From contig NZ_JACHMP010000001.1 of NCBI RefSeq assembly GCF_014204985.1, positions 1,798,001 to 1,862,000 on the forward strand: 64,000 bases of DNA, read 5' to 3'. Below are positions 1 to 64,000 of this stretch, in pieces (position 1 is the stretch's first letter; each line of letters opens with the position of its first letter). The DNA is from Streptosporangium becharense (GTDB lineage: Bacteria; Actinomycetota; Actinomycetes; Streptosporangiales; Streptosporangiaceae). The notes beneath the pieces are model-generated. The model was not told the DNA's origin, did no database searches, and saw only the letters and a program-made list of their open reading frames with translations. Made by a program: the position numbers and the translations under genes.

Positions 1-783
1 GGTTCCCCCGGCCCCCGCAGGTTCGCCGCGGCGCACAACGAGCGCCTGATCGCCGTGGCCGCCCCGTACGTCGCCGACGTGGCGCACGCCGTGCGGATGA
101 CCTCCGACCTGCAGCGTTCGCGGGAGCGCATCCTCGCCGCCCGGGAGGAGGAGCGCCGCCGCCTGCGCCGGGACCTGCACGACGGGCTCGGCCACGCGCT
201 GACCGACATGGCCATGTCGATCAACATGGCCATGATCAACCTGCGCACCGCCCCGGCCTCGGCCGACCGGCTCCTGCTGGAGCTGCGCGGCGGGATGGAC
301 GCGGTCAGCCAGGAGATCCGCGAACTGGTGTACGGCCTGCGTCCGCCGACCCTCGACGAACTCGGCCTGGCGGGGGCCGTGCGGACGCTGGCCGTCGAGG
401 GCACGCCGCGGGTCGCCGTGGAGATCGAGGGCGACCTGGCGAACCTGCCCGCGGCGGTCGAGGTGGCCGCCTACCGGATAGCGCAGGAGGCGCTCACCAA
501 CATCCGCAAGCACGCCGGCGCGCGTTCCGCGGTGGTCTCGCTGACGCGCGGGGAGTCGCTGGTGGTGCGGATCCGGGACGACGGGCACGGCCTTCCCGAG
601 GAGTCACGCTCGGGGATCGGGTTGCTGTCGATGCGCGAGCGGGCCGCCGAGCTGGGCGGCAGCTGCGTGATCGAGCCGGCTCCCGGAGGGGGCACGGTGG
701 TGGAGGCCGTGCTGCCGATCCCGTCCGTCCCGGCCCCGGCGGGGTCGCCGGAGTCCGTCCCGGTGCCGACCGGCCGCGTGTAA
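1..783 (+). CDS. Sensor histidine kinase, NarL/DesK type (5' truncated by window edge)
   Basis: The reading frame is open from base 1, so the sensor part lies outside the window; the 260 residues present are the catalytic half. The dimerisation/phosphoacceptor region holds the H-box RRDLHDGLGHAL, with the phosphoacceptor His at about residue 60 of the fragment. A HATPase_c domain follows, with an N-box (AQEALTNIRKHAG), G1 (DDGHGLP) and G2 (GIGLLSMRERA). This is the HisKA_3/HATPase_c layout of kinases that pair with LuxR-type response regulators. The C-terminal tail is Pro/Val-rich and probably disordered. No response regulator follows it here, so its partner is presumably upstream. The first GTG in the window (base 55) is internal and not the true start. 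Confidence 0.92.
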   Translation, partial: GSPGPRRFAAAHNERLIAVAAPYVADVAHAVRMTSDLQRSRERILAAREEERRRLRRDLHDGLGHALTDMAMSINMAMINLRTAPASADRLLLELRGGMDAVSQEIRELVYGLRPPTLDELGLAGAVRTLAVEGTPRVAVEIEGDLANLPAAVEVAAYRIAQEALTNIRKHAGARSAVVSLTRGESLVVRIRDDGHGLPEESRSGIGLLSMRERAAELGGSCVIEPAPGGGTVVEAVLPIPSVPAPAGSPESVPVPTGRV

Positions 784-842
784 ACCTTCTCCGCCGCTCG
801 GGGCTCTTATCTCCGTCAGAGAATTCAGCTGAGGAGATCTCC

Positions 843-1802
843 TTGAAACACCGGGCCCTGGCCGTCGGCGCCGCACTCGCCGTGTCGGCCGCCCTCACCG
901 CCGCCCCCGCCCTCGCCGCCGCCCCCTCCGGCGTCGCGGGTGCCGTCGGCGCCGCCGTTCCGGCTTCGCGGCAGGCGGCTCCCGTCGCGGGCGCCGTCTA
1001 CGTCGGCCATCGCGCCGGCGGCGTCAAGGTGCTGGTCCACCGGGGCGGATGGACCAGCCACACCGCCGGCGGCGCCGGCTTCACCGGGCAGTTCGCCGTG
1101 GCGCCGGACGGCCTGCGGGTCGCCTGGATCGACGACGGGGGACGCCTGCACGTCAGCGCCGGAGGCACGGACAAGGTGGTCGCCAGGAACGCCGCCGCCG
1201 GAGCGCCCTGCATGACCCCCGCCTGGACGGCCGACGGCAAGCGACTGGCGTACCCGGTCGGCGGCGGCTCCGGCGCCGCCACCACCGTGGCGGTGGTCGG
1301 CGCCGACGGGACGGGCCGCTCCGTCGGCGGCCGGACGTCCGGTCCCTGCCACCTGACCTGGTCGGCCGACGGCCGGACGCTCGCCGGGTACGCCGGCGAC
1401 ACCGCCGGGGTCCACCTGCTCGACACCCGCCGGCGCGTCTCCGTCCGCGTCCCCGGTGTCAAGCTCGCCAACCACGTGGAGAGCCTCTCCCCCGACGCCC
1501 GCAGGGTCGTGGTCAACGCCATCGGCCCGGACGCGCCGGGCGGCGACGGCTCCTGGCCGATGTCCTTCACCCCGTCGGTCTACGACACCAGGACCGGTGC
1601 GAAGATCGCCATCCCGGTCAAGGGCCGGCTGCTGGGCGCCCGTTACCTGCGCGACGGCCGCCTCGCGGTCCGGGTCAGGGGGAACACCGGGGGGAGCGCC
1701 GCCGGCACGCTGGTGATCCTCTCCCCCTCCGGCAAGGAGCTCCAGCGCCTGCCCGAGCCCGCCAAGGTCCGCGCTCTCGGCCTGGTCGGGGTGCTGGAGT
1801 AG
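843..1802 (+). CDS. Secreted beta-propeller (TolB/WD40-like) protein
   Basis: This 319-residue protein is not a recognised named family. The TTG start is chosen because GAGGAG lies 5 bases upstream and the first residues form a classic signal peptide: a KHR n-region, an Ala/Val/Leu core and an ALAAA cleavage region near residue 27. The mature part has repeated blade-like motifs of the form PDG..VAWIDD, TADGKRLAYP, SADGRTLAGY and SPDARRVVVN. These fit a TolB/PD40-type beta-propeller of about six blades. It is probably extracytoplasmic and soluble, since no membrane anchor is seen after the signal. No catalytic motif is visible and the ligand is unknown. It follows the kinase by 60 bases and may or may not be co-transcribed with it. 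Confidence 0.8.
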   Translation: MKHRALAVGAALAVSAALTAAPALAAAPSGVAGAVGAAVPASRQAAPVAGAVYVGHRAGGVKVLVHRGGWTSHTAGGAGFTGQFAVAPDGLRVAWIDDGGRLHVSAGGTDKVVARNAAAGAPCMTPAWTADGKRLAYPVGGGSGAATTVAVVGADGTGRSVGGRTSGPCHLTWSADGRTLAGYAGDTAGVHLLDTRRRVSVRVPGVKLANHVESLSPDARRVVVNAIGPDAPGGDGSWPMSFTPSVYDTRTGAKIAIPVKGRLLGARYLRDGRLAVRVRGNTGGSAAGTLVILSPSGKELQRLPEPAKVRALGLVGVLE

Positions 1803-1928
1803 TCTCCGGCCGCGCGGCGGGGGCGGCTGGGAACCACATATTCCTCTATTTCCGGTTATGTAAGGAAAACAGGGCGACACGAATCGCTTGACCGGTAGTC
1901 GCCGGCCGCGTCCCCATAAGATGGGCCC

Positions 1929-3713
1929 GTGGCTCAACTCCGGATCGCCCTGGCCCAGACCAACCCCGCCGTCGGAGACCTGGCGGCCAACGCCGACAAG
2001 CTCGTCGAGTGGACCCGCCTCGCCGCCGAGCGCGGCGCGCACCTGGTGGTCTTCACCGAGATGTTCCTGACCGGCTACCCCGCCGAGGACCTGGTGCTGC
2101 GCAGCTCCTTCGTGGAGGCGTCCGTCGCCGCGGTCGAGGACGTCGCGCGGCGGCTGGCCGAGGAGGGGCTGGGCGACGTCCCCGTCGTCGTGGGCTACGT
2201 CGACCGGGCCGACCTCGCGCCGCGCGTCGGGCAGCCCAAGGGCGCCCCGCTCGACGCGGCGGCGCTGCTCCACCGGGGACGGGTGGTCACCAGGACCGCC
2301 AAACACCACCTGCCGAACTACGGGGTCTTCGACGAGTACCGCTACTTCGTGCGCGGTGACCGGCTGCCCGTCTTCCGGCTGCACGGCGTCGACGTGGCGA
2401 TCGCGGTCTGCGAGGACCTGTGGCAGGAGGGCGGCCCGGTCGCGGTGGTGGCCGAGGTCGGCGCCGGGCTGCTGGTGGTGCCCAACGCCTCCCCGTACGA
2501 GCGGGACAAGGACGACGTACGGTTCTCCCTGGTCCGCCGGCGCGCCAAGGAGGCCGGGTGCGCTCTCGCCTACGTCAACCAGGTGGGCGGTCAGGACGAA
2601 CTGGTCTTCGACGGCGACTCCGTCGTCGTCTCCGCCTCCGGCGAGCTGGTCGCCCGCGCCGCACGCTTCTCCGAGGAGCTGCTGGTCACCGACCTGGAGC
2701 TGCCCGAGGCCCGGTTCGGCGGCCTGGGGACGTTCCAGGTGGACGCCGGCGACGGCACCGTGATCACCGTGGAACGCCTGGAGCTGTCGTCCTCGCCCGT
2801 CGAACCGTACGAGCCCGAGCCTCCCACGATCGCCCCGTACCTCGACGACACCGCCGAGGTGTACGCGGCGCTGGTGCTCTCCGTCCGCGACTACGTCGCC
2901 AAGAACGGCTTCGAGTCCGTCATCCTCGGCCTGTCCGGCGGTATCGACTCGGCGCTGACCGCCACGATCGCCTCCGACGCCATCGGCCCCGAGCGGGTGC
3001 ACGCGGTGCTGATGCCCTCGCGCTACTCCTCCGACCACTCGCTGGGCGACGCGCAGGAGCTGGTCGCCCGCCAGGGGATCAACGCCCGCGTCGTGCCTAT
3101 CGCCGACATCGTGAGCGCCTTCGAGAAGGAGATCGAGCTGTCCGGCCTGGCCGCGGAGAACCTCCAGGCCCGGGTGCGCGGCATGATCCTGATGGGCCTG
3201 TCCAACCAGGAGGGGCATCTGGTCCTGACCACCGGCAACAAGAGCGAGCTGGCCACCGGCTACTCCACCCTCTACGGCGACTCGGCCGGTGGGTTCGCCC
3301 CCATCAAGGACGTGCTCAAGACCCTGGTCTGGGAGCTCTCCCGCTGGCGCAACGCCCAGGCGGGCACGTCGGGCGACTTCCTGCACGGGTTCACGGTGCC
3401 GCCGATCCCGGAGAACTCCATCGAGAAGGAGCCCAGCGCGGAACTTCGCCCGGACCAGCGCGACACCGACTCACTGCCCCAGTACGACATCCTCGACCGG
3501 CTCCTGGACGACTACGTCGAGAAGGACATGGGCTCGGCCGAGCTGGTCGCCGCGGGCCACGACCCGGACCTGGTGGCCCGGGTCATCCGCCTGGTCGACC
3601 TCGCCGAGTACAAGCGTCGCCAGTACCCGCCGGGCCCGAAGATCACCCCGAAGAACTTCGGCCGCGACCGCCGGCTGCCCATCACCAACCGCTGGCGCGA
3701 GACGGCTCGCTGA
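1929..3713 (+). CDS. nadE: Glutamine-dependent NAD+ synthetase
   Basis: The enzyme makes NAD+ from deamido-NAD+, ATP and glutamine in the cytoplasm. Residues 1-270 form a nitrilase-type glutaminase with the catalytic triad visible as Glu44 (FTEMFLTGYP), Lys125 (TAKHHLPNYG) and Cys161 (AVCEDLW). Residues about 310-594 form the ammonia-using synthetase, with the ATP-PPi P-loop SGGIDSA at 336-342. At 594 residues it is shorter than the M. tuberculosis enzyme of about 680 but normal for the other bacterial two-domain class. The GTG start directly precedes the conserved beta-strand AQLRIALAQ. The gene appears monocistronic and is closed by a hairpin shared with the convergent tetR. Confidence 0.96.
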   Translation: MAQLRIALAQTNPAVGDLAANADKLVEWTRLAAERGAHLVVFTEMFLTGYPAEDLVLRSSFVEASVAAVEDVARRLAEEGLGDVPVVVGYVDRADLAPRVGQPKGAPLDAAALLHRGRVVTRTAKHHLPNYGVFDEYRYFVRGDRLPVFRLHGVDVAIAVCEDLWQEGGPVAVVAEVGAGLLVVPNASPYERDKDDVRFSLVRRRAKEAGCALAYVNQVGGQDELVFDGDSVVVSASGELVARAARFSEELLVTDLELPEARFGGLGTFQVDAGDGTVITVERLELSSSPVEPYEPEPPTIAPYLDDTAEVYAALVLSVRDYVAKNGFESVILGLSGGIDSALTATIASDAIGPERVHAVLMPSRYSSDHSLGDAQELVARQGINARVVPIADIVSAFEKEIELSGLAAENLQARVRGMILMGLSNQEGHLVLTTGNKSELATGYSTLYGDSAGGFAPIKDVLKTLVWELSRWRNAQAGTSGDFLHGFTVPPIPENSIEKEPSAELRPDQRDTDSLPQYDILDRLLDDYVEKDMGSAELVAAGHDPDLVARVIRLVDLAEYKRRQYPPGPKITPKNFGRDRRLPITNRWRETAR

Positions 3714-3726
3714 CACACTCCCGCCG

Positions 3727-3756
3727 CCTCCCGCGCCGCATGGACCGCGCGGGAGG
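3727..3756. terminator. Hairpin between convergent nadE and tetR
   Basis: A perfect 9-bp inverted repeat, CCTCCCGCG/CGCGGGAGG, with a 12-base loop fills the gap between the two stop codons. There is no T-run, as is usual for GC-rich actinobacterial terminators. It could serve both strands. Confidence 0.6.
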
Positions 3757-3758
3757 GG

Positions 3759-4376
3759 TCAGCGGGGGCCGAGGCCGGCCAGGAGCTGGTCGACGATGCG
3801 TTCGGCGGTGTCCTGCGAGATCTCCCCGTCCCCGCCCGACTCCACGCCCCGGATGTACCACATCATGGTGCCGGCCAGCATCGCCATCGCGATCGGCACG
3901 TCGAGGTCCGCCCTGAGTTCGCCGGTCGCCATGCCCCGCCGCAGCATGGCCGCCATCGCCGCCCTGCGCGGCTCGAGCGCCGCCTGGCGGAACCGTTCCG
4001 CCAGGCGCGGATGCCGCTCGGCGTCGTTCATCGCGATGTTCATCACACATCGGCTGCGCGCGTCGCACGCGTCGCGCTGGACGATCCGGAGGTAGGCGAT
4101 CAGATCTTCCCGGACCGACTCGCCCTCCAGCTTCGGCAGGGGCGCCTTGAGCTTGGTCAGCGCGTCGATGACCAGGTCTTCCTTGTTGGACCAGCGCCGG
4201 TAGATCGTCGTCTTGCCCACCCCGGCCCGGGCGGCGATCGCCTCGATCGACAACTCGGCGAAGGTCATGCCCTCGCCGATCAGATCGAGGGCGGCGTCGA
4301 TGATCGCCGCCTCCGCCCTGACACTGCGGGGGCGGCCCGTGGGGCGGGCGGGCCGCGTCTCATCCGTCGTGGTCAT
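3759..4376 (-). CDS. TetR/AcrR-family transcriptional regulator
   Basis: This 205-residue protein has a TetR DNA-binding domain. The helix-turn-helix recognition segment is ARAGVGKTTIYRRWSNKEDL at about residues 48-67. The ligand-binding half contains an Arg-rich central region and a Met/Ile-rich helix (IAMAMLAGTMMWYI). The gene lies 8 bases downstream of the DHA2 efflux pump on the same strand, so the two form an operon. The usual role would be drug-responsive repression of the operon promoter. Palindromes upstream of the pump are the likely operators. Regulatory direction and ligand are inferred from this arrangement. Confidence 0.92.
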   Translation of the reverse strand: MTTTDETRPARPTGRPRSVRAEAAIIDAALDLIGEGMTFAELSIEAIAARAGVGKTTIYRRWSNKEDLVIDALTKLKAPLPKLEGESVREDLIAYLRIVQRDACDARSRCVMNIAMNDAERHPRLAERFRQAALEPRRAAMAAMLRRGMATGELRADLDVPIAMAMLAGTMMWYIRGVESGGDGEISQDTAERIVDQLLAGLGPR

Positions 4377-4384
4377 GGTGGTGC

Positions 4385-5947
4385 CTACACTACCGCCGGT
4401 TCCTTGTCATGGTTCTCGCCACTGACAGGAGCGGCGACGGCGTGCTTGCCGGGCAGCCAGCGGAACACCGCCAGGGCACCGGCCAGCGCGATCGCGGCCG
4501 AGGCGAGGGCGGTGACGTGCATGCCGTCGATGAAGGCCAGCTTGGCGGGTTCCAGCAGCGCCGCACCGCGCTCACCGAGGCTCTGCGCCACGCCGATCGT
4601 GCCGGTCAGCGACTCGCCGGCGATGTGCCGAAGCTGCTCGGGCAGGCCGGTCAGCGCGGGCGCGATCTCGTCTCGGTAGGTGGCCGACAGCAGCGAGCCG
4701 AGCAGCGCGACGCCCAGCGCACCCCCCACCTGACGGACGGTGTTGCTCATGGCCGAGCCGACGCCGGCCTTCTCCCTGGGGAGCGACTCCATGATCGCGG
4801 TGGTCGCGGGCGGCATGATGACGGCCATCGCGGCCCCCTGGACGAAGAAGACGATCTCCAGGACGAGCACGGGGGTGTGCTGGTCCATCAGCGCGTACGA
4901 GCCCAGCGTGCCGCCCGCGACGACCATGCTCACGGTGGCGGTGAGCCTGCCGCCGAAGCGCGCGGTCAGCTGCTGGCTCAGGGGGGCGAAGATGAGCTGT
5001 GCGGCGGCGAACGGGATCATCAGGGCTCCGGCCTCCAGCGCGCTGAAGCCCAGCACGATCTGGAGATAGAAGACCAGGAAGAACGTCGCCCCCATCATCG
5101 CGAAGAACACCAGGCCGATCATGCCGACCGCGGTGGCGAAGCGGGGGTCACGGAAGTAGGTGACGTCGAAGGCCGGGTGGTCGATGCGCCGCTCGTACCA
5201 GACGAAGGCCGCGAGCACGGCGAGGCCCAGGATCGTCGGGCCGAGCACCTGGACGCTGGCCACCGTACCCAGCTCGCCGCCGCGGATGATGCCGTACGTG
5301 AGGGCGACGAGACCCACGATGGACAGGATCACACCGCCCGGGTCGAGCCTGGACGGCTTGGGGTCGCGCGACTCGGGCACGACGAACGCGATCAGGGCCA
5401 TGCTGACCAGCACGATCGGCAGGTTGATCAGGAAGACCGAGCCCCACCAGAAGTTCTCGATGAGCAGGCCGCCGGTGATGGGGCCGATCGCCACGGCCAG
5501 GCCCACGCCGCCGGCCCAGATGCCGATCGCCTTGCCGCGCTCCTGCGGCGGGAAGACGTTGGAAATGATCGCCAGGGTGGCCGGCATGATCGCGGCGCCG
5601 CCGACGCCCATGAAGGCGCGGGCCACGATGAGCTGCATGGGGTCCTGGGCGTAGGCGCTGGCCAGCGAGGCGAGGCCGAACAGGACCATGCCGGTCATCA
5701 GCATCCGCTTGCGTCCGGTCCGGTCGCCGATCACCCCGAAGGTGAACAGCAGGCCGGCGAACACCAGGGTGTAGGAGTTGATCGCCCACTCCAGCTCGCC
5801 CTGGGTGGCCCCCAGTCCCTCTCCGGGGTCGGCGATCGTCTTGAGTGCGACGTTGAGGATCGTGTTGTCGAGCACGACCGCCAGGAGGCTGAACACCAGC
5901 ACTCCGAGAATCTGCCATCGTCTGGGATGGCCGAGTTGCCGTTCCAC
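4385..5947 (-). CDS. DHA2-family (EmrB/QacA-like) 14-TM MFS drug efflux transporter
   Basis: This is a 520-residue proton-driven multidrug exporter of the inner membrane. It begins with the DHA2 signature LDNTILNVALKTI in the first helix, has the loop 2-3 motif GDRTGRKRMLM, and shows about 14 hydrophobic segments. Family knowledge suggests efflux of lipophilic cations or antibiotics, but the substrate is unknown. The GTG start is set by the conserved first helix. It is the first gene of an operon with the downstream TetR gene. The upstream 100 bases carry several palindromes consistent with autoregulation. Confidence 0.93.
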   Translation of the reverse strand: MERQLGHPRRWQILGVLVFSLLAVVLDNTILNVALKTIADPGEGLGATQGELEWAINSYTLVFAGLLFTFGVIGDRTGRKRMLMTGMVLFGLASLASAYAQDPMQLIVARAFMGVGGAAIMPATLAIISNVFPPQERGKAIGIWAGGVGLAVAIGPITGGLLIENFWWGSVFLINLPIVLVSMALIAFVVPESRDPKPSRLDPGGVILSIVGLVALTYGIIRGGELGTVASVQVLGPTILGLAVLAAFVWYERRIDHPAFDVTYFRDPRFATAVGMIGLVFFAMMGATFFLVFYLQIVLGFSALEAGALMIPFAAAQLIFAPLSQQLTARFGGRLTATVSMVVAGGTLGSYALMDQHTPVLVLEIVFFVQGAAMAVIMPPATTAIMESLPREKAGVGSAMSNTVRQVGGALGVALLGSLLSATYRDEIAPALTGLPEQLRHIAGESLTGTIGVAQSLGERGAALLEPAKLAFIDGMHVTALASAAIALAGALAVFRWLPGKHAVAAPVSGENHDKEPAVV

Positions 5948-5963
5948 AGGGGTCCCCGTTTTT

Positions 5964-6025
5964 CGATACGCTCTAGTTTCGAAACGCTACCGTAGCGGCA
6001 GTCGTTCCGATACGCAACAGTATCG
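5964..6025 (-). promoter_or_regulatory. Cluster of palindromic TetR-type operators upstream of the DHA2 pump
   Basis: Three inverted repeats sit within about 80 bases of the pump start. They are GTTTCGAAAC at 5976-5985, CGCTAC-N1-GTAGCG at 5985-5997 and CGATAC-N6-GTATCG at 6008-6025. A further CGATACG half-site lies at 5964-5970. The CGATAC/GTATCG repeat has typical TetR operator geometry. The tract is less GC-rich than its surroundings, as expected for a promoter. Binding by the co-transcribed TetR protein is inferred. Confidence 0.6.
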
Positions 6026-6062
6026 TTTCGTATTTACGAGGAGTTAACGTGCCGGCCGGGAA

Positions 6063-6083
6063 CCCCGGCGGATACCGCCGGGG
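6063..6083. terminator. GC-rich hairpin downstream of the MFS gene
   Basis: A perfect 9-bp stem, CCCCGGCGG/CCGCCGGGG, with an ATA loop lies about 150 bases past the stop of the MFS gene at 6236-7432. No T-tract follows on either strand. A terminator role is plausible but unproven. Confidence 0.4.
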
Positions 6084-6235
6084 AACGGAACCCGGCCCCG
6101 GGCACACGTGACGGCGGCTCCCCGGCGCCCGCCGCGCGGGCGGACTCACGGCGGGAGCGGCGCCGGGCGGACGCCCGGGGAACACCGGACGGACTCCCCG
6201 GGAAACACCACGCGAGCCCCGAAGAAACGCCGGGA

Positions 6236-7432
6236 TCAGGCGGCGGCCGGAAGCGTCTCCTCCTCGGGAGCCGCCGTACGCCGCCAGAACGGCAGGGCGA
6301 GCAGCACCATCGCCACGCCGACGGCCCCGGCGAAGGCGAAGGCCCAGCCGGGACCGTGACCGTCGATGATCGCGCCGGCGATCGGCGCCGCGACACCGCC
6401 CCCGATGAGCAGCGCCGTGCCGTGCAGGCCCATCGCCTCGCCGCGGGCCCCGGCGGGAACCCAGCGGCTCACGGTGTCGACCGTGGACGACAGCGCCGGA
6501 GCGCACAGCATGCCGGCCGGCAGCAGGGCGAGGATCAGCCAGTGCCAGTCGCCCCCCACCAGCCCGACGGGGACCGTCAGCAGCCCCATGGCGGCGACCA
6601 GGACCAGCGGCGACAGGCCCCGGGGCAGCATGCCGTAGACCAGGCCGCCGAGCAGCGAGTAGGCGCACCACAGGGCGATGGCGAACCCGACCCACGCGGT
6701 GTCGCCGGCCTGCTTCATCGTCGCCACCAGGGCGAGCTCGGTGGCCGCCAGCACGAACGTCGCCGCGGCGGTCATGCCGAGCAGGCCGAACAGGGCCGGG
6801 GTGAGCCACTGGCGCCAGGAGACCTTCACCGCCGGCTCCTTGAGCTCCGCGGCGGACCGGATGGGCGGGTTCAGCACGAAGAGCGTCGTCCCGGAGGCGA
6901 CCAGGCCGACCGCCACCAGGCCCATGGTCGGGACGCTGCCGATGAACGTCACCCCGGCGACCGCCAGCGCCGGACCGGCCATGTAGGACAGCTCCACGAT
7001 CACCGAGTCGAGGGAGAAACCTATCCGGCGCTGCTCGACGGGGACCAGCGCGGCCAGGCACTGCCGGATCACGCTGAACACCGGCAGGCTCAGCAGCCCC
7101 GCGGGCACCGCGGCCACCAGCAGCACCGGGAACGGCATCGCCCACGCGGTCGCCCAGAAGGCGAGCTGCGCCAGCGTCGTCACCGCCAGCACCGGTCTCA
7201 GGCCGCGCCGGTCGACGACCCGCCCGGCCAGGGGCGAGCCGACGGCCATCCCCGCCGTGGCGGCCGCCGTCACCAGGCCGGCCGCGCCGAAGCCCAGACG
7301 GAGCTCCTCCACGACGTGCAACGTCAGCGTGATGGCGACCGCGGTCGACGGGATGCGCGCGAACATGCCCACCAGCAGCAACGACCGCACGCCCGGGATG
7401 CCCAGCAGACGACGGTAAGGGTCCAAAGCCAT
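6236..7432 (-). CDS. MFS transporter, 12-TM
   Basis: This 398-residue membrane protein has about 12 hydrophobic helices. The cytoplasmic loop motif [19 protein letters not shown] is the MFS motif A (G-x-L-a-D-r-x-G-r-R). The ATG start has GGAGG about 11 bases upstream, just outside the conserved [14 protein letters not shown] opening that is common in actinobacterial exporters of the DHA1/sugar-efflux type. The substrate cannot be told from sequence. It is divergent from panB across a 162-base gap and shares no operon partner. The neighbouring TetR may not control it, since no copy of the pump-type palindromes is seen here. Confidence 0.88.
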
Positions 7433-7594
7433 TTTTATTACTTACCTCCGCCAGCATTGTGTCGTATCCCACCGAGGTGCCCGCCACCGGATTACCGCGC
7501 GACCCGGGTCTGTTGCACCTGTCGAACGCGTGCCATCATCGGAACCGTCCGGGGACGCCACTGGGGCGCCTCGAGACTTTCCTGGAGGTCCCAC

Positions 7595-8443
7595 ATGTCC
7601 TCTCCCTCCGTCATCAGCCGGCCCACCACTCTGTACGGCGGCCAGGCCGGTCGAAGGATCACCGTGCGTGACATCGCCGCCGCCAAGGAGCGGGGCGAGA
7701 AGTGGCCGATGGTCACCGCGTACGACGCGATGACCGCCCGGGTCTTCGACGAGGCCGGCATTCCGGTCCTGCTCGTCGGCGACTCCGCCGCGATGGTCGT
7801 GTACGGGTACGACTCGACGCTCCCGGTGTCGGTGGACGACCTCATGCCGCTGACCGCGGCCGTGGTGCGCGGCTCGTCCCGCGCGATGGTGGTCGCCGAC
7901 CTGCCGTTCGGCTCCTACCAGTCCTCCCCGCAGCAGGCGCTGGAGACGGCCGCCCGGTTCATGAAGGAGGCCGGGGCACACGCGGTGAAGCTCGAAGGCG
8001 GGCGCCGGGTGCTCCCCCAGGTCGAGGCGCTGGTCTCGGCCGGCATCCCGGTGATGGCCCACCTGGGCCTGACGCCCCAGTCGGTCAACGCGCTCGGCGG
8101 TTACCGGGTCCAGGGCCGCGGCCAGGCGGGGGACGAGCTGATGGCCGACGCCAAGGACCTGGAGTACGCCGGGGCCTTCTCCGTGGTCCTGGAGTGCGTG
8201 CCCACGGAGCTGGCGGAGCGGGTCACCTCCTCGCTGTCCATTCCGACGATCGGTATCGGCGCGGGCCCGGGCACCGACGCCCAGGTCCTGGTCTGGCAGG
8301 ACCTGATGGGCCTGACCGCCCGTCCCGCCAAGTTCGTCAAGAAGTACTTCGACCTCGCCCAGGAGATGGACCGCGCGGTGCGGGCCTTCGCCGACGAGGT
8401 CTCCACGGGGGCCTTCCCGGCCGCCGAGCACAGCTACCGCTGA
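7595..8443 (+). CDS. panB: 3-methyl-2-oxobutanoate hydroxymethyltransferase
   Basis: PanB catalyses the first committed step of pantothenate (and so CoA) synthesis: transfer of the hydroxymethyl group of 5,10-methylene-THF to 2-oxoisovalerate to give ketopantoate. The 282-residue length is normal. Conserved segments include [30 protein letters not shown] (metal-binding Asp), [19 protein letters not shown] and IPTIGIGAG. The ATG is chosen because GGAGG lies just upstream. The frame stays open further upstream, but that stretch is antisense to the MFS gene. A TTGCAC element at 7511 could be a -35 box. No panC or panD is adjacent. Confidence 0.96.
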
Positions 8444-8454
8444 CCACCGCTCCC

Positions 8455-8487
8455 GCACCGGGCCCGCCCTCCCTGCGGGCCCGGTGC
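8455..8487 (+). terminator. panB terminator hairpin
   Basis: A perfect 12-bp inverted repeat, GCACCGGGCCCG/CGGGCCCGGTGC, with a 9-base loop begins 11 bases after the panB stop codon. It lacks a T-run but is strong and well placed. Confidence 0.65.
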
Positions 8488-8532
8488 AGGGCGTCCGCGC
8501 GGGCCCGGTGCGGGGCGTCCACCGGCTCCGGT

Positions 8533-8566
8533 CCGGTCCGCCCGCGCGGGCGGGCGGGCGGACCGG
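8533..8566 (-). terminator. Terminator hairpin of the trans-sulfuration/dehydratase operon
   Basis: A perfect 12-bp stem, CCGGTCCGCCCG/CGGGCGGACCGG, with a 10-base loop ends next to the stop codon of the dehydratase-like gene. Together with the panB hairpin it separates two convergent units. Confidence 0.6.
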
Positions 8567-8567
8567 A

Positions 8568-9479
8568 TCAGACCAGGGTGGCGGGGTCGGTGTTGGCGCC
8601 GCAGACGACCACGGCCACCCGCTCCCCCGGGGCGGGAGTGTAGGCGCCGGTCATCAGGGCCGCGTAGGCGGTGGCCCCGGCGTACTCCGCGGCCACCCGG
8701 CAGGTCCGCCACAGCTCGCGCCGCGCCTCGACGATCGCCTCGTCCGGCACCAGGACACTGTGCACGTCCGCGGCGCCGGCGATCTCGTAGGCGATGTCGC
8801 CGAGACGGCTGGCGCCCAGCGCGTCGGCCGCCACCCCGCCGACCTCGACCCCGACCGGCCCACCGGCCGCCAGGGCCCGGTGCATGGTGGGGATGAGCTC
8901 CGGCTCGACGGCGACCACGCGGGCCCGGCCGGCGACCGCCGCGACGATCCCCGCGATGAGCCCGCCGCCGCCGACGGCGACGAGGACGGTGTCGACCCCG
9001 CCGGTCTGCTCCAGCACCTCAAGGCCGACCGTGCCCTGCCCGGCGACGACCTCGGCCTGGTCGTAGGCGTGGACGTCCAGCGCGCCGGTCTCACCCGCGC
9101 GCTTGGCGGACGCCTCGTACGCCTCCGCGTAGACGGCGCCGGTCTGGGTGACCACGGCACCCAGCGCGCGCAACCCCTCGACCTTGACCGGGCTGGCGAC
9201 CGTCGGCACGAAGATCTCGGCCCGGACGCCCAGGCTCCGCGCCACGTACGCCACCGCCAGGCCGTGGTTGCCGCCGCTGGCCGCGATCAGCCCGGTCTCG
9301 GGCAGCCGCCCCGCCGACAGTGCCCTGTTGAACCCGCCCCGCGTCTTGAACGACCCGGCGTGCTGGGTCCCCTCCAGTTTCAGGAACAGCCCGGGTGAGA
9401 CCTCCAGCACCGGCGTCCGCCGGACGCGTCCCGCGATCCGCGCGGCGGCCCGCTCCACGTCCCCGATCGACACACTCAC
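8568..9479 (-). CDS. Threonine/serine dehydratase-like PLP enzyme (fold type II)
   Basis: The product is a 303-residue fold-type-II PLP protein. The Schiff-base lysine is Lys45 in GSFKTRGGFN. The substrate loop is ASGGNHGLAVAYVARSLG and the Gly-rich phosphate-binding loop is VGGGGLIAG. Members deaminate Thr or Ser to 2-oxo acids. It is short compared with IlvA because it has no C-terminal ACT-like regulatory domain, so it is probably catabolic and not feedback-controlled by Ile. The GTG start at 9479 overlaps the stop of the upstream gene (GTGA), which sets the start and implies translational coupling. Which amino acid it prefers is not visible. Confidence 0.88.
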   Translation of the reverse strand: MSVSIGDVERAAARIAGRVRRTPVLEVSPGLFLKLEGTQHAGSFKTRGGFNRALSAGRLPETGLIAASGGNHGLAVAYVARSLGVRAEIFVPTVASPVKVEGLRALGAVVTQTGAVYAEAYEASAKRAGETGALDVHAYDQAEVVAGQGTVGLEVLEQTGGVDTVLVAVGGGGLIAGIVAAVAGRARVVAVEPELIPTMHRALAAGGPVGVEVGGVAADALGASRLGDIAYEIAGAADVHSVLVPDEAIVEARRELWRTCRVAAEYAGATAYAALMTGAYTPAPGERVAVVVCGANTDPATLV

Positions 9480-10669
9480 GCGTGTGCCCCTTCCGAACCG
9501 GAGAGCGCCTGCTCGAAGTCCGCCCACAGGTCCTCGATGTGCTCGATGCCGACCGCCACCCGGACGGTGCCTTCGGCGATTCCGTGCCGGGCGAGTTCCT
9601 CGGCCGACAGCGCGCGGTGGGAGGTGGTCGCCGGATGCAGGATCAGCGTCTCGACCCCGCCCAGGGACGGGGCCAGCAGCGCCAGCCGCACCGAGCTCAT
9701 GAACCGCTCCCCCGCGGCCCGGCCTCCGGCGAGGTCGAAGGAGAAGACCCCGCCGAAGTCGGGCAGCAGCTTGGCCGCCAGCTCGTAGGAGGGGTGCGAC
9801 GGCAGGCCGGGCCAGTGCACGGCGGAGACCGCCGGGTGGGCGTCGAGCCGCAGCGCCAGCTCACGGGCGTTGGCACAGTGGCGCTCCATCCGCAGCGGCA
9901 GCGTCTGGATGCCGCGCAGGGTGAGCCACGCGGCGAAGGGATCGGCGGTGGCACCCAGTTCGATCGCGAAGGACCACACCCTGCGGTGCAGCTCCTCGTC
10001 GGCGAAGACGGCGATCCCGCCGAGCACGTCGGCGTGCCCGCTCAGATACTTGGTCGTGGAGTGGACCACCACGTCGGCGCCGTGCTCCAGCGGGCGGCAC
10101 AGGATCGGCGAGGCGAAGGTGTTGTCGACCACCGAGACCAGGCCCGCCCTGCGGGCGGCGGCGCACATCCCCGGCAGGTCGGCGACCTGGGTCACCGGGT
10201 TGGCGATGGTCTCCAGGTAGACCAGTTTCGTCTCCGGCCGGACCGCGTCGCGCAGCGCGGCGGGGTCGTCCTCGGGGACGTAGGAGACCGAGATCCGGAA
10301 CCGCTCGGTCAGGTCGTTGATCATCGCGGCGGTGCCGCCGTAGAGTGCCTTCTGCGCGATGAGGTGGTCGCCCGGCTGGAGCAGGCCGAGCAGCACCGAG
10401 TTGATGGCGCCCATGCCGGAGCCGGTGGCCACCGCGGCGACCCCGCCCTCGAGCCCGGCGACGGCCTCCTCCAGCGAGCGGACCGTCGGGTTCGAAAGGC
10501 GCCCGTAGACGAAGGGCCCGTCGGGACGGCCCATCCCGTCGGCGAAGACGGCCGGGTCGTCGAAGACGAACCCCGAGGTCTGGTAGAGCGGCACCGCGAT
10601 CGGGCGGCTGCCGTCCAGTGTGGGCTGGGGAAGGTGAACGGTACGGGTCTCCGGATGGTAATCAGTCAT
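9476..10669 (-). CDS. Trans-sulfuration PLP enzyme (cystathionine gamma-lyase/synthase or methionine gamma-lyase family)
   Basis: This 397-residue member of the Cys/Met-metabolism PLP family (fold type I) carries the active-site lysine Lys207 in HSTTKYLSGHADVLGG. It also has the signature segments YGRLSNPTVRSLE, ATGSGMGAIN and VDNTFASP. Subfamily members make or cleave cystathionine or split methionine, and sequence alone does not separate these activities. Coupling to a threonine-dehydratase-like gene suggests a catabolic route to 2-oxobutyrate. I see no Shine-Dalgarno before the ATG, so a leaderless message is possible. It is divergent from the ABC exporter operon. Confidence 0.88.
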   Translation of the reverse strand: MTDYHPETRTVHLPQPTLDGSRPIAVPLYQTSGFVFDDPAVFADGMGRPDGPFVYGRLSNPTVRSLEEAVAGLEGGVAAVATGSGMGAINSVLLGLLQPGDHLIAQKALYGGTAAMINDLTERFRISVSYVPEDDPAALRDAVRPETKLVYLETIANPVTQVADLPGMCAAARRAGLVSVVDNTFASPILCRPLEHGADVVVHSTTKYLSGHADVLGGIAVFADEELHRRVWSFAIELGATADPFAAWLTLRGIQTLPLRMERHCANARELALRLDAHPAVSAVHWPGLPSHPSYELAAKLLPDFGGVFSFDLAGGRAAGERFMSSVRLALLAPSLGGVETLILHPATTSHRALSAEELARHGIAEGTVRVAVGIEHIEDLWADFEQALSGSEGAHA

Positions 10670-10802
10670 GTGTCAAGAATGTCCGGTTAATGGGCTGCTT
10701 GTCAGATCCGGCCCGGTGAGACCCGCCTGTCGCGGGCGGACGCCCGGCACATCGTGAATTTCTCACTGTGCCCCGATCGGGCCCGCCGCCAGGATCGGGG
10801 GC

Positions 10803-11708
10803 ATGGCAGCGATTCACGTGGACGGGCTCAGGAAGAGCTACGGGGACTTCCCCGCGGTCAGGGGCGTCTCCTTCGAGGTGGCCGAGGGTGAGATCTTCGC
10901 CCTGCTCGGACGCAACGGCGCGGGGAAGACCACCACCATGGAGGTGCTTGCGGGCTTCCAGCCGCCCGACGGGGGCACCGTGCGGGTGCTCGGGCTCGAC
11001 CCCGTCGAGGATCGCGGCGCGCTGCGCGCCCGGACCGGGATCATGCTCCAGGAGGCCGGGTTCTTCCCCGACCTCACGGTGGCGCAGACCGTGGACGCCT
11101 GGCGCGACTTCGTCCCCGCCGCCCGGCCCCGGGACGAGGCGCTGGAGCTGGCCGGGCTGGGCGACCGGGCCGGCACCAGGGTCCGCCAGCTCTCCGGCGG
11201 CGAGAAACGCCGCCTGGACCTGGCCCTGGCCCTGCTGAGCCGCCCCGACCTGCTGTTCCTGGACGAGCCCACGACGGGCATGGACCCCGAGGCGCGCCGC
11301 AACACCTGGGAGGTCATCGGCGACCTGGCCGAGCAGGGCATCACCGTCCTGCTCACCACGCACTACCTGGAGGAGGCCCAGCACCTGGCCTCCACGATGC
11401 TGATCATGGACAGGGGTGTCGCGGTCGCCGCCGGCGGCATGGCCGAGACCCTGGCCGCCCGGACCGGCCGGGTCGCCTTCGAACTGCCCGACTCCGTCGC
11501 GCCCGGCGACCTCCCGGTGCCCGTCACGGCGATGGAGGGACGCACCGCGGTGTGCCGCGTCCCCGACCCCGACCTCGCCGCGCAGACCCTGCTGAGCTGG
11601 GCGGGCGAGCGCGGCCTGCGCCTACGCGGCCTGCAGGTCCGCACGGCGACCCTGGAGGACCTGTTCCTCGACCTCGCCGCGCGCGAGGACGCGAAGGAGG
11701 TGGCGTGA
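10803..11708 (+). CDS. ABC transporter ATP-binding subunit (exporter type)
   Basis: This 301-residue ATPase has Walker A GRNGAGKTTTME, a Q-loop, the signature LSGGEKRRLDLALAL, Walker B LLFLDEPTTGMD and the H-loop TTHYLEE. The C-terminal 80 residues form an extra domain common in DrrA/CcmA-like exporters. It pairs with the permease that starts inside its stop codon, and with a kinase/regulator pair directly downstream. That layout is typical of stress- or antibiotic-sensing ABC modules such as LiaSR/DesKR-linked exporters. The exported substrate is unknown. Confidence 0.94.
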   Translation: MAAIHVDGLRKSYGDFPAVRGVSFEVAEGEIFALLGRNGAGKTTTMEVLAGFQPPDGGTVRVLGLDPVEDRGALRARTGIMLQEAGFFPDLTVAQTVDAWRDFVPAARPRDEALELAGLGDRAGTRVRQLSGGEKRRLDLALALLSRPDLLFLDEPTTGMDPEARRNTWEVIGDLAEQGITVLLTTHYLEEAQHLASTMLIMDRGVAVAAGGMAETLAARTGRVAFELPDSVAPGDLPVPVTAMEGRTAVCRVPDPDLAAQTLLSWAGERGLRLRGLQVRTATLEDLFLDLAAREDAKEVA

Positions 11709-12481
11709 CCGTGGCCGCACGCGAACTCGCGGCGGTGGGCCGTTTCGGTGCCCGCCTGTACTGGCGCGACAAGGTGGCGCTGAGCACGTCCGTGGCGCTC
11801 TCCCTGGGGCTCGGCATCGGGCTCCCGCTGATGATGGACCGCATCCGCCCGGGGCATCCGGAGATGGTCCTCGCCCAGCACCTGGGGGTGCTCGCGATGA
11901 TCCTCACCATCGCGACGTTCAGCCAGATCGCGGTGACGCTCACCGCCCGGCGCGACCAGCTGCTCCTCAAGCGGATGCGGGCCACCGGGCTGGCCGACCG
12001 CGACATCCTCGGCGGGGAGATCGCCAACCTGGTCGTCCAGACGACCCTGCTGACGGGTGTCGTCTCGGTGGCGCTGTACACGCTGACCGGCCTGCGCCCG
12101 CCGCGCGACCCGCTGCTGTACCTGACGGCCGTGGTCGCGGGCTGCACGGTGCTGTGCCTGCTCGGCGCCGCGATCACCGTGATCATCCCGCGCACCGAGG
12201 TCGCCGCGGTCGTCACCATGCCGTTCTTCCTGCTGTCCGGGCTCGGCGCGGGCGGGTTCGGCCCGATGACGGAACTGCTCCCCGGCTGGGTGAGGTCGGT
12301 GCTCGACCTGCTGCCCACCGCGGCGATCGTCGAGGCGTCCCGCGTCGCGTACGCGGCCGGCGGCACCCTCGTGGGCGACCTGCGGGCGGCGGCCGTGCCG
12401 GCGCTGACGCTGGCCGTCTGGGCCGTCGCCGCCCTTCTCGTGATCCGGCGCTGGTTTCGCTGGGAAACGCGGAAGCCGTAG
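11705..12481 (+). CDS. ABC-2 type transporter permease
   Basis: The product is a 258-residue integral membrane protein with about six hydrophobic segments, matching the ABC-2 permease family. The GTG at 11705 overlaps the ATPase stop codon (GTGA); a second GTG at 11711 is an alternative. The frame is open upstream, but only over the ATPase gene. It contains the ABC-2-type cytoplasmic segment RRDQLLLKRMRATGL before the third helix. It forms a half-size exporter with the ATPase encoded just before it. Ten bases separate it from the sensor kinase gene. Confidence 0.9.
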   Translation: MTVAARELAAVGRFGARLYWRDKVALSTSVALSLGLGIGLPLMMDRIRPGHPEMVLAQHLGVLAMILTIATFSQIAVTLTARRDQLLLKRMRATGLADRDILGGEIANLVVQTTLLTGVVSVALYTLTGLRPPRDPLLYLTAVVAGCTVLCLLGAAITVIIPRTEVAAVVTMPFFLLSGLGAGGFGPMTELLPGWVRSVLDLLPTAAIVEASRVAYAAGGTLVGDLRAAAVPALTLAVWAVAALLVIRRWFRWETRKP

Positions 12482-12491
12482 GTTCGACGGC

Positions 12492-13595
12492 ATGCGGGTG
12501 TCTCCACAGCGGCTGGCCGTCGGCCTGATCGTCCTGATCTCCGTGGGCTTCATGATCTCCCCGGTGGTCCTGATCGCCCGGGGCGGCGGACCGGTCGGGA
12601 CGGCCATGCTCGCGGTCGCGCTCGTCGCCTTCTTCGTCCCCCACTACCTGCACGTCCGCGCCGCGTTGCGCGGCGCCGAACCGGGCGGCCCCGGGGTGGC
12701 GCTCCTGGTGCAGGCCGTGGCCGCCTACGCGCCGATCCCGCTCCTGCCGGACGGGCTCGGCGCGCTGTGGTGGGGTGCGCCGACCATCCTGCTCGGCTCG
12801 GTGCTGCTGCGCCTGCGTCCGCCGCTCGCCCTGCCCGTCACGGTGCTGATGGCCGTGCTCCAGTTCGTCGCCGCCGGGGCCGCCGACCCGCGGGGTTTCG
12901 ACCCGCTGTACGCCCTGCAGGGTGCCACCACGCTCTTCCTGACCGGCTTCGTGATCTACTGCGTGGTCCGGCTGGTGGTCATCGGCCGGGAGCTGGAGCA
13001 GGCCAGGATGGAACTGGCCGAGGCGGCGGTGCTGCGCGAGCGGTTACGGATCTCCCGGGACCTGCACGACGGGCTGGGCGGCAGCCTGGCCGCCATCGCC
13101 CTCAAGGGCGACCTCGCGCGGCGGCTCGTCGAGCGCGACCCCGGCGCGGCGGAGCACGAGCTCACCGAGCTGGTGCACGTGGCCAGGGACGCCGCGCAGG
13201 AGGTGCGGCAGGTCGCCCGGGGCTACCGGACGATGTCGCTGACCGACGAGGTGCAGCGGGCGGTCGCCCTGCTGGAGGCGTCCGGGGTGAGCTGCCAGAC
13301 CAACCTGGCCGGGCTGGAGGTCCCCCGGGGAGTCGACGAGGCCCTGGCGTGGGCGGTGCGCGAGGGGACCACCAACGTGGTGCGGCACAGCCGCGCGACC
13401 ACCTGCTCGATCAGCACCTCCGCGCACGGCGGCACCGTGCGGCTGGAGCTGGTCAACGACGGCGCCCCGGAGCCCGGAGCGGACGGCGGGGGGCTGACCG
13501 GGCTGCGGGAGCGGGCCGCCGGCCTGGGCGGCTCGGTGAGCGCGGAACGCACCGGGAACGGCGGCTTCCGGCTCGCGGTGGAGGTGCCCGCATGA
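12492..13595 (+). CDS. Membrane sensor histidine kinase (NarL/DesK type)
   Basis: This 367-residue kinase has five to six N-terminal transmembrane segments (about residues 8-160) and no large extracellular loop, so it probably senses the membrane or its exporter partner. A linker helix leads to the phosphoacceptor motif RISRDLHDGLGGSL (His about 192). HATPase_c follows, with an N-box (REGTTNVVRHS), G1 (VNDGAPEPG) and G2 (GGLTGLRERA). The next gene, its response regulator, starts inside its stop codon. The four-gene run 10803-14197 reads as one operon: exporter plus its controlling two-component system. Confidence 0.93.
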   Translation: MRVSPQRLAVGLIVLISVGFMISPVVLIARGGGPVGTAMLAVALVAFFVPHYLHVRAALRGAEPGGPGVALLVQAVAAYAPIPLLPDGLGALWWGAPTILLGSVLLRLRPPLALPVTVLMAVLQFVAAGAADPRGFDPLYALQGATTLFLTGFVIYCVVRLVVIGRELEQARMELAEAAVLRERLRISRDLHDGLGGSLAAIALKGDLARRLVERDPGAAEHELTELVHVARDAAQEVRQVARGYRTMSLTDEVQRAVALLEASGVSCQTNLAGLEVPRGVDEALAWAVREGTTNVVRHSRATTCSISTSAHGGTVRLELVNDGAPEPGADGGGLTGLRERAAGLGGSVSAERTGNGGFRLAVEVPA

Positions 13596-14197
13596 TCAAC
13601 GTGCTGCTCGCCGAGGACATGCACATGATCCGCGCCGCCCTCGGCGCGCTGCTGAGGCTGGAACGCGACATCGCGGTGGTCGCCGAGGTCACCCGGGGCG
13701 ACGAGATCGTCCCCGCCGCGCTGCGCTCCCGGCCGGACGTGGCGGTGCTGGACATCGACCTGCCGGGGATCGACGGCATCACCGCCTCGGTGGAGCTGCG
13801 CGAGAGGCTGCCCGGCTGCCGGGTCCTGATCCTGACCGCCATGGGGCAGCCCGGCCAGTTGCGCCGGGCGATGGCCTCGGGCATCGAGGCGTTCCTGGTC
13901 AAGGACGCCCCGGGTGACCGTCTGGCCGACGCGATCCGGCGCACCGCCCGGGGACTGCGGGTGCTGGACCCCGAACTGGTCGCCGCGGCCGTCGAGTACG
14001 GTGCGAGCCCGCTGACGCCCCGCGAGACCACCGTGCTCCGGGAGGCCGCGCGCGGCGCTCCCGCCGAGGAGATCGCCCGGCGGCTCCACCTGTCCGCCGG
14101 GACCGTGCGCAACTACCTGACCGGCGCCATCGCCAAGACCGGCGCCCGCAACAAGATCGACGCCGTCCGCATCGCCGAGGACGCCGGCTGGATCTGA
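13592..14197 (+). CDS. LuxR/NarL-family response regulator
   Basis: A 201-residue two-domain regulator. The receiver domain has the acidic pocket AEDMHM, the phosphoacceptor Asp in VAVLDIDLPGIDG, the Thr switch LILTAMG and Lys in LVKDAPGD. The C-terminal LuxR HTH spans about residues 135-195 (LTPRETTVLREAARG through LHLSAGTVRNYLTGAIAKTG). The ATG overlaps the kinase stop (ATGA), so the two are translationally coupled. The likely target is the promoter of its own exporter operon in the metB-like/ABC divergent gap. Confidence 0.94.
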   Translation: MINVLLAEDMHMIRAALGALLRLERDIAVVAEVTRGDEIVPAALRSRPDVAVLDIDLPGIDGITASVELRERLPGCRVLILTAMGQPGQLRRAMASGIEAFLVKDAPGDRLADAIRRTARGLRVLDPELVAAAVEYGASPLTPRETTVLREAARGAPAEEIARRLHLSAGTVRNYLTGAIAKTGARNKIDAVRIAEDAGWI

Positions 14198-14342
14198 CGC
14201 CCTCCGGCCCCCGGACCGCCGGCCGCGATCGCGGACGCGACGCCGTCGGCTCGCGGGGCACCGTCGGCTCGCGGGGCGTCCGACACGCGGGGCCGGCTCC
14301 CGGAGCGTCCGGCACGCGGGAGCGGGGGCGGGCCCGGTACGC

Positions 14343-15053
14343 CTAGACGTCCGTGACGCGCAGCCCGGCGTGGGCCTTGTAGCGGCGGTTGATCGAGATC
14401 AGGTTGGCCGTCAGCGCCTCCACCTGGTGGGCGTTGCGCAGCCGCCCGCCGTACACCCCGCGCACGCCGGCGATCCGGCCGGCCAGCGCCTGCACGAGGT
14501 CGGTGGCCTCGCGGTCGTCGCCCAGCACCAGCACGTCGAGGTCGATCTCGGCCACCTCCGGGTCCAGCAGCAGCACGGCCGAGACGTGGTGGAAGGCGGC
14601 GACCACGCGGCTGTCCGGCAGGACCGCGGCGGCCTGCTGGGCGGCGCTTCCCTCCTCGACCGGGAGCGCGTAGGCCCCCTGCTTGTCGAAGCCGAGCGGG
14701 TTGACGCAGTCGACGACGATCTTCCCGGCCAGCTCGGCCCGCAGGGACTCCAGGGTGGACCGGTGCCCGTCCCACGGGATCGCCACGATCACCACGTCGG
14801 CCTCGGCCGCCACGGTCGCGTTGTCCGCGCCGCGCACCGTACCCCCGGCACCCCCGGCACCCCCGGCGCCTCCGGCGCCGCTCTCGGCGCCGATGCCCGC
14901 CGCCGCGTCCCGGGCCCGCTCCGCGCTCCGCGAGCCGATCAGCACGGTGTGCCCCGCGAGGGCGAACCGCCGGGCGAGGCCCTTGCCCTGGTCACCGGTC
15001 CCGCCCAGGATCCCGATCGTGATGCCGCTCACATCCGGAATGTCAGTGCTCAC
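14343..15053 (-). CDS. fno: F420H2:NADP+ oxidoreductase (NADPH-dependent F420 reductase)
   Basis: This 236-residue enzyme exchanges hydride between coenzyme F420 and NADP(H). The Rossmann motif GILGGTGDQGKGLARRFALAG is followed by IGSRSAERA, where Ser-Arg reads the NADP phosphate. The middle region holds VIVAIPWDGH and VVDCVNPLGFDKQGAY, typical of the Fno/NpdG family. A short run of Gly/Ala repeats (residues 58-69, encoded by a GGTGCCGGGGGT-like DNA repeat) is an insertion in a loop. It would supply or regenerate F420H2 for enzymes such as the LLM-family oxidoreductase at 61.4 kb. Confidence 0.9.
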   Translation of the reverse strand: MSTDIPDVSGITIGILGGTGDQGKGLARRFALAGHTVLIGSRSAERARDAAAGIGAESGAGGAGGAGGAGGTVRGADNATVAAEADVVIVAIPWDGHRSTLESLRAELAGKIVVDCVNPLGFDKQGAYALPVEEGSAAQQAAAVLPDSRVVAAFHHVSAVLLLDPEVAEIDLDVLVLGDDREATDLVQALAGRIAGVRGVYGGRLRNAHQVEALTANLISINRRYKAHAGLRVTDV

Positions 15054-15135
15054 TCGCCACTCCTCGTCGTCCTCAGCCTGCTCCGATCATGTCAGGCCCC
15101 CGTTCGGAGGACCATTCCGGGTCGTCTGGGGCACG

Positions 15136-15723
15136 ATGGAGCCCATGGACACCAGGTCGGTGACACTGCTGCGGGAGATCCTCGACTCGACCGGCTGGGT
15201 GGAGCGCACCCGGGAGCTCGGTCTCGCGCTGCGCGCGACGCGCTCGCCCGGGGGGCTGCTGCTGGTCGGCACCCCGCAGGAGGAACCCTGGCACCTGACC
15301 GCGCACCTGGGCGACGAGGCCAGGCTCTCCGGGCTGCCGCAACTCGCCCCCACCCTGGTGCGCTGGGCTCCCCCGCCGGGCGCCCCCGCCCACCTGCGCG
15401 TCGGGCTGGAGCGGATCGAGGAGGCCGGACGGGGCGAGACGCTGTTCGTGGTGGCGGAGGAACCCGCCCCGCAGACCCTGCTGGAGCGGGTGAGCGACGC
15501 CCGCCGCACCGGCGCGACCATCCTGGCCCTGGACGGCGGCGACCCCGAGCTGACGGGTCTGGCGCACGACGCGCTGACGGTCCCCGAACGGGCGCCCTTC
15601 TCCTTCGACGGCGCCCAGCACCTGGTGAGCATGGCGGCCGGCGAGGTCGAGCGGCGGCGCGGCCTGCGCGAACGGCTGGCCGCGCTGCTGGAGCGCATCA
15701 GCGGTCCCCGGGTCGCCGACTGA
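15136..15723 (+). CDS. Conserved hypothetical protein, 195 aa
   Basis: I do not recognise this protein. It is soluble, with no signal peptide or membrane segment. It opens with a helix (RSVTLLREILDSTGWVERT), has a compact central region rich in Leu/Pro with WAPPPGAPAHL, and ends in a long Arg/Glu-rich helix (EVERRRGLRERLAALLERI) that could be a coiled coil. The middle segment LFVVAEEPAPQTLLERVSDA followed by GATILALDGG looks like alternating beta/alpha units of a Rossmann-like fold. The ATG at 15136 is chosen (a second at 15145 is possible). It is divergent from fno with an 82-base gap. Confidence 0.7.
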   Translation: MEPMDTRSVTLLREILDSTGWVERTRELGLALRATRSPGGLLLVGTPQEEPWHLTAHLGDEARLSGLPQLAPTLVRWAPPPGAPAHLRVGLERIEEAGRGETLFVVAEEPAPQTLLERVSDARRTGATILALDGGDPELTGLAHDALTVPERAPFSFDGAQHLVSMAAGEVERRRGLRERLAALLERISGPRVAD

Positions 15724-15769
15724 CGGCAACCGGGACCGCCCTCCCGGCCACGGCGCCGTTCTCAGCGGG

Positions 15770-15890
15770 CCGCCTTCGCAGTGCCGTCTCCGGAGTGCCG
15801 TCTCCGGCGCGCTGCTTCGGGCAGTGCCCCGTCTCCGGCGATGCCGCCTTCAGCGTGCCGTCTTCGGAGTGCTGTCCTCAGCGTGCCGTC
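15770..15890. repeat. Degenerate short direct repeats in the convergent gap
   Basis: The stretch between the hypothetical gene and the LysR gene holds several imperfect copies of a motif close to AGTGCCGTCTCCGG. Copies start near 15780, 15795, 15830 and 15855, and the last reach into the 3' end of the LysR gene. It is probably slippage-derived. Confidence 0.5.
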
Positions 15891-16819
15891 CAACGCTCGC
15901 CGAGCCGTACGGTCAGCTCGTCGGCCGCCTCCCGGAGCGCGGCGATGACCACCGCCTGCACCGGGTCGGGTTCGCCCGAGCGGGCACGGCCGAGACGGGT
16001 CACCGCGTCAAGCCTGCGTGCCCCCACATCGGTGATCCCGGTCACCACGACCTCGCCGTCCGGCACGTCGAGCAAGGCCAGCGACGGCACGATCGCCACC
16101 CCGTGCCCCGCCGCGACCAGGGCGAGCGTGGGCGGGAACTCCTGGACGAAGTGCACCCGGCGGGGGGTGAAGCCGTGCAGGGTGGCGAGCCGTTCCATCG
16201 CCCGCCCGCACGCCTGGTCGGGCGGGCCGGCCACCCAGGGGGCGTCGGCCAGGTCCGCGACGTCACGCGGGACCTCCGTCCAGCTCGGCGGCACCACGAT
16301 GCGGTACTCGTCCACGTAGAGGGGGTGCGAGATGATCGACTGCCGCGCCGGAGCGGCCATGTCGGCGTCCTGTTCGGTGAGGGCCAGGTCCACCGTGCCG
16401 AGCCGGAGCTCGCGCAGCGCGGGCGAGCCGTAGAGTTCCCGGATGCGCGGCGTGATCTGGGGGTGGCGCTCGGCCATCTTGCCCAGCACCGGCACCAGCA
16501 GATGCCGGATGACCGTGGGGAACGCGGCGATCGAGACCGGCCCGGCCAGCCGCTCGGTGAAACCGATGAGCTCTCTTCTGGCCTCGGCCAGCTCCTCGTC
16601 GATGCGCTCGGCGTACCCGGCGAGGACCCGGCCCGCCGGGGTGAGCGCGGCCCGGCGCTGCGACCGGTCGATCAGCGCGAGCCCGACCTCCCGTTCCAGG
16701 AGCGCGAGCTGCTGGGAGACCGCCGAGGCCGTCAGGTGCAACGCCTCCGCGGCCCGCATCACGCCACCGCGCCGGGCGACCTCGTGGAGCACGCGAAGCC
16801 GCCGGGGATCAATGTCCAT
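15878..16819 (-). CDS. LysR-family transcriptional regulator
   Basis: This 313-residue regulator has an N-terminal winged HTH (LRVLHEVARRGGVMRAAEAL, then LTASAVSQQLALLEREVG). A periplasmic-binding-protein-like co-inducer domain follows from about residue 90. It is transcribed divergently from a cyclase-family gene. That is the classic LysR arrangement in which the regulator controls its neighbour and itself from the shared gap. A perfect inverted repeat 21 bases before its start codon is the candidate operator. The inducer is unknown. Confidence 0.94.
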   Translation of the reverse strand: MDIDPRRLRVLHEVARRGGVMRAAEALHLTASAVSQQLALLEREVGLALIDRSQRRAALTPAGRVLAGYAERIDEELAEARRELIGFTERLAGPVSIAAFPTVIRHLLVPVLGKMAERHPQITPRIRELYGSPALRELRLGTVDLALTEQDADMAAPARQSIISHPLYVDEYRIVVPPSWTEVPRDVADLADAPWVAGPPDQACGRAMERLATLHGFTPRRVHFVQEFPPTLALVAAGHGVAIVPSLALLDVPDGEVVVTGITDVGARRLDAVTRLGRARSGEPDPVQAVVIAALREAADELTVRLGERWTAR

Positions 16820-16839
16820 GCAGGTCAGCTTACGCAGCG

Positions 16840-16855
16840 ATCAAGAGGGCTTGAT
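16840..16855. promoter_or_regulatory. LysR-type operator in the divergent gap
   Basis: The perfect inverted repeat ATCAAG-AGGG-CTTGAT lies between the LysR gene and the cyclase gene. It is of LysR type, with dyad symmetry around a T-N(11-12)-A spacing. It is close to the regulator start, fitting autoregulation with divergent activation. Confidence 0.6.
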
Positions 16856-16994
16856 TTGCGCTTCAGATACGAGGCCGGAAATCATAGGCCCCATGCTCTC
16901 CTTCCCCACCGGCGGTTGACCCGGTGTCCTGTCCCGTCTCCCCCATCGGCCGGGCCCGCGCCACGGCCCGTCCCGCAGGAAGGAAGGTGCACCG

Positions 16995-17654
16995 GTGCGC
17001 CGTCTGATCGAGCTGAGCCACCGCATCACCGAAGGCATGGTGACCTACCCGGGCGTCCCCACGCCCAGACTGGGCGTGCACCTGAGCCGGGAGGACTCCC
17101 GGGAGGTCTACGCGCCGGGCACCGAGTTCCACATCGGCAGCATCGAACTGGTCGCCAACACCGGCACGTATCTCGACACCCCCCACCACCGCTACCCGGA
17201 CGGCCCCGACCTGGCCGGGGTGCCGCTGGAGGCGATCGCCGACCTGCCCGGACTGGTCGTACGGGCCGAGGGCCTGCCCTCGGTCGGCCCGGAGCGGTTC
17301 GCCGGGCTCGACGTGCGCGGCAGGGCCGTGCTCGTCCACACCGGGTGGGACCGCCACTTCGGCACCGAGGAGTACTTCCACGGCCACCCCTACCTCGAAC
17401 CGGACGCGGCCCGGTGGCTCGCCGAGCAGGGTGCGGCGCTCGTCGGCATCGACAGCCTCAACATCGACGACACGCCGCCCCGCGGGGAACGTCCCGCTCA
17501 CACGGTGCTGCTGGGTGCCGGCATCCCGATCGTCGAGCACATGACGGGGCTGGCCGCGTTGCCCGACGAGGGGTTCCGGTTCCATGCCGCCCCGCCGATG
17601 GTGGCGGGAATGGGCACCTTCCCCGTCCGCGCGTACGCCGTCGTCGGCGGATAG
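16995..17654 (+). CDS. Cyclase/kynurenine-formamidase-like metal hydrolase
   Basis: This 219-residue protein of the cyclase family (PF04199) is related to kynurenine formamidase. The expected HxGTHxDxPxH metal motif appears as NTGTYLDTPHHRY. The first His of the signature is replaced by Asn and the second by Tyr, while Asp and the following His pair remain. A second conserved block is GIDSLNIDDTP. GGAAGGAAGGTG just precedes the GTG start. The altered metal ligands match one known subgroup of the family but make formamidase activity uncertain. The partner LysR gene suggests inducible catabolism of an aromatic or cyclic compound. Confidence 0.85.
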   Translation: MRRLIELSHRITEGMVTYPGVPTPRLGVHLSREDSREVYAPGTEFHIGSIELVANTGTYLDTPHHRYPDGPDLAGVPLEAIADLPGLVVRAEGLPSVGPERFAGLDVRGRAVLVHTGWDRHFGTEEYFHGHPYLEPDAARWLAEQGAALVGIDSLNIDDTPPRGERPAHTVLLGAGIPIVEHMTGLAALPDEGFRFHAAPPMVAGMGTFPVRAYAVVGG

Positions 17655-17807
17655 GGCGGCGGGCGGACGCGACCGGCCCAGGGCGTGGGGCGTGGGGCGG
17701 GCGGACGCGGCCCGCCCAGGGCGGCGCGGGAACGCGGCCGGCCCGGGGCTGCACGGGGGCCGGACACCCCGGGCCGACGCGGATTGCGCGAGAGGCCGCG
17801 AGCGCCG

Positions 17808-17990
17808 TCAGTCGTCCTCCTCCCAGGCCCGGTCCTTCTCCGCCCACGCCTCGTTGCGATCCGCCGCGGCCTTCAACGCGTCGGCCGCGGCCGCCCGGGT
17901 CTCGTAGGGCCCCATCCGGTCCTTGTTCGGGCAACCCTTCTCCGGCTCGACGGCCATGTGCTTGAGACAGAACCACCATTGATCACTCAT
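17808..17990 (-). CDS. Small acidic protein, 60 aa, conserved hypothetical
   Basis: A short gene encoding a Trp- and Ala-rich acidic protein starting MSDQWWFCLKH. Cys8, His11 and Cys20 (in GCPNKD) could bind a metal, and the C-terminal half (ETRAAAADALKAAADRNEA) is a predicted amphipathic helix. The internal ATG at 17990 is preferred to the longer frame, because the extension would run into the divergent map promoter. It ends in a strongly acidic tail (AWEEDD). I know of no function. It is divergent from map with a 44-base gap, so the two may share regulatory sequence. Confidence 0.75.
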   Translation of the reverse strand: MSDQWWFCLKHMAVEPEKGCPNKDRMGPYETRAAAADALKAAADRNEAWAEKDRAWEEDD

Positions 17991-18034
17991 GCGGCAATCC
18001 TGCCCAGTGAGAAGCGCAACTAGACTGGGGGACC

Positions 18035-18883
18035 ATGACGACACTGCTCCAGCCCGGTCGGATATCGCCCACGCGCAAGGTTCCCGCCCACATCCCGCGG
18101 CCGGAGTACGTCGGGAAGAAAACCCCGAAAACCGGTGAGTCCGACGTCAAGACCCCCGAGGTCATCGAGCGGATGCGGGTCGCCGGCCGGATCGCCGCCC
18201 AGGCGCTCGAAGAGGTCGGCAAGCACGTGACCCCCGGCGTCACCACCGACGAGCTCGACCGGATCGGCCACGAGTTCCTCTGCGACCACGGGGCCTACCC
18301 GAGCACGCTCGGCTACCGGGGATACCCCAAGTCGCTGTGCACCTCGATCAACGAGGTGATCTGCCACGGCATCCCGGACGACACCGTGCTGCGCGACGGC
18401 GACATCGTCAACGTCGACATCACCGCCTTCATCGGCGGGGTGCACGGCGACACCGACGCCACCTTCCTGGTCGGCGAGGTGGACGAGGAGTCGCGGCTGC
18501 TGGTCGAGCGCACCCGGGAGGCGACCAGCCGTGCCATCAAGGCCGTCGCTCCGGGCCGCCAGCTCAACGTGGTCGGCCGGGTGATCGAGGCCTACGCCAA
18601 GCGGTTCGGCTACGGCGTGGTGCGCGACTTCACCGGGCACGGCATCGGCACCACGTTCCACTCCGGCCTGATCGTCCCGCACTACGACGACCCGTCGCTG
18701 GCGGTCACCCTGGAGCCGGGTATGACGTTCACCATCGAGCCCATGCTGACGCTCGGCACCATCGAGTACGACATCTGGCCCGACGGCTGGACCGCCGTGA
18801 CCAAGGACCGCAGCCGGACCGCCCAGTTCGAGCACACCGTGCTGGTGACCGAGACCGGCCACGAGATCCTGACCCTTCCCTGA
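18035..18883 (+). CDS. map: Methionine aminopeptidase, type I
   Basis: This enzyme removes the initiator Met from nascent proteins. The 282-residue length includes the N-terminal extension [21 protein letters not shown], typical of one of the actinobacterial paralogues with an SH3-ligand-like tail. The metal ligands are visible: Asp in NVDITAF, Asp in GDTDATF, His in GHGIGTTFH, Glu in FTIEPML and Glu in [10 protein letters not shown]. Most actinobacteria carry two map genes. This one is outside the secY-adk-map ribosomal locus and so is probably the second copy. Confidence 0.95.
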
Positions 18884-18975
18884 CCCCGGCCACGAGCTCC
18901 TACCCCTCCCTGACCTGCGGGAAGGCCCCTTCTCCGACCTGCGGGAAGGTCCCTTCCCTGACCTGCGGGGAGACG
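18855..18975 (+). repeat. Duplicated map 3' end plus 22-24 bp repeats
   Basis: The last codons and stop of map (18855-18885, beginning CCGGCCACGAGATCCTGACC) are repeated imperfectly just downstream at 18887-18914. They are followed by three copies of a unit around GACCTGCGGGAAGG. The run looks like local tandem duplication at the gene end. No coding function is seen in the copies. Confidence 0.6.
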
Positions 18976-19033
18976 CGGGAGTCGCGGTTCGCGCGCTCCG
19001 GCCGGGCCCCGGCCGGAGTGTGCCGTGAGGCGT

Positions 19034-19447
19034 CTAGCGGCGGCGGGGCACCACTCCGGTGACGGTGGTGCCCTCACCGGGCACACCGCTGACGCTGAGT
19101 GAACCTCCCAGCTCCGCGAAGCGGGACTGCATGGCGGTGACGCCCCGGCCCTGGGCCACACCGAGAAAACCGACGCCGTTGTCGCTGACCGTCATGCGCA
19201 GACCGCCGCGGCCGATGGTGACGGCGACGGACACGACACGTGCCCGGCTGTGCCGTTCGATGTTGGCGAGCGCCTCTTCGAGAACGGCCAGGACGGCCTT
19301 TGCGATCTTGGGTGGAGCGTCCTGGCCCGGCCGTGCCCAGATCTCGACCGCGATGCCGGTCCGCTCGGACCACTCGGCCAGGCGCTCTTCCAGGGCCTGG
19401 GCCAGGCTCAGGCTCCGGCCGTCACGTATGCGCAGTTCCTCGGACAC
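19034..19447 (-). CDS. Stand-alone histidine-kinase-type ATPase (HATPase_c) domain protein
   Basis: This 137-residue protein consists of almost nothing but a GHKL/HATPase_c domain. It has an N-box (VLEEALANIERHSRA), G1 (VSDNGVGFLG) and G2 (GRGVTAMQSRFAELGG), matching the catalytic part of NarL/DesK-type kinases. There is no sensor and no H-box or dimerisation helix. The 40 residues before the N-box look like the end of the bergerat-fold lead-in. Start GTG has AGGAAGG upstream. It may be a remnant of a larger kinase, or a genuine orphan ATPase or anti-regulator working in trans. No frameshifted sensor part is seen upstream. Confidence 0.8.
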   Translation of the reverse strand: MSEELRIRDGRSLSLAQALEERLAEWSERTGIAVEIWARPGQDAPPKIAKAVLAVLEEALANIERHSRARVVSVAVTIGRGGLRMTVSDNGVGFLGVAQGRGVTAMQSRFAELGGSLSVSGVPGEGTTVTGVVPRRR

Positions 19448-19618
19448 CGCTCAACCTTCCTGATGCACATGACAACCACACCTGCCCCGGGCTGCTTGGG
19501 TGGCTGGGTATGGCGCGCGGCGTCGAAGCGCGCGCCGAGGCGGGCACGGGCCCCCTGCCCACCAGGCTACCGGGACGCCGCAGTGGTGGCCGTGAGACAC
19601 GGAGCGGTAGCCGTCCGG

Positions 19619-21652
19619 CTATCGTCCGCTGTCTCGCTTGTTGAGTTTGGCCAAGTAGTCATTATAGGCGTCGAGCTGGGCATCGCCGGTTCCCCCGTCA
19701 CGGGCCGCGGCGGCGTCGGCCCGGCGGTCGGCACGCCGCGCTCTGCGGTCGTCGTCACGCCACCACTGGAAGGCAAGCGCGATGAGCACCACCAGTGTCG
19801 GGATCTCACCGAAGCCCCAGGCGATGGCGCCGCCGGTCTGCTGGTCGGAGATCGCGGAGGCGCCCCAGGTGCGGCCCAGTTGGTCGTACCAGTCGGCGGC
19901 GAGCACGGCGGTCATGCTCATCAACGCGATGCCGAAGAACGCGTGGAAGGGCATCGTCACGAACAGCAGGACCAGCCTGGCCACGTGCGGCAGCTTGTGG
20001 GGAGCGGGGTCTATACCGATGATCACCCAGAAGAACAGAGAACCGCTCACCAGGAAGTGCACCGTCATGGCGATGTGCCCGAGGTGCTCCTCCATCGCCG
20101 CGGCGAACAACGGGGTGAAGTAGAGCGCGTACGTGGAGACGATGAAGATCGCGGTGGCGATGGCCGGGTGGGTGATGAAGCGTACGTACCGGCTGTGCAG
20201 GATCGTCGTCAGCCATTCGCGGGGCCCGCGGTCGCCGCGGCGGACGGCGGGCTTGAGGGCACGCAGGGCCAGGGTGACGGGCGCGCCGAGCACCAGGAAG
20301 ATCGGAACCATCATGGACAGCGTCATGTGCTCGGCCATGTGCGCGCTGAACAGCACCTTCGCGTACCGGGCGACGCCGCTCTGGGTGGCGACCAGCAGGA
20401 TCAGCACGCCGGTGAACCAGGCGGCGGTGCGGCCCGCGGGCCAGGAGTCGCCGCGCCGTCTGAGGCGTACGACACCGGCGAGGTAGAAGCCGCCGAGCAG
20501 GGCGATCAGCGTGCCGGAGAACAGGTCGAACCACCACAGCGAGACCAGGTTGCCCAGAGAGATCTCCGGCGGCATGGTGTAGCCGAGCAGTTCGAAGGCC
20601 CGATCGACCGGCAGCACCGCCGGCGGCGGCGCGGTCCGGGAGAGGGCGACCGCCAGCCCGATGGCCGCGAACATGACGACGAGCTCACCGGTGGCGAAGC
20701 GGACGAACGCGCCGGCACCACCGGCGGCGAGCAGCGGCATGGTGCGCCTGCGATGCCACCAGCCGGCCGCGCCGAGCAGCGCGAACGCGGCGGTCTTGGC
20801 CAGCAGCAGCAGGCCGTAGGCAGAGGTGAAGAGCTCGGAGACCGAGGTGAGCCGGGCCATGACGCTGAACAGGCCGGACAGCCCCACCCCGGCGAAGCAC
20901 CACAGGGCCGCCGAGGAGAAACGGGCGGCGGCGACCTCCAGGTGCGGTCGGCGGCCCAGCGCGTGCGCGCAGAGCACCGCGAGCCCGCCCACCCACAGCG
21001 CGAGGACCACCAGGTGGACGGCGACGCCGGTGGTGGCCAGGTCGTGGTTGGGCGAGGAGGAGGAGTGGCCGGTCAGCGCCGGAGGGAGCAGGGTGACCAG
21101 GGCGAGGACCAGCAGCCCGGCGGCCGAACCGGCGGTGATCGCCCCGCGGGCGAACAGCGCGATGGCCACCGCGAACAGCACGACCAACGTGAGGGCGATG
21201 CCCTGGGAGACCTGGCTGGCGTAGCTGGTCAGCTCGTTGCCGGCGAGCACGTCGGCGACCGGCAGTCCGAGCGCGTCGGAGAGGCTGAAGATCAGCGTCG
21301 CGGCGGCGGCCCCGGCCCACCCGAGGGCGAACCAGGAGGCCGCCTTGACGTAGCCGAGGGCCGGCTTGCCCAGCAGGCCCTTGTCGTTGGGGAGCAGGAA
21401 GGCGGCGGTGAGCAGCACACCGACGGTGAGCACGCCCGCGACGTCCATCGCGAGCTTCGACAGCGGCAGCCCCCAGCGGGTGATCACTCCCTGGTCGGGC
21501 AGGCCGGGGATGATGCGCGGGTTGGCCGCGCCACCGGCGACCATGGCGATCACCAGCGCGCCGACCGCCGCGGCCCCGCCGGCCAGCGCGAGCCGGACCG
21601 GGCGGCCGTCGCCGCGCTCCTCGGCCGGCGCGGGCCGCGCGGTCCTGGTCAT
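19619..21652 (-). CDS. CopD-CtaG fusion membrane protein
   Basis: This 677-residue polytopic membrane protein joins two families. Residues about 20-330 form a CopD-like copper-uptake region with eight or so helices, including HLVVLALWVGGLAVL. Residues about 350-650 are a caa3-type CtaG domain (cytochrome c oxidase assembly), with the FSAHMAEHMTLSM motif and further conserved His in FITHPAIATAIF and HIAMTVHF. The C-terminal tail is charged and cytoplasmic. Its ATG overlaps the stop of copC (ATGA). The pair probably delivers copper across the membrane for cuproenzyme assembly. Such fusions are known in actinobacteria. Confidence 0.9.
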   Translation of the reverse strand: MTRTARPAPAEERGDGRPVRLALAGGAAAVGALVIAMVAGGAANPRIIPGLPDQGVITRWGLPLSKLAMDVAGVLTVGVLLTAAFLLPNDKGLLGKPALGYVKAASWFALGWAGAAAATLIFSLSDALGLPVADVLAGNELTSYASQVSQGIALTLVVLFAVAIALFARGAITAGSAAGLLVLALVTLLPPALTGHSSSSPNHDLATTGVAVHLVVLALWVGGLAVLCAHALGRRPHLEVAAARFSSAALWCFAGVGLSGLFSVMARLTSVSELFTSAYGLLLLAKTAAFALLGAAGWWHRRRTMPLLAAGGAGAFVRFATGELVVMFAAIGLAVALSRTAPPPAVLPVDRAFELLGYTMPPEISLGNLVSLWWFDLFSGTLIALLGGFYLAGVVRLRRRGDSWPAGRTAAWFTGVLILLVATQSGVARYAKVLFSAHMAEHMTLSMMVPIFLVLGAPVTLALRALKPAVRRGDRGPREWLTTILHSRYVRFITHPAIATAIFIVSTYALYFTPLFAAAMEEHLGHIAMTVHFLVSGSLFFWVIIGIDPAPHKLPHVARLVLLFVTMPFHAFFGIALMSMTAVLAADWYDQLGRTWGASAISDQQTGGAIAWGFGEIPTLVVLIALAFQWWRDDDRRARRADRRADAAAARDGGTGDAQLDAYNDYLAKLNKRDSGR

Positions 21653-22290
21653 GGCCGCTTCTTGTTGCGCATGCTGAGGAACAGCCCGATGCCGACGCCG
21701 GTCAGGCCGCCGACGACGACCCAGGCCCAGGCGGGGACGCCGCCGGAGGAGCCGGGTTCGTCCGCGGCGCGGGCCGCGGGTGCCGGACTGATCGCCGCGT
21801 CCGGGGTGCCCCCGGCCGGACCGGTGGCCGCGGGGCTCTCCGCCGGGCCGGCGGCCGGGCTCTGGGCGGGCGGCGCGGACACGCTCCCGGCGGCCTCCGG
21901 CGAGGACGGGGACGGGGTGGCCTCGGCGGAACCCTTCAGCGTGAAGGGGATCTCACCCTCGATCGGGTGGCCGTCGGAGGAGACCACCCGGTAGGCGATG
22001 ACGTACTCGCCGGGCGGGAGGCCCTCGCGCACCTTCTGCACCACCACCGGGCCGTCGGTGGTCGCCTTGCCCTCCTGCCAGGAGTCGTCTCCGGAACGGA
22101 CGACCACGGCGGGGAAGCGCACCGAGGCGGTGAACGTCAGCTTCACCTCGCTCAGGCTCTCGACCTCGGTGCCCTTGGCCGGATCGCTGCTCTTGAGCCG
22201 GTCGTGGGCGAGGGCCGGCGAGGCGAAGGCCGTGCCGAGGACGAAGGCGGCGAGAAGCGCGAGGATGACCGCGACTGGGGAAGTCTTCAT
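21649..22290 (-). CDS. copC: CopC-domain copper-binding protein, membrane-anchored
   Basis: The signal peptide (residues 1-28, ending SPALA) would be cleaved to expose His29 as the mature N-terminus. The CopC fold continues with SDPAKGTEVE and the second copper-site segment SSDGHPIEGEIPF. An N-terminal His plus Asp/His is the Cu(II) site of the family. A Pro/Ala/Ser linker and one C-terminal helix (AWAWVVVGGLTGVGIGLFL) anchor it outside the membrane. The ATG at 22290 is preferred over a GTG three codons upstream because it directly precedes the KTS n-region. It is coupled to the copD-ctaG fusion. Confidence 0.88.
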   Translation of the reverse strand: MKTSPVAVILALLAAFVLGTAFASPALAHDRLKSSDPAKGTEVESLSEVKLTFTASVRFPAVVVRSGDDSWQEGKATTDGPVVVQKVREGLPPGEYVIAYRVVSSDGHPIEGEIPFTLKGSAEATPSPSSPEAAGSVSAPPAQSPAAGPAESPAATGPAGGTPDAAISPAPAARAADEPGSSGGVPAWAWVVVGGLTGVGIGLFLSMRNKKRP

Positions 22291-22354
22291 GGCAACCACA
22301 AGGCTACCGACGCCCTCACCCGGTCTCGACCTCCCCGTCCCGGTCCGTGTCGGC

Positions 22355-23647
22355 CTACAGCCCGACGCAGGCCAGCGCCTGCTTGTAGGCGTCGACGCTG
22401 CGGTCTCGCTCCTCGATGCGCTCCAGGACGCGGGCGGCGGTCAGCCACAGGTGGGCGGTGTTCCGGGTGGCCGGTGCCTGCGCCAGGAACTCCACCCCGA
22501 TCAGGATCTCCCGGAAGGCCGGCTCCCGCATGCCGAGTTCGGCCAGCGCCTCGCCGAACAGGAGGCGGGCCTCCGTCTGCAGAGCCTTCGGCATCCCGTC
22601 GAGCAGATCACAGACCGTCCGGACGTGCTCGGCGGCTCGATCGGGCCGGGCGAGCAGCAACTCCGCGCGGGCGAGGTTCATCGCGCAGCGCATCTTGTCC
22701 ATCGGGTTGGCCGAACTCTCCGACAGCTCCGTCTCCACCTTCACCAGCACGTCGCGCCACGCTTCGGCCTCCATGGGCCGCACGGTCAGCATGACCTGGG
22801 CGTAGTCACCGCGCAGCCGGGCCAGCCGACGCGGATCGCCGTGCTCGGACTGTATGGCCATGGCCCGCTCGACGTGCGTGACCGCCTCCTCGGCGAGGCC
22901 GCTCTCGACGGCGACGATCGCGGCTCCCCAGTGCGCCAGGGTGCGCGACAGCGGCGATCCGAGCATCTCGGCGGCGTCCAGCAGCTCCGCGGAGAACTGA
23001 CGGGCCCGCAGCAGGTCACCGCGGCCGACGTAGGCGATGAGAAGCTGGCTGCCCAGCCTCATCAGGCCGTCGGTCCAGGCCGGCCGAACCGCCTCACCGA
23101 GGATCCGCTCGGGGACTCGCACCGCCTGGGACAGGTCTCCTCGCTCCCGGTGACACCGTGAGAGCGCGACGGCGACCGCGATGTGGCGCTCGGAGGACAT
23201 CGTCCCCGTGTCGTTCTCGTGCAGCCGGTCGAGCAGGGCGATCGCCTGCTCCAGGTCGCCGCAGGCCTCGGTCGCGAGGGCCAGGCCGTACTCGGCGTCC
23301 TGCCGCAGCTGGGGCAGGCCGGCCAGGGAGTCGTCGGCGAGAAGCTCGGCGTAGCGCGTGCGGGCTTCGGCGACCTCGCCGTTCTCCATGGCGAGCCGCG
23401 CGTAACCGAGCGCGAGCTCGATCTCCTGCATCTGCTCGGCCGTCACACCGTTGACCAGATAGGTGAGGGAACAGTCGAGCTTCTCGGCCAGCAGCTCCAG
23501 CACGGCCGGCGTCGGAGTACGCTTACCGCTCTCGATAAGGGATACGTAACTATCAGAAAGTTCGGGGTGAGCGAGCTGCGCCTGAGAAAGACCGCGCTGA
23601 CGACGAACGATCTTGATGCGCTGCCCGACCAAGTCTTGACCAGTCAC
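22355..23647 (-). CDS. XRE-family regulator with C-terminal TPR domain (RRNPP-like architecture)
   Basis: This 430-residue protein has an N-terminal XRE helix-turn-helix at about residues 8-66 (QRIKIVRRQRGLSQAQLAHP, SDSYVSLIESGKRTPTPAVL). The rest is helical repeats spaced about 35-40 residues apart, with the alternating small/aromatic pattern of tetratricopeptide repeats, for example AEYGLALATEACGDLEQAIA and AHLWLTAARVLERIEERDRS. HTH plus TPR is the architecture of peptide-responsive RRNPP regulators, although many actinobacterial XRE-TPR proteins have no known ligand. The GTG start has AAGGGG 5 bases upstream. It is divergent, by 55 bases, from a gene for a very small secreted peptide, which could be its ligand precursor or target. 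No metabolic operon partner is present. Confidence 0.88.
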   Translation of the reverse strand: MTGQDLVGQRIKIVRRQRGLSQAQLAHPELSDSYVSLIESGKRTPTPAVLELLAEKLDCSLTYLVNGVTAEQMQEIELALGYARLAMENGEVAEARTRYAELLADDSLAGLPQLRQDAEYGLALATEACGDLEQAIALLDRLHENDTGTMSSERHIAVAVALSRCHRERGDLSQAVRVPERILGEAVRPAWTDGLMRLGSQLLIAYVGRGDLLRARQFSAELLDAAEMLGSPLSRTLAHWGAAIVAVESGLAEEAVTHVERAMAIQSEHGDPRRLARLRGDYAQVMLTVRPMEAEAWRDVLVKVETELSESSANPMDKMRCAMNLARAELLLARPDRAAEHVRTVCDLLDGMPKALQTEARLLFGEALAELGMREPAFREILIGVEFLAQAPATRNTAHLWLTAARVLERIEERDRSVDAYKQALACVGL

Positions 23648-23702
23648 GTTACCCCTTGAAAGATATCATTTGAACAGCAGAACCCACGACAGGAGTCTCC
23701 CC
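23648..23702. promoter_or_regulatory. Divergent XRE/peptide control region
   Basis: The 55-base gap is AT-richer than its flanks. It holds TTGAA twice (23656 and 23669) around the palindrome GATATC (23662-23667). TTGAAA at 23656 could be a -35 box for the peptide gene. It carries both Shine-Dalgarno sites: AAGGGG on the minus strand and AGGAG at 23691-23695 on the plus strand. Binding by the XRE protein is inferred. Confidence 0.45.
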
Positions 23703-23876
23703 GTGCGCCGACGTCTTGCCTTGTCTGCCCTCTCCGCGCTATTTGCGGCCTCTTTTGCCATCACTGGCAATGTTACGACCGCGAGTGCTGATTCGTCTGC
23801 CCCTCCGAAAGACCCCGGTGAGTACTCTTTGCACTGGGAGAACGAGATCAACCTGGGCTGGAACGGCCCGGACTGA
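23703..23876 (+). CDS. Small secreted peptide precursor, 57 aa
   Basis: The GTG start follows AGGAG by 7 bases; a TTG 33 bases upstream lacks a ribosome site. Residues 1-29 form a clear Sec signal: the n-region is RRR, the hydrophobic core is LALSALSALFAASFAITG, and the cleavage box is TTASA|D. The mature product would be only 28 residues, with two Trp (SLHWENE and LGWNGPD), a Pro-rich beginning (SSAPPKDPGEY) and no cysteines, so it is neither a lantibiotic nor a disulfide peptide. No export ABC transporter or modifying enzyme is nearby. It is divergent from the XRE-TPR gene. A signalling role is inferred from this context; it could also be an orphan surface peptide. Confidence 0.65.
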   Translation: MRRRLALSALSALFAASFAITGNVTTASADSSAPPKDPGEYSLHWENEINLGWNGPD

Positions 23877-25186
23877 TCGACGACTCAGCTTGCCCATAGA
23901 ACACAGGAGCGGACAAGACCCTGTTCATACACCGGTACGGAAGGCTTCCACCGGTGACCGCTCCACGAGGCGGAGCCGGTGCGCGCCACGCGGGCACCGG
24001 CGCATGGGCGTTCGGCTCGGGCGCCGCACGAGACATGCTCCGCGAACGCGCCGAACGTCCACGCCCGTCCCGATGACACCGGAGTCGTGACGCCGGACGC
24101 GGACGGCGGACGCAGGCCGGAGCGACGGGGTCGGCGGCCAGGCCGCCCGGGTCGACCCCGCGCGAGGTGCCCCTCGGGCCTGGCGGCATCCGTGGGCGTC
24201 TCCGGATGATCTTTAGAGGCGCCCGCGAGAGGGACGGCGGGAACTCCCCGACAATCCGTAAAACACGCGAACAGCCACCACATACTGCTTCTTCGTGTGG
24301 GAACACAGATGCCCGGCACATCACCACGCGTCCGGGGCTACAGGACGGTGGAGGGCATGGCCGTTTTCTCCAGTCTCTCCTGCGATGGAAGAGGGATCTC
24401 GGGCCCGGCGCGACGTCGAAAGCCATGCTCGCCCACGAGAGGCGACATATCTGCACTCCTGCCGGGTTCGGGGGGCGATGTCGTGCTCTTTCACCCCGTC
24501 ACCGTCCCGCCGGACGCGCGGTTGACGATCGTCACCGGCTCACCGTCCGAATTCGCCGGTTCCCTGAATGCGGCGGAACCGAGAGCCGGGCCGCCGATCT
24601 CCGAGAACCTCCTGATCACCGACGACCGCATCGCGGCGGCAGGCCGTGTGTCACGGGTCGTGCGCCGCCACACGGCCGGCACGGTGGAGCACGTCGGAGC
24701 GCGTCGGGACGCGGAGTGGGTTCCGGGCGGGCATTCGGGCCGCGACGGCGGGAATAACATGACCGGCCCGGAACCGGCTCCCGGCGGATCGGCTCATCCC
24801 GAGTCGCTTTTCCGATGTCCGACGAACGTCAACGGGAAATCTCCGTCACCGAAATCGCGGCAAAGACTCGCCGTCTCCGGAACACCGGCCGACGGCACTG
24901 AACAAAAAATCGGGAAAGCCGTCCCCGAATAATCGGACAGGTCGATTCTCGACGACTTCGCTGCGCCGTTCCCGCCCGCGCGCGGAGGCCCTATGGATGA
25001 GACCGGAACAACCGTCGCGGTGAGCACCGGATTCCATGGAGAAGATTTACACGTCGGCGTCCCGGGGCCGGTGCGCGGCCGCCCGGGCGACGGGGGACGA
25101 GGAGCCGAGAGGGACGAGGAGCCGAGGGCCCGCTGCCCGCGGAGGAGATGGCCATCCCCGCCGCCCGGCCGGGGCGTGCGGGATCT
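23877..25186. other. Gene-poor tract with no supportable gene
   Basis: About 1.3 kb lacks a convincing gene. Open frames here (for example 24297-24932 on the plus strand) have unbiased third positions and no family resemblance that I can see. The DNA is patchily less GC-rich, especially 24830-24960. It adjoins a decayed xanthine dehydrogenase fragment, so the tract is probably the eroded remains of a deleted locus. Upstream pieces such as the frame starting at 24993 could be further remnants, but I cannot align them to anything. Confidence 0.55.
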
Positions 25187-25466
25187 CCCCGGTGGAGGTG
25201 CGCGTCCGCAACGCGGTCTCACAGGGGTCCGCGCCGATCACCGGACAGGTGATCGACTCCCCCGCGCCGCTGGCCGAGATGCTGCGCGAACTCGCCACCC
25301 TGCCGCCGGACGACCCGACCCGCACGCCCCGTACGGCCTGCGCGGCGCGGGTGAAACCTCGACGCTGTCGTCGCCCCCGGCCGTGGCCACGGCGGTCCGG
25401 AACGCCACCGGCCTGCCGCTGACCCGCGTGCCGATCCGCCCCCATGACATCGCGTTGAAGGGGTAG
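25187..25466 (+). pseudogene. Remnant of xanthine dehydrogenase molybdopterin-binding subunit
   Basis: Two conserved pieces of the large molybdenum subunit survive in different frames. The first frame reads PVEVRVRNAVSQGSAP, then ITGQVIDSPAPLAEMLREL, matching the mid-protein segment of the XDH/aldehyde oxidase family. After about 25325 the match shifts frame and jumps to the C-terminus: GLRGAGETSTLSSPPAVATA followed by VRNATGLPLTRVPIRPHDIA, ending at the TAG at 25464. The GAGE piece holds the active-site Glu region of the family. Several hundred residues between and before these pieces are missing. The gene is dead. It lies directly upstream of a purine permease, consistent with a former purine-catabolic operon. 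Confidence 0.75.
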
Positions 25467-25501
25467 GAACCGTCCATCCCCCTTGTCGGAAAGGGGGAGC
25501 C

Positions 25502-26878
25502 GTGGATCGGTTCTTCGAGCTGTCGGCGCGGGGGACGACGATCGGCCGCGAGGTGCGCGGCGGAATCACCACCTTCATGGCGATGGCCTACATCATCCTG
25601 CTGAACCCGATCATCCTGGGCGGGGCGGCCGACGTCACCGGGGCGAAGCTGTCGATCCCCCAGCTGACCACGTCGACCATCCTCGCGGCGGCGCTGAGCA
25701 CGCTGCTGATCGGCCTGGTGGGAAACGCGCCGTTCGGGGTCGCGGCGGGGCTGGGGCTGAACGCGGTGGTCGCCTACCAGGCCGCACCCTACATGACCTG
25801 GGCACAGGCGATGGGCCTGGTCGTGCTGGAAGGGCTGATCATCGTGTTGCTGGCCGTCTCCGGACTGCGGCAGATCATCATGAACTCCATCCCGCTGGCG
25901 CTCAAGCACGCCATCAGCGTGGGGATCGGCCTGTTCATCACGCTGATCGGGCTGGTGGACGCCGGTTTCGTCGGGCGGGGCACCGGCTCGCCCGTGCAGC
26001 TCGGCGCCACCGGGCACCTGACGGGCTGGCCGGTGACGTTGTTCTGTGTGGGCCTGCTGCTGATGGTCGTCCTGTACGTGCGCAGGGTCCGGGGAGCGAT
26101 CCTGATCGGCATCGTGGCGACCGCGGTGCTGGCGGTGCTGGTCAACACGGTCTTCACCATCCCCCCGGAGAGGTGGGGGGTCGTGGTGCCCCGGGTGCCC
26201 GAGGCCGTCGTCGGGGCACCGGACTTCGGGCTGGTCGGCCAGGTGGACGTGTTCGGCGGGTTCACCCGCGCAGGGGCGATCACCGCGACGGTCGTGCTGT
26301 TCACCCTGGTGTTGTCGGGGTTCTTCGACGCGATGGGCACCATCATCGGGGTCAGCGACGAGGCGGGCCTGGTGGACGAGGAAGGCCGGGTGCCCCGGCT
26401 GGGGGCCATCCTGACGGTGGACGGCGTGGCCGGAGCCCTGGGCGGGGTCACCAGTTCCTCGGCCAACACGGTGTTCGTGGAGTCGGCGGCCGGGGTCGGC
26501 GAGGGGGCCAGGACCGGCCTGGCCGCCGTCGTCACCGGCACGGTGTTCGCGCTGACGCTGCTGTTCACGCCGATCGCCACGGTCGTCCCTGCCGCCGCGG
26601 CGGCCCCCGCGCTGGTGCTGGTGGGTGCGCTGATGATGACGCAGGTCAAGAACATCCCCTGGGACGACCTGGCCATCGCGGTCCCGGCGTTCCTGACGAT
26701 CGCCCTGATGCCGTTCACCTACAGCATCACCAACGGCGTGGGCGCCGGGGTGATCGCCTACACCGTCGTCCAGGCGGCGCTGGGACGGGTCCGGCGGATT
26801 CCCTGGCTGCTCTGGGCGGTCACGGCGATCTTCATTCTGTACTTCGCCGTCGAGGCCGTCAGAGCGCTGTTCGCCTGA
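25502..26878 (+). CDS. NCS2/AzgA-family purine (guanine/hypoxanthine) permease
   Basis: This 458-residue transporter has about 12-14 membrane segments. The opening GTTIGREVRGGITTFMAMAY and the LNPIILG segment are diagnostic of the AzgA branch of NCS2. The helix-10 region GVTSSSANTVFVESAAGVGEGARTG holds the conserved Glu and Thr/Gly substrate site. Members import hypoxanthine, guanine or adenine with protons. GTG start follows GGGGGAG by a few bases. The fragment just upstream is from xanthine dehydrogenase, so the permease survived when the catabolic enzyme was lost. It converges on the Excalibur protein gene. Confidence 0.93.
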   Translation: MDRFFELSARGTTIGREVRGGITTFMAMAYIILLNPIILGGAADVTGAKLSIPQLTTSTILAAALSTLLIGLVGNAPFGVAAGLGLNAVVAYQAAPYMTWAQAMGLVVLEGLIIVLLAVSGLRQIIMNSIPLALKHAISVGIGLFITLIGLVDAGFVGRGTGSPVQLGATGHLTGWPVTLFCVGLLLMVVLYVRRVRGAILIGIVATAVLAVLVNTVFTIPPERWGVVVPRVPEAVVGAPDFGLVGQVDVFGGFTRAGAITATVVLFTLVLSGFFDAMGTIIGVSDEAGLVDEEGRVPRLGAILTVDGVAGALGGVTSSSANTVFVESAAGVGEGARTGLAAVVTGTVFALTLLFTPIATVVPAAAAAPALVLVGALMMTQVKNIPWDDLAIAVPAFLTIALMPFTYSITNGVGAGVIAYTVVQAALGRVRRIPWLLWAVTAIFILYFAVEAVRALFA

Positions 26879-26955
26879 GCCGGCCGGGAGGTGCGGATCC
26901 GCCTCACCGTGATCACAGCGCGCCGGGGAGCGGAGCCGGGGCGGACGCGGAGGCG

Positions 26956-28587
26956 TCACTTGTCGCAGGTATCCCCGTCCTTGTCGGCGTCGATGTACCA
27001 GGCGTACTCCGGGTGGGTTTCCCGGTAGTAGGGGCCGTAGCCGTTCTTGATGGCGGCCCTGCAAGTGCGGTACCTGGGGTCGAGGTCACCCGAGGCCGGG
27101 GCGATCGGCGCGTCGGGATCGGCGTTCGACCGCCCGCCGGAGGTGGGCTGTGCACCGGCACCGCTCTGAGCGCCGGTAGCCGGTTGGGTGCCGGTGCCGG
27201 GCTGAGTGCCCGTGCTGGGTTGAGTGCCCGTACCCGGTTGAGTGCCCGTACCCGGCTGAGTACCCGTACCCGGTTGAGTACCCGTACCCGGCTGAGTACC
27301 CGTACCCGGTTGAGTACCCGTACCCGGCTGAGTACCCGTACCCGGTTGAGTACCCGTACCCGGCTGAGTACCCGTACCCGGCTGAGTACCCGTACCAGGC
27401 TGGGTACCGGTGCCCGGCTGGGCCGGGTCCGAGGGGGTGAAGATCGAGGAGTTCGGCTGCGGCCCGGCCGGCGGTGTGCTCGCGGTGCCGCTCGGGGGAA
27501 GCAGACGGGCGACCATGGCGTCCGCCTGCTCCTTGGTCAGGGCTCCCGCGATGCTGAGGCTGTCGTCGGTGATCGCCTGGGCGACCCGCGGGGCGGCCAC
27601 CACCTTCTGCCCGACGACGATGGCGATCTGCTGCCGGACGGGGATCTCCTGCTTGACGATCTCCTGGGTCAGGTCGCTGATCTGCTCGCGGAACACCGGG
27701 GCGAAGGCGATCCTGACCGAGTACGCGCCGCTCTTCTCCTGGACGGCCTCGATCTTCCGTACGGCGTTCACGGTGACCCCGGCGTCCACCGTGTAGCAGG
27801 TCTGCCCCGGGTCGTCGGGGTAGGTGTCGGGAGCCGTGCAGGGTCCGGCCTTCGCCTCGAGGACCGGGGCGAAGTGGATGGGGGTCGCCAGAGCCATGGG
27901 GAGCTTGCCGCCGAGGGGCATGTCGGGGTTGCGGGTCATGAGCACCGCGATGGTGCCGAGCACGCCGGTGACGAGCACGACGACCACCAGGGCGGTCACC
28001 AGGATCGCGGTGGTGGCCCGGCTCGCCTGGGGAGGGCCCGGCACCGCCGGGGTGCCGCTCTTCGTCGTCTTGCGCCGCCGCCCACCGGACCGCCGCCCGC
28101 CTGGGGCGCCCGGCGCCTGACCGCCAGGTGCTCCGGGGACCTGACCGCCAGGGACGCCCGGCGCCTGACCGCCGGCCGCTCCGGGACTCCCAGCCCCGTC
28201 GGCCGCTCCGGACCCACCGGGAATCCCGGGCCCGCCGGGAGTTCCGTACCCGGCGGGACCCCCTGCTCCGGGTCCCCCCGGCGCGCCGGCTCCGGCCACG
28301 CCGGAAGCATCGGTGCCGGATACGCCGGACCTCCCGGGTTCACCGGGTCCGCCGGGCGTGCCCACGCCGGACTCGGTAGGACCGGATCCGCCGGGCCCCG
28401 GACCCGCGGGACCGGAGGGGTGGGCATGGCCTGGCGCGGCCAGGACGGGCGAGCCGTGCGCCGGGTCGGAGTGACCGCGGGTACGCGGATCTGAGGCGGG
28501 CCCCGGCGCACCGGCGAACGGGTCGAACGACCCGGCCTGAGGCCCCTGAGGCCCGGAGGACCCGCCCGGACCCGCGTGCTTGCCCAT
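26956..28587 (-). CDS. Membrane-anchored repeat protein with C-terminal Excalibur Ca2+-binding domain
   Basis: A 543-residue mosaic protein. Residues 1-190 are a Gly/Pro-rich, collagen-like disordered cytoplasmic region. Residues 191-217 are a transmembrane helix, and residues about 220-370 form a globular outer domain reminiscent of the SecD periplasmic head (P1 domain: AFAPVFREQISDLTQEIVKQ, QAITDDSLSIAG). A stalk of about 14 QPGTGT hexapeptides (about residues 390-475) follows, then an Excalibur domain ending DADKDGDTCDK, a calcium-binding loop. The ATG at 28587 is chosen because GGGGAT precedes it; the frame is open 17 codons further. It probably spans or crosses the peptidoglycan. A cell-wall role is inferred. 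Repeat number is likely variable between strains. Confidence 0.82.
   Translation of the reverse strand: MGKHAGPGGSSGPQGPQAGSFDPFAGAPGPASDPRTRGHSDPAHGSPVLAAPGHAHPSGPAGPGPGGSGPTESGVGTPGGPGEPGRSGVSGTDASGVAGAGAPGGPGAGGPAGYGTPGGPGIPGGSGAADGAGSPGAAGGQAPGVPGGQVPGAPGGQAPGAPGGRRSGGRRRKTTKSGTPAVPGPPQASRATTAILVTALVVVVLVTGVLGTIAVLMTRNPDMPLGGKLPMALATPIHFAPVLEAKAGPCTAPDTYPDDPGQTCYTVDAGVTVNAVRKIEAVQEKSGAYSVRIAFAPVFREQISDLTQEIVKQEIPVRQQIAIVVGQKVVAAPRVAQAITDDSLSIAGALTKEQADAMVARLLPPSGTASTPPAGPQPNSSIFTPSDPAQPGTGTQPGTGTQPGTGTQPGTGTQPGTGTQPGTGTQPGTGTQPGTGTQPGTGTQPGTGTQPGTGTQPSTGTQPGTGTQPATGAQSGAGAQPTSGGRSNADPDAPIAPASGDLDPRYRTCRAAIKNGYGPYYRETHPEYAWYIDADKDGDTCDK
27175..27420 (-). repeat. 18-bp tandem repeats encoding QPGTGT
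   Basis: About 13-14 copies of an 18-bp unit (plus-strand form CCCGTACCCGGCTGAGTA) lie head to tail inside the Excalibur gene. Many copies alternate between GGCTG and GGTTG, giving a 36-bp higher-order period. The edges are degenerate (AQSGAGA, TQPATGA). A unit of 6 codons preserves frame when copies are gained or lost. Confidence 0.92.
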
Positions 28588-28699
28588 CGTCACATCCCCG
28601 CAATGCTCACACTCGCTCGCGGCGAGCCTACCGATCACCGCAAGGAGCCGGTAACCGGAAAGTCAAGAGCGGCCCGGAAAGCCGGCTTCGCGAAAGCTC

Positions 28700-28712
28700 T
28701 GACATGCTGTCA
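28700..28712. promoter_or_regulatory. Candidate operator upstream of ald
   Basis: The inverted repeat TGACA-TGC-TGTCA lies about 100 bases before the ald start in the divergent gap. It could bind an AldR/Lrp-type regulator, but none is encoded here. Confidence 0.35.
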
Positions 28713-28806
28713 TCAACCTCGACCGATTCATGGCACCTTGTGCGTGGTGACCGCCTTCCTGGGAACGCACAGTGAGAGGAGAACAGGCACGACCCCTGGA
28801 GGAGCC

Positions 28807-29922
28807 GTGAAGATCGCAGTTCCCCGCGAGGTCAAGAACCACGAGTACCGCGTGGCTCTCACCCCCGCCGGAGCCCATGAGTTCGTCAGGAACGGTCATC
28901 AGGTCTTCGTCGAGAAGGACGCCGGGGTGGGGTCGTCGATCCCCGACGCCGACTTCGAGAGCGTGGGGGCCGTCATCCTCGACTCCGCCGACGACGTGTG
29001 GGCCGAGGGCGACCTGGTCCTGAAGGTCAAGGAGCCGGTCGCCGAGGAGTACCACCGGATGCGCAAGGGGCAGGTGCTCTTCACCTACCTGCACCTGGCC
29101 GCGTCACGGGCGTGCACCGAGGCCATGCTCGGGTCCGGTGTCACCGGCATCGCCTACGAGACGGTGCAGAGCCCCAACGGCTTCCTGCCGCTGCTGGCCC
29201 CGATGTCCGAGGTGGCGGGACGGCTCGCGCCGCAGGTCGGCGCGTACCACCTGATGCGCCAGGGCGGCGGGCGTGGCGTGCTGATGGGCGGCGTGTCCGG
29301 TGTCCACGCGGCCAACGTGGTCGTGATCGGCGCCGGGGTCTCCGGTATGAACGCGGCCGTCATCGCCCTGGGCATGCAGGCGGAGGTGCTGCTGCTCGAC
29401 CGCAACATCGACCGGCTCCGCCAGGCGGACGTGATCTACCAGGGCCACTGCAAGACCGTCGCCTCGAACACGTACGAGATCGAGCGGGCGGTACTGGCCG
29501 CGGACCTGGTCATCGGCGCGGTGCTCGTGCCGGGTGCGAAGGCGCCCAAGCTGGTCAGCAACGAACTGGTCTCGCGGATGAAGCCCGGCTCGGTGCTGGT
29601 GGACATCTCCATCGACCAGGGAGGCTGCTTCGAGGACTCCCGGCCCACCACCCACGACGACCCGATCTACCGGGTGCACGACTCGGTGTTCTACTGCGTG
29701 GCCAACATGCCCGGCGCGGTCCCGCACACCTCGACGTACGCGCTGACCAACGTGACCGTCCCCTACGCCCTGGCGATCGCCGACCTGGGGTGGCGGGAGG
29801 CGCTGCGGGGCGACCCGGCGCTGGCCCTGGGCCTGAACACGCACGAGGGGCACCTGACCAACCTTCCCGTGGCCGAGGCCCACGGGCTGGAGGCGGTGCC
29901 CCTGGAGAGTGCGCTGACCTGA
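28807..29922 (+). CDS. ald: Alanine dehydrogenase
   Basis: Ald interconverts L-alanine and pyruvate + NH4+ with NAD(H). The 371-residue length is exactly that of the family. The opening [20 protein letters not shown] contains the pyruvate-binding Arg; Lys in LVLKVKEPV and His in [13 protein letters not shown] are the catalytic pair. The Rossmann motif is [19 protein letters not shown]. The GTG start with GGAGGAG upstream is preferred over the longer frame. It is linked by a 4-base gap to the convergent DUF3105 gene. In actinobacteria Ald balances nitrogen and redox during dormancy or low oxygen. Confidence 0.96.
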
Positions 29923-29926
29923 CGCC

Positions 29927-30652
29927 TCAGGGCGCCGGGGTGCCGCTGGGCGAGGCGGAGGGCGCCGGGGACCCGGGCATCGTCTCGGGGGCGGCGCTCC
30001 CGCTCTGGCTGGGCGACGCGCTCGGCGTGGCCGTCGGGATCGGGGCCTCGGCGGTGGTGGTGCCCACCGCGCCGTCGCAGGAGGCTCCCAGTTCGGGGGT
30101 GTCGGGCCCGTTCTTGTACTTGGCGATGAACTTGGGCAGGCGCGGGTCGTCGGCCTTGTCGAACGTGAGCTGCCTGTTCCAGGAGCTGGCGACGATCTTG
30201 GCGGGCAGCCCCGGGTACGGGCTCAGCAGCATGTAGTCGGAGGAGGCCAGCTTCTTGAGCCGGTCGACCTCCGCCGTGGGCAGGTCGGGCCGGTAGGTGA
30301 TCCACACGGCGCCGTGCTCCAGCGAGTGGACGGCGTTCTCGTTGTTGATCGGCTGGTCGTAGACGCCGCAGTTCTGCCAGGACGGGTGGTGCTCGCCGCC
30401 GACCGGCGGGTTCTCCTTGTAGGAGACCTTCGTCAGCACGTGCTGGGCCGCGGGGTAGTTCGCGCTGGTGACGCCGTCGAGAGAGTTCGTCGCCCGATCA
30501 TTGACCAGATAGAAGCCGACGACGCCGACGAGCAGCACGATGACGGCGCCGCCGACGCCCCACATCAGGAACGCGGCCCGGCGCTCCTTGCGCTTCTGCT
30601 CCGCGCGCATCCGAGCGAGATGATCACGCCTCGCCTGCGCCTTCTCCTTCAT
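29927..30652 (-). CDS. DUF3105-family membrane protein
   Basis: This 241-residue protein starts with a basic coiled region ([21 protein letters not shown]), then one transmembrane helix (about 29-47). The extracytoplasmic DUF3105 domain follows, with the conserved stretches [20 protein letters not shown] and [18 protein letters not shown]. Clustered His and Cys in these stretches suggest metal binding. The C-terminal tail is Pro/Ser/Ala-rich. The ATG has GGAGGG 4 bases before it. It is divergent from a DUF305 gene, a pairing I recall as common in actinobacteria. No experimental function is known to me. Confidence 0.85.
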
Positions 30653-30688
30653 CTGCCCTCCAGCCAGCGAATATCTCCGGGTCACCCT

Positions 30689-30705
30689 ATGCCCTATGGG
30701 CGTAT
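30689..30705. promoter_or_regulatory. Near-palindrome in the DUF3105/DUF305 divergent gap
   Basis: ATGCCC-TAT-GGGCGTAT is an inverted repeat with one mismatch in the 121-base gap. GC-rich palindromes with this look are reported as CsoR-type copper operators, but the match is not exact. Its position lets it serve both genes. Confidence 0.35.
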
Positions 30706-30773
30706 GCGGAGAATAAGCCGTTGATGAACTGTGATAGCCCAACGTTTCCTGACAGTGGGTACTCTGGGCTGCG

Positions 30774-31430
30774 ATGGAAACCGCCGTCGAAGATCCCCCC
30801 AAGCCCCGGCGTGGCCCGGCGCTCGGCGTGCTGCTGGGCTGCCTCGTCCTGGCCGGTGCGCTGCTGCTGCTGGTCGTCGGCAGGACGACGGCTCCGACCG
30901 ACGCCTCGCCCGAGGCGGGTTTCGCGCGTGACATGGCCGTCCACCACGCCCAGGCCGTCCAGATGTCCTTCATCGCCAGAGACGGGAGCGAAGACGAGGC
31001 GCTGCGCACGCTGACCTACGACATCATCGTCACGCAGACGGCCCAGCGCGGGATCTTCATGGGCTGGCTCCAGCAGTGGGGGCTGAACCAGTCGACGGAG
31101 CGGCCGCCCATGGCGTGGATGGCCGGTCACGGCCACTCCTCTCCGGCGGCACCAGGGGCCCCCGCCACGATGCCCGGCATGGCCAGCGGGGACGAGCTCG
31201 GAGAGCTCACCAGGGCCGCGGGCAAGGACCAGGAGATCCTCTTCCTGCAGCTCATGATCCGTCACCATGAGGGCGGCGTGCAGATGGCACAGTCCCTGCT
31301 GAAACTGTCCGACCGCGAGGAGGTGGCCACCATGGCCAGGAACATCGTCAACGGTCAGGCAGGAGAGATCGCCCTGATGACCGACATGTTGCGGCAGCGC
31401 GGCGGGCAGCCGCTGCCCTCCATCCTCTGA
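30774..31430 (+). CDS. DUF305-domain protein, membrane-anchored
   Basis: This 218-residue protein has an N-terminal transmembrane helix (about 17-38) followed by a four-helix DUF305 domain that is duplicated in fold. The family's paired His motifs are present as DMAVHHAQAVQMS and LMIRHHEGGVQMAQS. Met-rich stretches (MAWMAGHGHSSP, TMPGMASGDE) could bind copper or another soft metal. The domain is related to ferritin-like helical bundles and is often found with metal genes. No ribosome-binding site is obvious. The gene end overlaps the first copy of a 16-bp tandem repeat. Confidence 0.88.
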   Translation: METAVEDPPKPRRGPALGVLLGCLVLAGALLLLVVGRTTAPTDASPEAGFARDMAVHHAQAVQMSFIARDGSEDEALRTLTYDIIVTQTAQRGIFMGWLQQWGLNQSTERPPMAWMAGHGHSSPAAPGAPATMPGMASGDELGELTRAAGKDQEILFLQLMIRHHEGGVQMAQSLLKLSDREEVATMARNIVNGQAGEIALMTDMLRQRGGQPLPSIL

Positions 31431-31502
31431 CCTCGACGTCCTCTGATCACGACATTCTCTGATCAGGACATTCTCTGACCACGACACTCTCTGACCACGA
31501 CC
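31425..31502 (+). repeat. 16-bp tandem repeat at the end of the DUF305 gene
   Basis: About five imperfect copies of a 16-bp unit close to CTCTGATCACGACATT run head to tail. Copies start at 31425, 31441, 31457, 31473 and 31489. The first contains the stop codon. No open frame continues through it. Confidence 0.85.
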
Positions 31503-31592
31503 GACAACGACCGACAGCCGGCTACGGCGCGTCCCCGCACGACCGGTTCCCTGCCGGGACAGCGTGGGGCCGGCCTGGCCGAAGGAAGAGGA

Positions 31593-31892
31593 ATGGTGCA
31601 CGACGAGCCGGAGAACCGGCTGGAGGTGAGCATCTCCGCCGAAGTAGAGATGGGGCAGTACGCAAACTTCGCCTCGGTGTGGCACACCGAGGATGGCTTC
31701 GTCCTCGACTTCGCGGTGATCACCAGGCCGCCCCAGCTGGCCAACGACCCGTCCTCCGGGCAGCACTTCGTCAGTGTGCCGACCCGGATCGTCAGCCGGA
31801 TCCGCATCCCCCCGAGCCAGGTGTTCGAGCTGATGAAGGCCCTCGAACAGCAGCTCACCGCGTACGAGAAGGAGACCGGCCGCAAGAACTGA
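31593..31892 (+). CDS. DUF3467-family protein
   Basis: This 99-residue cytoplasmic protein matches the small DUF3467 family: MGQYANFASVWHTEDGFVLDF, a PPQLANDP stretch and RIVSRIRIPPSQVFELMKAL. The family is thought to be a compact beta-rich fold with a C-terminal helix and has no assigned activity. The ATG follows a GAAGGAAGAGG Shine-Dalgarno. It stands alone between the repeat tract and trpS. Confidence 0.82.
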   Translation: MVHDEPENRLEVSISAEVEMGQYANFASVWHTEDGFVLDFAVITRPPQLANDPSSGQHFVSVPTRIVSRIRIPPSQVFELMKALEQQLTAYEKETGRKN

Positions 31893-32042
31893 CCCCGGCC
31901 GGTCCCCCCGCCGCCTTCCCGCCTCCCGCCACGGCCGGGCCGTCCCGCCGTCCTCGGGCCGCCCCGCCGCACCTCCACCCGGCAGCACGGCCGGGCCGCC
32001 CCGTCGCGCCTCCGGCCGCCCGGACCGTGGCGGCTCACCTCT

Positions 32043-33008
32043 TCACGGCAGGCCGATCGCTCTCTTGGCCGCGGTCAGCAGGCCGGAGGTGCGCTCGGCC
32101 GCCCGAGCCGCCCCGGCCGCGAGGAGGCGCGACAGCTCGCCCTGGTCCGCCGAGAGCTCGGCGTACCGTTCCCGGACGGGCCGCAGCGTCTCCACCACCG
32201 CCTCCGCCGTCGCGCGCTTGAGCGCGCCGTAGGTGTCGTACCCGAGCGACCCCACCGGCTTCCCGGTGCAGGCCGCCAGCACGGTGAGCAGGTTGGACAC
32301 CCCCGGCTTGCCCTCGGGGTCGTGGCGCACCTCGGCCTCCGAGTCCGTCAGCGCGCGCATGACCTTCCGGTGGACGTCGGCGGGCGGGTCGAGCAGGTAG
32401 ACCGTCCCGGCATCCGACCCGTCCGACTTGCCCATCTTCGAGGTGGGCTCGGTCAGGTCCATGACCCGGGCGGCCAACGGCGGGTGCACCGCCTCCGGCA
32501 CGGTGAAGGTCTCACCGTAGAGGCGGTTGAACCGCAGCGCCAGGTCTCTGGTCAGCTCGACGTGCTGGCGTTGGTCCTCCCCCACCGGCACGAGGTCGGC
32601 CCGGTGCAGCAGGATGTCGGCGGCCATCAGCGCGGGGTAGGTGAGCAGCGAGAGCCGCACCTCCTCCTGCCGCGCCGATTTCTCCCTGAACTGGATCATC
32701 CGCCGCATCTCCCCGAAGTGGGCGGTGCTCTCCAGCAGGTACGCCAGCTCGGTGTGCGCGGGCACCTGCGACTGGACGTACAGCAGGGAACGGTCGAGCC
32801 CGCAGGCGAGCAGCAGGGCCGCCGCCTCGCGGGTGCGGACGCGCAGCCGCTCCGGATCATGCTTGATCGTCAGAGCGTGCAGGTCGGCGACGGCGTAGAC
32901 GCAGTCGGCCTCGTCCTGGAGCCGGACGGCGGGCATGATCGCACCCAGCAGGTTGCCGAGCGTCAGGCGGCCGGTCGGCTTGAACGCCGAGAAGACACGC
33001 TTGGTCAT
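32043..33008 (-). CDS. trpS: Tryptophanyl-tRNA synthetase
   Basis: This 321-residue class I synthetase has the HIGH-type motif in PTGRLTLGNLLGA and the KMSKS-type loop written as KMGKSD. The AMP/Trp pocket segments VPVGEDQRQHVELTRDLALR and ILLHRADL are typical. The ATG at 33008 with GAGGAG 5 bases upstream is preferred to a GTG two codons earlier that overlaps the Shine-Dalgarno. It is preceded by a Trp-containing leader peptide and a terminator hairpin, so it is probably induced when charged Trp-tRNA is low. Some actinobacteria carry two TrpRS genes, one of them inducible; this one may be the inducible copy. Confidence 0.94.
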   Translation of the reverse strand: MTKRVFSAFKPTGRLTLGNLLGAIMPAVRLQDEADCVYAVADLHALTIKHDPERLRVRTREAAALLLACGLDRSLLYVQSQVPAHTELAYLLESTAHFGEMRRMIQFREKSARQEEVRLSLLTYPALMAADILLHRADLVPVGEDQRQHVELTRDLALRFNRLYGETFTVPEAVHPPLAARVMDLTEPTSKMGKSDGSDAGTVYLLDPPADVHRKVMRALTDSEAEVRHDPEGKPGVSNLLTVLAACTGKPVGSLGYDTYGALKRATAEAVVETLRPVRERYAELSADQGELSRLLAAGAARAAERTSGLLTAAKRAIGLP

Positions 33009-33047
33009 GGTCACTCCTCAGGGAAGAGGGACCGCCCCGCACCGGCG

Positions 33048-33088
33048 GCAGGGAAAACGAGAACGACCGCCGGTGAACGGCGGTCGTT
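33048..33088 (-). terminator. trpS attenuator terminator hairpin
   Basis: On the minus strand, AACGACCGCCG and its perfect complement form an 11-bp stem with a TTCAC loop, followed by a T-rich run (CTCGTTTTCCC). It lies between the leader peptide and trpS. The left arm can instead pair with GGCGGGTC inside the leader (plus-strand 33117-33124), which would disrupt the terminator. Confidence 0.82.
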
Positions 33089-33110
33089 TCGGTGCGCAGT
33101 CGGGGACTGG

Positions 33111-33164
33111 CTAGCGGACCCGCCGGAAGGCGGCCCGCCACAGACCCAGACTGTGCTTGTTCAT
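33111..33164 (-). CDS. trpS leader peptide, 17 aa
   Basis: This short frame reads MNKHSLGLWRAAFRRVR and then TAG. It has one Trp codon (codon 9), immediately before the segment CGGGCCGCC that can form a hairpin with the following GGCGGG. A ribosome stalled at the Trp codon would hide the first arm and free the second to pair with the left arm of the trpS terminator, allowing read-through. The ATG overlaps the stop of the threonine aldolase gene (ATGA), so translation of the leader may be coupled to that gene. The frame is too short to be found by ORF length alone. Confidence 0.75.
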   Translation of the reverse strand: MNKHSLGLWRAAFRRVR

Positions 33165-34225
33165 GAGATCGAGGATAGCTCCTCCGCCACGGCGGCGGCG
33201 AACGCGTCCACGTCGGCCTCGGTGGTGTCGAACGCGGCCATCCAGCGGACCTCGCCGACGGCCTCGTTCCAGGTGTAGAAGCGGAAGCGCTTCTGCAGGC
33301 GCTCGGTGACGTCCCGGGGCAGGATCGCGAAGACCGCGTTGGCCTCCACCGGGCGGGTGATCTCCACACCGGGGATGTCGCGCACCGCGTCGGCGAGCCG
33401 CCGGGCCATGGCGTTGGCCTGGCGGGCGTTGCGCAGCCACAGGTCCCCGGCGAGCAGCGCCTCGAACTGCACCGAGACGAACCGCATCTTGGAAGCCAGC
33501 TGCATGGCGGTCTTGCGCAGGTAGCGCAGGCCGCGGACGGCGTCGGGGTTGAGCACCACGACCGCCTCCCCGAACATCAGACCGGCCTTCGTGCCGCCGA
33601 AGGACAGCACGTCCACGCCCGCGTCCGTGGTGAACGCGCGCAGCGGCACGTCCAGCGCCGCGGCGGCGTTGGTGGCGCGGGCGCCGTCGAGGTGGACGGT
33701 CATGCCCAGCCCGTGGGCGTGGTCGCAGATCGCCCTGATCTCCTCGGGCGTGTAGAGCGTGCCCAGCTCGGTGCTCTGGGTGATCGAGACCACCTTGGGC
33801 TGTGCCCGGTGCTCGTCGCCGAAGCCCCATGCCTGCCGGTCGATCAGCTCGGGGGTGAGCTTGCCGTCCGGGGTGGGCACCGTGAACAGCTTGAGCCCCC
33901 CGGACCGCTCCGGCGCGCCGCCCTCGTCGGTGTGGACGTGGGCCGACTCGGCGCACACCACCGCCTCCCAGTGGGCGGTCATCGAACGGAGCGCGACCAC
34001 GTTGGCACCGGTGCCGTTGAACACGGGCCACGCCTCGGCGGTGGGCCCGAAGTGCTCCTGGAAGATCTTCTGCAGCGCCTCGGTGTAGACGTCGTCGCCA
34101 TAGGCGGTCTGGTGGCCGCCGTTGGCGAGCGCGATCGCCTGGAGGATCTCGGGGTGCACCCCGGCGTAGTTGTCGCTGGCGAAGCCCTTCACCAGCGGGT
34201 CGTGCCTGCGGATCGCGTCCGTCAC
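33161..34225 (-). CDS. ltaE: L-threonine aldolase family PLP enzyme
   Basis: This 354-residue fold-type-I PLP enzyme of the beta-eliminating lyase/threonine aldolase group has the Schiff-base Lys in VLSFGGTKAGLMFG and the phosphate loop FNGTGANVVALRSM. The conserved His/Asp block is VHLDGARATNAA. It should cleave L-threonine to glycine and acetaldehyde or act on related beta-hydroxy amino acids. The GTG start is set by GAGGAGAG at 8 bases; the frame is open far upstream across the SDR gene. The leader peptide of trpS starts in its stop codon. It follows DUF6421 and an SDR gene in one operon-like run. Confidence 0.9.
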   Translation of the reverse strand: MTDAIRRHDPLVKGFASDNYAGVHPEILQAIALANGGHQTAYGDDVYTEALQKIFQEHFGPTAEAWPVFNGTGANVVALRSMTAHWEAVVCAESAHVHTDEGGAPERSGGLKLFTVPTPDGKLTPELIDRQAWGFGDEHRAQPKVVSITQSTELGTLYTPEEIRAICDHAHGLGMTVHLDGARATNAAAALDVPLRAFTTDAGVDVLSFGGTKAGLMFGEAVVVLNPDAVRGLRYLRKTAMQLASKMRFVSVQFEALLAGDLWLRNARQANAMARRLADAVRDIPGVEITRPVEANAVFAILPRDVTERLQKRFRFYTWNEAVGEVRWMAAFDTTEADVDAFAAAVAEELSSIS

Positions 34226-34323
34226 GTCGTCTCTCCTCGTCCGGCGGCCGGGTGCCCGCACCCGGCCGCCGTCGTGCTCGTCGTGCTCGTCGTGCTCGTG
34301 TGCTGTGCGTGGTGCCCGCCGGG
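34226..34323. other. SDR-ltaE gap with short GTCGTGCTC repeats
   Basis: The 98-base gap holds about four copies of a 9-base unit near GTCGTGCTC at 34270-34300. No gene is seen. Confidence 0.6.
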
Positions 34324-34962
34324 TCAGCCGGTGAGGTCCACCCGGGTGCCGTTGGCGTCGGTGTCCCACAGGCGCTCGACGGCCACGGCGAGGTCGTCGA
34401 CGTCGGTGAACCCGGGGAAGGTCTTCTCCGGGGCGGCCGCGCGCATGCCGTCGTGCACCAGCGCCTTGACGACCAGGATGTTCGCGGTGGCGGGGGTGTC
34501 CTTCAGGGCGTCGGCGAAGGCGAGGGTCCACGCCTCGGCGGCGGCCTTGGCCGTGGCGTAGGCCGCGTTGCCCTGGGTCGGGTGCTCGGCGGCCTTCGCC
34601 GAGACGATGGCGAACCGGCCGCGCTCGCTCGCCTTGAGCAGCGGCTCGAAGGCGAGCGTGACGTGCTGGAGGGTGCGGATCAGCAGGTCGTGCAGGAACG
34701 CCCAGTCGTCCAGTGACGTCTCGGCGAAGGTCTTGGACCCCCGCCAGCCGCCGACCAGGTGCACGATCCCGTCGAGGCGGCCGTGCTCGGCCTCGATCCG
34801 CCCGGCCAGCTCCCGCACGGCCTCGAGGTCCAGCAGGTCCACCGGGAGCGTCCCGTCGGCACCGGACCGGTCGACGCCGATGACGGTGTGGCCTTGCTCG
34901 GTGAACCGGCGGGTGACGGCCCGGCCCGTGGGGCCGGCCGCGCCGGCGACAAGGATGATCAT
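34324..34962 (-). CDS. Short-chain dehydrogenase/reductase (SDR)
   Basis: This 212-residue SDR has the NAD(P)-binding loop VAGAAGPTGRAVTRRF and an acidic Asp (IGVDRSGA) favouring NAD(H). The structural segment GIVHLVGGW stands for the usual NNAG. The active site is Ser in FAIVSAKAAEHPTQGNAAYATAKAA, with the catalytic Tyr and Lys as YATAK. Its ATG overlaps the stop of the DUF6421 gene (ATGA). It is shorter than typical SDRs of about 250 because the C-terminal helix is reduced. The substrate is unknown. Confidence 0.9.
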   Translation of the reverse strand: MIILVAGAAGPTGRAVTRRFTEQGHTVIGVDRSGADGTLPVDLLDLEAVRELAGRIEAEHGRLDGIVHLVGGWRGSKTFAETSLDDWAFLHDLLIRTLQHVTLAFEPLLKASERGRFAIVSAKAAEHPTQGNAAYATAKAAAEAWTLAFADALKDTPATANILVVKALVHDGMRAAAPEKTFPGFTDVDDLAVAVERLWDTDANGTRVDLTG

Positions 34963-37043
34963 GCCCGGATACCCTTCGTGGACTCGACGACATCGCCGAG
35001 CTTACGGCGCAGGGCCTCGTAGAACATGCTCAGGGGGAACTCGTCGGGCAGCACCGCGTCGACCACGGCCTTCGGGAAGCCCTCCGTCGGGAGCGCGGCA
35101 GCGCCGCCCTTCCAGACCGACGCCGGGTGCGGCTCGACGTAGGAGGCGACGAGCTGGTGCGCGGCCAGCCAGTGGGCGAGCTTGGAGCGGTCGATGCCGT
35201 CGCGGTAGAGCTTCTCGACCTCGGCCCGCAGATCGGCGACGCCGTCGGCGAGCCGGGCCCAGTCGACGCTCAGGCGGTTGTCGGTCCACCGGACGATGTC
35301 GTTGCGGTGCAGGTAGGCGAAGAGCAGCTGCCCGCCCAGGCCGTCGTAGTTGCGGACCCGGTCACCGGTGATCGGGAAGCGGAACAGCCGGTCGAACAGG
35401 ATCGCCAGCTGCACGTAACGGGCGTGCGGAACGCCCTCCTGCTCCAGTTTGACCGCCTCACCGAAGGCGGTCAGGTCGCAGCGGAGCTCCTCCAGCGAGT
35501 ACAGCCAGTACGGCATGCGCTGCTTGATCATGAACGGGTCGAACGGCAGGTCGCCGTGGCTGTGCGTGCGGTCGTGGACGAGGTCCCAGAGCACGAAGGT
35601 GTCCTGGGCCAGCTCCTGCGACTCGATCAGCCTGGCCGCGTCCGGCGGCAGCGCCAGCTTGAGCGTCTCCGCGGCGGCCCCGCTGACCGCGCGGAACCGG
35701 GCGGCCTCCCGGTCGGCGAAGATGCCGCCCCAGGTGAAGCGGGACGGGGTCTGCCGGACGGCGACGGTCTCCGGGAAGAGCACCGCGGAGTTGGTGTCGT
35801 AGCCGGAGGTGAAGTCCTCGAAGGCGATCGGCACGAACATCGGATTGTCGTAGCGGGTCCGCTCCAGCTCGGCCAGCCACTCGGGCCAGATGGTGCGGAT
35901 CCACACAGCCTCCAGGTAGCGGAAGGTGGTGCCGTTCTGCGTGTACATCGGGAAGACGACCAGGTGCTCCAGGCCGTCCACCCGCTGGGTGTCGGGGTGG
36001 AAGGCGTCGAGCGAGTCGAGGAAGTCGGGCACGCCCAGGCCCTGCTCCACCCACTTGCGCAGGTCGGCGACGACGGCGTCGAGGTAGGCCGCGTCGTGCG
36101 GGAAGCTCGGCGCGAGCCGCACCACGTGGTCGGCGATCTCGGCGACCAGCGCCGCGGCCGTCTCGCGGTCGCCCTCGACGGAGCCGTCCTTGGCCTGCAG
36201 CGGCTTGAGCCGCTCGATCGCGTCCTTGAGCCCGGCGAAGGCCTCCCGCGCGCGCGAGGGCCCGGCCTCGGCCGCGGGGGCGGGAACGCGCGCCACCCAG
36301 GTGACGAGGTTGCCCCAGAGCGTGGCGTGGTCGTAGTCGCCGATCGAGTCGTCGCCGAACAGGTCGGAGTCCGCGACGACCACGATCCGGCCCCGGCCGT
36401 GCCGCACGGCCACCGCCAGGGGGCGGTCCGCGGGCGTCGCGGTGGGCGAGGTCCGGAACAGCACGGTCGCGTCCGCGGGGGCGGTGAGCACGCCGGACCG
36501 GTAGAAGCAGGCGCGGCGGGCGCCCGCGAGGAGATCCTGGCCGGCCGCGGCACCGGCGGCGGTGTCGCCGGGGACGCCCAGGACCCAGGCGGCCACGCCG
36601 TTGTGGGCCTTCCCCGGGTCCTGGACGAGGGTGTGCTCGACCCCCACGCCGAAGCGGCCGAGCAGGTCGGTGAGGTTGCTGCCGTACTTGTCCTGCTCGT
36701 ACTCGGCGAGGACGACGAGGCCGCCGCCGGCGGCGACGTACTCCTCGATCGCGTCGAGCTCCTCGACGGCCAGCACGGGGCTGCCCAGGCCGGTGGTGCG
36801 CTCCCAGCGCTCGGCGGACGGGTGCGCGATCACGAAGACATCGGCCGAGCCGAGCAGGGCCGGGGTCAGCGGACCCTCGGTGTGCGCGGCGACGGTGTGA
36901 CCGAGACGGCGCAGGGTCTCGGCGGCGCGGGCGTAGCTGCTGTCGTCGGGATGGCCGGGGTTCATCGTCTCGGCCGTATCCCGCCGGATGGTCCACGACT
37001 CGCTGTGTGCCTCGTCGAAAAGTACCCGCGGGAAAGCCGTCAC
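34959..37043 (-). CDS. DUF6421-family protein with N-terminal DUF4350-like domain
   Basis: This 694-residue protein has two parts. Residues 1-240 resemble a flavodoxin/GATase-like fold of the DUF4350 type (RVLFDEAHSESWTI, DVFVIAHPS, VAAGGGLVVLAEYEQDKYGS). Residues 270-690 are the DUF6421 domain with a strikingly conserved block: HDRTHSHGDLPFDPFMIKQR, then MPYWLYSLEELRCDL. The His/Asp cluster in that block looks like a metal site, but I know of no measured activity. The GTG start follows GAGGGAGGA. The order DUF6421-SDR-threonine aldolase is, from memory, recurrent in actinobacteria and hints at an uncharacterised amino-alcohol or amino-acid pathway. Confidence 0.8.
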   Translation of the reverse strand: MTAFPRVLFDEAHSESWTIRRDTAETMNPGHPDDSSYARAAETLRRLGHTVAAHTEGPLTPALLGSADVFVIAHPSAERWERTTGLGSPVLAVEELDAIEEYVAAGGGLVVLAEYEQDKYGSNLTDLLGRFGVGVEHTLVQDPGKAHNGVAAWVLGVPGDTAAGAAAGQDLLAGARRACFYRSGVLTAPADATVLFRTSPTATPADRPLAVAVRHGRGRIVVVADSDLFGDDSIGDYDHATLWGNLVTWVARVPAPAAEAGPSRAREAFAGLKDAIERLKPLQAKDGSVEGDRETAAALVAEIADHVVRLAPSFPHDAAYLDAVVADLRKWVEQGLGVPDFLDSLDAFHPDTQRVDGLEHLVVFPMYTQNGTTFRYLEAVWIRTIWPEWLAELERTRYDNPMFVPIAFEDFTSGYDTNSAVLFPETVAVRQTPSRFTWGGIFADREAARFRAVSGAAAETLKLALPPDAARLIESQELAQDTFVLWDLVHDRTHSHGDLPFDPFMIKQRMPYWLYSLEELRCDLTAFGEAVKLEQEGVPHARYVQLAILFDRLFRFPITGDRVRNYDGLGGQLLFAYLHRNDIVRWTDNRLSVDWARLADGVADLRAEVEKLYRDGIDRSKLAHWLAAHQLVASYVEPHPASVWKGGAAALPTEGFPKAVVDAVLPDEFPLSMFYEALRRKLGDVVESTKGIRA

Positions 37044-37565
37044 GGTAAATCCTCCCTCACATCAGACCTAACGACGGAAAATATACACATTCCCTCCAGT
37101 TTTGGACACATCCCTTACGGTGGATCCGGTCCTCCGGGAGAGAATCCTCCGGCCGGGCCGGGGGTTCCGGAGCCGGGGGCGACCCGGCCGGCGGGTCGCC
37201 TCGGCGGACACCGGCGGGCCACCCGCGGCGGACGCCGACGCCAGGGCCACCCGCGGCGGACGCCGACGCCGGGACCGCCCGCCCCGCCGCACGGCAGGAC
37301 GGGGACCCGGCGACCGGCGATGCGCGGACCCGGCGTACGGTGGCAGGTGGCCCCGGTGCACAGCGGTGCTCAGCCCCGGCGACCGGCTGTGCTCGGCCCC
37401 GGTGCACAGCGGTGCTCAGCCCCGGCGCACAGCGGTCTCGGCAGGTCGGCAAGGTTGCATCCACGTTGCGGAGTCTTGTCGGCGGTGTTACGGGGGAGTC
37501 ATCATCGACTGATCGGGGCCTCCATGAGTGTCGCCTCGGTCACACCCTGAGGTGGGGAGGTATCG
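37044..37565. other. Intergenic region with direct repeats
   Basis: The 522 bases between DUF6421 and the GAF regulator have no supportable gene. The left end is AT-richer (a TATATT element near 37080 could be the DUF6421 -10 box). Two pairs of direct repeats follow: a 27-base unit at 37216-37242 and 37244-37270, and an identical 33-base unit at 37349-37381 and 37395-37427 (beginning GGCCCCGGTGCACAGCGGTG). Function is unknown. Confidence 0.7.
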
Positions 37566-39149
37566 ATGGGCTCAGACCAGCAGTTGTCCGCCGTCCGGAT
37601 CGCGACCGACGCGGTGGGCCTCGCCCCGCTCCTCGCCGAGGTCAGACATGCCGTCCTCAGCGGTGACCGCACCCCGGTGGTTCCCCGCCCGGTGGTCTCC
37701 GAGTCGTGGCGGCGCTGCCTGCGCGCGGGCCTCGACCCGGACAGGCAGCGGTCGCTGAGCCCGTTCGACCCCAAGACCGTCTACGAGATGCGGGCCGGGC
37801 ATCCGCTCGCCCAGGTGCTGCCGCTGCTGCGCTCCACCCTCCTCTGCGTCGCGGAGGAGGCCCGGCACGTCATGGTCGTCACCGACGTGCAGGGGCACGT
37901 GCTGTGGATGGACGGCCAGTCGGAGGTACGGCGGCTGGCCGACCGCTTCCAGTTCGTCGAGGGCGTCCGGTGGGCCGAGGAGACCGTGGGCACCAACGCG
38001 ATCGGTACGGCGCTGGCGATCGACAGCCCCGTGCAGATCTACGCCTCCGAGCACTACGCCAGCGGCCAGCATGTCTGGACGTGCGCGGCGGCGCCCGTCC
38101 ACGACCCCGACACCGGCGCCATACTCGGGGTGGTGGACGTCAGCGGGCCGTTCCAGACGATCCACCCCGCGACGTCCGCGCTCGTCAACGCGGCGGCCCG
38201 GCTCGCCGAGGAACACCTGCGCATCCGGATGGCCGCACGTGACGAACGGCTCCGCCAGCGGAACATGGCCCACCTCGACCGGCTGCGCGGCACGCCCGGC
38301 GCGCTCCTGAACGCGTCGGGACGCATCCTCGCCACCTCGCCCGCGGGATGGGCCGAGGGTCGCCTCGACATCCCGGCGGAGGGCGGCGAATGCCTGCTGC
38401 CGAGCGGTGACCTCGCGATCGCCGAGCCGATCCGCGGCGGCTTCCTGGTCCGGGCCGCGGAACCGGGACACGCCGCACAGGCGTCCCGACCCGCCCTGAA
38501 GCTCACCTTCCTCGGCGCGGGACCGCCGATGGCCGTGCTCTCCGGGCGGCCCACGCCGTTGACGTTGCGGCACGCCGAACTGCTCGCCATGCTGGCGCTG
38601 CACCCCAGAGGGCTCACCGCCGACCAACTCGCCGCCCACCTCTACGGGGACGCGGGGAACCCGGTGACCGTACGCGCCGAGATGCACCGTCTGCGCGCGT
38701 TGCTCAGCGGTGTCGTCGAGGCGAAACCGTACCGCCTGGTGGCGGCGGTCGAGGCGGACTTCGTCACCATCCGGAACCTGCTCGGCACGGGATGTGCCGC
38801 GGAAGTCCTCGGGGCGTACCGGGGTGCCCTGCTGCCGATGTCGGACGCACCGGCGGTGCGGGACGAGCGGGAGGAGCTGACGGCCGCCGTCCGGCGGACG
38901 GTCATCGACCGCGGCGACGCGGCGGCCGTACTGCGCTGGACGGAACTCGACGAGGGCAGGGAGGACCTGGAGGCGCTGTCCCGGTTGCTGAGGTTGCTTC
39001 CGCCCGCGGACCCGCGGCGGGCCGCGGTCGTCGCCCGGTACGACCGCCTGTGCGCGCAGGCGGCGCACGAGGCCCGTCTGCTTCAGCGGCTGCGACATTC
39101 CCGGCCGAGGCCGGGCGCCGGCGACCCGCTCGCACGACGGCCGCGCTGA
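37566..39149 (+). CDS. AcoR-like GAF regulator with C-terminal winged helix instead of AAA+
   Basis: This 527-residue regulator has an N-terminal AcoR-type region (VVSESWRRCLRAGLDPDRQR) and a GAF sensor at about residues 100-225, including VRWAEETVGTNAIGTALAID. In acetoin regulators of sigma-54 bacteria this is followed by an AAA+ module. Here no Walker A, GAFTGA or Fis HTH is seen. The C-terminus instead has a winged-helix block (LTLRHAELLAMLALHPRGLT, DQLAAHLYGDAGN) and a helical tail like a BTAD/SARP domain. It converges on the acoABC-dehydrogenase operon, so it probably senses acetoin or its oxidation state. Shine-Dalgarno GGGGAGG precedes the ATG. Confidence 0.85.
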   Translation: MGSDQQLSAVRIATDAVGLAPLLAEVRHAVLSGDRTPVVPRPVVSESWRRCLRAGLDPDRQRSLSPFDPKTVYEMRAGHPLAQVLPLLRSTLLCVAEEARHVMVVTDVQGHVLWMDGQSEVRRLADRFQFVEGVRWAEETVGTNAIGTALAIDSPVQIYASEHYASGQHVWTCAAAPVHDPDTGAILGVVDVSGPFQTIHPATSALVNAAARLAEEHLRIRMAARDERLRQRNMAHLDRLRGTPGALLNASGRILATSPAGWAEGRLDIPAEGGECLLPSGDLAIAEPIRGGFLVRAAEPGHAAQASRPALKLTFLGAGPPMAVLSGRPTPLTLRHAELLAMLALHPRGLTADQLAAHLYGDAGNPVTVRAEMHRLRALLSGVVEAKPYRLVAAVEADFVTIRNLLGTGCAAEVLGAYRGALLPMSDAPAVRDEREELTAAVRRTVIDRGDAAAVLRWTELDEGREDLEALSRLLRLLPPADPRRAAVVARYDRLCAQAAHEARLLQRLRHSRPRPGAGDPLARRPR

Positions 39150-39273
39150 CGCGGCCGTCTCCCGGGACGTCCCGGAACGCGGGCCGCACCGGCCCCGGAG
39201 CACCGCCCCGGGCCGGAAGGAGGCGGGCCGCACCGGCCCGGAGCACGTCGCCCGGCCCGGTGCGGCGTCCCGG

Positions 39274-40329
39274 TCACGGCCGGATGAGGATCTTGACGTG
39301 CTCCTCCTTGTTGCCGATCAGCTCACGGAAGCCCCCGTCGACGATGTCGTCCAACGGGACCCGCGCGGTGATGAACCGCTCCGCGTCGATCTTCCCGTCG
39401 GCCAGCAGCCGGATCGTGTCGGGGTGGTCGTCGCAGTAGGCGAGCGTGCCCAGGAGGTTGACCTCCTTCATCACCAGGTCGTTCATCTGCACGGTCGCCG
39501 GTCGGCCCCAGATGGCCACGTTCACCACCGTGCCGCCCGCCCGCACGGACGCGACCGCCTGGGCGAGCACGCGGTCGATCCCGGCGCACTCGAACGCGAC
39601 GTCGGCGCCGGCTCCCCCGGTCAGGTCCGCCACCGCGGCGGGCACGTCGGTCACGGCCGGGTCCAGCACGACGTCCGCCCCCGCTCCGGGCGCCTTCGCC
39701 TTGCGCGCCGCCGCCGGTTCCACGACGACGATCCGCCCGGCCCCGGCCGCGCGCAGGCAGGCCACGGTGACGAGCCCGATCAGCCCGGCACCGAAGACGA
39801 CCGCGGTCTGACCGGGCCGCACGCCGGACAGCCGCACGGCGTGGTAGCCGACGGCGAGCGGCTCGACGAGCGCGCCGAGGTCCGTGGGGATCTCGCCGAG
39901 CGGGTGCGCTCTGGCGGCGTCCACCACGCAGTACTCGGCGAAGCCCCCGCCGCCGCCGGAGAGCCCGACGAAGCCGAGGGAACGGCAGGTGTTGTACCGG
40001 CCCGCCAGGCAGGCGGGACATTTCCCGCAGGTGTGGTACGGCTCCACCGCCACCCGGTCGCCCTCCGCGAGGCCGGTGACACCCGGCCCGACCTCGGTGA
40101 CGACACCGGCGAACTCGTGCCCCATGATCACCGGAAGCTCCTCGCCCGTGAGCGGGTGCGGGCTCCCCGCGGGCGGGACGAAGATCGGTCCCTCAAGATA
40201 CTCGTGCAGGTCGGTGCCGCAGATGCCGCACCACTCCACGCGCACCTTCACCGTTCCCGGGCGGACCTCGGGCTCTGGGACCTCCTCGACGCGGATGTCA
40301 CCGGGACCGTGGAATCTGGCAGCTCTCAT
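39274..40329 (-). CDS. Zinc-dependent 2,3-butanediol/alcohol dehydrogenase
   Basis: This 351-residue medium-chain dehydrogenase carries the catalytic zinc Cys and His in CGICGTDLHEYLEGPIFVPP and MGHEFAGVV. The structural zinc cysteines are in CGKCPACLAGRYNTC, and the nucleotide fold is VVFGAGLIGLVTVACLRAAG. The HEYLEGPIFVP and GEELPVIMGHE segments are characteristic of (R,R)-butanediol dehydrogenases. Located last in the acetoin operon, it would convert 2,3-butanediol to acetoin for the Aco complex. The ATG at 40329 is chosen from GAGGGG upstream. Confidence 0.9.
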   Translation of the reverse strand: MRAARFHGPGDIRVEEVPEPEVRPGTVKVRVEWCGICGTDLHEYLEGPIFVPPAGSPHPLTGEELPVIMGHEFAGVVTEVGPGVTGLAEGDRVAVEPYHTCGKCPACLAGRYNTCRSLGFVGLSGGGGGFAEYCVVDAARAHPLGEIPTDLGALVEPLAVGYHAVRLSGVRPGQTAVVFGAGLIGLVTVACLRAAGAGRIVVVEPAAARKAKAPGAGADVVLDPAVTDVPAAVADLTGGAGADVAFECAGIDRVLAQAVASVRAGGTVVNVAIWGRPATVQMNDLVMKEVNLLGTLAYCDDHPDTIRLLADGKIDAERFITARVPLDDIVDGGFRELIGNKEEHVKILIRP

Positions 40330-40381
40330 GTCTCTGAACCCCTCTTGCGGAGCCTGACGGCCCATGGGTGTGAGTGACGTG

Positions 40382-40419
40382 CCGCCGGCGGGGCCGCTGA
40401 GGGCCGGTCCCGCCGGCGG
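40382..40419 (-). terminator. Hairpin between acoC and the dehydrogenase gene
   Basis: A perfect 11-bp stem, CCGCCGGCGGG/CCCGCCGGCGG, with a 16-base loop lies in the 96-base acoC-dehydrogenase gap. It could be an internal terminator or a processing signal that lowers or separates expression of the last gene. Confidence 0.5.
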
Positions 40420-40425
40420 GCGGTG

Positions 40426-41544
40426 TCACGCGCCGGAGAGGAAGCCCTCCAGCAGGCGGTTGACGTCGTTGGCCCGCTCCATGTGCGGGGAGTGCCCGGC
40501 ACCCTCCAGCACGCTGACCCGGGCACCCGCCGGGGCGTTCGCGGCGTGCGACGGCGGGACGACCTGGTCCCGGTCACCCCACACGACCAGGACCGGGAGC
40601 CCGAGCGCGCCGACGTCGCCGGCCAGCACGTGCCGCTGCGCTCCGCCGGGGAACAGCTCGTCGGCCAGCAGCCGGAGCGACGCGCCGACGCCGTCGAGCC
40701 GCTTGTACTTCAGGACGTCGTCGACGAGCTGCCGGGTGACCAGCCCCTGGTCGGCGAACAGCCGTTGCAGCACCGGCTTGAGCTCCCGGCGGCTGCCGGC
40801 GCCGACGAAGCCGTCGATGTACGCGCCGTCCATCTCGGTGCCGAACCCGGCGCTGCCGATCAGGGCGAGCGACGCGACGCGACGCGGATCCCGCAGCGCC
40901 GCCGCCATCGCCACCAGCCCGCCCATGGAGTGCCCGACGAGGTGTGCCCGGTCGATGCCGTTCACCGCCAGGAAACCGAGCAACGTCTGCGCGAGCGAGG
41001 CCAGATCCCCCGGCTCGACGTTCTTGGCGGAACCGCCGTGCCCGGGCAGGTCGAGTGCGTAGACGCGGTGCCGTTCCGCCAGGGCGGGGGCGGTGAACAG
41101 CCAGTTGCCGAGGTCGCCGCCGAAACCGTGCACCAGGACGACCGGGTCTCCGCTCTCGCCCCACCGGGCGTACCGGATGGCGCGTCCGCCCACCTCGACG
41201 GTCTCCGGGCCGGCCTCACCGTCTTCGGTGTCCTCCTCCTCCGGGACGAACCCGGCCTGGAACTCCTCGACGAACCGGTCGATCTCCTCCTCCGGCACGG
41301 ACGGGTCGGCGACCACGGCGAGCAGCCCGCCGACCGGCACCCAGGCGCCGGTGTCGACGACGCGCCGGCGCACGACGCCGCTCACCGCGGACTCGACCAC
41401 CCCGTTGATCTTCTCGGTCTCGATCTCCACGACGTCGTCGCCGACGGAGACCTCGTCACCCACGTCGACGATCCACGCGCCGACCTGGCCCCGTGTCATC
41501 GACAGCCCCCACTTGGGCATGCCGACCGGCTGCACGTCGCTCAT
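40426..41544 (-). CDS. acoC: Acetoin dehydrogenase E2 component (lipoyl domain + alpha/beta hydrolase)
   Basis: This 372-residue protein starts with a lipoyl domain (residues 1-80) whose lysine lies in VEIETEKINGVVES. After an acidic linker it is followed by an alpha/beta-hydrolase fold, with the nucleophile elbow GHSMGGLVAM and the late His GAGHSPHMERAND, instead of the usual 2-oxoacid E2 catalytic domain. This fusion is characteristic of AcoC. It carries the acetyl group made by AcoA/AcoB. No dihydrolipoamide dehydrogenase (E3) gene is adjacent, so a shared E3 from elsewhere must be used. ATG start with GGAGAAGG upstream. Confidence 0.92.
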   Translation of the reverse strand: MSDVQPVGMPKWGLSMTRGQVGAWIVDVGDEVSVGDDVVEIETEKINGVVESAVSGVVRRRVVDTGAWVPVGGLLAVVADPSVPEEEIDRFVEEFQAGFVPEEEDTEDGEAGPETVEVGGRAIRYARWGESGDPVVLVHGFGGDLGNWLFTAPALAERHRVYALDLPGHGGSAKNVEPGDLASLAQTLLGFLAVNGIDRAHLVGHSMGGLVAMAAALRDPRRVASLALIGSAGFGTEMDGAYIDGFVGAGSRRELKPVLQRLFADQGLVTRQLVDDVLKYKRLDGVGASLRLLADELFPGGAQRHVLAGDVGALGLPVLVVWGDRDQVVPPSHAANAPAGARVSVLEGAGHSPHMERANDVNRLLEGFLSGA

Positions 41545-41593
41545 GCCTTCTCCTCTCCGGGAAGCGCCCGCGTGGCGCCGCCGCACCCGCCGC

Positions 41594-42610
41594 TCATGTG
41601 AACTGCCGCACGGTGACCGAGCGGACGGCCTCCGTCACACAGGCGGCGTCCGGCACGTAGACGTCCTCCAGGACCGGGCTGAACGGGACCGGGGTGTGCG
41701 GCGGCGTCACGGTGCGGATCGGGGCACGCAGGAATTCGAAGGCCCTGGTCGCGACGAGTGAGGCGATGTCGGCCGCCATGCCGCAGCGCGGGCCGGCCTC
41801 GTCCACGACGACGAGCCTGCCGGTGCGTTCGACGCTTTCGAGGATGGTCTCCTCGTCGAGCGGCGAGGTGGTGCGCGGGTCGATCACCTCGCAGCTCACC
41901 CCCTCGGCCGCGAGCGTGTCCGCGGCCTCGGCGGCCATGTGCACCATGCGTCCCAGCGCCACGATGGTGACGTCGTCGCCCTCGCGGACGACGGCGGCCT
42001 CGCCGAACGGCACGACGTACGCCTCCTCAGGTACCTCGCCCTGCATCGTGTAGAGCACCTTGTGCTCGAAGAAGATCACCGGGTCGTTGTCCCGGATCGC
42101 CTGGATCAGCAGGCCCTTGGCGTCGTACGGGGTGGAGGGCAGCACGACCTTGAGGCCCGGGATGTGCGTGAAGAGCGGGTACAGGCTCTGCGAGTGCTGC
42201 GAGGCGGCCCGGATCCCGGCGCCGTACATGGTGCGGATCACCATCGGCGTCTCCGCCTTGCCGCCGAACATGTATCTGAACTTCGCCGCCTGGTTGAAGA
42301 TCTGGTCGAAGCAGACGCCCATGAAGTCGACGAACATGAGTTCCGCGACCGGACGCAGACCGGCCGAGGCCGCGCCCGCCGCCGCCCCGATGTAGGCGGA
42401 CTCGCTGATCGGGGTGTCCAGCACCCGGTCGGGGAACTCGGGCCACAGTCCCTTGGTGACGCCGAGCACGCCGCCCCAGGCGTCCTTCTCCTGGTCGGTG
42501 CCCATGCCGCCGGCGACGTCCTCGCCGAACACGACGACGGTCGGGTCGCGGCGCATCTCCTGCGCGAGCGCCTCGTTGATCGCCTGCTGGTACGTGATCT
42601 TGCGTGTCAT
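41594..42610 (-). CDS. acoB: Acetoin dehydrogenase E1 beta subunit
   Basis: This 338-residue protein of the transketolase-like E1-beta family includes the segments VVFGEDVAGGMGTDQEKDAW, DTPISESAYIGAAAGAASAG and VVDEAGPRCGMAADIASLVA. With AcoA it forms the TPP-dependent E1 heterotetramer that cleaves acetoin to acetaldehyde and an acetyl unit passed to AcoC. The gene is 12 bases after acoA. It resembles branched-chain and pyruvate E1-beta subunits, but the acoC gene next to it fixes the assignment. Confidence 0.93.
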   Translation of the reverse strand: MTRKITYQQAINEALAQEMRRDPTVVVFGEDVAGGMGTDQEKDAWGGVLGVTKGLWPEFPDRVLDTPISESAYIGAAAGAASAGLRPVAELMFVDFMGVCFDQIFNQAAKFRYMFGGKAETPMVIRTMYGAGIRAASQHSQSLYPLFTHIPGLKVVLPSTPYDAKGLLIQAIRDNDPVIFFEHKVLYTMQGEVPEEAYVVPFGEAAVVREGDDVTIVALGRMVHMAAEAADTLAAEGVSCEVIDPRTTSPLDEETILESVERTGRLVVVDEAGPRCGMAADIASLVATRAFEFLRAPIRTVTPPHTPVPFSPVLEDVYVPDAACVTEAVRSVTVRQFT

Positions 42611-42622
42611 CGGGATCTCCCG

Positions 42623-43618
42623 TCAGTACGAGACGTAGACGTCGGCCAGGACGGCGTCGAGAGCCGGCTCGGGTGCCCGCTTCGCCTCGGCGACCGCCTC
42701 GTCGATCAACGTCGCGATCTCACCGTCGATCGCCCTCAGCTCGTCCGCGCCGACGAGCCCGTCGCCCGTCACCCGCCGCTCGAAGAGCAGGAGACAGTCC
42801 TTGTTCGCGCGGGCGTCCGGGACCTCGTCGGGATCCCGGTACGTCTGCTGGTCGCCCTCGAAGTGCCCGTAGTAACGCAGCACCTTGCACTCGATCAGCG
42901 ACGGGCCGCCGCCCGAGCGGGCACGTTCCACGGCCTCGCGCGTCGCCTCGTACACGGCGAAGAAGTCGTGCCCGTCGACCACCGCGCCGGGCAGGCCGAA
43001 GCCGTCGGCCCGCTTGGCGATCTCGATCCCGGCCTGGTGGAACATCGGCGAGGTGGCCTCCGCGTAGCCGTTGTTCTCCACCACGAAGATCGTCGGCAGG
43101 TTCCACACCGCGGCCAGGTTGAGGCTCTCCAGGAACGTGCCCTGGTTGGAGCCGCCGTCCCCGGTGAACGAGACCGCCACCTGGTCCGTGCCGGTCACCC
43201 TGGCCTTGAGGCCGACGCCGCAGACCAGCGGCGGGCCGCCGCCGACGATTCCGTTGGCGCCCAGCATGCCGACCGCGAGGTCGGCGATGTGCATCGAGCC
43301 GCCCTTGCCCCGGCAGATCCCGGTGGCCTTGCCGTAGATCTCGGCCATCATGCCCCTGACGTCACAGCCCTTGGCGATGGCGTGACCGTGGCCGCGGTGC
43401 GTGCTCGCGATGTAGTCGTCGTCGCGGAGGTTCGCGCAGACACCCGCGGCGATCGCCTCCTCGCCCGCGTACAGGTGGACGAAGCCGGGGATCTCCCCGG
43501 TCGCGAACTCGATGTGCAGTCTCTCCTCGAACTCCCGGACGGTGCGCATCACCCGGTAGTACCGGAGTAGGTCCTGTCTGGTCAGGACGTCTGATGCCGC
43601 TTGCAGGTCCGCCGTCAT
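42623..43618 (-). CDS. acoA: Acetoin dehydrogenase E1 alpha subunit
   Basis: This 331-residue protein carries the thiamine-diphosphate motif GDGGSNQGTFLESLNLAAVW ending in VENNGYAEAT (GDGx25-30NN). The family blocks STHRGHGHAIAKGCDVRGMM and FIHLYAGEEA-like VHLYAGEEAIAAGV are present. It is the first gene of acoABC-dehydrogenase, and the ATG follows GAGGAG. The promoter must lie in the 350-base gap upstream. Actinobacteria lack sigma-54, so the control differs from the classic AcoR scheme. Confidence 0.94.
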   Translation of the reverse strand: MTADLQAASDVLTRQDLLRYYRVMRTVREFEERLHIEFATGEIPGFVHLYAGEEAIAAGVCANLRDDDYIASTHRGHGHAIAKGCDVRGMMAEIYGKATGICRGKGGSMHIADLAVGMLGANGIVGGGPPLVCGVGLKARVTGTDQVAVSFTGDGGSNQGTFLESLNLAAVWNLPTIFVVENNGYAEATSPMFHQAGIEIAKRADGFGLPGAVVDGHDFFAVYEATREAVERARSGGGPSLIECKVLRYYGHFEGDQQTYRDPDEVPDARANKDCLLLFERRVTGDGLVGADELRAIDGEIATLIDEAVAEAKRAPEPALDAVLADVYVSY

Positions 43619-43964
43619 TGTGTGCTCCTCGTGGAGACGTGGCCGGAGCCCGGCCGGTCAGCCGAAGTGCCGTGACGGTATGTCCGCCGAAGTTGCATCG
43701 GCATCGCACGGGTCCGGGCACCGGGACGGGGCGGGACGGCGAGCGGACACCGGGGCGGGGACGGCGGGCGGCCCCTGGGCGGGGACGGCGGGCGGCCCCT
43801 GGGAGGGGACGGCGGGCGGCCCCTGGGAGGGGACGGCGGGCGGACAGCGGAGCAGGGCGGTTACCTCACGCGGGGGACGGCGAATCACCCCCGCGGCGGA
43901 CGACCCGGCGGGGGCCGGCGGCCTACCGTCCCGGTCACGGCCCCACACAGGCGAGGAAAGTCAG
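43619..43964. other. acoA upstream region
   Basis: This 346-base divergent gap should hold the aco promoter and the promoter of the small membrane protein gene. Outside the 24-bp repeats described separately I find no clear -10/-35 pair or palindrome. Frames crossing it have no family match. Confidence 0.6.
43757..43843. repeat. 24-bp tandem repeat in the aco upstream region
   Basis: About 3.6 near-identical copies of a 24-bp unit beginning GGGGACGGCGGGCGGCCCCT lie at 43757, 43781, 43805 and 43829. A degenerate copy precedes them. The 8-codon period would keep a frame open, but no coding frame is supported. Confidence 0.85.
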
Positions 43965-44612
43965 ATGATCAAGGACACCGCCGACCTCTGGCGCGTCACC
44001 ACCGGCGTACTGCTGATCGTCGGCCCATTGCTCGGTGCCCTCATCTGGCTGTTCCCCGTCCCGCCGCAGAAGGACTCGGTGTACGCCACGCTCGAGGACG
44101 TGCTGTCCCTCGGGAGCGTCCTGGTGACGGTCGCCGCCCTCATCGGCCTGCTGCGGCTGGTGCGGCACCGGGCGGTGTTCTGGCGGCTGGGCGGCTGGCT
44201 GGCCGTCGCCGGCAACGCCCTCCTCTGGGGGCTGATCCTGCTGGACGCACTCGGGGTGGAGGCGGCGCGCGCGCTCTACGAGCAGGACCACCCGCTCGCG
44301 GAGGTCGCCGTTCTCCTGCCGTCACTGCTCGGCACGGCCGGAACGCTGATCCTGGTGGTCGGCCTGTGGCGGGCAGGGATCGTCCACTGGCTGGTCCCCG
44401 CCATCTGGGCGGCCGTGACGCTGGCCCCCTACCTGGCGGTGACCTTCCTGCTGCTGCTCGTCCTGGTGACGATACGGCCGGTGCTGGATTTCATCCCGCT
44501 GCTCCTCACGGTGTGGATCGGAGTGACGGTCCTCCGGATGGGCCGGGAGCACTGGATCTCCCACACCGGCCCCGCCGACCGGGCTCACGCCCCGGCGGGC
44601 GGTGAGCGGTGA
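43965..44612 (+). CDS. Multi-pass membrane protein, hypothetical
   Basis: This 215-residue protein has about six transmembrane helices (near 13-30, 48-63, 75-93, 110-127, 135-153, 160-180). The short hydrophilic ends include a His/Gly-rich C-terminus. The ATG at 43965 follows GCGAGGAAAG; the upstream frame crosses the tandem repeats and is not supported. I do not recognise the family. It resembles DUF4386-type or other small actinobacterial membrane proteins only in topology. It is divergent from acoA and adjacent to a convergent response regulator. Confidence 0.75.
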   Translation: MIKDTADLWRVTTGVLLIVGPLLGALIWLFPVPPQKDSVYATLEDVLSLGSVLVTVAALIGLLRLVRHRAVFWRLGGWLAVAGNALLWGLILLDALGVEAARALYEQDHPLAEVAVLLPSLLGTAGTLILVVGLWRAGIVHWLVPAIWAAVTLAPYLAVTFLLLLVLVTIRPVLDFIPLLLTVWIGVTVLRMGREHWISHTGPADRAHAPAGGER

Positions 44613-44617
44613 GCCCG

Positions 44618-45280
44618 CTATCTGACGGACGCACCCGGCCGCACGACGCCCGACTCATAGGCGAACACCACCGCCTGGGCCCGGTCGCGCAGGTGCAGCT
44701 TCATCAGCACCCGCGCCACGTGGGTCTTGACCGTGGCCTCGCCGACGAACAGCTCGGCGGCGATCTCGGCGTTGGTGAGGCCGCGGGCCAGGAAGCGCAG
44801 CACCTCCAGCTCACGCGGGGTGAGCTCCGACAGCTGCGGCGGAGGCGCGGGGTCGTGGCGTCCGGCGAAGGAGGCGATGACCCGGGTGGTGACGGCCGGG
44901 TCGAGCAGGGCGTCGCCGCCGACCACGACGCGGATCGCCTCCACGAGCTGCTCGGGAGGCGAGACCTTGAGCAGGAAGCCGCTGGTCCCGGCACGCAGGG
45001 CGGCGTAGAGGTTCTCGTCGGTGTCGAAGGTCGTGAGCATGACGACCTTCGGCGGGTCCGGCCAGTCCAGCAGCTGCCGGGCGGCGGACAGTCCGTCCAT
45101 GCGCGGCATCGAGATGTCCATGAGCACGATGTCCGGCTTGGTGCGGCGGGTCACCGCGACGGCCTCGATCCCGTCGGCGGCCTCGCCCACCACCTCCATC
45201 CCGGACTCGCTCTCCACGACGAGCTTGAGCCCGGCGCGTACCATCGCCTGGTCGTCGGCGATCACGATACGGATGCTCAC
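44618..45280 (-). CDS. LuxR/NarL-family response regulator (orphan)
   Basis: This 220-residue regulator begins with a receiver domain: acidic pocket IADDQAMVRAG, phosphoacceptor Asp in IVLMDISMPRMDG, Thr in VMLTTFDTDE and Lys in GFLLKVSPPEQL. The LuxR HTH spans about residues 150-212 (LTPRELEVLRFLARGLTNAE, VKTHVARVLMKLHL). GTG at 45280 with GGAGGAG 5 bases upstream is the start, not the longer frame. No sensor kinase is next to it, so its partner is unlinked, or it acts without phosphorylation. Confidence 0.92.
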   Translation of the reverse strand: MSIRIVIADDQAMVRAGLKLVVESESGMEVVGEAADGIEAVAVTRRTKPDIVLMDISMPRMDGLSAARQLLDWPDPPKVVMLTTFDTDENLYAALRAGTSGFLLKVSPPEQLVEAIRVVVGGDALLDPAVTTRVIASFAGRHDPAPPPQLSELTPRELEVLRFLARGLTNAEIAAELFVGEATVKTHVARVLMKLHLRDRAQAVVFAYESGVVRPGASVR

Positions 45281-45469
45281 TTCTCCTCCTTGCCGGGCGG
45301 CTCGGCGCCTCGTACCCGGGTTCGCCCGATCGGCGCACCGGATCCCGGCATCACGCGCAGATACCGGGGAGAGGGCACGGAAACCGCCATGCGGGGAGAC
45401 TAAACCCTCACGACAGCCTTGCATACAGGACAAAACGCCCAGCCAAGCCGCTCACAAGTCTGCCGCAAG

Positions 45470-47119
45470 TCAGGATCGCCCGAACGACACGCTCCGTATG
45501 AACCGGTTGGCCACCGTGTCGTCACATCTCCCCGGGGCACAGAAGTAGATCATAAGCGCGGGCTCCTCCGGCAGCTCCACGGCCCACCCGGTGAAGTCGA
45601 GCTGCCCGCCGCGCTGCGGGTCGGTGATCGACCCCTCCAGGCGCACGGCGGGTTGCCCGCCCACGCTCACCTGGACGACCTCGGAGAAGACACTGACCGT
45701 GCCGGGCAGCGACGACTGCAGGGTCTCCTGGAGCTGCTGGGGCCCGCCGCGGGGGTCGAGGGTGTCGAGCGTCTGCGAGTAGAGGCCGGTGGCCTCCTCG
45801 GGAGAGCTCTTGATGGTCTCGTTGACGGTCGCCCAGTCGGCGGTGACCGGGGTTCCGAAGAGCGTGCGGAACTCCTCGACCCGGGGCGAGGCCACCACGA
45901 ACACGTCGGCCTGCTGCTGGAGGGTCCAGCCTTCGGGGTACTGGAACGCGATGGGCACCGCCGGTGACCCCGGGTAGGACTTCCAGCCGTCACCACCCTG
46001 CAGGAACGTCACCAGCAGCGCCACCAGCGCGACGATCGCCACCACCGCCGCACCCGCGCCGACGAGGACGCCCTTCCCGCCGCGCCTGCCCGTCTTCGCG
46101 CCGGACGCGCGCGTGGCCGCGCCCGCCGCACCGCCCCCGGCCGCCGTACCGGCCACCCCGGCCGGCTCCGGGACGGTCTGCGCGTCCTTCCTCTTCCGCC
46201 TGCCCGGCTTCCGCTCCGCCGGCGCCTTCTGCGGCGTCTCGGGCCGCGCGAGCCGGTAGGGGTGGTCGGAGCCGCTGATCGCGTCGCGCAGTTCGGCGAC
46301 GAAGCGGGTGCAGGTGTCGTAGCGCTGCTCGGGCGACTTGGCCAGGGCTCGCATCATGACGCCGTCCACCTGGAGCGGGAGCTCGGGACGGAGCGTGGTG
46401 AGCGGTGTGGGCGGCTCGGCCAGGTGGGCCCAGAGCAGGGCGATCTCGTTGTCGCGCTCGAACGGCAACCGCCCGGCCAGCGCCTCGTAGACCACGCACG
46501 CCAGGGCGTACTGGTCGCAACGGCCGTCGATGCGCTCCTTGTTGATCTGCTCCGGCGCCATGTACCGCGGGGTGCCGATGAACTGGTCGGTCTGGGTCAG
46601 CCCGGAGATCGAGGTGCGGTGCTTGGTGATGCCGAAGTCGGTGAGGTAGGCGTGGTCGCCCTCGGTGTGCGCGGCGATGAGGATGTTGGCGGGCTTGACG
46701 TCGCGGTGGACCAGGTCGTGGGCGTGCGCGGTGTCGAGCGCGGCGGCCACCTGGGCGAAGATCCGGTTGACCTGGCTGACCGGCATCGGGCCCCGGTCAT
46801 AGAAGAGCCTGCGCAGGTCGGGGCCGTTGACGTAGCGCATCGCGATGTAGAGCGTGCCGTCGTCGGCGGCGTCGGCCTCGTAGATCGGGATGATGTTGGG
46901 GTGGTCGATGCTCGCGACCGTGCGGGATTCGAGGACGAACCGCTGGCGGAACCGCTCGTCCTCGCCGAGGAGCGGGTTGAGGATCTTCAGCGCCACCCGG
47001 CGGTTCAACCGGGGATCGACCGCGAGGTAGACGACGGCCATGCCGCCTTTGCCGATGATGTCCTCGATGTGATACCCGGCCATCTCCTGCCCGATCAGCG
47101 CTCTGTCGTTCACGGACAT
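45470..47119 (-). CDS. Membrane Ser/Thr protein kinase
   Basis: This 549-residue Hanks-type kinase has glycine loop IGKGGMAVVY, ATP Lys45 (VALKIL), catalytic loop HRDVKPAN (138-145), DFG (161-163) and GTPRYMAPEQ. A Lys/Arg-rich juxtamembrane segment and a single helix at about 351-373 lead to an extracytoplasmic domain of about 170 residues (YPEGWTLQQQADVFVV, VGGQPAVRLEGSI). This is not a PASTA domain and resembles small lipoprotein-like folds. The ATG overlaps by one base the stop of the pseudoprotease gene (TGATG), so the two are translationally coupled. Substrate and signal are unknown. Confidence 0.93.
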   Translation of the reverse strand: MSVNDRALIGQEMAGYHIEDIIGKGGMAVVYLAVDPRLNRRVALKILNPLLGEDERFRQRFVLESRTVASIDHPNIIPIYEADAADDGTLYIAMRYVNGPDLRRLFYDRGPMPVSQVNRIFAQVAAALDTAHAHDLVHRDVKPANILIAAHTEGDHAYLTDFGITKHRTSISGLTQTDQFIGTPRYMAPEQINKERIDGRCDQYALACVVYEALAGRLPFERDNEIALLWAHLAEPPTPLTTLRPELPLQVDGVMMRALAKSPEQRYDTCTRFVAELRDAISGSDHPYRLARPETPQKAPAERKPGRRKRKDAQTVPEPAGVAGTAAGGGAAGAATRASGAKTGRRGGKGVLVGAGAAVVAIVALVALLVTFLQGGDGWKSYPGSPAVPIAFQYPEGWTLQQQADVFVVASPRVEEFRTLFGTPVTADWATVNETIKSSPEEATGLYSQTLDTLDPRGGPQQLQETLQSSLPGTVSVFSEVVQVSVGGQPAVRLEGSITDPQRGGQLDFTGWAVELPEEPALMIYFCAPGRCDDTVANRFIRSVSFGRS

Positions 47120-48666
47120 CACGCCTTGGCGGACTGGCCGCAGAAGCCGCAGAAGCTGTGCGCGGGGCCCAGCCGCATTCCACAGCCCGTGCAGTACTTC
47201 TGCACCGGGGTCTCGACCGGTTTGGCGTCGGCCTCGCGGGCGACCAGCACGGGCTGGCCGGGTGAGGTGGAGACCTTGGGCAGCGAGGGGAAGGACCGGC
47301 CGACCACGATCGTGGGGTCGGCCTTCTCGTCGAAGGCGGGCCGCCGCGGCATCGGCGGCGGCGCTCCCGGCGGCGCGGACGGGTGAGCGCCGACCGGCAC
47401 GGGCTGCTCCGCCTCGGGCTCGGGCCCGGCCGACCTGCGGCGCCACAGCAGCACCGTGATCCCGAGCACGGCCAGCACCAGCGCGCCACCGGCGAGGAAC
47501 GGCCACAGCGGGATCAGCGCGCGGGTGTCGCGGGGGACCGCGGCCTTCACCCCCTCATCCTCGGCGGTGCCGCGCTTCTCCTGGGACGTCTTCAGGTGCG
47601 CCGCGGCCACGGTGTGCCCCGGGTAGAGCTCCAGCACCCGCTGGAAGGCCGGCACCGCGTCACCGTAGTACTTGGTGTGGAAACGGGTCAGCGCCTGCTC
47701 GAAGGCGACGTCGATCGGCCCGCGCCGGGGCACCACGCCCGCCTCGCCGAGCGCCTTGGTCACCTCGCGGACGCCGATCATCCGGGCGTCCCCGCCGCCG
47801 CCGATCAGCAGGCCGACGACCTCGCCTTTCTTGTCCTCGATGACCGGGCCGCCGCGCAATCCCCGGTCGACCAGGGCACCGATTTTCCTGGGCTCGTCGA
47901 CCTTGTTCTCCGGGTCCTTGAACCCCCGGCCTCCCTCACCGGAGCCGCCCGCCCGCAGGTGGGCGATGTCGACGGTCTCCTTCAGGTTCGCGGCGGGACG
48001 CCCGGTGAACCCGGCGACCGCGACCGGCGAGCCCTCCTTGGACGGCACCCCGGCGGCCAGCGGCGCCGTGGGAAGTCCCGCGCCGCCGTCGGCGTGCCCG
48101 GTCACCTTCAGCACCGCTGGCGTGTCGGGGGTGCTTCCGGTGTGGGCGATCTCGGCCGTGAACCCCTCCTTGTCAGGGGGCAAGATGTTGGGGAAGACCT
48201 TGATCTCGGTGGTGACGTCGAAGATGCAGGTGGCGGTGGGCACCTTGGGCGGGTAGCACTGCTGCAGGTGACGGTTGAGCTGGTCGTCCTTGACGGAGTG
48301 CCGCTCGAAGTCGCCTGGGATGTCGACCTTGAAGTGCTCCGCGAAGATCTTGTTGGCGGCGTGGATCCGCATGTCGCGGTCGCTCTTGACCACGCCGGTG
48401 AGCGTGACGATGCCCCCTTCGGGGCTGACCACGGTGCCGCTGCCGACGCCGACCGGGACCTCGTAGGAGCGCTCCACGTGCATGAGCTCGCCGAGGTGGT
48501 CGAGCAGCGTGACGTCGATCTTCGCCGTGGCCTCGATCCGGACCACCGCGGGGGTCACCAGGTCGGTGATCCCGCTGGGGTGCTCGTGCGCCAGGGCGGG
48601 CGCCACCGCGGTGACCGCCAGACAGAGACCACCGGCCACCACCAGTGCCGGACCGAATCGCCGCAT
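47119..48666 (-). CDS. Membrane-anchored trypsin-like pseudoprotease with cytoplasmic zinc ribbon
   Basis: This 515-residue protein has a signal sequence (1-26, cleaved or not) and an extracytoplasmic domain with the outline of a trypsin/HtrA fold. GSGTVV (75-80) is followed by IVTLTGVV (86-93) and GLRGGPV (269-275). HtrA proteins have TNAHVV and GNSGGPV at these places, so catalytic His and Ser are missing. A short helical segment (320-360) is TPR-like. One helix (387-408) crosses the membrane. The cytoplasmic tail ends in a zinc ribbon (Cys492, 495, 506, 509). It probably senses or scaffolds and does not cleave. ATG is set by GGGAG 5 bases upstream. It is coupled to the kinase. Confidence 0.8.
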   Translation of the reverse strand: MRRFGPALVVAGGLCLAVTAVAPALAHEHPSGITDLVTPAVVRIEATAKIDVTLLDHLGELMHVERSYEVPVGVGSGTVVSPEGGIVTLTGVVKSDRDMRIHAANKIFAEHFKVDIPGDFERHSVKDDQLNRHLQQCYPPKVPTATCIFDVTTEIKVFPNILPPDKEGFTAEIAHTGSTPDTPAVLKVTGHADGGAGLPTAPLAAGVPSKEGSPVAVAGFTGRPAANLKETVDIAHLRAGGSGEGGRGFKDPENKVDEPRKIGALVDRGLRGGPVIEDKKGEVVGLLIGGGGDARMIGVREVTKALGEAGVVPRRGPIDVAFEQALTRFHTKYYGDAVPAFQRVLELYPGHTVAAAHLKTSQEKRGTAEDEGVKAAVPRDTRALIPLWPFLAGGALVLAVLGITVLLWRRRSAGPEPEAEQPVPVGAHPSAPPGAPPPMPRRPAFDEKADPTIVVGRSFPSLPKVSTSPGQPVLVAREADAKPVETPVQKYCTGCGMRLGPAHSFCGFCGQSAKA

Positions 48667-48785
48667 CGCCGCTCCCAACGTGGGCTAGGACAAGGGTCGC
48701 AAAGAGGAGTCGATAAGTGAACCGTCTGAGCATGAAGGCTTGGCTTTCTTTCCGTCTCGCGGTCCGGGACCTCCCATCTCATAGA

Positions 48786-48795
48786 CAAGCGCTTG
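48786..48795 (+). promoter_or_regulatory. CAAGCGCTTG operator upstream of hyuA
   Basis: The perfect 10-bp palindrome CAAGCGCTTG lies 54 bases before the hyuA start codon. The identical palindrome recurs at 61277 and 61333, with a variant at 63941, always near the start of a catabolic gene. It contains CAAG-N2-CTTG, which resembles the core of the KstR2 (TetR-family) operator as I recall it. The regulator gene is not in this window. Confidence 0.6.
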
Positions 48796-48849
48796 CTAGG
48801 GAAATAGCCTGCCGTTCGTCGGGACCTTCGGACATCACGGGGAGCGCCG

Positions 48850-50898
48850 GTGAGCCACGCGATCGGGGTCGACGTCGGGGGAACGTTCACGGACGTGGTG
48901 CTCAGCGGGCCCGGAGGCGAGATCTCCGTGGCCAAACGCCTGAGCACCCACGGCGACCCGGCGGACGGGGTCGTCGCGGGGATCACCGCCGTCCTCGGTG
49001 ACACCGCCCCCTCCTCGGTGACCCGGGTGGTGCACGCCACCACACTGGCCACCAACGCGATCCTCGAACGCAGGGGCGTCCGGGTCGCCTACGTCACGAC
49101 CCGCGGTTTCCGCTCGGCGATCCCCCTGGGCCGGTACGCCCGGGTCGAGGAGGACCGCTACGACCTGTGGTTCGACCCGCCCGCCCCGCCGGTCGCCGCC
49201 GGAGACTGCTTCGAGGTGCCCGAACGGATCGGCAGCCGGGGCGAGGTGCTCGAACCGCTCGACGAGGCGGCCGTGGCCGGGGTCGGCACGGAGATCGCCC
49301 GGCGGGGCATCACCACGGCCGCCGTCTGCCTGCTGCACTCCTACGCCAACCCGGCCCACGAACAGCGGGTCGCGCGGATCCTTCGGGTCTCGGTTCCGAC
49401 CGTGGTGATCTCCTCGGAGGTCTGGCCCGAGCTGCGTGAGTACGAGCGGGCGACCACCACGATCATGTCGGCGTACGTCGGGCCGGTCATGGCCGGATAC
49501 CTACGGCGCCTGGCCTCGCGGCTGGCCGGCATCGGGATCACCGCCCCGGTGCACGTCATGGACTCCGGCGGCGGCGTGATGTCGGCGGAACTGGCCGCCC
49601 GCCGTGCCGTGGCCACGATCGAGTCCGGACCCGCCGCCGGGGTGCTGGCCGCCGCCGCGTCCGGGTACCCGGACGCGATCTCCTTCGACATGGGCGGCAC
49701 CACCGCCAAGACCTGCGTGATCAGGGACGGCAGACCGGAGATCACCCACGAGTTCCACGTCGGCGGCCGGGGCAGCTTCGGCGGGCGCCGCGCCGGGACG
49801 GGGGTGCCGATCAAGACCCCGGCCGTCGACCTGGCCGAGGTGGGAGCCGGCGGCGGGAGCGTCGCCTGGGTGGACGCGGCGGGCACGCTGCGGGCCGGGC
49901 CGCGCTCGGCCGGTTCCGAGCCCGGCCCGGCCTGCTACGGGCTGGGCGGTGACGAGCCGACGGTGACCGACGCCAACCTGGTGCTCGGCTACCTGGACCC
50001 GGCGTCCTTCGCCTCGGGGACGGTGCCGCTGTCGGCGGACCTCGCCGGCGAGGCCGTCGACCGCCACCTGGCCGGACCGCTGGGGGTCGGCCGGGCCGAG
50101 GCCGCGTACGCCGTCCACGAGATCGCCAACGCCTCGATGGGGTCGGCCGTCCACGTGGTGACCGTGCAGCGCGGCATCGACCCCAGGGGGTTCGTGATGG
50201 TGGCCTTCGGCGGGGCGGGACCGATGCACGCGGCCCGGGTCGCCTCCCGGTTCGGCATCTCCACCGTGGTCGTGCCCGCGTACTGCGGCGTCGGCTCCGC
50301 GGCCGGCCTGCTGACCGCGGACCTGTCCGCCGACCGGGTGCTGTCCGCCCTGGACGCCGACCCCGCGCGGGTCTTCGCCTCCTTGACCGAGGCGGCCGCG
50401 GCGGACCTGGACGCCGACCTCGGCTCCCCCGGCGTGTCCGTCACGTGCTCGGCCGACGTCCGCTTCGCCGGGCAGGCCCACGACCTGACCGTGCCCTGGA
50501 GCGACTCCCCCGGCGAACTGGCCGCGCGCTTCTTCGCCGGATACCGGCAGGTGTACGGGATCGAGCAGGAGGGACCCGTCGAGATCGTGAGCTACCGCGT
50601 CCGCGTCACCCGTGCCGCCCCCGATCCCCCGCCCGCCCGGCGGCCCCCGCCCACGCACCCCCGGCGCCGCCCGGACCCGCCGTGGCCTCCGGCGACGCGG
50701 CGGGCGTACTTCCCGGAGGCGGGCGGGTACGTCCCGGTGCCGGTGCTCACCCGGGCCTGTCTCGCGCGGGCGCCCGGAGGGGCGGTCACCGGGCCGGCGA
50801 TCGTCGAGGACGCCGAGTCGACGATCGTGGTACCGCCGGGGTGGACGGCCCGGCCAGGGCGGAAGGACGCCGTGGTCCTCACCGGGGCGGGCACATGA
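48850..50898 (+). CDS. hyuA: Hydantoinase/5-oxoprolinase A-type subunit
   Basis: The 682-residue ATP-dependent ring-opening subunit (HyuA/OplA superfamily, ASKHA-like) opens with the phosphate-binding motif GVDVGGTFTDVVL. The conserved blocks HATTLATNAILERRG, ESGPAAGVLAAA, SFDMGGTTAKTC and FGGAGPMHAARVA follow. Family members hydrolyse cyclic amides or carboxylate substrates (hydantoins, 5-oxoproline, acetone, acetophenone) with ATP. The actual substrate is not decided by sequence. Start GTG follows GGGGAG. The CAAGCGCTTG operator lies upstream. It is coupled to hyuB by an ATGA overlap. Confidence 0.92.
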   Translation: MSHAIGVDVGGTFTDVVLSGPGGEISVAKRLSTHGDPADGVVAGITAVLGDTAPSSVTRVVHATTLATNAILERRGVRVAYVTTRGFRSAIPLGRYARVEEDRYDLWFDPPAPPVAAGDCFEVPERIGSRGEVLEPLDEAAVAGVGTEIARRGITTAAVCLLHSYANPAHEQRVARILRVSVPTVVISSEVWPELREYERATTTIMSAYVGPVMAGYLRRLASRLAGIGITAPVHVMDSGGGVMSAELAARRAVATIESGPAAGVLAAAASGYPDAISFDMGGTTAKTCVIRDGRPEITHEFHVGGRGSFGGRRAGTGVPIKTPAVDLAEVGAGGGSVAWVDAAGTLRAGPRSAGSEPGPACYGLGGDEPTVTDANLVLGYLDPASFASGTVPLSADLAGEAVDRHLAGPLGVGRAEAAYAVHEIANASMGSAVHVVTVQRGIDPRGFVMVAFGGAGPMHAARVASRFGISTVVVPAYCGVGSAAGLLTADLSADRVLSALDADPARVFASLTEAAAADLDADLGSPGVSVTCSADVRFAGQAHDLTVPWSDSPGELAARFFAGYRQVYGIEQEGPVEIVSYRVRVTRAAPDPPPARRPPPTHPRRRPDPPWPPATRRAYFPEAGGYVPVPVLTRACLARAPGGAVTGPAIVEDAESTIVVPPGWTARPGRKDAVVLTGAGT

Positions 50899-52604
50899 GC
50901 GCGGCGGCCGAGGCGCTGACCGCCGAGGTGCTGCGCAACGCGCTGGTCGTGGCGGCGGAGGAGGCGAGCATCGTGGTGGTGCGGTCGGCCTACTCGACGT
51001 TCATCGTCGAGGGGTCGGACGCCTCGGCGGCGATCCTGGACGCGCGCGGACGGCTGGTCGCGCAGTCGACGGCCACCACGCTCATGAACAGCATGGCCCT
51101 GAAGGTCGCCCTGCCCGAGCTGCTCGCGGACATCCCCGCCGCCTCGATGCGTCCCGGCGACGTGTTCGCGCTCAACGACCCGTACCGGGGCGGGGTGCAC
51201 ACCAACGACCTGCTCGTCTACCGGCCGGTCTTCGTCGCCGGGGCACCCGCCTACTTCACCGCCACGATGATCCACGTCTCCGACCTCGGTGGTCTGTCCG
51301 CGGGCGGGATGGCCCCGCTCGCCACCGACGTCTTCGCCGAGGGCCTGCAGCTCCCGCCGGTCCGGCTGGCCACCGCGCACGGCCCGGAACCCGCGGTCGA
51401 GGCGATCCTGCGGGCCAACAGCCGCACCCCGGACAAGGTCGTGGGCGACGTGCGGGCCCTGGTCGCGGGCACCGCGGTCGCCGCCGCCAGGATGGAGGCG
51501 CTGCTCGCCGAGTACGGCCCGCAAGGGCTCGCCAGGGGCGTCGACGACTACCTGGACCACACCGAGACCCGCACCCGCGCGGCCCTCTCCGCCCTGCCCG
51601 CGGGCCGCCACGAGTCGTCCTACCCGATCGACGACGACGGCCTCGATCCGGCCACCCCGCACACGGTCAGGGTCGCGGTCACCCTGACCCCGCAGACGGG
51701 GGCCGCCGTGCTGGACTTCGCGGGCACCGGCCCGCAGGTCCCCGCGGCGATCAACGCCTCGGCGTCGCAGTCACTGGCCGCCGCGGTGTTCGCGATGCGC
51801 TGCTTCCTGGATCCGGCCATCCCGATGAACGACGGCTGCCTGCGGGCGATCGAGGTGCGGCTGCCGCCGGGCTCGCTGCTGAACGCGCGCTCCCCCTACC
51901 CGTGCGGCGGCCGGTTCGTCCCGATCTACGCGGCGATGGAGGCGGTCTTCCAGGCGCTGTCGGACGCGATGCCGGAGCGGGCCATCGCGGCGAGCGGAAT
52001 CCTGCAACCCTTCTCCGTCGCGGCCGTCGAGGCGCCGTACTGGATCCACCTGTCCTACGACTTCGGCGGGGTGGGCGCCCGGCAGGGCAAGGACGGGCCG
52101 GACGCCACGGGCGTGCACTTCGGCGTCGGCCGCAACTCGGTGCCGCAGGTCGAACCGGTGGAGACCCGCTGCCCGCTGGTCGTGGAATCGGTGGAGATCG
52201 TCCCCGACTCCGGTGGACCCGGTCGCCACCGCGGCGGCCTGGGCTCCCGGACGGTGATCCGCTTCCTGGCCGACGCCCACGTCACCACCCGGGGCGACCG
52301 GCTGCGCAACGCCCCGCCCGGCCGGTCGGGCGGCCTGCCGGGAAGGCTCGGCGGCTTCTACCGGCGGCACCCCGACGGCTCGCTGGAACGCCTCCCCTCC
52401 AAGGTCAACAACGCCCGCTTCGCCGCCGGGGAGGCCCTCGTGATCCAGACGACCGGCGGCGGCGGCATCGGCCCGCCGCGTGAACGCCCGGTGGCGGAGG
52501 TCGTGGCCGACCTCGAAACGGGCCGCGTCACCCCCGCGGGTGCCCTGGCCGACTACGGCGTCGTCCTCCGCCCCGACGGCACCGGCCTGCGCACTCCCCC
52601 GTGA
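50895..52604 (+). CDS. hyuB: Hydantoinase/5-oxoprolinase B-type subunit
   Basis: This 569-residue subunit carries the HyuB blocks ALNDPYRGGVHTNDLLVYRP, SMAL and DFAGTGPQVPAAINAS. The C-terminal PDSGGPGRHRGGLG and GGGGIGPPRERP are the family's conserved metal and active-site region. It partners with HyuA in an A2B2-type complex. The ATG overlaps the hyuA stop; the longer frame is antisense-free but unlikely. Together the pair opens an unknown cyclic amide. Convergent with an Uma2 gene. Confidence 0.92.
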   Translation: MSAAAEALTAEVLRNALVVAAEEASIVVVRSAYSTFIVEGSDASAAILDARGRLVAQSTATTLMNSMALKVALPELLADIPAASMRPGDVFALNDPYRGGVHTNDLLVYRPVFVAGAPAYFTATMIHVSDLGGLSAGGMAPLATDVFAEGLQLPPVRLATAHGPEPAVEAILRANSRTPDKVVGDVRALVAGTAVAAARMEALLAEYGPQGLARGVDDYLDHTETRTRAALSALPAGRHESSYPIDDDGLDPATPHTVRVAVTLTPQTGAAVLDFAGTGPQVPAAINASASQSLAAAVFAMRCFLDPAIPMNDGCLRAIEVRLPPGSLLNARSPYPCGGRFVPIYAAMEAVFQALSDAMPERAIAASGILQPFSVAAVEAPYWIHLSYDFGGVGARQGKDGPDATGVHFGVGRNSVPQVEPVETRCPLVVESVEIVPDSGGPGRHRGGLGSRTVIRFLADAHVTTRGDRLRNAPPGRSGGLPGRLGGFYRRHPDGSLERLPSKVNNARFAAGEALVIQTTGGGGIGPPRERPVAEVVADLETGRVTPAGALADYGVVLRPDGTGLRTPP

Positions 52605-52671
52605 CCGCGCACGCCTCCCCCTCGCCGGCGCACCCGCGACGCGGCCGCGCCAACCGGGCTGCCCACCGGGC

Positions 52672-53256
52672 TCACGTCCGGGGCAGGAGGAGCGCTCCGG
52701 GGTCGAACCGCACCTCGAAGGGGGCGAGCAGGGCCGCCGTCTCCCCCGCCTCGTGTCTCTCCGCGGGCTTGTACTCGTCACCGGCCAGCTCGTGGACGTG
52801 GATCGACGGCCCCTCCCCCAGCTCGACCCGCCAGTAGACGGGGATGCCCGCGGCGGCGTAGGCGGCCCTCTTGAGGTGGCGGTCGCGTGCCTCGGTGGTC
52901 GGGCTGACGATCTCGACGGCCAGCAGGACGTCTTCCGGCCGGAACATCAGCTCCGTCTCCGCGACCGCCGCCGCGGGCACCACGACCAGGTCGGGGATGA
53001 AGAAGTCACGGCGGCCCACCCGGAGGTTGACCTCCTGGAGGGGCTGGAACTCCGCCGGTGCGGCGTCTTCCAGAATCCGAACGAGACGTAGGCTCACAAA
53101 CTGATGCATGGGGGTGGGAGAGGGACTCACCAGTAGGCTCCCGTTGAAGAGCTCGTAACGGTTCCCGTCGTCGGGGAACCTCAGCAGGTCGTCGACAGTG
53201 AACGGCGGCTCTCCTTGAAGAACCGTCCGCCTGGTCGTCGGCTCCGTCGTCGCCAT
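52672..53256 (-). CDS. Uma2-family (DUF820) putative restriction endonuclease-like protein
   Basis: This 194-residue protein has a PD-(D/E)XK-type core: FFIPDLVVVP (Asp) and VLLAVEIVSPTTEARDRHLK (Glu ... Lys). The beginning FTVDDLLRFPDDGNRYELFN is typical of Uma2. The family is abundant in actinobacteria and cyanobacteria and its biological role is unclear. It is not part of a restriction system here. The ATG at 53256 matches the MATTEPT start; a longer frame exists. Confidence 0.88.
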   Translation of the reverse strand: MATTEPTTRRTVLQGEPPFTVDDLLRFPDDGNRYELFNGSLLVSPSPTPMHQFVSLRLVRILEDAAPAEFQPLQEVNLRVGRRDFFIPDLVVVPAAAVAETELMFRPEDVLLAVEIVSPTTEARDRHLKRAAYAAAGIPVYWRVELGEGPSIHVHELAGDEYKPAERHEAGETAALLAPFEVRFDPGALLLPRT

Positions 53257-53324
53257 CGCGGTCACCTGCCCAGTATCGGGAGTCTCGCTTCCACGCACAT
53301 GCTACTTCCGATAATCACCTCACC

Positions 53325-54077
53325 TCAGGTAGCCGAACCGTCACGGTCCGCCCAGTCGAGGGCTCCCCGGAGCACCGCGGCGTGGACGGCGCGGGCGATC
53401 CGGGCTCCCCAGGTGGAGCGGGGGCCGCCGAAGGGCTCCTCGGGGCCTGCGGGGACGCGGTCGAGGGCGACCACGCAGACGGCGTCGGAGGCGGTGCCCG
53501 TACCAGGGAAGCCGATCTCCGCCAGTGCCTGCGCCTTGGCCTCGGTCACCGTCATGACCGCGTTGACCAGGGCGGCGTCGCTCATCGAGACCGGGACCGC
53601 GACGATGATGTTGATCGTGCCCGGCAGACGCATGGGGGCCGGCTCGGGGTCGGGGACGCCCTCGGGGGCGGCGGCCCAGGTGGGGACGCGCAGGCCGACG
53701 GTCGCCACGGCCTCGGCTCCCCCGTCGCACGCCCGGGTGAACCGCTCGACCGAGGCCGCGGTGAGCATGCCGACGCCGGGACCGGGCGGTGCCAGCTCCC
53801 GCAGGTGCGCGACCGGGTCCATCCGTGAGTACCCGGCGACCACCTGCGCGTTGAGCGCCCAGGAGACCGGGCCGATGCCGCCGCCCAGCACGGCCGAGGA
53901 GATCGCCCGCCGGCCGGGCCCGAACTCCCACAGCAGCGAGGCCAGCCGGGCCCCGTCCTCGACGCGGTGGCTCAGCTTCACGGGTGCTCCGGGGGAGGTT
54001 TCGAGGGAGGTGACGCCCCCTGCCGCGGGATCCGGCGCCGAAGGTGCCCGGAGCGGCTGTGCGCGACCCGCTCTCAC
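53325..54077 (-). CDS. cbiZ: Adenosylcobinamide amidohydrolase
   Basis: The 250-residue CbiZ family hydrolyses adenosylcobinamide to adenosylcobyric acid, letting cells salvage incomplete corrinoids. Conserved pieces are AISSAVLGGGIGP, GVGMLTAASVERFT, TVGLRVPTWA, GTINIIVAVPVSMSDAAL and GTASDAVCVVAL. The first 25 residues are disordered. The GTG start overlaps the btuD stop (GTGA), so it is the last gene of the riboswitch-controlled btuFCD-cbiZ operon, an arrangement known for B12 salvage. Confidence 0.92.
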   Translation of the reverse strand: MRAGRAQPLRAPSAPDPAAGGVTSLETSPGAPVKLSHRVEDGARLASLLWEFGPGRRAISSAVLGGGIGPVSWALNAQVVAGYSRMDPVAHLRELAPPGPGVGMLTAASVERFTRACDGGAEAVATVGLRVPTWAAAPEGVPDPEPAPMRLPGTINIIVAVPVSMSDAALVNAVMTVTEAKAQALAEIGFPGTGTASDAVCVVALDRVPAGPEEPFGGPRSTWGARIARAVHAAVLRGALDWADRDGSAT

Positions 54078-54988
54078 GGGCGCTCCAGATGGACCTCGGG
54101 CCTGCCGCCCGGGCCGGTCGAGACCCGGACGCGGGCGTCGAAGTGCTCACCGATCAGCTCCCCGGTCAGCACCTCGGCGGGAGCGCCGGCGGCGGCGATC
54201 CGGCCGCCCGAGACGAGCACCATCGCGTCAGCGTACTGGCCGGCGAGGCTCAGGTCGTGCAGGGTCGTGACGACGGTCAGCCCGTCGGCGAGCCGGAGCC
54301 GGTCCACGAGCTCCATCACCTGCTGCTGGTGCCCGAGGTCCAGGGCCGTCGTGGGCTCGTCGAGCAGCAGCACCGGGGCCTGCTGGGCCAGTGCCCTGGC
54401 GAGCACGACCCGCTGGCGCTCGCCGCCCGACAGGTGGCCGAGTCGGCGCGCGGCCAGCTCCGTCAGGTCCAGCCGCTCCAGCACCGAGGCGGTGACCTCC
54501 CGGTCGCGGCGGTCCTCACGGCTGAAGTAGGGGATGTACGGGGTGCGGCCGAGCAGGGCGTAGTCGAACACGGTCATGTCGGCCGGGAGGGCGGGCGACT
54601 GCGGGGCGTAGGCGATCAGCCTGGCCCGCCTCCTCGGGGACAGCCGCCGGACCTGCGCGCCGTCGACGAGCACCTCCCCCGCGTGGGGCAGCACTCCGGC
54701 CACCGCCCGCAGCAGGGTGGACTTGCCCGCGCCGTTGGCGCCGACGACGGCCAGCCAGCCTCCGGCGCGGACGTCGAACCCGACGTCGGACAGCACGGTC
54801 CGCCGGTCCAGGACGACCGACAGGCCCGTGACCCGCAGGCCGCCCGCCCGGCGGCCGTCTGTCGGCGTTCCGTCGGCCACGGGCCCGTCCCCCCGCCTCC
54901 CCGCGGTCACGGCCGTGTCTTCCGCCGTCTCCGCGGTCGCCTCTCCCTGCTCCCCCGCGACCGTCTCCTCCTGTTCCCCGGCGCTCAC
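54074..54988 (-). CDS. btuD: Cobalamin/corrinoid ABC transporter ATP-binding subunit
   Basis: This 304-residue ATPase has Walker A GANGAGKSTLLRA, the signature LSGGERQRVVLARAL, Walker B PVLLLDEPTTALD and the H-loop TTLHDLSL. About 50 acidic, Ala/Glu-rich residues precede the ATPase fold. This unusual extension is probably disordered and could be an over-long start, though the ATG overlaps the btuC stop (ATGA). The corrinoid assignment rests on its riboswitch and cbiZ, since sequence alone fits the FecCDE iron/siderophore family too. Confidence 0.9.
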   Translation of the reverse strand: MSAGEQEETVAGEQGEATAETAEDTAVTAGRRGDGPVADGTPTDGRRAGGLRVTGLSVVLDRRTVLSDVGFDVRAGGWLAVVGANGAGKSTLLRAVAGVLPHAGEVLVDGAQVRRLSPRRRARLIAYAPQSPALPADMTVFDYALLGRTPYIPYFSREDRRDREVTASVLERLDLTELAARRLGHLSGGERQRVVLARALAQQAPVLLLDEPTTALDLGHQQQVMELVDRLRLADGLTVVTTLHDLSLAGQYADAMVLVSGGRIAAAGAPAEVLTGELIGEHFDARVRVSTGPGGRPEVHLERP

Positions 54989-56079
54989 ATCTCCGCCCTT
55001 CTGGTCATGCGCAGCACCACCACGAAGAACGGCGCGCCGACGAAGGCCGTCACCACGCCGATGGGCAGCTCGGCCGGGGCGAGCGCGGTCCGGGCGATCA
55101 GGTCGGCGAGCACCAGGAAGGCGCCGCCGCCGATCAGCGAGAGCGGCAGCACGACCCGGTAGGAGCCGCCCGCCAGGCGCCGGACGGCGTGCGGGACGAC
55201 GATCCCGACGAAGCCGATCAGTCCGCTGACCGCCACGGCCGACGCGGTGGCCAGGGACGCGGCGAACAGCACGACGAGCCGGACCCGGGCGGCGTTCAGC
55301 CCCAGGGTGGCCGCTTCGTCATCGCCGACCGAGAGGACGTCGAGCAACCGGCCGTGGAGCAGCAGGATCACCGTCGAGACGGCGGCGTACGGGGCGATCA
55401 GCGCGAGCTGTTCCCAGCCTCCGCCGACGTCCCCGAGGATCCAGGCGTAGATCCGCTGGAGCTCCTCGACCCGCAGTTGCTGCAGGAACGTCTGGACGGC
55501 GGCGAGGAAGGACGAGACCGCCACCCCCGCCAGGACGAGCGTGGCGACGCCGCCGCCCCGGCCCGCGGTGTTGCCCAGCGTGTACGCGAGCATGACGCCG
55601 CCGACGGCCCCGGCGAACGCGGAGGCCGGGATGAGGAACGCCTCCCCGTCCCCCCGGGTGAAGACGATCGCCGCCGTGGTGGTCAGGCCGGCGCCGGCGG
55701 CGGCGCCCAGCAGGTAGGGGTCGGCCAGCGGGTTGCGGAAGACGCCCTGGTAGCCGGCGCCGGCGATGGCCAGCAGCCCGCCGACGGTCGCGGCGAGCAG
55801 GACCCGGGGCAGGCGCAGCTCGGCGAGCACCCCCAGCTCGCCCTGGTCGAGCCCCGAGTCGACCTCGACGCGCGGCAGCCAGTCGAGCAGCTGGAGCAGC
55901 ACGCTTCCCGGGGGGATCTCGGCGGCGCCGACGAGCAGCCCGGTGAGCATGCTCGCCAGCAGCGCTCCTGCCGTGCCCAGCGCGACCCACGGACTGAGCC
56001 GGGCCGCCCGGGGCGCCGCCCGGGGCGCCGCCCGCCGTCCGTCCGGCCGGCGCTCCGCGGTGCCCGGCCGGACGGTCAC
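54985..56079 (-). CDS. btuC: Cobalamin/corrinoid ABC transporter permease
   Basis: This 364-residue permease of the FecCD/BtuC family has about ten helices, including RLPRVLLAATVGGLLAIAGA, FRNPLADPYLLGAAAGA and SGLIGFVGIVVPHAVRRLAG, the last being the loop that contacts BtuD. The GTG start overlaps the btuF stop (GTGA). The long frame upstream runs through btuF and the riboswitch in another frame and is not coding. It forms a dimer with two BtuD subunits. Confidence 0.93.
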   Translation of the reverse strand: MTVRPGTAERRPDGRRAAPRAAPRAARLSPWVALGTAGALLASMLTGLLVGAAEIPPGSVLLQLLDWLPRVEVDSGLDQGELGVLAELRLPRVLLAATVGGLLAIAGAGYQGVFRNPLADPYLLGAAAGAGLTTTAAIVFTRGDGEAFLIPASAFAGAVGGVMLAYTLGNTAGRGGGVATLVLAGVAVSSFLAAVQTFLQQLRVEELQRIYAWILGDVGGGWEQLALIAPYAAVSTVILLLHGRLLDVLSVGDDEAATLGLNAARVRLVVLFAASLATASAVAVSGLIGFVGIVVPHAVRRLAGGSYRVVLPLSLIGGGAFLVLADLIARTALAPAELPIGVVTAFVGAPFFVVVLRMTRRAEM

Positions 56080-57071
56080 CCGGCCGCGGCCTTCTCGACG
56101 GCCGTGGCGACCTGCTCGGCGAGGTCGACGACGCGCGGCCCCCACCGGGAGGCGATGTCGTCGTCGAGCGGGACGACCTGGTCGTTCTCGACGGCCGAGA
56201 GCCCGGACCAGCCGGGTCGCTTGGCGACGGTCTCCTTCGACTGACCGCAGCACTTGGTGTCGGCCAGGAAGATGAGGTCCGGGTCGGCCTTGGGGACGAA
56301 CTCGGCGGCCAGCTTGGGGTAGCCGCCGGCGGCGGCGGGTGCCTTGTCGGCGATGTTGGTCAGGCCGAACAGCGCGTAGACCTGGCCGATGAAGGTGGCG
56401 GAGGTCGCCGTGTAGGGCGTGCTGTCCAGCTCGTGATAGTAGGTGAGTTTCGCATCCTTTGGCGCCGCGGCGGCGAGCTCGCCGAGCCGTTTCCTCATCC
56501 CGGCGACGACCTCGGCGGCCTTGGCGGTGTTGCCGGTGGCCGCGCCGAGGTCGGCGATCTGGTCGTAGGCTTCGTCGATCTTGGTGGCGGCGGGTTCGAG
56601 CAGTACGGGGACGCCCACCTTGCCCAGATCGGCCACGACGCCGTCGACGTCGTTGGCCAGCACGACCAGGTCGGGCTTCCTGGCGATGATCGCCTCCACG
56701 TTCGGCTTGAAACCGGACAGGTCGCTCTTCGGCGCCTCGGCGGGGTGGTCGGACTGGTCGTCCACGGCCACCACCTGCGGCCCGGCGCCGATGGCGAACA
56801 GGCTCTCGGTCGCGGTGGGCGACAGGGAGACGATCCGCTCGGGCCGGGCGGCGACGGTGACGGATCCGTTGCCCGCCTCGACCGTGACGGGGAACCCGGC
56901 CGCGCCGGGCGAGGCGGGGGCCGCGGGCGGGGCGGAGGCGCCGGACGGGGCGGGGGCCGCGGGCGGGGCGGAGGCGCCGGACGGGGCGGGGGCGGTGCCC
57001 TGCCCGCCGCATCCGGCCAGGGAGAGGGCGGCGAACAGGGCACCGGCGAGTGCGGTGGACAGGGGCCTCAC
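56076..57071 (-). CDS. btuF: Cobalamin/corrinoid-binding lipoprotein
   Basis: This 331-residue solute-binding protein has a lipoprotein signal with lipobox LSLAGC (Cys about 20). A Pro/Ala/Ser linker containing a tandem 12-residue duplication is followed by the class III binding fold (RIVSLSPTATESLFAIGAGP, KPDLVVLANDV, KPDPDLIF-like KADPDLIFLADT). A Cys-Cys pair (TKCCGQS) is typical of this group. GTG at 57071 with AAAGGA upstream is chosen; the frame is open into the riboswitch. It feeds the coupled BtuCD transporter. Confidence 0.92.
   Translation of the reverse strand: MRPLSTALAGALFAALSLAGCGGQGTAPAPSGASAPPAAPAPSGASAPPAAPASPGAAGFPVTVEAGNGSVTVAARPERIVSLSPTATESLFAIGAGPQVVAVDDQSDHPAEAPKSDLSGFKPNVEAIIARKPDLVVLANDVDGVVADLGKVGVPVLLEPAATKIDEAYDQIADLGAATGNTAKAAEVVAGMRKRLGELAAAAPKDAKLTYYHELDSTPYTATSATFIGQVYALFGLTNIADKAPAAAGGYPKLAAEFVPKADPDLIFLADTKCCGQSKETVAKRPGWSGLSAVENDQVVPLDDDIASRWGPRVVDLAEQVATAVEKAAAG
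56912..56999 (-). repeat. 36-bp duplication in the BtuF linker
   Basis: Two nearly identical 36-bp copies encode the linker stretch containing APSGASAPPAAP. The second copy begins close to 56948. It only lengthens the flexible tether between lipid anchor and binding domain. Confidence 0.85.
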
Positions 57072-57109
57072 ACGAGGTCCTTTCAGTTGCCGGAACCGAG
57101 AGACCCGGG

Positions 57110-57262
57110 AACACGGACGGGTCACCCTTTTCCACGAGGGTTGACGGCGTCGGCGCGGCGGAGGCGACCTGGCTCGGCCCGTCGGGGCCATGACAGTTGC
57201 GGGACAGCGCCGGACTCACACCGGACTTCGCTCTCGCTGCGCGTCGAACGAACGCTATCAAT
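57110..57262 (-). promoter_or_regulatory. Cobalamin riboswitch upstream of btuF
   Basis: The minus strand carries the conserved riboswitch core: AAGTCCGGTGTGAGTCCGGC, then GCTGTCCCGCAACTGT, closely matching the B12-box consensus, and further on GAGCCAGGTCGCC (57165-57177 region). It ends about 40-100 bases before the btuF start, near a GC-rich stretch that could form the terminator or the ribosome-site sequestering helix. Adenosylcobalamin binding would switch the btuFCD-cbiZ operon off. Boundaries are approximate. Confidence 0.88.
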
Positions 57263-57301
57263 CGCTCCGGACGGCCCGGAGTCAAGGGTCCCGGTGGCGG
57301 C

Positions 57302-58153
57302 TCAGCCGAGCTGCTCCTCGGCGGCGGCGATGATCTCCTGGAGCCGCAGGCCGTGCGCGGCGTCCAGCGGGTGACCCCCGCGCCGCACGGTCACCGCGAA
57401 CTCGGCGAGCATCTGCGGGAAGACGTCGGAGCCGAGACGGGTGCCGTCGACGGCCTCCCGGCCCAGGCGGCCGTAGACCTCCACGCTGGCCGGCGGCGAC
57501 TCGCCCGGCACGCTCATGCACAGCGAGGCCTCGCTGACCGCGCCGCTCTCGTGCTCCAGCAGCAGACCGACCCAGCCCAGCGGGTTGCCGTGGGCCCGGA
57601 CCCCGACGACCCGGCCGAGTGCGGCGTCCAGCATGTCGATCATGTGCGGGCCGACGTCGAGCACCGCGCCGCGTTCCAGGCGCCACGAGGTGGCGAAGGC
57701 TCCGCCGAGCATCGCGCCGGAGATGTTGGCCGCCCGCCCGCCGAACGGCTCGATGGCCGACACCCTCGCCAGGAACGCGCGGATGGCGGACGAGTAGCGC
57801 CAGGTGAGGACCATCTGCGAGGCCACCCCGGCCTCGGCGACCGCCTCGGCCAGCCGGCGGGCCCCGTCGAGGTCGGCCGCGAGCGGCTTCTCCAGCAGCA
57901 GCGCCTTGCCCGCCTTGGCGGCCCGTACGCCGAGCTCCGCCTGGACGGCGGGCGGGACGGAGAACGCGACCGCCTCGCAGTTGTCGAACAGCTCCTCGAC
58001 GCGCTCGAAGACCGGGGCCCCGAACCGGGCGGCCGCCTCGGGGCGGCGGGCCCACACCCCTGCCAGGCGCGTGTTCGGCCCGGCCGCCAGCATCGGCGCG
58101 TGCACCATCTCCGCCCACGGCCCGGCGCCGACCAGGCCCACAGATACCGTCAC
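57302..58153 (-). CDS. Gfo/Idh/MocA-family oxidoreductase
   Basis: This 283-residue NAD(P)-dependent oxidoreductase has an N-terminal Rossmann domain (VGLVGAGPWAEMVHAPML), the family's Lys in LLLEKPLAADLDGA, and a C-terminal alpha/beta domain with His in DVGPHMIDMLDAAL (EKP...H pattern). Members act on sugars or inositol and related polyols. It is short because the C-terminal sheet is trimmed. It is the first gene past the btuF riboswitch and is transcribed towards it. No sugar transporter is nearby. Confidence 0.88.
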   Translation of the reverse strand: MTVSVGLVGAGPWAEMVHAPMLAAGPNTRLAGVWARRPEAAARFGAPVFERVEELFDNCEAVAFSVPPAVQAELGVRAAKAGKALLLEKPLAADLDGARRLAEAVAEAGVASQMVLTWRYSSAIRAFLARVSAIEPFGGRAANISGAMLGGAFATSWRLERGAVLDVGPHMIDMLDAALGRVVGVRAHGNPLGWVGLLLEHESGAVSEASLCMSVPGESPPASVEVYGRLGREAVDGTRLGSDVFPQMLAEFAVTVRRGGHPLDAAHGLRLQEIIAAAEEQLG

Positions 58154-58267
58154 CGCTTCAGTTTCTCACGCCCCCGCCCCCTGATCGCGTGTTCCGGCCG
58201 GTGCGCGGCGGTCCGGCCGGGCCGCCGCCGTCACCCGGCGGGTCGCCGTGACGCGCCGCGGGGCAGG

Positions 58268-59470
58268 TCACCACCGGACGGGCAGCGCGGTCAGGCCACG
58301 GCCCACGATGGACGTGCGGTAGGCGGGCGGCGGGGCGTCCGGGTCCAGGCGCAGGCCGGGCAGGCGCCGGCCCAGCACCTCCAGGGCGGTGCGCAGTTGC
58401 AGCCGGGCGAGCGCGGCGCCGACGCAGAAGTGGATGCCGTAGCCCAGTGTCATGTGCGCGTCGGCGTTGCCCCGGTCGATCACGAACCGCTCCGGCTCGT
58501 CGAAGACGGTCTCGTCGTGGGCCGCGGAGTCGGTGGACAGCAGGCAGAGGGATCCCGCGGGGACGGTCACGCCGTGCAGCTCCACGTCCACCGTGGTGTG
58601 GCGGAAGGAGCCGAGGCTGGCGCCGTCGATGCGCATGCACTCCTCGACCGCGTTGCGGACCAGCTCGGGCGGCACCGGCCAGACGCCCTCGCGCAGCAGC
58701 CGCAGGACGCTGTTGCCGAGCTGGTTGGGCACGGTGTCGTTGCCGCCGAGCAGGATCGTGGAGATCAGCTCGACGACCTCCCGGTGTGACAGCTCGGTGC
58801 CGATCAGGGCCGTCATCAGCGAGACGAAGTCGTCCTCCGGCTCGGCGGCGCGGGCGGCGACGAGCCGGTCGACGTAGTCGAGGTAGGTCAGGAAGCTCTC
58901 GGCCAGCACCAGCTGGCGCTGCGGTGGCTGCGGTGACAGGAAGAGCTGGAACCAGTCCTTGACGTGCTCCTGGACGAACCGCTCGTCCTCCTCGGGGACG
59001 CCGATGAAACGGGCGGTGAGCTTGATGGACGGGATGTGCGCGATCTCGGCGACCAGGTCGCCGCCGCCCCGGGACGCCACCCGGTCGAGCACCTCCTCGT
59101 TCAGGTCGCGGAAGCGCTGTTCCAGGGCGGCGACCGCGCGCGGGGTGAAGGCCCGCGAGACCGAACGGCGCAGCCGGGTGTGGACGGGCGGGTCGACGTT
59201 GGCCACGAAGCTGGACAGGAACGAGCCGTGCTCGCCGAGCACCCGCCTGGTCCCGTCGGCGAGGCTGCGTGAGATCGTCAGCGAACCCGCCGAGGAGAAG
59301 CGCCGCGGGTCGCCGTAGGCGGCGCGCACGTCCTCGTACCGGGTCAGGACGTGGGCACCCAGGTGCTCGCTGCGGAAGACGGGACGCTCGTGACGGAGTC
59401 GGCGCAGGAAGTCGTAGGGTGCGGCGACGTGCCAGGCCGCGCTGACGTCGAAGTCCTCAGCGGTGATCAT
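58268..59470 (-). CDS. Cytochrome P450
   Basis: This 400-residue soluble bacterial P450 has the heme-thiolate motif in LGYGIHFCVGAALARLQLRT, the I-helix acid-Thr in LLGGNDTVPNQLG, and the ExxR segment of the K-helix (EECMR). The substrate region is typical of actinobacterial CYP families, but no subfamily can be named. No ferredoxin gene is adjacent. It follows the phosphotriesterase-like gene with a 14-base overlap, so the two are co-translated. Confidence 0.93.
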   Translation of the reverse strand: MITAEDFDVSAAWHVAAPYDFLRRLRHERPVFRSEHLGAHVLTRYEDVRAAYGDPRRFSSAGSLTISRSLADGTRRVLGEHGSFLSSFVANVDPPVHTRLRRSVSRAFTPRAVAALEQRFRDLNEEVLDRVASRGGGDLVAEIAHIPSIKLTARFIGVPEEDERFVQEHVKDWFQLFLSPQPPQRQLVLAESFLTYLDYVDRLVAARAAEPEDDFVSLMTALIGTELSHREVVELISTILLGGNDTVPNQLGNSVLRLLREGVWPVPPELVRNAVEECMRIDGASLGSFRHTTVDVELHGVTVPAGSLCLLSTDSAAHDETVFDEPERFVIDRGNADAHMTLGYGIHFCVGAALARLQLRTALEVLGRRLPGLRLDPDAPPPAYRTSIVGRGLTALPVRW

Positions 59471-60458
59471 GACGTGCCTCTCGGGACGGCCCTCGCCGGG
59501 CGAGGATCTGCCGGGGGTTGACGGTGAGCATCAGATCGATCTGCTCCTGGGTGACGCCCCGCCTGCGCAGTTCGGGCAGCACGTCCCGGGAGATGTGGAG
59601 CAGGTGGTAGTCGGGGTGGCGCCGCCGGACCACGTCGCGGTCGAAGCGGTCGTTGAAACAGTACGAGTCGTGGGACAGCACCATCCGGTCGGCGTGGCCG
59701 CGGGCGGCGAGCTCGGCGACGACCGACACCCGGTCCTCGAACGAGCTGATCGTGTCGATGCCGAACCGGTCCATGCCCAGGTAGGAGCCGTTCGCGATCA
59801 GCTCCTCCAGGTAGGCGAGGTCGGTGGAGTCCCCGGCGTGCCCGATGACCACTCTGGTGAGGTCCACGCCCATCCCGGCCAGCAGCCTCTGCTGGGCCAG
59901 GCCCCCGGCCGAGGCGCTGTGCGAGTGGGTGGAGATCGGCGCCCCGGTCTCCAGGTGCGCCTCGGCGACCGCGCGGAAGACCCGCTCGCAGCCCTTCGTC
60001 ATGCCCAGGTGGTCGGAGGCGCACTTGAGCACGGCCGCCTTCACGCCGGTGCGGCCGATGCCCTCGGTGATGTCCCGGACGAAGAACTCGGCGAGCCGGT
60101 CCACGCCGCCGAACAACGAGCCCGGCCCCCGGTTGCCGAAGTAGGGCGGCAGGGCGTCGTAGGTGTACAGGCCGGTGGCGACCACGATGTTGACGTCGGT
60201 CAGCTCGGCCACCCGCCGCACCGCGGGCACATAACGGCCGAGACCGACCACGGTCAGGTCCACGATGGAGTCGATGCCGTGCCGCTTGAGGTCGTCCAGC
60301 TCGGCCGCCGCCTCCCGGGCCCGCCGCTCCTGGTCCCACCCCTCGGGGATGTCCGGCCAGTTCCACAGGATCTCCGGGCTGAGCCCGAAGACGTGCTCGT
60401 GCATGAGTGTGGCTCCCAGGTCCGCGACGGGTCCGCCGACCGTCTCGACGGCCGTCAC
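59457..60458 (-). CDS. Phosphotriesterase-related lactonase/amidohydrolase
   Basis: This 333-residue binuclear metal hydrolase has all PTE ligands visible: His20 and His22 (HEH), carbamylated Lys145 (AVLKCASD), His178 (STHSHS), His207 (IGHAGD) and Asp264 (LSHDSY). The family mostly opens lactones in nature, with phosphotriesterase activity as a side reaction. The GTG start overlaps the stop of the PhyH gene (GTGA). Context with P450, PhyH dioxygenase and an LLM oxidoreductase suggests lactone opening during catabolism of a bulky compound. Confidence 0.92.
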   Translation of the reverse strand: MTAVETVGGPVADLGATLMHEHVFGLSPEILWNWPDIPEGWDQERRAREAAAELDDLKRHGIDSIVDLTVVGLGRYVPAVRRVAELTDVNIVVATGLYTYDALPPYFGNRGPGSLFGGVDRLAEFFVRDITEGIGRTGVKAAVLKCASDHLGMTKGCERVFRAVAEAHLETGAPISTHSHSASAGGLAQQRLLAGMGVDLTRVVIGHAGDSTDLAYLEELIANGSYLGMDRFGIDTISSFEDRVSVVAELAARGHADRMVLSHDSYCFNDRFDRDVVRRRHPDYHLLHISRDVLPELRRRGVTQEQIDLMLTVNPRQILARRGPSREARHDHR

Positions 60459-61243
60459 GTGTGCGCCACGAGGGGGAACGCGGGGTGGTCGAACGGCTGG
60501 TTGACGGTGAGCCCGAGGCCGTCGGTCTGCCGGTACGGGGTGCCGGTGTAGAGGGCGTCGGCGTCGAAGTAGGTGACCGTGAACGACAGCCGGGGGGTGT
60601 TGCCGTGGTTGGCCGGAGCGCCGTGCACGGTCAGCGCGTGGTGCACGGTGGCGTCGCCCGCGGCCAGGTCCAGCGGCGGGGAGACCCGGAGTTCCCTCAG
60701 CCAGGGGTGCTGGCTGAGCTGGTCGTCACCGTCTCTCGCGAAGGAGCGGCCGAGCAGGCCGTGGCGATGGGAGCCGCTGACGAAGCGCAGCGATCCCATG
60801 TCGGCCGGGACGTCCACCAGGGCGAGCCAGACGGTCAGCATGGCGGAGCGGTCCATCGGCATCCACGGGAAGTCCTGGTGGAACCCGGTGGCCCCGTGCC
60901 CGCCGCCCGGTTCCTTGATCAGCAGGTTGGTCACCTGGATCCGCACCCCGGTCACCCCGGGCAGCAGCCGGGTGGCGCCGCGGCCGAGCGCCGGGGCGAA
61001 GGCCAGGGCTCTGAAGTGCTCGTCGGTCCCGGCGATGTCCCTGGACTGGCCGAACGCCTCATCGACTCTGGAGACCCTGGAGGCGACCGCCTGGGGGCGG
61101 GCACGCAGGTGGCCGGCGGCCCGGTCGCGGAGCAGCGCCACGCGGCCGGGTTCGACCAGGCACGGCAGGCGCACCCAGCCGTTGTCCTGGAAGAAGGCGA
61201 CCTCGTCGTCGGTCACGTCACGAACCGGGGGGTTGTCAGCCAT
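60455..61243 (-). CDS. Phytanoyl-CoA dioxygenase-family (PhyH) 2-oxoglutarate oxygenase
   Basis: This 262-residue Fe(II)/2OG oxygenase of the PhyH family has the facial triad His122 and Asp124 (GFHQDF) and the distal His207 (TVHGAP). Arg218 (NTPRLSFTV) is suited to bind 2-oxoglutarate. The start ATG has GGAAGG upstream and lies 34 bases from a perfect CAAGCGCTTG palindrome. It is the first gene of the PhyH-PTE-P450 operon. Hydroxylation of a complex terpenoid or alkaloid-like substrate is the common role of such enzymes; the substrate here is unknown. Confidence 0.9.
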   Translation of the reverse strand: MADNPPVRDVTDDEVAFFQDNGWVRLPCLVEPGRVALLRDRAAGHLRARPQAVASRVSRVDEAFGQSRDIAGTDEHFRALAFAPALGRGATRLLPGVTGVRIQVTNLLIKEPGGGHGATGFHQDFPWMPMDRSAMLTVWLALVDVPADMGSLRFVSGSHRHGLLGRSFARDGDDQLSQHPWLRELRVSPPLDLAAGDATVHHALTVHGAPANHGNTPRLSFTVTYFDADALYTGTPYRQTDGLGLTVNQPFDHPAFPLVAHT

Positions 61244-61276
61244 GGGCTCAGTGTCGGACCTTCCGGCTCACTAAAG

Positions 61277-61286
61277 CAAGCGCTTG
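61277..61286 (-). promoter_or_regulatory. CAAGCGCTTG operator for the PhyH operon
   Basis: This is a perfect palindrome in the divergent PhyH/LLM gap, 34 bases upstream of the PhyH start. In context AGCAAGCGCTTGGT it fits the KstR2-like pattern A-n-CAAG-nn-CTTG-n-T exactly. It lies 56 bases from the next copy, so one regulator could control both genes. Confidence 0.65.
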
Positions 61287-61332
61287 GTAATGACAGGTTG
61301 AGTCCGCGGCGGGTTTCCCGGATAGTGGCCGA

Positions 61333-61342
61333 CAAGCGCTTG
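61333..61342 (+). promoter_or_regulatory. CAAGCGCTTG operator for the LLM oxidoreductase
   Basis: The second identical palindrome in the same divergent gap lies 22 bases before the LLM start codon. That position overlaps the expected transcription start and is suited to repression. Confidence 0.65.
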
Positions 61343-61363
61343 GTGACAACCCGGGGAGTGCCC

Positions 61364-62278
61364 ATGGACCGCCCGTTCCGGTTCGCCGCCGTGATCCGCG
61401 GGGCCCCCTCGGCTCGGGCCTGGGCCGAGACCGCCCGGCGTCTGGAGGGCTCCGGATTCGACGCGCTGCTCGTCCCCGACCACCTGGTCGGCCCCCGCTT
61501 CGCGCCGGTCGCGGCGATGACCGCCGCCGCGTGCGCCACCACCCGGCTGCGGGTCGGCACCCTGGTCGTCGCCAACGACTTCCGCCACCCCGCCGTGCTC
61601 GCCAAGGAGGCGGCCACCGTCGACCTGCTGTCGGAGGGCCGGCTGGAGCTGGGCCTGGGCACCGGCTGGATGGCCGCCGACTACGCCGGCGCCGGGCTGC
61701 CGTTCGAGCCCCCCGGCGTCAGGGTCGGCCGGCTGGCCGAGGCGATCACCGTGCTCAAGGGGCTGTGGGCGGACGGCCCGTTCACCTTCCACGGCGAGCA
61801 CTACCGCATCACCGGTCTGGAGCAGACTCCCAAGCCGTGGCGCCGCCCCCACCCGCGCCTGCTGCTCGGCGGCGGCGGACCCCGCATGCTGCGGCTGGCC
61901 GCCCGCGAGGCCGACGTGATCAACCTCGGCATGCGGGTGCGCGCCGACGGCACCGGCCCGGACGGGACGGACGGCGGCCTGGCCGCCTTCCTCGCCAAGA
62001 TCGACGTGGTGCGGAAGGCCGCGACCGGCCGCTACGACCGGATCGAGCTCGGCACGAGCGTCCAGCAACTCGGCGTCCGCAGGGAGGGCGAGCCGTGGAG
62101 CGCCGCCGACTCCTCCCGGCAGGACGAGACGCCCCAGGTGCTGCTCGGCACCCGGCGCGACATCGTGGACAAGCTCCGCCACTGGCGCGACACGCACGAC
62201 CTGTCGTACTTCGTGCTCCACCATGAGCGCGACCTGGACGCCTTCAGCCCGGTCGTCGAGGAGCTCGCCGGACGCTGA
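61364..62278 (+). CDS. LLM-class F420-dependent oxidoreductase
   Basis: This 304-residue luciferase-like monooxygenase fold protein has the LLM segments GFDALLVPDHL, TTRLRVGTLVVANDFRHPAV, EGRLELGLGTGW and RLAEAITVLKGLWAD. In actinobacteria this subgroup normally uses F420H2, not FMN. It could reduce an enone or oxidise an alcohol in the cluster's pathway. ATG at 61364 is chosen because GGGGAG lies upstream; the frame continues antisense to the PhyH gene. The F420 reductase at 14.3 kb could regenerate its cofactor. Confidence 0.9.
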   Translation: MDRPFRFAAVIRGAPSARAWAETARRLEGSGFDALLVPDHLVGPRFAPVAAMTAAACATTRLRVGTLVVANDFRHPAVLAKEAATVDLLSEGRLELGLGTGWMAADYAGAGLPFEPPGVRVGRLAEAITVLKGLWADGPFTFHGEHYRITGLEQTPKPWRRPHPRLLLGGGGPRMLRLAAREADVINLGMRVRADGTGPDGTDGGLAAFLAKIDVVRKAATGRYDRIELGTSVQQLGVRREGEPWSAADSSRQDETPQVLLGTRRDIVDKLRHWRDTHDLSYFVLHHERDLDAFSPVVEELAGR

Positions 62279-62389
62279 CCGCCGCGCGCGGGACCGGCGG
62301 GGCGGTCGGAACGCGGAGACGGCGGGACCGGCGGGACCGGCGGGGCGGCCGGAACGCGGCGCGGGAGGCACCGGCATGATGGTCCCATC

Positions 62390-62971
62390 ATGAACCAGAT
62401 GATTCTGCTGCGACACGGCGAAACGGAGTGGAGCCGCGACGGCCGGCACACCGGACGCACCGACCTGCCGCTGACCGCCAGGGGCGAGGGCCAGGCGCGG
62501 GCGCTGGCGCCGCTGGTCGACGGCCGCGCCTTCGACCTGGTCCTGGTCAGCCCCGCCCGCCGGGCCAGGGACACCGCCGACCTGGCCGGTCTACGCGACT
62601 ACGAGACCGACCCGGACCTGTGGGAGTGGGACTACGGCGGCTACGAGGGCATCACCACCCCGTCCATCCGCGAGACCCGCCCCGGCTGGTACCTGTGGCG
62701 TGACGGCGTCGTCCCGGGTGACACCGCCCACCCCGGCGAGAGCGCCGAACAGGTCGGCGCCCGCGCCGACCGGGTGATCGCCCGCGCGCGGGCCGTCGCG
62801 GGCGACGTGGCGCTCGTCGCCCACGGGCACTTCCTGCGGGTGCTGTGCGCCCGCTGGCTCGGCCTGCCCCCGCAGGACGGCCGTCTCTTCCGCCTGGACA
62901 CCGGAACCTACTCCCGGCTGGGCTTCGAGCACGGCGAGCCGGTCACCCTCACCTGGAACGCCCCCGTCTGA
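62390..62971 (+). CDS. Histidine phosphatase (phosphoglycerate mutase-like)
   Basis: This 193-residue protein has the phosphohistidine motif LLRHGETEWS at residues 7-16 and the second active-site blocks SPARRARDTA and VALVAHGHFLR. It belongs to branch 1 of the histidine phosphatase superfamily and is far shorter than glycolytic dPGM, so a small-molecule phosphatase role is likely. It stands alone between the catabolic block and the NIPSNAP-like gene. Confidence 0.92.
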   Translation: MNQMILLRHGETEWSRDGRHTGRTDLPLTARGEGQARALAPLVDGRAFDLVLVSPARRARDTADLAGLRDYETDPDLWEWDYGGYEGITTPSIRETRPGWYLWRDGVVPGDTAHPGESAEQVGARADRVIARARAVAGDVALVAHGHFLRVLCARWLGLPPQDGRLFRLDTGTYSRLGFEHGEPVTLTWNAPV

Positions 62972-62996
62972 CCGAGAGCGTTCCCCGCGACGGTCA

Positions 62997-63056
62997 CCGG
63001 GTGATCGAGGGCCGGTGGACATCGAACCGGGTGATCGAGGGCCGGTGGACGTCGAA
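62997..63056. repeat. 30-bp tandem duplication
   Basis: Two adjacent 30-bp copies (beginning CCGGGTGATCGAGGGCCGGT) differ at one base. They lie between the phosphatase and NIPSNAP-like genes, just past the latter's stop. No function is apparent. Confidence 0.88.
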
Positions 63057-63100
63057 CCGGATGTCCAGGTCGATGACCCGCTCCAGCGCGACCCGCTTCG

Positions 63101-63922
63101 TCACGGACGGGCCGTCGCCTCCCGCTCCGGACCGGCCGCCGCCTCCCGCTCCCGGCCGGCCGCCGGGAGCGGGGACAGGCGGCAGCCGGGGAAGGGGGCG
63201 AGCAGGGTCTCCCGCCACGGGCCCGTCAGGAAGTCCCTGGCCCGCCTGCTCCAGTCGAGCAACCGCCCGTCCGGCTCGGCCTCGTCGTCCAGGCCGAGGG
63301 CCGCGTCCCTGGCCCGCTGGAGGGCGAGGTGGTCGTCCAGGGACGTACCCCAGACGGTAACGACCTCGGTGTCGCAGAACAGCACCTCGTACAGGCCGAC
63401 GGGCCGGTGGCCGTGGTCGGCGAGGAGCGGGGCACGTTCCTCGCGGACGGCGTCGAGGTAGTCGAGGGCGGCGCCGGGACGGACCTGCGCGCTTTCGAAC
63501 AGGTAGAAGGGGGCGGCGTAGCCCTCCGCGGCGAGGTCGGCCAACGCCGGGCTGCCGCGCACGGCGCCCAGCGGCCGGGAGAACGCCGAGAAGCGCAGGT
63601 CGTCGATGTCGGACAGGAACAGCCTGCCGTCGACGCCGTCGTAGATCTCCATCATCTGGCGCCAGCCGCCGTCCCAGCCGCCGTGGCAGTCCCAGAGCGT
63701 GACGGCCCTGAACTGGGGGTGCCCGGTGATGCCGACGGCGTAGAAGGCGCCGGCGAGGTCGATCTGCCGCGACCTGATCGACAGGCCCCGGGTCAGCTCG
63801 GGTGCGTCGAGAAGCCGGTCCTCATCCTTGTAGCGGGTGAGCCAGCTCAGGTACTCCAGCGGCTTGCGGGAGTTCATCGGCCGGAAGTCGACCTCTTCGA
63901 TCAGGTAGATGCCTCGCCGCAC
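63101..63922 (-). CDS. NIPSNAP-like protein with tandem dimeric alpha/beta-barrel domains
   Basis: This 273-residue protein appears to contain two ferredoxin-like repeats. The first begins RRGIYLIEEVDFRPMNSRKP; the second includes PFYLFESAQVRPGAALDYLD and VGLYEVLFCDTEVVTVWGTS, which resemble NIPSNAP/EthD-type dimeric barrels. The GTG start is set by GAGGAGG 8 bases upstream; the upstream frame passes through the operator. The C-terminal tail is repetitive (REREAAAGPEREATARP). A variant of the CAAGCGCTTG operator lies 19 bases upstream. Its role is unknown, but NIPSNAP-like proteins often accompany catabolic oxygenases. Confidence 0.72.
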   Translation of the reverse strand: MRRGIYLIEEVDFRPMNSRKPLEYLSWLTRYKDEDRLLDAPELTRGLSIRSRQIDLAGAFYAVGITGHPQFRAVTLWDCHGGWDGGWRQMMEIYDGVDGRLFLSDIDDLRFSAFSRPLGAVRGSPALADLAAEGYAAPFYLFESAQVRPGAALDYLDAVREERAPLLADHGHRPVGLYEVLFCDTEVVTVWGTSLDDHLALQRARDAALGLDDEAEPDGRLLDWSRRARDFLTGPWRETLLAPFPGCRLSPLPAAGREREAAAGPEREATARP

Positions 63923-63940
63923 GATGAGCGCCTCCTCGAC

Positions 63941-63956
63941 CCAAGCGGTTGCTTGG
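63941..63956 (-). promoter_or_regulatory. Variant operator upstream of the NIPSNAP-like gene
   Basis: CCAAGC-GGTT-GCTTGG is a perfect inverted repeat. It also contains CAAGCGGTTG, one base different from the CAAGCGCTTG palindrome found at 48786, 61277 and 61333. It lies 19 bases before the start codon, like the operator of the LLM gene. Confidence 0.5.
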
Positions 63957-64000
63957 TTGGCACCATAGTCGAGGAGGATCACCCCGTACAGAGCCGACCC

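Follow-up and report, generated by a model that had tools for sequence, protein, structure and literature searches.

A 10-bp palindrome, CAAGCGCTTG, recurs before catabolic genes of Streptosporangium becharense and, judged by sequence, very probably marks where a KstR2-related repressor docks. Very probably this repressor is a KstR2-type TetR protein, here called B, encoded ~340 kb away. In the reading that we favor, to which we give a probability of about 0.83, B would repress its own gene and some 10 dispersed units, binding either CAAGCGCTTG or the same half-sites set 4 bp wider (spacer 4). The CoA thioester of a steroid-like compound would probably release it, by analogy with HIP-CoA and KstR2, which in mycobacteria switches cholesterol breakdown. 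What speaks for this explanation is the site, its placement and conservation, an autoregulatory site, a KstR2-like reading head and co-inheritance; B's binding, repression, ligand and substrate we infer.

The regulator-regulon pair would be new and the kind of regulation known. For enzymes without an assigned role in one actinomycete family, it would supply a regulator together with an operator code and a set of co-inherited genes, and would give a context to the F420-dependent LLM oxidoreductase TIGR03621, the phosphotriesterase-family (PTE) hydrolase, HyuAB and the NIPSNAP-like protein.

Sites and genes in the window

The window, by which we mean the whole 64-kb stretch of DNA that was analyzed, holds three exact copies of CAAGCGCTTG (Table 1), which bears out the sequence-only reading that an identical palindrome precedes hyuA, PhyH and LLM. 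Dinucleotide shuffles contain 0.02 copies on average, and 0 of 100 shuffles had three. The distance originally given for hyuA was right, and those for PhyH and LLM (34 and 22 bp) were each one base too long. The PhyH and LLM copies lie 56 bp apart from start to start, with 46 bp between the two 10-mers.

Table 1. Coordinates of the genes and operator sites discussed; positions refer to the window unless a contig or locus is named.
Feature	Position	Strand	Remarks
Operator, spacer 0, CAAGCGCTTG	48786..48795		54 bp upstream of hyuA (GTG 48850); orthologous site in relatives G095 and G196
hyuA, hydantoinase/oxoprolinase/caprolactamase-like subunit A	48850..50898	+	NCBIfam caprolactamase alpha 422.7 bits, below the cut-off of 1000
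hyuB, hydantoinase B/oxoprolinase subunit	50895..52604	+	Pfam PF02538 3e-145; overlaps hyuA
Cytochrome P450, gene 3 of PhyH operon	58268..59470	-	orthologue in 62/62 PhyH loci
Phosphotriesterase-family (PTE) hydrolase	59457..60458	-	PF02126 1e-91; overlaps genes on both sides
PhyH, phytanoyl-CoA dioxygenase family	60455..61243	-	PF05721 1.6e-25
Operator CAAGCGCTTG	61277..61286		33 bp upstream of PhyH (ATG 61243, minus strand)
Operator CAAGCGCTTG	61333..61342		21 bp upstream of LLM (ATG 61364)
F420-dependent LLM-class oxidoreductase, TIGR03621	61364..62278	+	288.7 bits (cut-off 213)
NIPSNAP-like protein	63101..63922	-	two alpha/beta-barrel-type repeats predicted
Operator, spacer 4, CCAAGC-GGTT-GCTTGG	63941..63956		18 bp upstream of NIPSNAP-like gene (GTG 63922)
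TetR B	G000:C1:2204046-2204729; L021:7146-7832		at 2.20 Mb
TetR A	L352:8241-8870		in HIP cluster at 0.48 Mb
CYP125-type target P450	L024:8126-9331		

The site before the NIPSNAP-like gene, first described as a variant of the same operator, is present and conserved in relatives, but it is a different palindrome, CCAAGC-N4-GCTTGG, whose half-sites lie 4 bp further apart than those of CAAGCGCTTG. The window has four matches to CAAGCGCTTG with one mismatch, a number equalled by 7 of 100 shuffles, so this variant alone means little; we would include it on its conservation in relatives, which decides the matter, and not on the window count. The gene has a second possible GTG start upstream, at 63982, that is also open.

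The NIPSNAP-like protein of the window has no Pfam match, to NIPSNAP (PF07978) or otherwise, and among its orthologues 7 of 20 match NIPSNAP with a best E-value of only 0.023. Its structure model (pLDDT 72) predicts an alpha/beta-barrel-type fold. The Foldseek matches (best 1.6e-6) are coproheme decarboxylase, PenE and anthrone-oxidase-like chains, and neither the model nor these matches point to a function. Elsewhere in the set, the best PDB match of the PTE-family hydrolase is the phosphotriesterase homology protein 4if2 (2.6e-117), and the solved P450s closest to that of the PhyH operon are not CYP125.

The candidate regulator B and its competitors

Compared with solved TetR proteins, B matches 2ibd at 1.8e-53 and KstR2 at 7.7e-49, with the next at 80 bits, which places it in the KstR2 type, and its recognition helix, GILSGSLYHHF, is identical to that of KstR2. 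In the best-scoring 30 B loci (own genome and 29 relatives), CAAGCGCTTG or CAAGCGATTG lies upstream in all 30: CAAGCGCTTG in 19, CAAGCGATTG in 23 and both in 12. Where CAAGCGATTG occurs, it is 21-28 bp from the start of the B match in 21 of 23 loci. The CAAGnnCTTG core expected of a KstR2-type operator is present both at target promoters and at B's own gene.

A search for a TetR gene bearing the same palindrome had been suggested. Of the 95 TetR matches, 88 were scanned as loci, and among these B's was the only one with a CAAGCG[CA]TTG site, although the own-genome B promoter has just the variant CAAGCGATTG in place of the identical palindrome. Two other TetR loci have related sites (L112, CAAGCGCTTC; L091, CAAGATCTTG), and there is no site near the TetR gene inside the window; these other TetRs were rejected as the regulator. 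B's helix and the conserved sites lend support to the earlier idea of one operator and one TetR-type regulator resembling KstR2, with the NIPSNAP-like gene among its targets.

By its location B is not KstR2 in the strict sense, the orthologue within the ring-degradation (HIP; ipdAB, echA20, fadE) cluster. That cluster has another KstR2-type TetR, A, and other sites. In the tree, the B group is a separate clade (100/99), and the forks between KstR2-type groups have bootstrap values of 81-90 with long branches. KstR2 is released by HIP-CoA, which its Arg162 and Trp166 contact, and the stretch RDxxWxxxRWxRPGG is kept in both B and A.

That A governs the CAAGCGCTTG sites, as an ordinary KstR2 with a wider regulon, we consider unlikely. 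A is KstR2-like (4w1u, 4.9e-51), adjoins IpdA-, IpdB- and IpdC-like genes (the IpdA-like one matching 6co6 at 2.2e-102), and is 49% identical to Rhodococcus jostii KstR2, compared with 44.5% for B; for Nocardioides simplex, moreover, the excerpted text of PMC7807495 gives predicted KstR2 sites ahead of 29 operons. However, CAAGCGCTTG is absent from the 16 kb around A, while own sequence totalling 355 kb has three copies of CAAAC[AG][CT]TTG, every one in a gap of the HIP cluster, and CAAACGTTTG occurs in the HIP clusters of relatives (3 of 11 stretches show such a cluster). The recognition helices differ too: Ala (LAGS) stands in A and in the TetRs of these three relatives' HIP clusters at a position that is Ser (LSGS) in B and in the two solved KstR2s. 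A was rejected on its helix, its own CAAAC operator and the lack of a nearby CAAGCGCTTG. A and B would form a natural KstR2-type paralogue pair in which helix and operator change together (LSGS/CAAGC versus LAGS/CAAAC).

It is quite improbable that the palindrome is used by an AtuR/RdmA-type TetR (terpene/fatty-acid catabolism) or by the MerR-type protein encoded near the L021 site. The AtuR/RdmA proteins of Pseudomonas do bind the same core, AGCAAGCGCTTGG, so the core alone cannot name the regulator; their sites are likewise used in pairs, there as 13-bp repeats 40 or 42 bp apart (PMC9973270, as excerpted). The candidate regulator here is KstR2-like by its matches to solved TetRs, and the scan of 88 TetR loci found the motif at B's locus only. 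The MerR gene (L021:14947), whose start is 242 bp away from the L021 site, has no counterpart by the conserved thiolase site in the stretches from G095 and G196, and was rejected for that reason.

Placement in the genome and conservation in relatives

Across the 7.82-Mb genome CAAGCGCTTG has 10 copies, against 22 for a reversed-letter control, so that no genome-wide excess in number is seen. The placement is strongly skewed: 9 of the 10 copies are intergenic, compared with ~16% of the own sequence examined (binomial p = 5e-7), starts and intergenic status being approximate because the gene calls came from a home-made script. The earlier reading was to be refuted by a palindrome that is frequent within genes and shows no preference for the DNA ahead of them; in the genome scan one copy of the 10 lay inside a gene (L023, 4676668), and this copy was treated as background. 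Three of the 10 copies sit in the window, and only three match the full 14-bp KstR2 motif. Some own-genome sites are far from called starts, namely those of the phosphotransferase-like gene (131 bp), the second thiolase (131 bp) and CYP125 (296 bp).

In 62 relatives, the site is found upstream of PhyH in 62/62, LLM in 52/55 and the NIPSNAP-like gene in 33/43 cases, a site between divergent genes being scored for both and genes 200 bases or less from a locus end being excluded. Intervening genes had 0 sites, in line with the claim that the genes in between lack the palindrome. The relatives' sequence (1.17 Mb) contains 86 copies of CAAGCGCTTG, 83 of them intergenic, while the 29 control palindromes built from the same letters have 0-28. 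Half-sites are spaced by 0 bp in these 86 copies and by 4 bp in 38, never by 1-3 or 5-7, and by 8-10 in eight altogether. The outer A/T of the KstR2 motif is present in 91% of half-sites (both strands), and 71 of the 86 copies match the full motif, AnCAAGnnCTTGnT. NIPSNAP-like orthologues keep their upstream site as CAAGC-N4-GCTTG. Before hyuA, the spacer-0 site is present in 3/3 genomes compared; of two further hyuA orthologues in the 62 loci, one has the spacer-4 form and one (L288) only the variant CAAGCGTTTG. The same targets carry sites in the own genome and in relatives G095 and G196.

A chance or non-operator origin, for example a structural element, is very improbable: the low genome total and the ~0.5 copies per Mb found even in genomes without the pathway would suit it, but it is contradicted by gene-specific conservation over the 62 relatives, by spacers that are nearly all 0 or 4, by the absence of sites before neighbors and by the control palindromes.

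All 30 PhyH genomes also have B (at least 57% identity) and the NIPSNAP-like gene; this set was reduced from 31 by dropping G106 (41% identity), and G180, with its match in two pieces, was kept. The median number of sites per genome is 15.5 in these 30, against 3 in the remaining 170 (p = 8e-15); a control pattern gave p = 0.35 in the same comparison. The 97 genomes that carry B but lack PhyH are no richer in copies than the 73 that lack a close B (p = 0.71), so a high site count does not follow from B alone. Copy-rich genomes without PhyH also exist (G186, 30; G179, 17; G106, 16; G003, 15). The absent genome-wide excess and the failure of B's presence to predict copy number both weigh against a simple picture.

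The proposed regulon and known steroid regulators

The units that B may control are B itself, hyuAB, PhyH-PTE-P450, LLM, the NIPSNAP-like gene, a phosphotransferase-like gene, two Ltp2-like thiolase units, an EchA19-like hydratase and a CYP125-type P450. One of the thiolase units includes a ChsH2-type DUF35 gene, with a divergent HsaB-like flavin reductase. The genes first proposed as members do carry sites, but the set is wider, taking in the CYP125-type P450, the thiolases, the hydratase, the phosphotransferase-like gene and others. In the first reading these operons would all act on a single compound, with lactone opening and ATP-driven ring opening among the putative steps. We assign the target P450 to the CYP125 type (steroid C26-monooxygenase group) by its nearest solved P450s, which are CYP125 proteins (CYP125MRCA, 3.4e-153; other CYP125 entries, 5.5e-111 to 1.2e-105).

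The excerpted literature on KstR2 of Mycobacterium and Rhodococcus gives its motif as AnCAAGnnCTTGnT (Kendall 2010, PMC3068626), and an EMSA-positive M. tuberculosis probe contains CAAGCGCTTG itself (PMC3068626); CAAGCGATTG is the core of an R. jostii site. B shares with KstR2 the TetR sub-family, the recognition helix, the AnCAAGnnCTTGnT operator in relatives, an autoregulatory site ~22 bp before the gene, divergent promoters and CoA-linked catabolic targets. The KstR2 regulon described there comprises three sites and 15 genes, all close to kstR2 (PMC3068626), whereas the units here number ~10 and are dispersed, and none turned up in the HIP cluster, which has its own TetR and CAAAC operator. 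The N4 form also stands alone before some genes here, while KstR2 sites, in the same excerpts, often have N4 inside a longer dyad. In the open-access literature searched, no paper combines KstR2 with Streptosporangium, Nonomuraea or Actinomadura.

The regulon also resembles that of KstR (sterol side chain), in that its targets include the side-chain-type enzymes CYP125, EchA19-like and Ltp2-like; the operator differs, and both kinds of site meet at the CYP125 promoter, which holds a KstR-type site in 3/3 genomes, the two sites being 13-14 bp apart. There is perhaps an even chance that B represents a third steroid-type layer in Streptosporangiaceae. A KstR2 paralogue outside the ring cluster would have kept the DNA-reading head of KstR2, come to sense a different CoA thioester and control a pathway whose genes are dispersed and inherited patchily (PhyH, PTE-type hydrolase, P450, F420 oxidoreductase, HyuAB and barrel protein) for some polycyclic isoprenoid. 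The ring-cluster TetRs would have shifted to CAAAC with the Ser-to-Ala change, and the new layer would meet KstR at the CYP125 promoter. A distinct KstR-like TetR is also encoded in the genome, accompanied by a T..AAC..GTT..A site and by genes of the FadA5 and Ltp2 types.

Placement and conservation of the probable operator

The three exact copies of CAAGCGCTTG that the sequence-only reading had assigned to hyuA, PhyH and the LLM oxidoreductase were confirmed at their positions (shuffle mean 0.02). The variant that it placed ahead of the NIPSNAP-like gene, CCAAGC-GGTT-GCTTGG, is a related dyad and not the same palindrome. The genome scan that it had proposed gave no over-representation in number: the 7.82-Mb genome of S. 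becharense contains 10 exact copies, below the reversed-letter control (22), and CAAGNNCTTG occurs 36 times against 204 for its control. The evidence is therefore placement rather than number, with nine of the ten copies intergenic compared with an intergenic share of about 16% of the sequence examined from this genome (p 5e-7), and the tenth, at 4676668, inside a gene. Gaps between site and called start range from 21 to 296 bp.

Conservation was assessed in 62 named loci from a PhyH scan of relatives, spanning Streptosporangium, Planomonospora, Planobispora, Sphaerisporangium, Nonomuraea, Actinomadura and other genera. These loci (1.17 Mb) contain 86 copies of CAAGCGCTTG, 83 of them intergenic, compared with 0 to 28 for each of 29 control palindromes built from those letters. 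Scanning CAAGC-Nk-GCTTG across the same loci returned the 86 copies at k=0, 38 at k=4, all intergenic, and 1, 4 and 3 at k=8, 9 and 10, with none at k=1-3, 5-7 or 11-12. Exact sites with spacer 0 or 4 near the gene start precede PhyH in 62/62 cases, LLM in 52/55 and the NIPSNAP-like gene in 33/43; a one-letter variant stands before the remaining 10 NIPSNAP-like genes and before two of the three LLM genes left. In one relative (L284), the spacer-4 form lies between PhyH and LLM, in contrast to spacer 0 near PhyH in the other 61, and it recurs ahead of hyuA in that relative. The two forms therefore seem to substitute for each other, and the sequence-only reading was right to count in the NIPSNAP-like gene.

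Sites are absent in relatives from the downstream genes of the PhyH operon (PTE family 0/70, P450 0/62), from hyuB (0/22) and from the gene at 62390 (0/36). The neighbours previously left out of the regulon are likewise site-free, namely four B12-uptake-type genes (0/30-33), Uma2 (0/15) and the sugar-oxidoreductase-like gene (0/42). Genes of relatives that have no counterpart in the window have a site nearby in 15 of 528 cases. The operator-free B12-type genes (see table), previously read as uptake and salvage, nevertheless lie near PhyH in 30-33 of the 62 relatives; B12 would serve in the use of propionyl-CoA, a usual product of sterol side chains.

KstR2-type regulators and their probable operators

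The genome has 95 TetR_N matches, 88 of which were scanned as loci for the operator. The sole locus among these 88 with CAAGCGATTG, 22 bp before the start, is that of B, a KstR2-type TetR about 340 kb from the window; two other TetR loci have CAAGCGCTTC (L112) and CAAGATCTTG (L091). The closest solved relatives of B are 2ibd, which we take to be KstR2 of R. jostii RHA1, and then M. tuberculosis KstR2, and all three share the recognition helix GILSGSLYHHF. Upstream of B, CAAGCGCTTG occurs at 19 of the 30 best-scoring loci, which include that of S. becharense, and CAAGCGATTG at 23; 12 loci have both and none has neither. In the tree, the B group forms its own clade (100/99), and its position among the KstR2-type groups is unsure.

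The published KstR2 motif is AnCAAGnnCTTGnT, an EMSA-positive M. tuberculosis probe includes CAAGCGCTTG, and a putative R. jostii site reads CCAAGCGATTGCTTGG (Kendall et al., PMC3068626). The last combines the core of the B promoter with the spacer-4 dyad. The outer A/T of the motif is present in 91% of the relatives' half-sites (both strands counted), and the full motif fits 71/86 copies in relatives but only 3/10 in the S. becharense genome. AtuR and RdmA of Pseudomonas bind the same core, also as a pair (PMC9973270), and therefore the core by itself would not identify the regulator.

The genome's other KstR2-type TetR, A, was considered and rejected as the operator's regulator, as the gaps of its ring-degradation (HIP) cluster have CAAAC-type sites instead (CAAACACTTGTTTG, CAAACGCTTG and CAAACATTTG) and its recognition helix, GILAGSIYHHF, differs. 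This cluster, at 0.48 Mb, holds EchA20-, FadE-, IpdC-, IpdA- and IpdB-like genes, the IpdA-like protein matching 6co6 (2.2e-102) and the other names being based on order and family. Outside the cluster, CAAAC[AG][CT]TTG is absent from 355 kb of own sequence. Of 11 stretches from relatives that surround a further TetR of the KstR2 type, three, from one genus, show a HIP cluster, all with CAAACGTTTG and the helix GMLAGSLYYHF. At the helix position that is Ser in B and in both solved KstR2s, A and these three TetRs carry Ala and the other eight Gly; the tree does not place A with the three. The Ala/Ser split in the helix accompanies the CAAAC/CAAGC split in the operator, and reading head and operator thus vary together.

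B would occupy its target promoters and repress them until a CoA thioester produced by the pathway released it, upon which all units would be induced together. The stretch RDxxWxxxRWxRPGG, conserved in B and A, is compatible with an acyl-CoA ligand without identifying it. The KstR2 effector is HIP-CoA, and in Nocardioides simplex KstR2 sites are predicted before 29 operons (PMC7807495), so a dispersed KstR2-type regulon has precedent. B as an additional KstR2-type regulator, the set of genes it would control, the division of operators between the paralogues, the use of two spacers and the CYP125 double site appear to be new; in the open-access literature searched, KstR2 was not found together with Streptosporangium, Nonomuraea or Actinomadura.

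Further site-bearing genes and a probable sterol link

Location and content of operator-associated features
Feature	Location	Content
APH-type phosphotransferase gene	L019	CAAGCGCTTG nearby
Ltp2-like thiolase with ChsH2-type DUF35 gene, and divergent HsaB-like flavin reductase	L020	two CAAGCGCTTG copies between them
Another thiolase	L021	CAAGCGCTTG before it
EchA19-like hydratase	L022	CAAGCGCTTG before it
P450 gene	L024	CAAGCGCTTG before it
CYP125-type promoter	L024:9628-9664	CAAGCGCTTG and TGGAACGTGTTCTA, 13 bp apart; similar pair 14 bp apart in L325, L332
Probable regulator B	L021:7146-7832	
HIP-cluster gaps	L352:905, 6373, 9910	CAAACACTTGTTTG, CAAACGCTTG, CAAACATTTG
Luciferase-family monooxygenase genes	L354:3700-3715; L355:13018-13033	CCAAGC-GAGC-GCTTGG, 70 and 49 bp before the genes
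Site-bearing genes of relative G095	L315:4742-5149; L316:3460-4575; L327:3958-5037	counterparts in relative G196: L341, L335, L333
Operator-free B12-type genes	window 53325-57071	CbiZ, ABC ATPase, FecCD permease, periplasmic binding protein

The closest solved relatives of the L024 P450 are CYP125 steroid C26-monooxygenases (CYP125MRCA, 3.4e-153), and that of the L020 thiolase is the lipid-transfer protein 6ok1 (2.9e-88), presumably the Ltp2 aldolase of Thermomonospora curvata. Several matches fall below their NCBIfam cut-offs: EchA19 (330 bits against 400, the protein passing PRK07799 with 351 against 316), HsaB (174 against 230), PRK07855 (392 against 469) and, for the hyuA product, caprolactamase alpha (423 against 1000). 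These are therefore homologues whose equivalence to the named enzymes is unproven.

The CYP125-type gene lies about 11 kb from a canonical-looking side-chain cluster at 4.96 Mb. Cut-offs are passed there by a steroid 3-ketoacyl-CoA thiolase (546 bits against 515) and an Ltp2-type lipid-transfer protein (710 against 469) but not by a KstR-like TetR (140 against 280); the cluster also has a T..AAC..GTT..A site, which we take to be the KstR motif. In all three genomes compared (S. becharense, G095 and G196), the promoter of the CYP125-type gene combines a B-type and a KstR-type site, so that repressors of the KstR and KstR2 types may control it jointly. The KstR-type pattern is rare: 692 kb drawn from the three genomes contain 14 matches, of which 12 are intergenic and some stand before sterol-unrelated genes. 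As judged from sequence, the double site connects the proposed B regulon with steroid-like substrates.

The two luciferase-family monooxygenase genes flank the region of B on either side and are probably further members. The additional conserved site-bearing genes of G095 and G196 encode a ChsH2-type DUF35 protein, an Rv3169-family protein and a DapB/2,4-diaminopentanoate-dehydrogenase-like protein, and their S. becharense counterparts adjoin no exact site.

Co-inheritance across the family

A PhyH orthologue was called in 30 of 200 family genomes (31 matched; G106, at 41% identity, was dropped). All 30 also have the NIPSNAP-like gene (32/200 overall) and B (127/200 overall at at least 57% identity). 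CAAGCGCTTG has a median of 15.5 copies in these genomes, compared with 3 in the remaining 170 (Mann-Whitney 8e-15), and a control pattern shows no difference between the two sets (p 0.35). Within the genus, counts were 10, 17, 19 and 19 with PhyH and 3, 1, 3, 5, 3, 3 and 5 without it. Two results count against a simple picture: CAAGCGCTTG is no more frequent in the 97 genomes with B but without PhyH than in the 73 that lack a close B (p 0.71), and a few of the genomes lacking PhyH are rich in it. G186, a family genome that lacks PhyH and whose nearest match to B is distant (best E 2.0e-45), has 30 copies; another KstR2-type TetR may have an enlarged regulon there.
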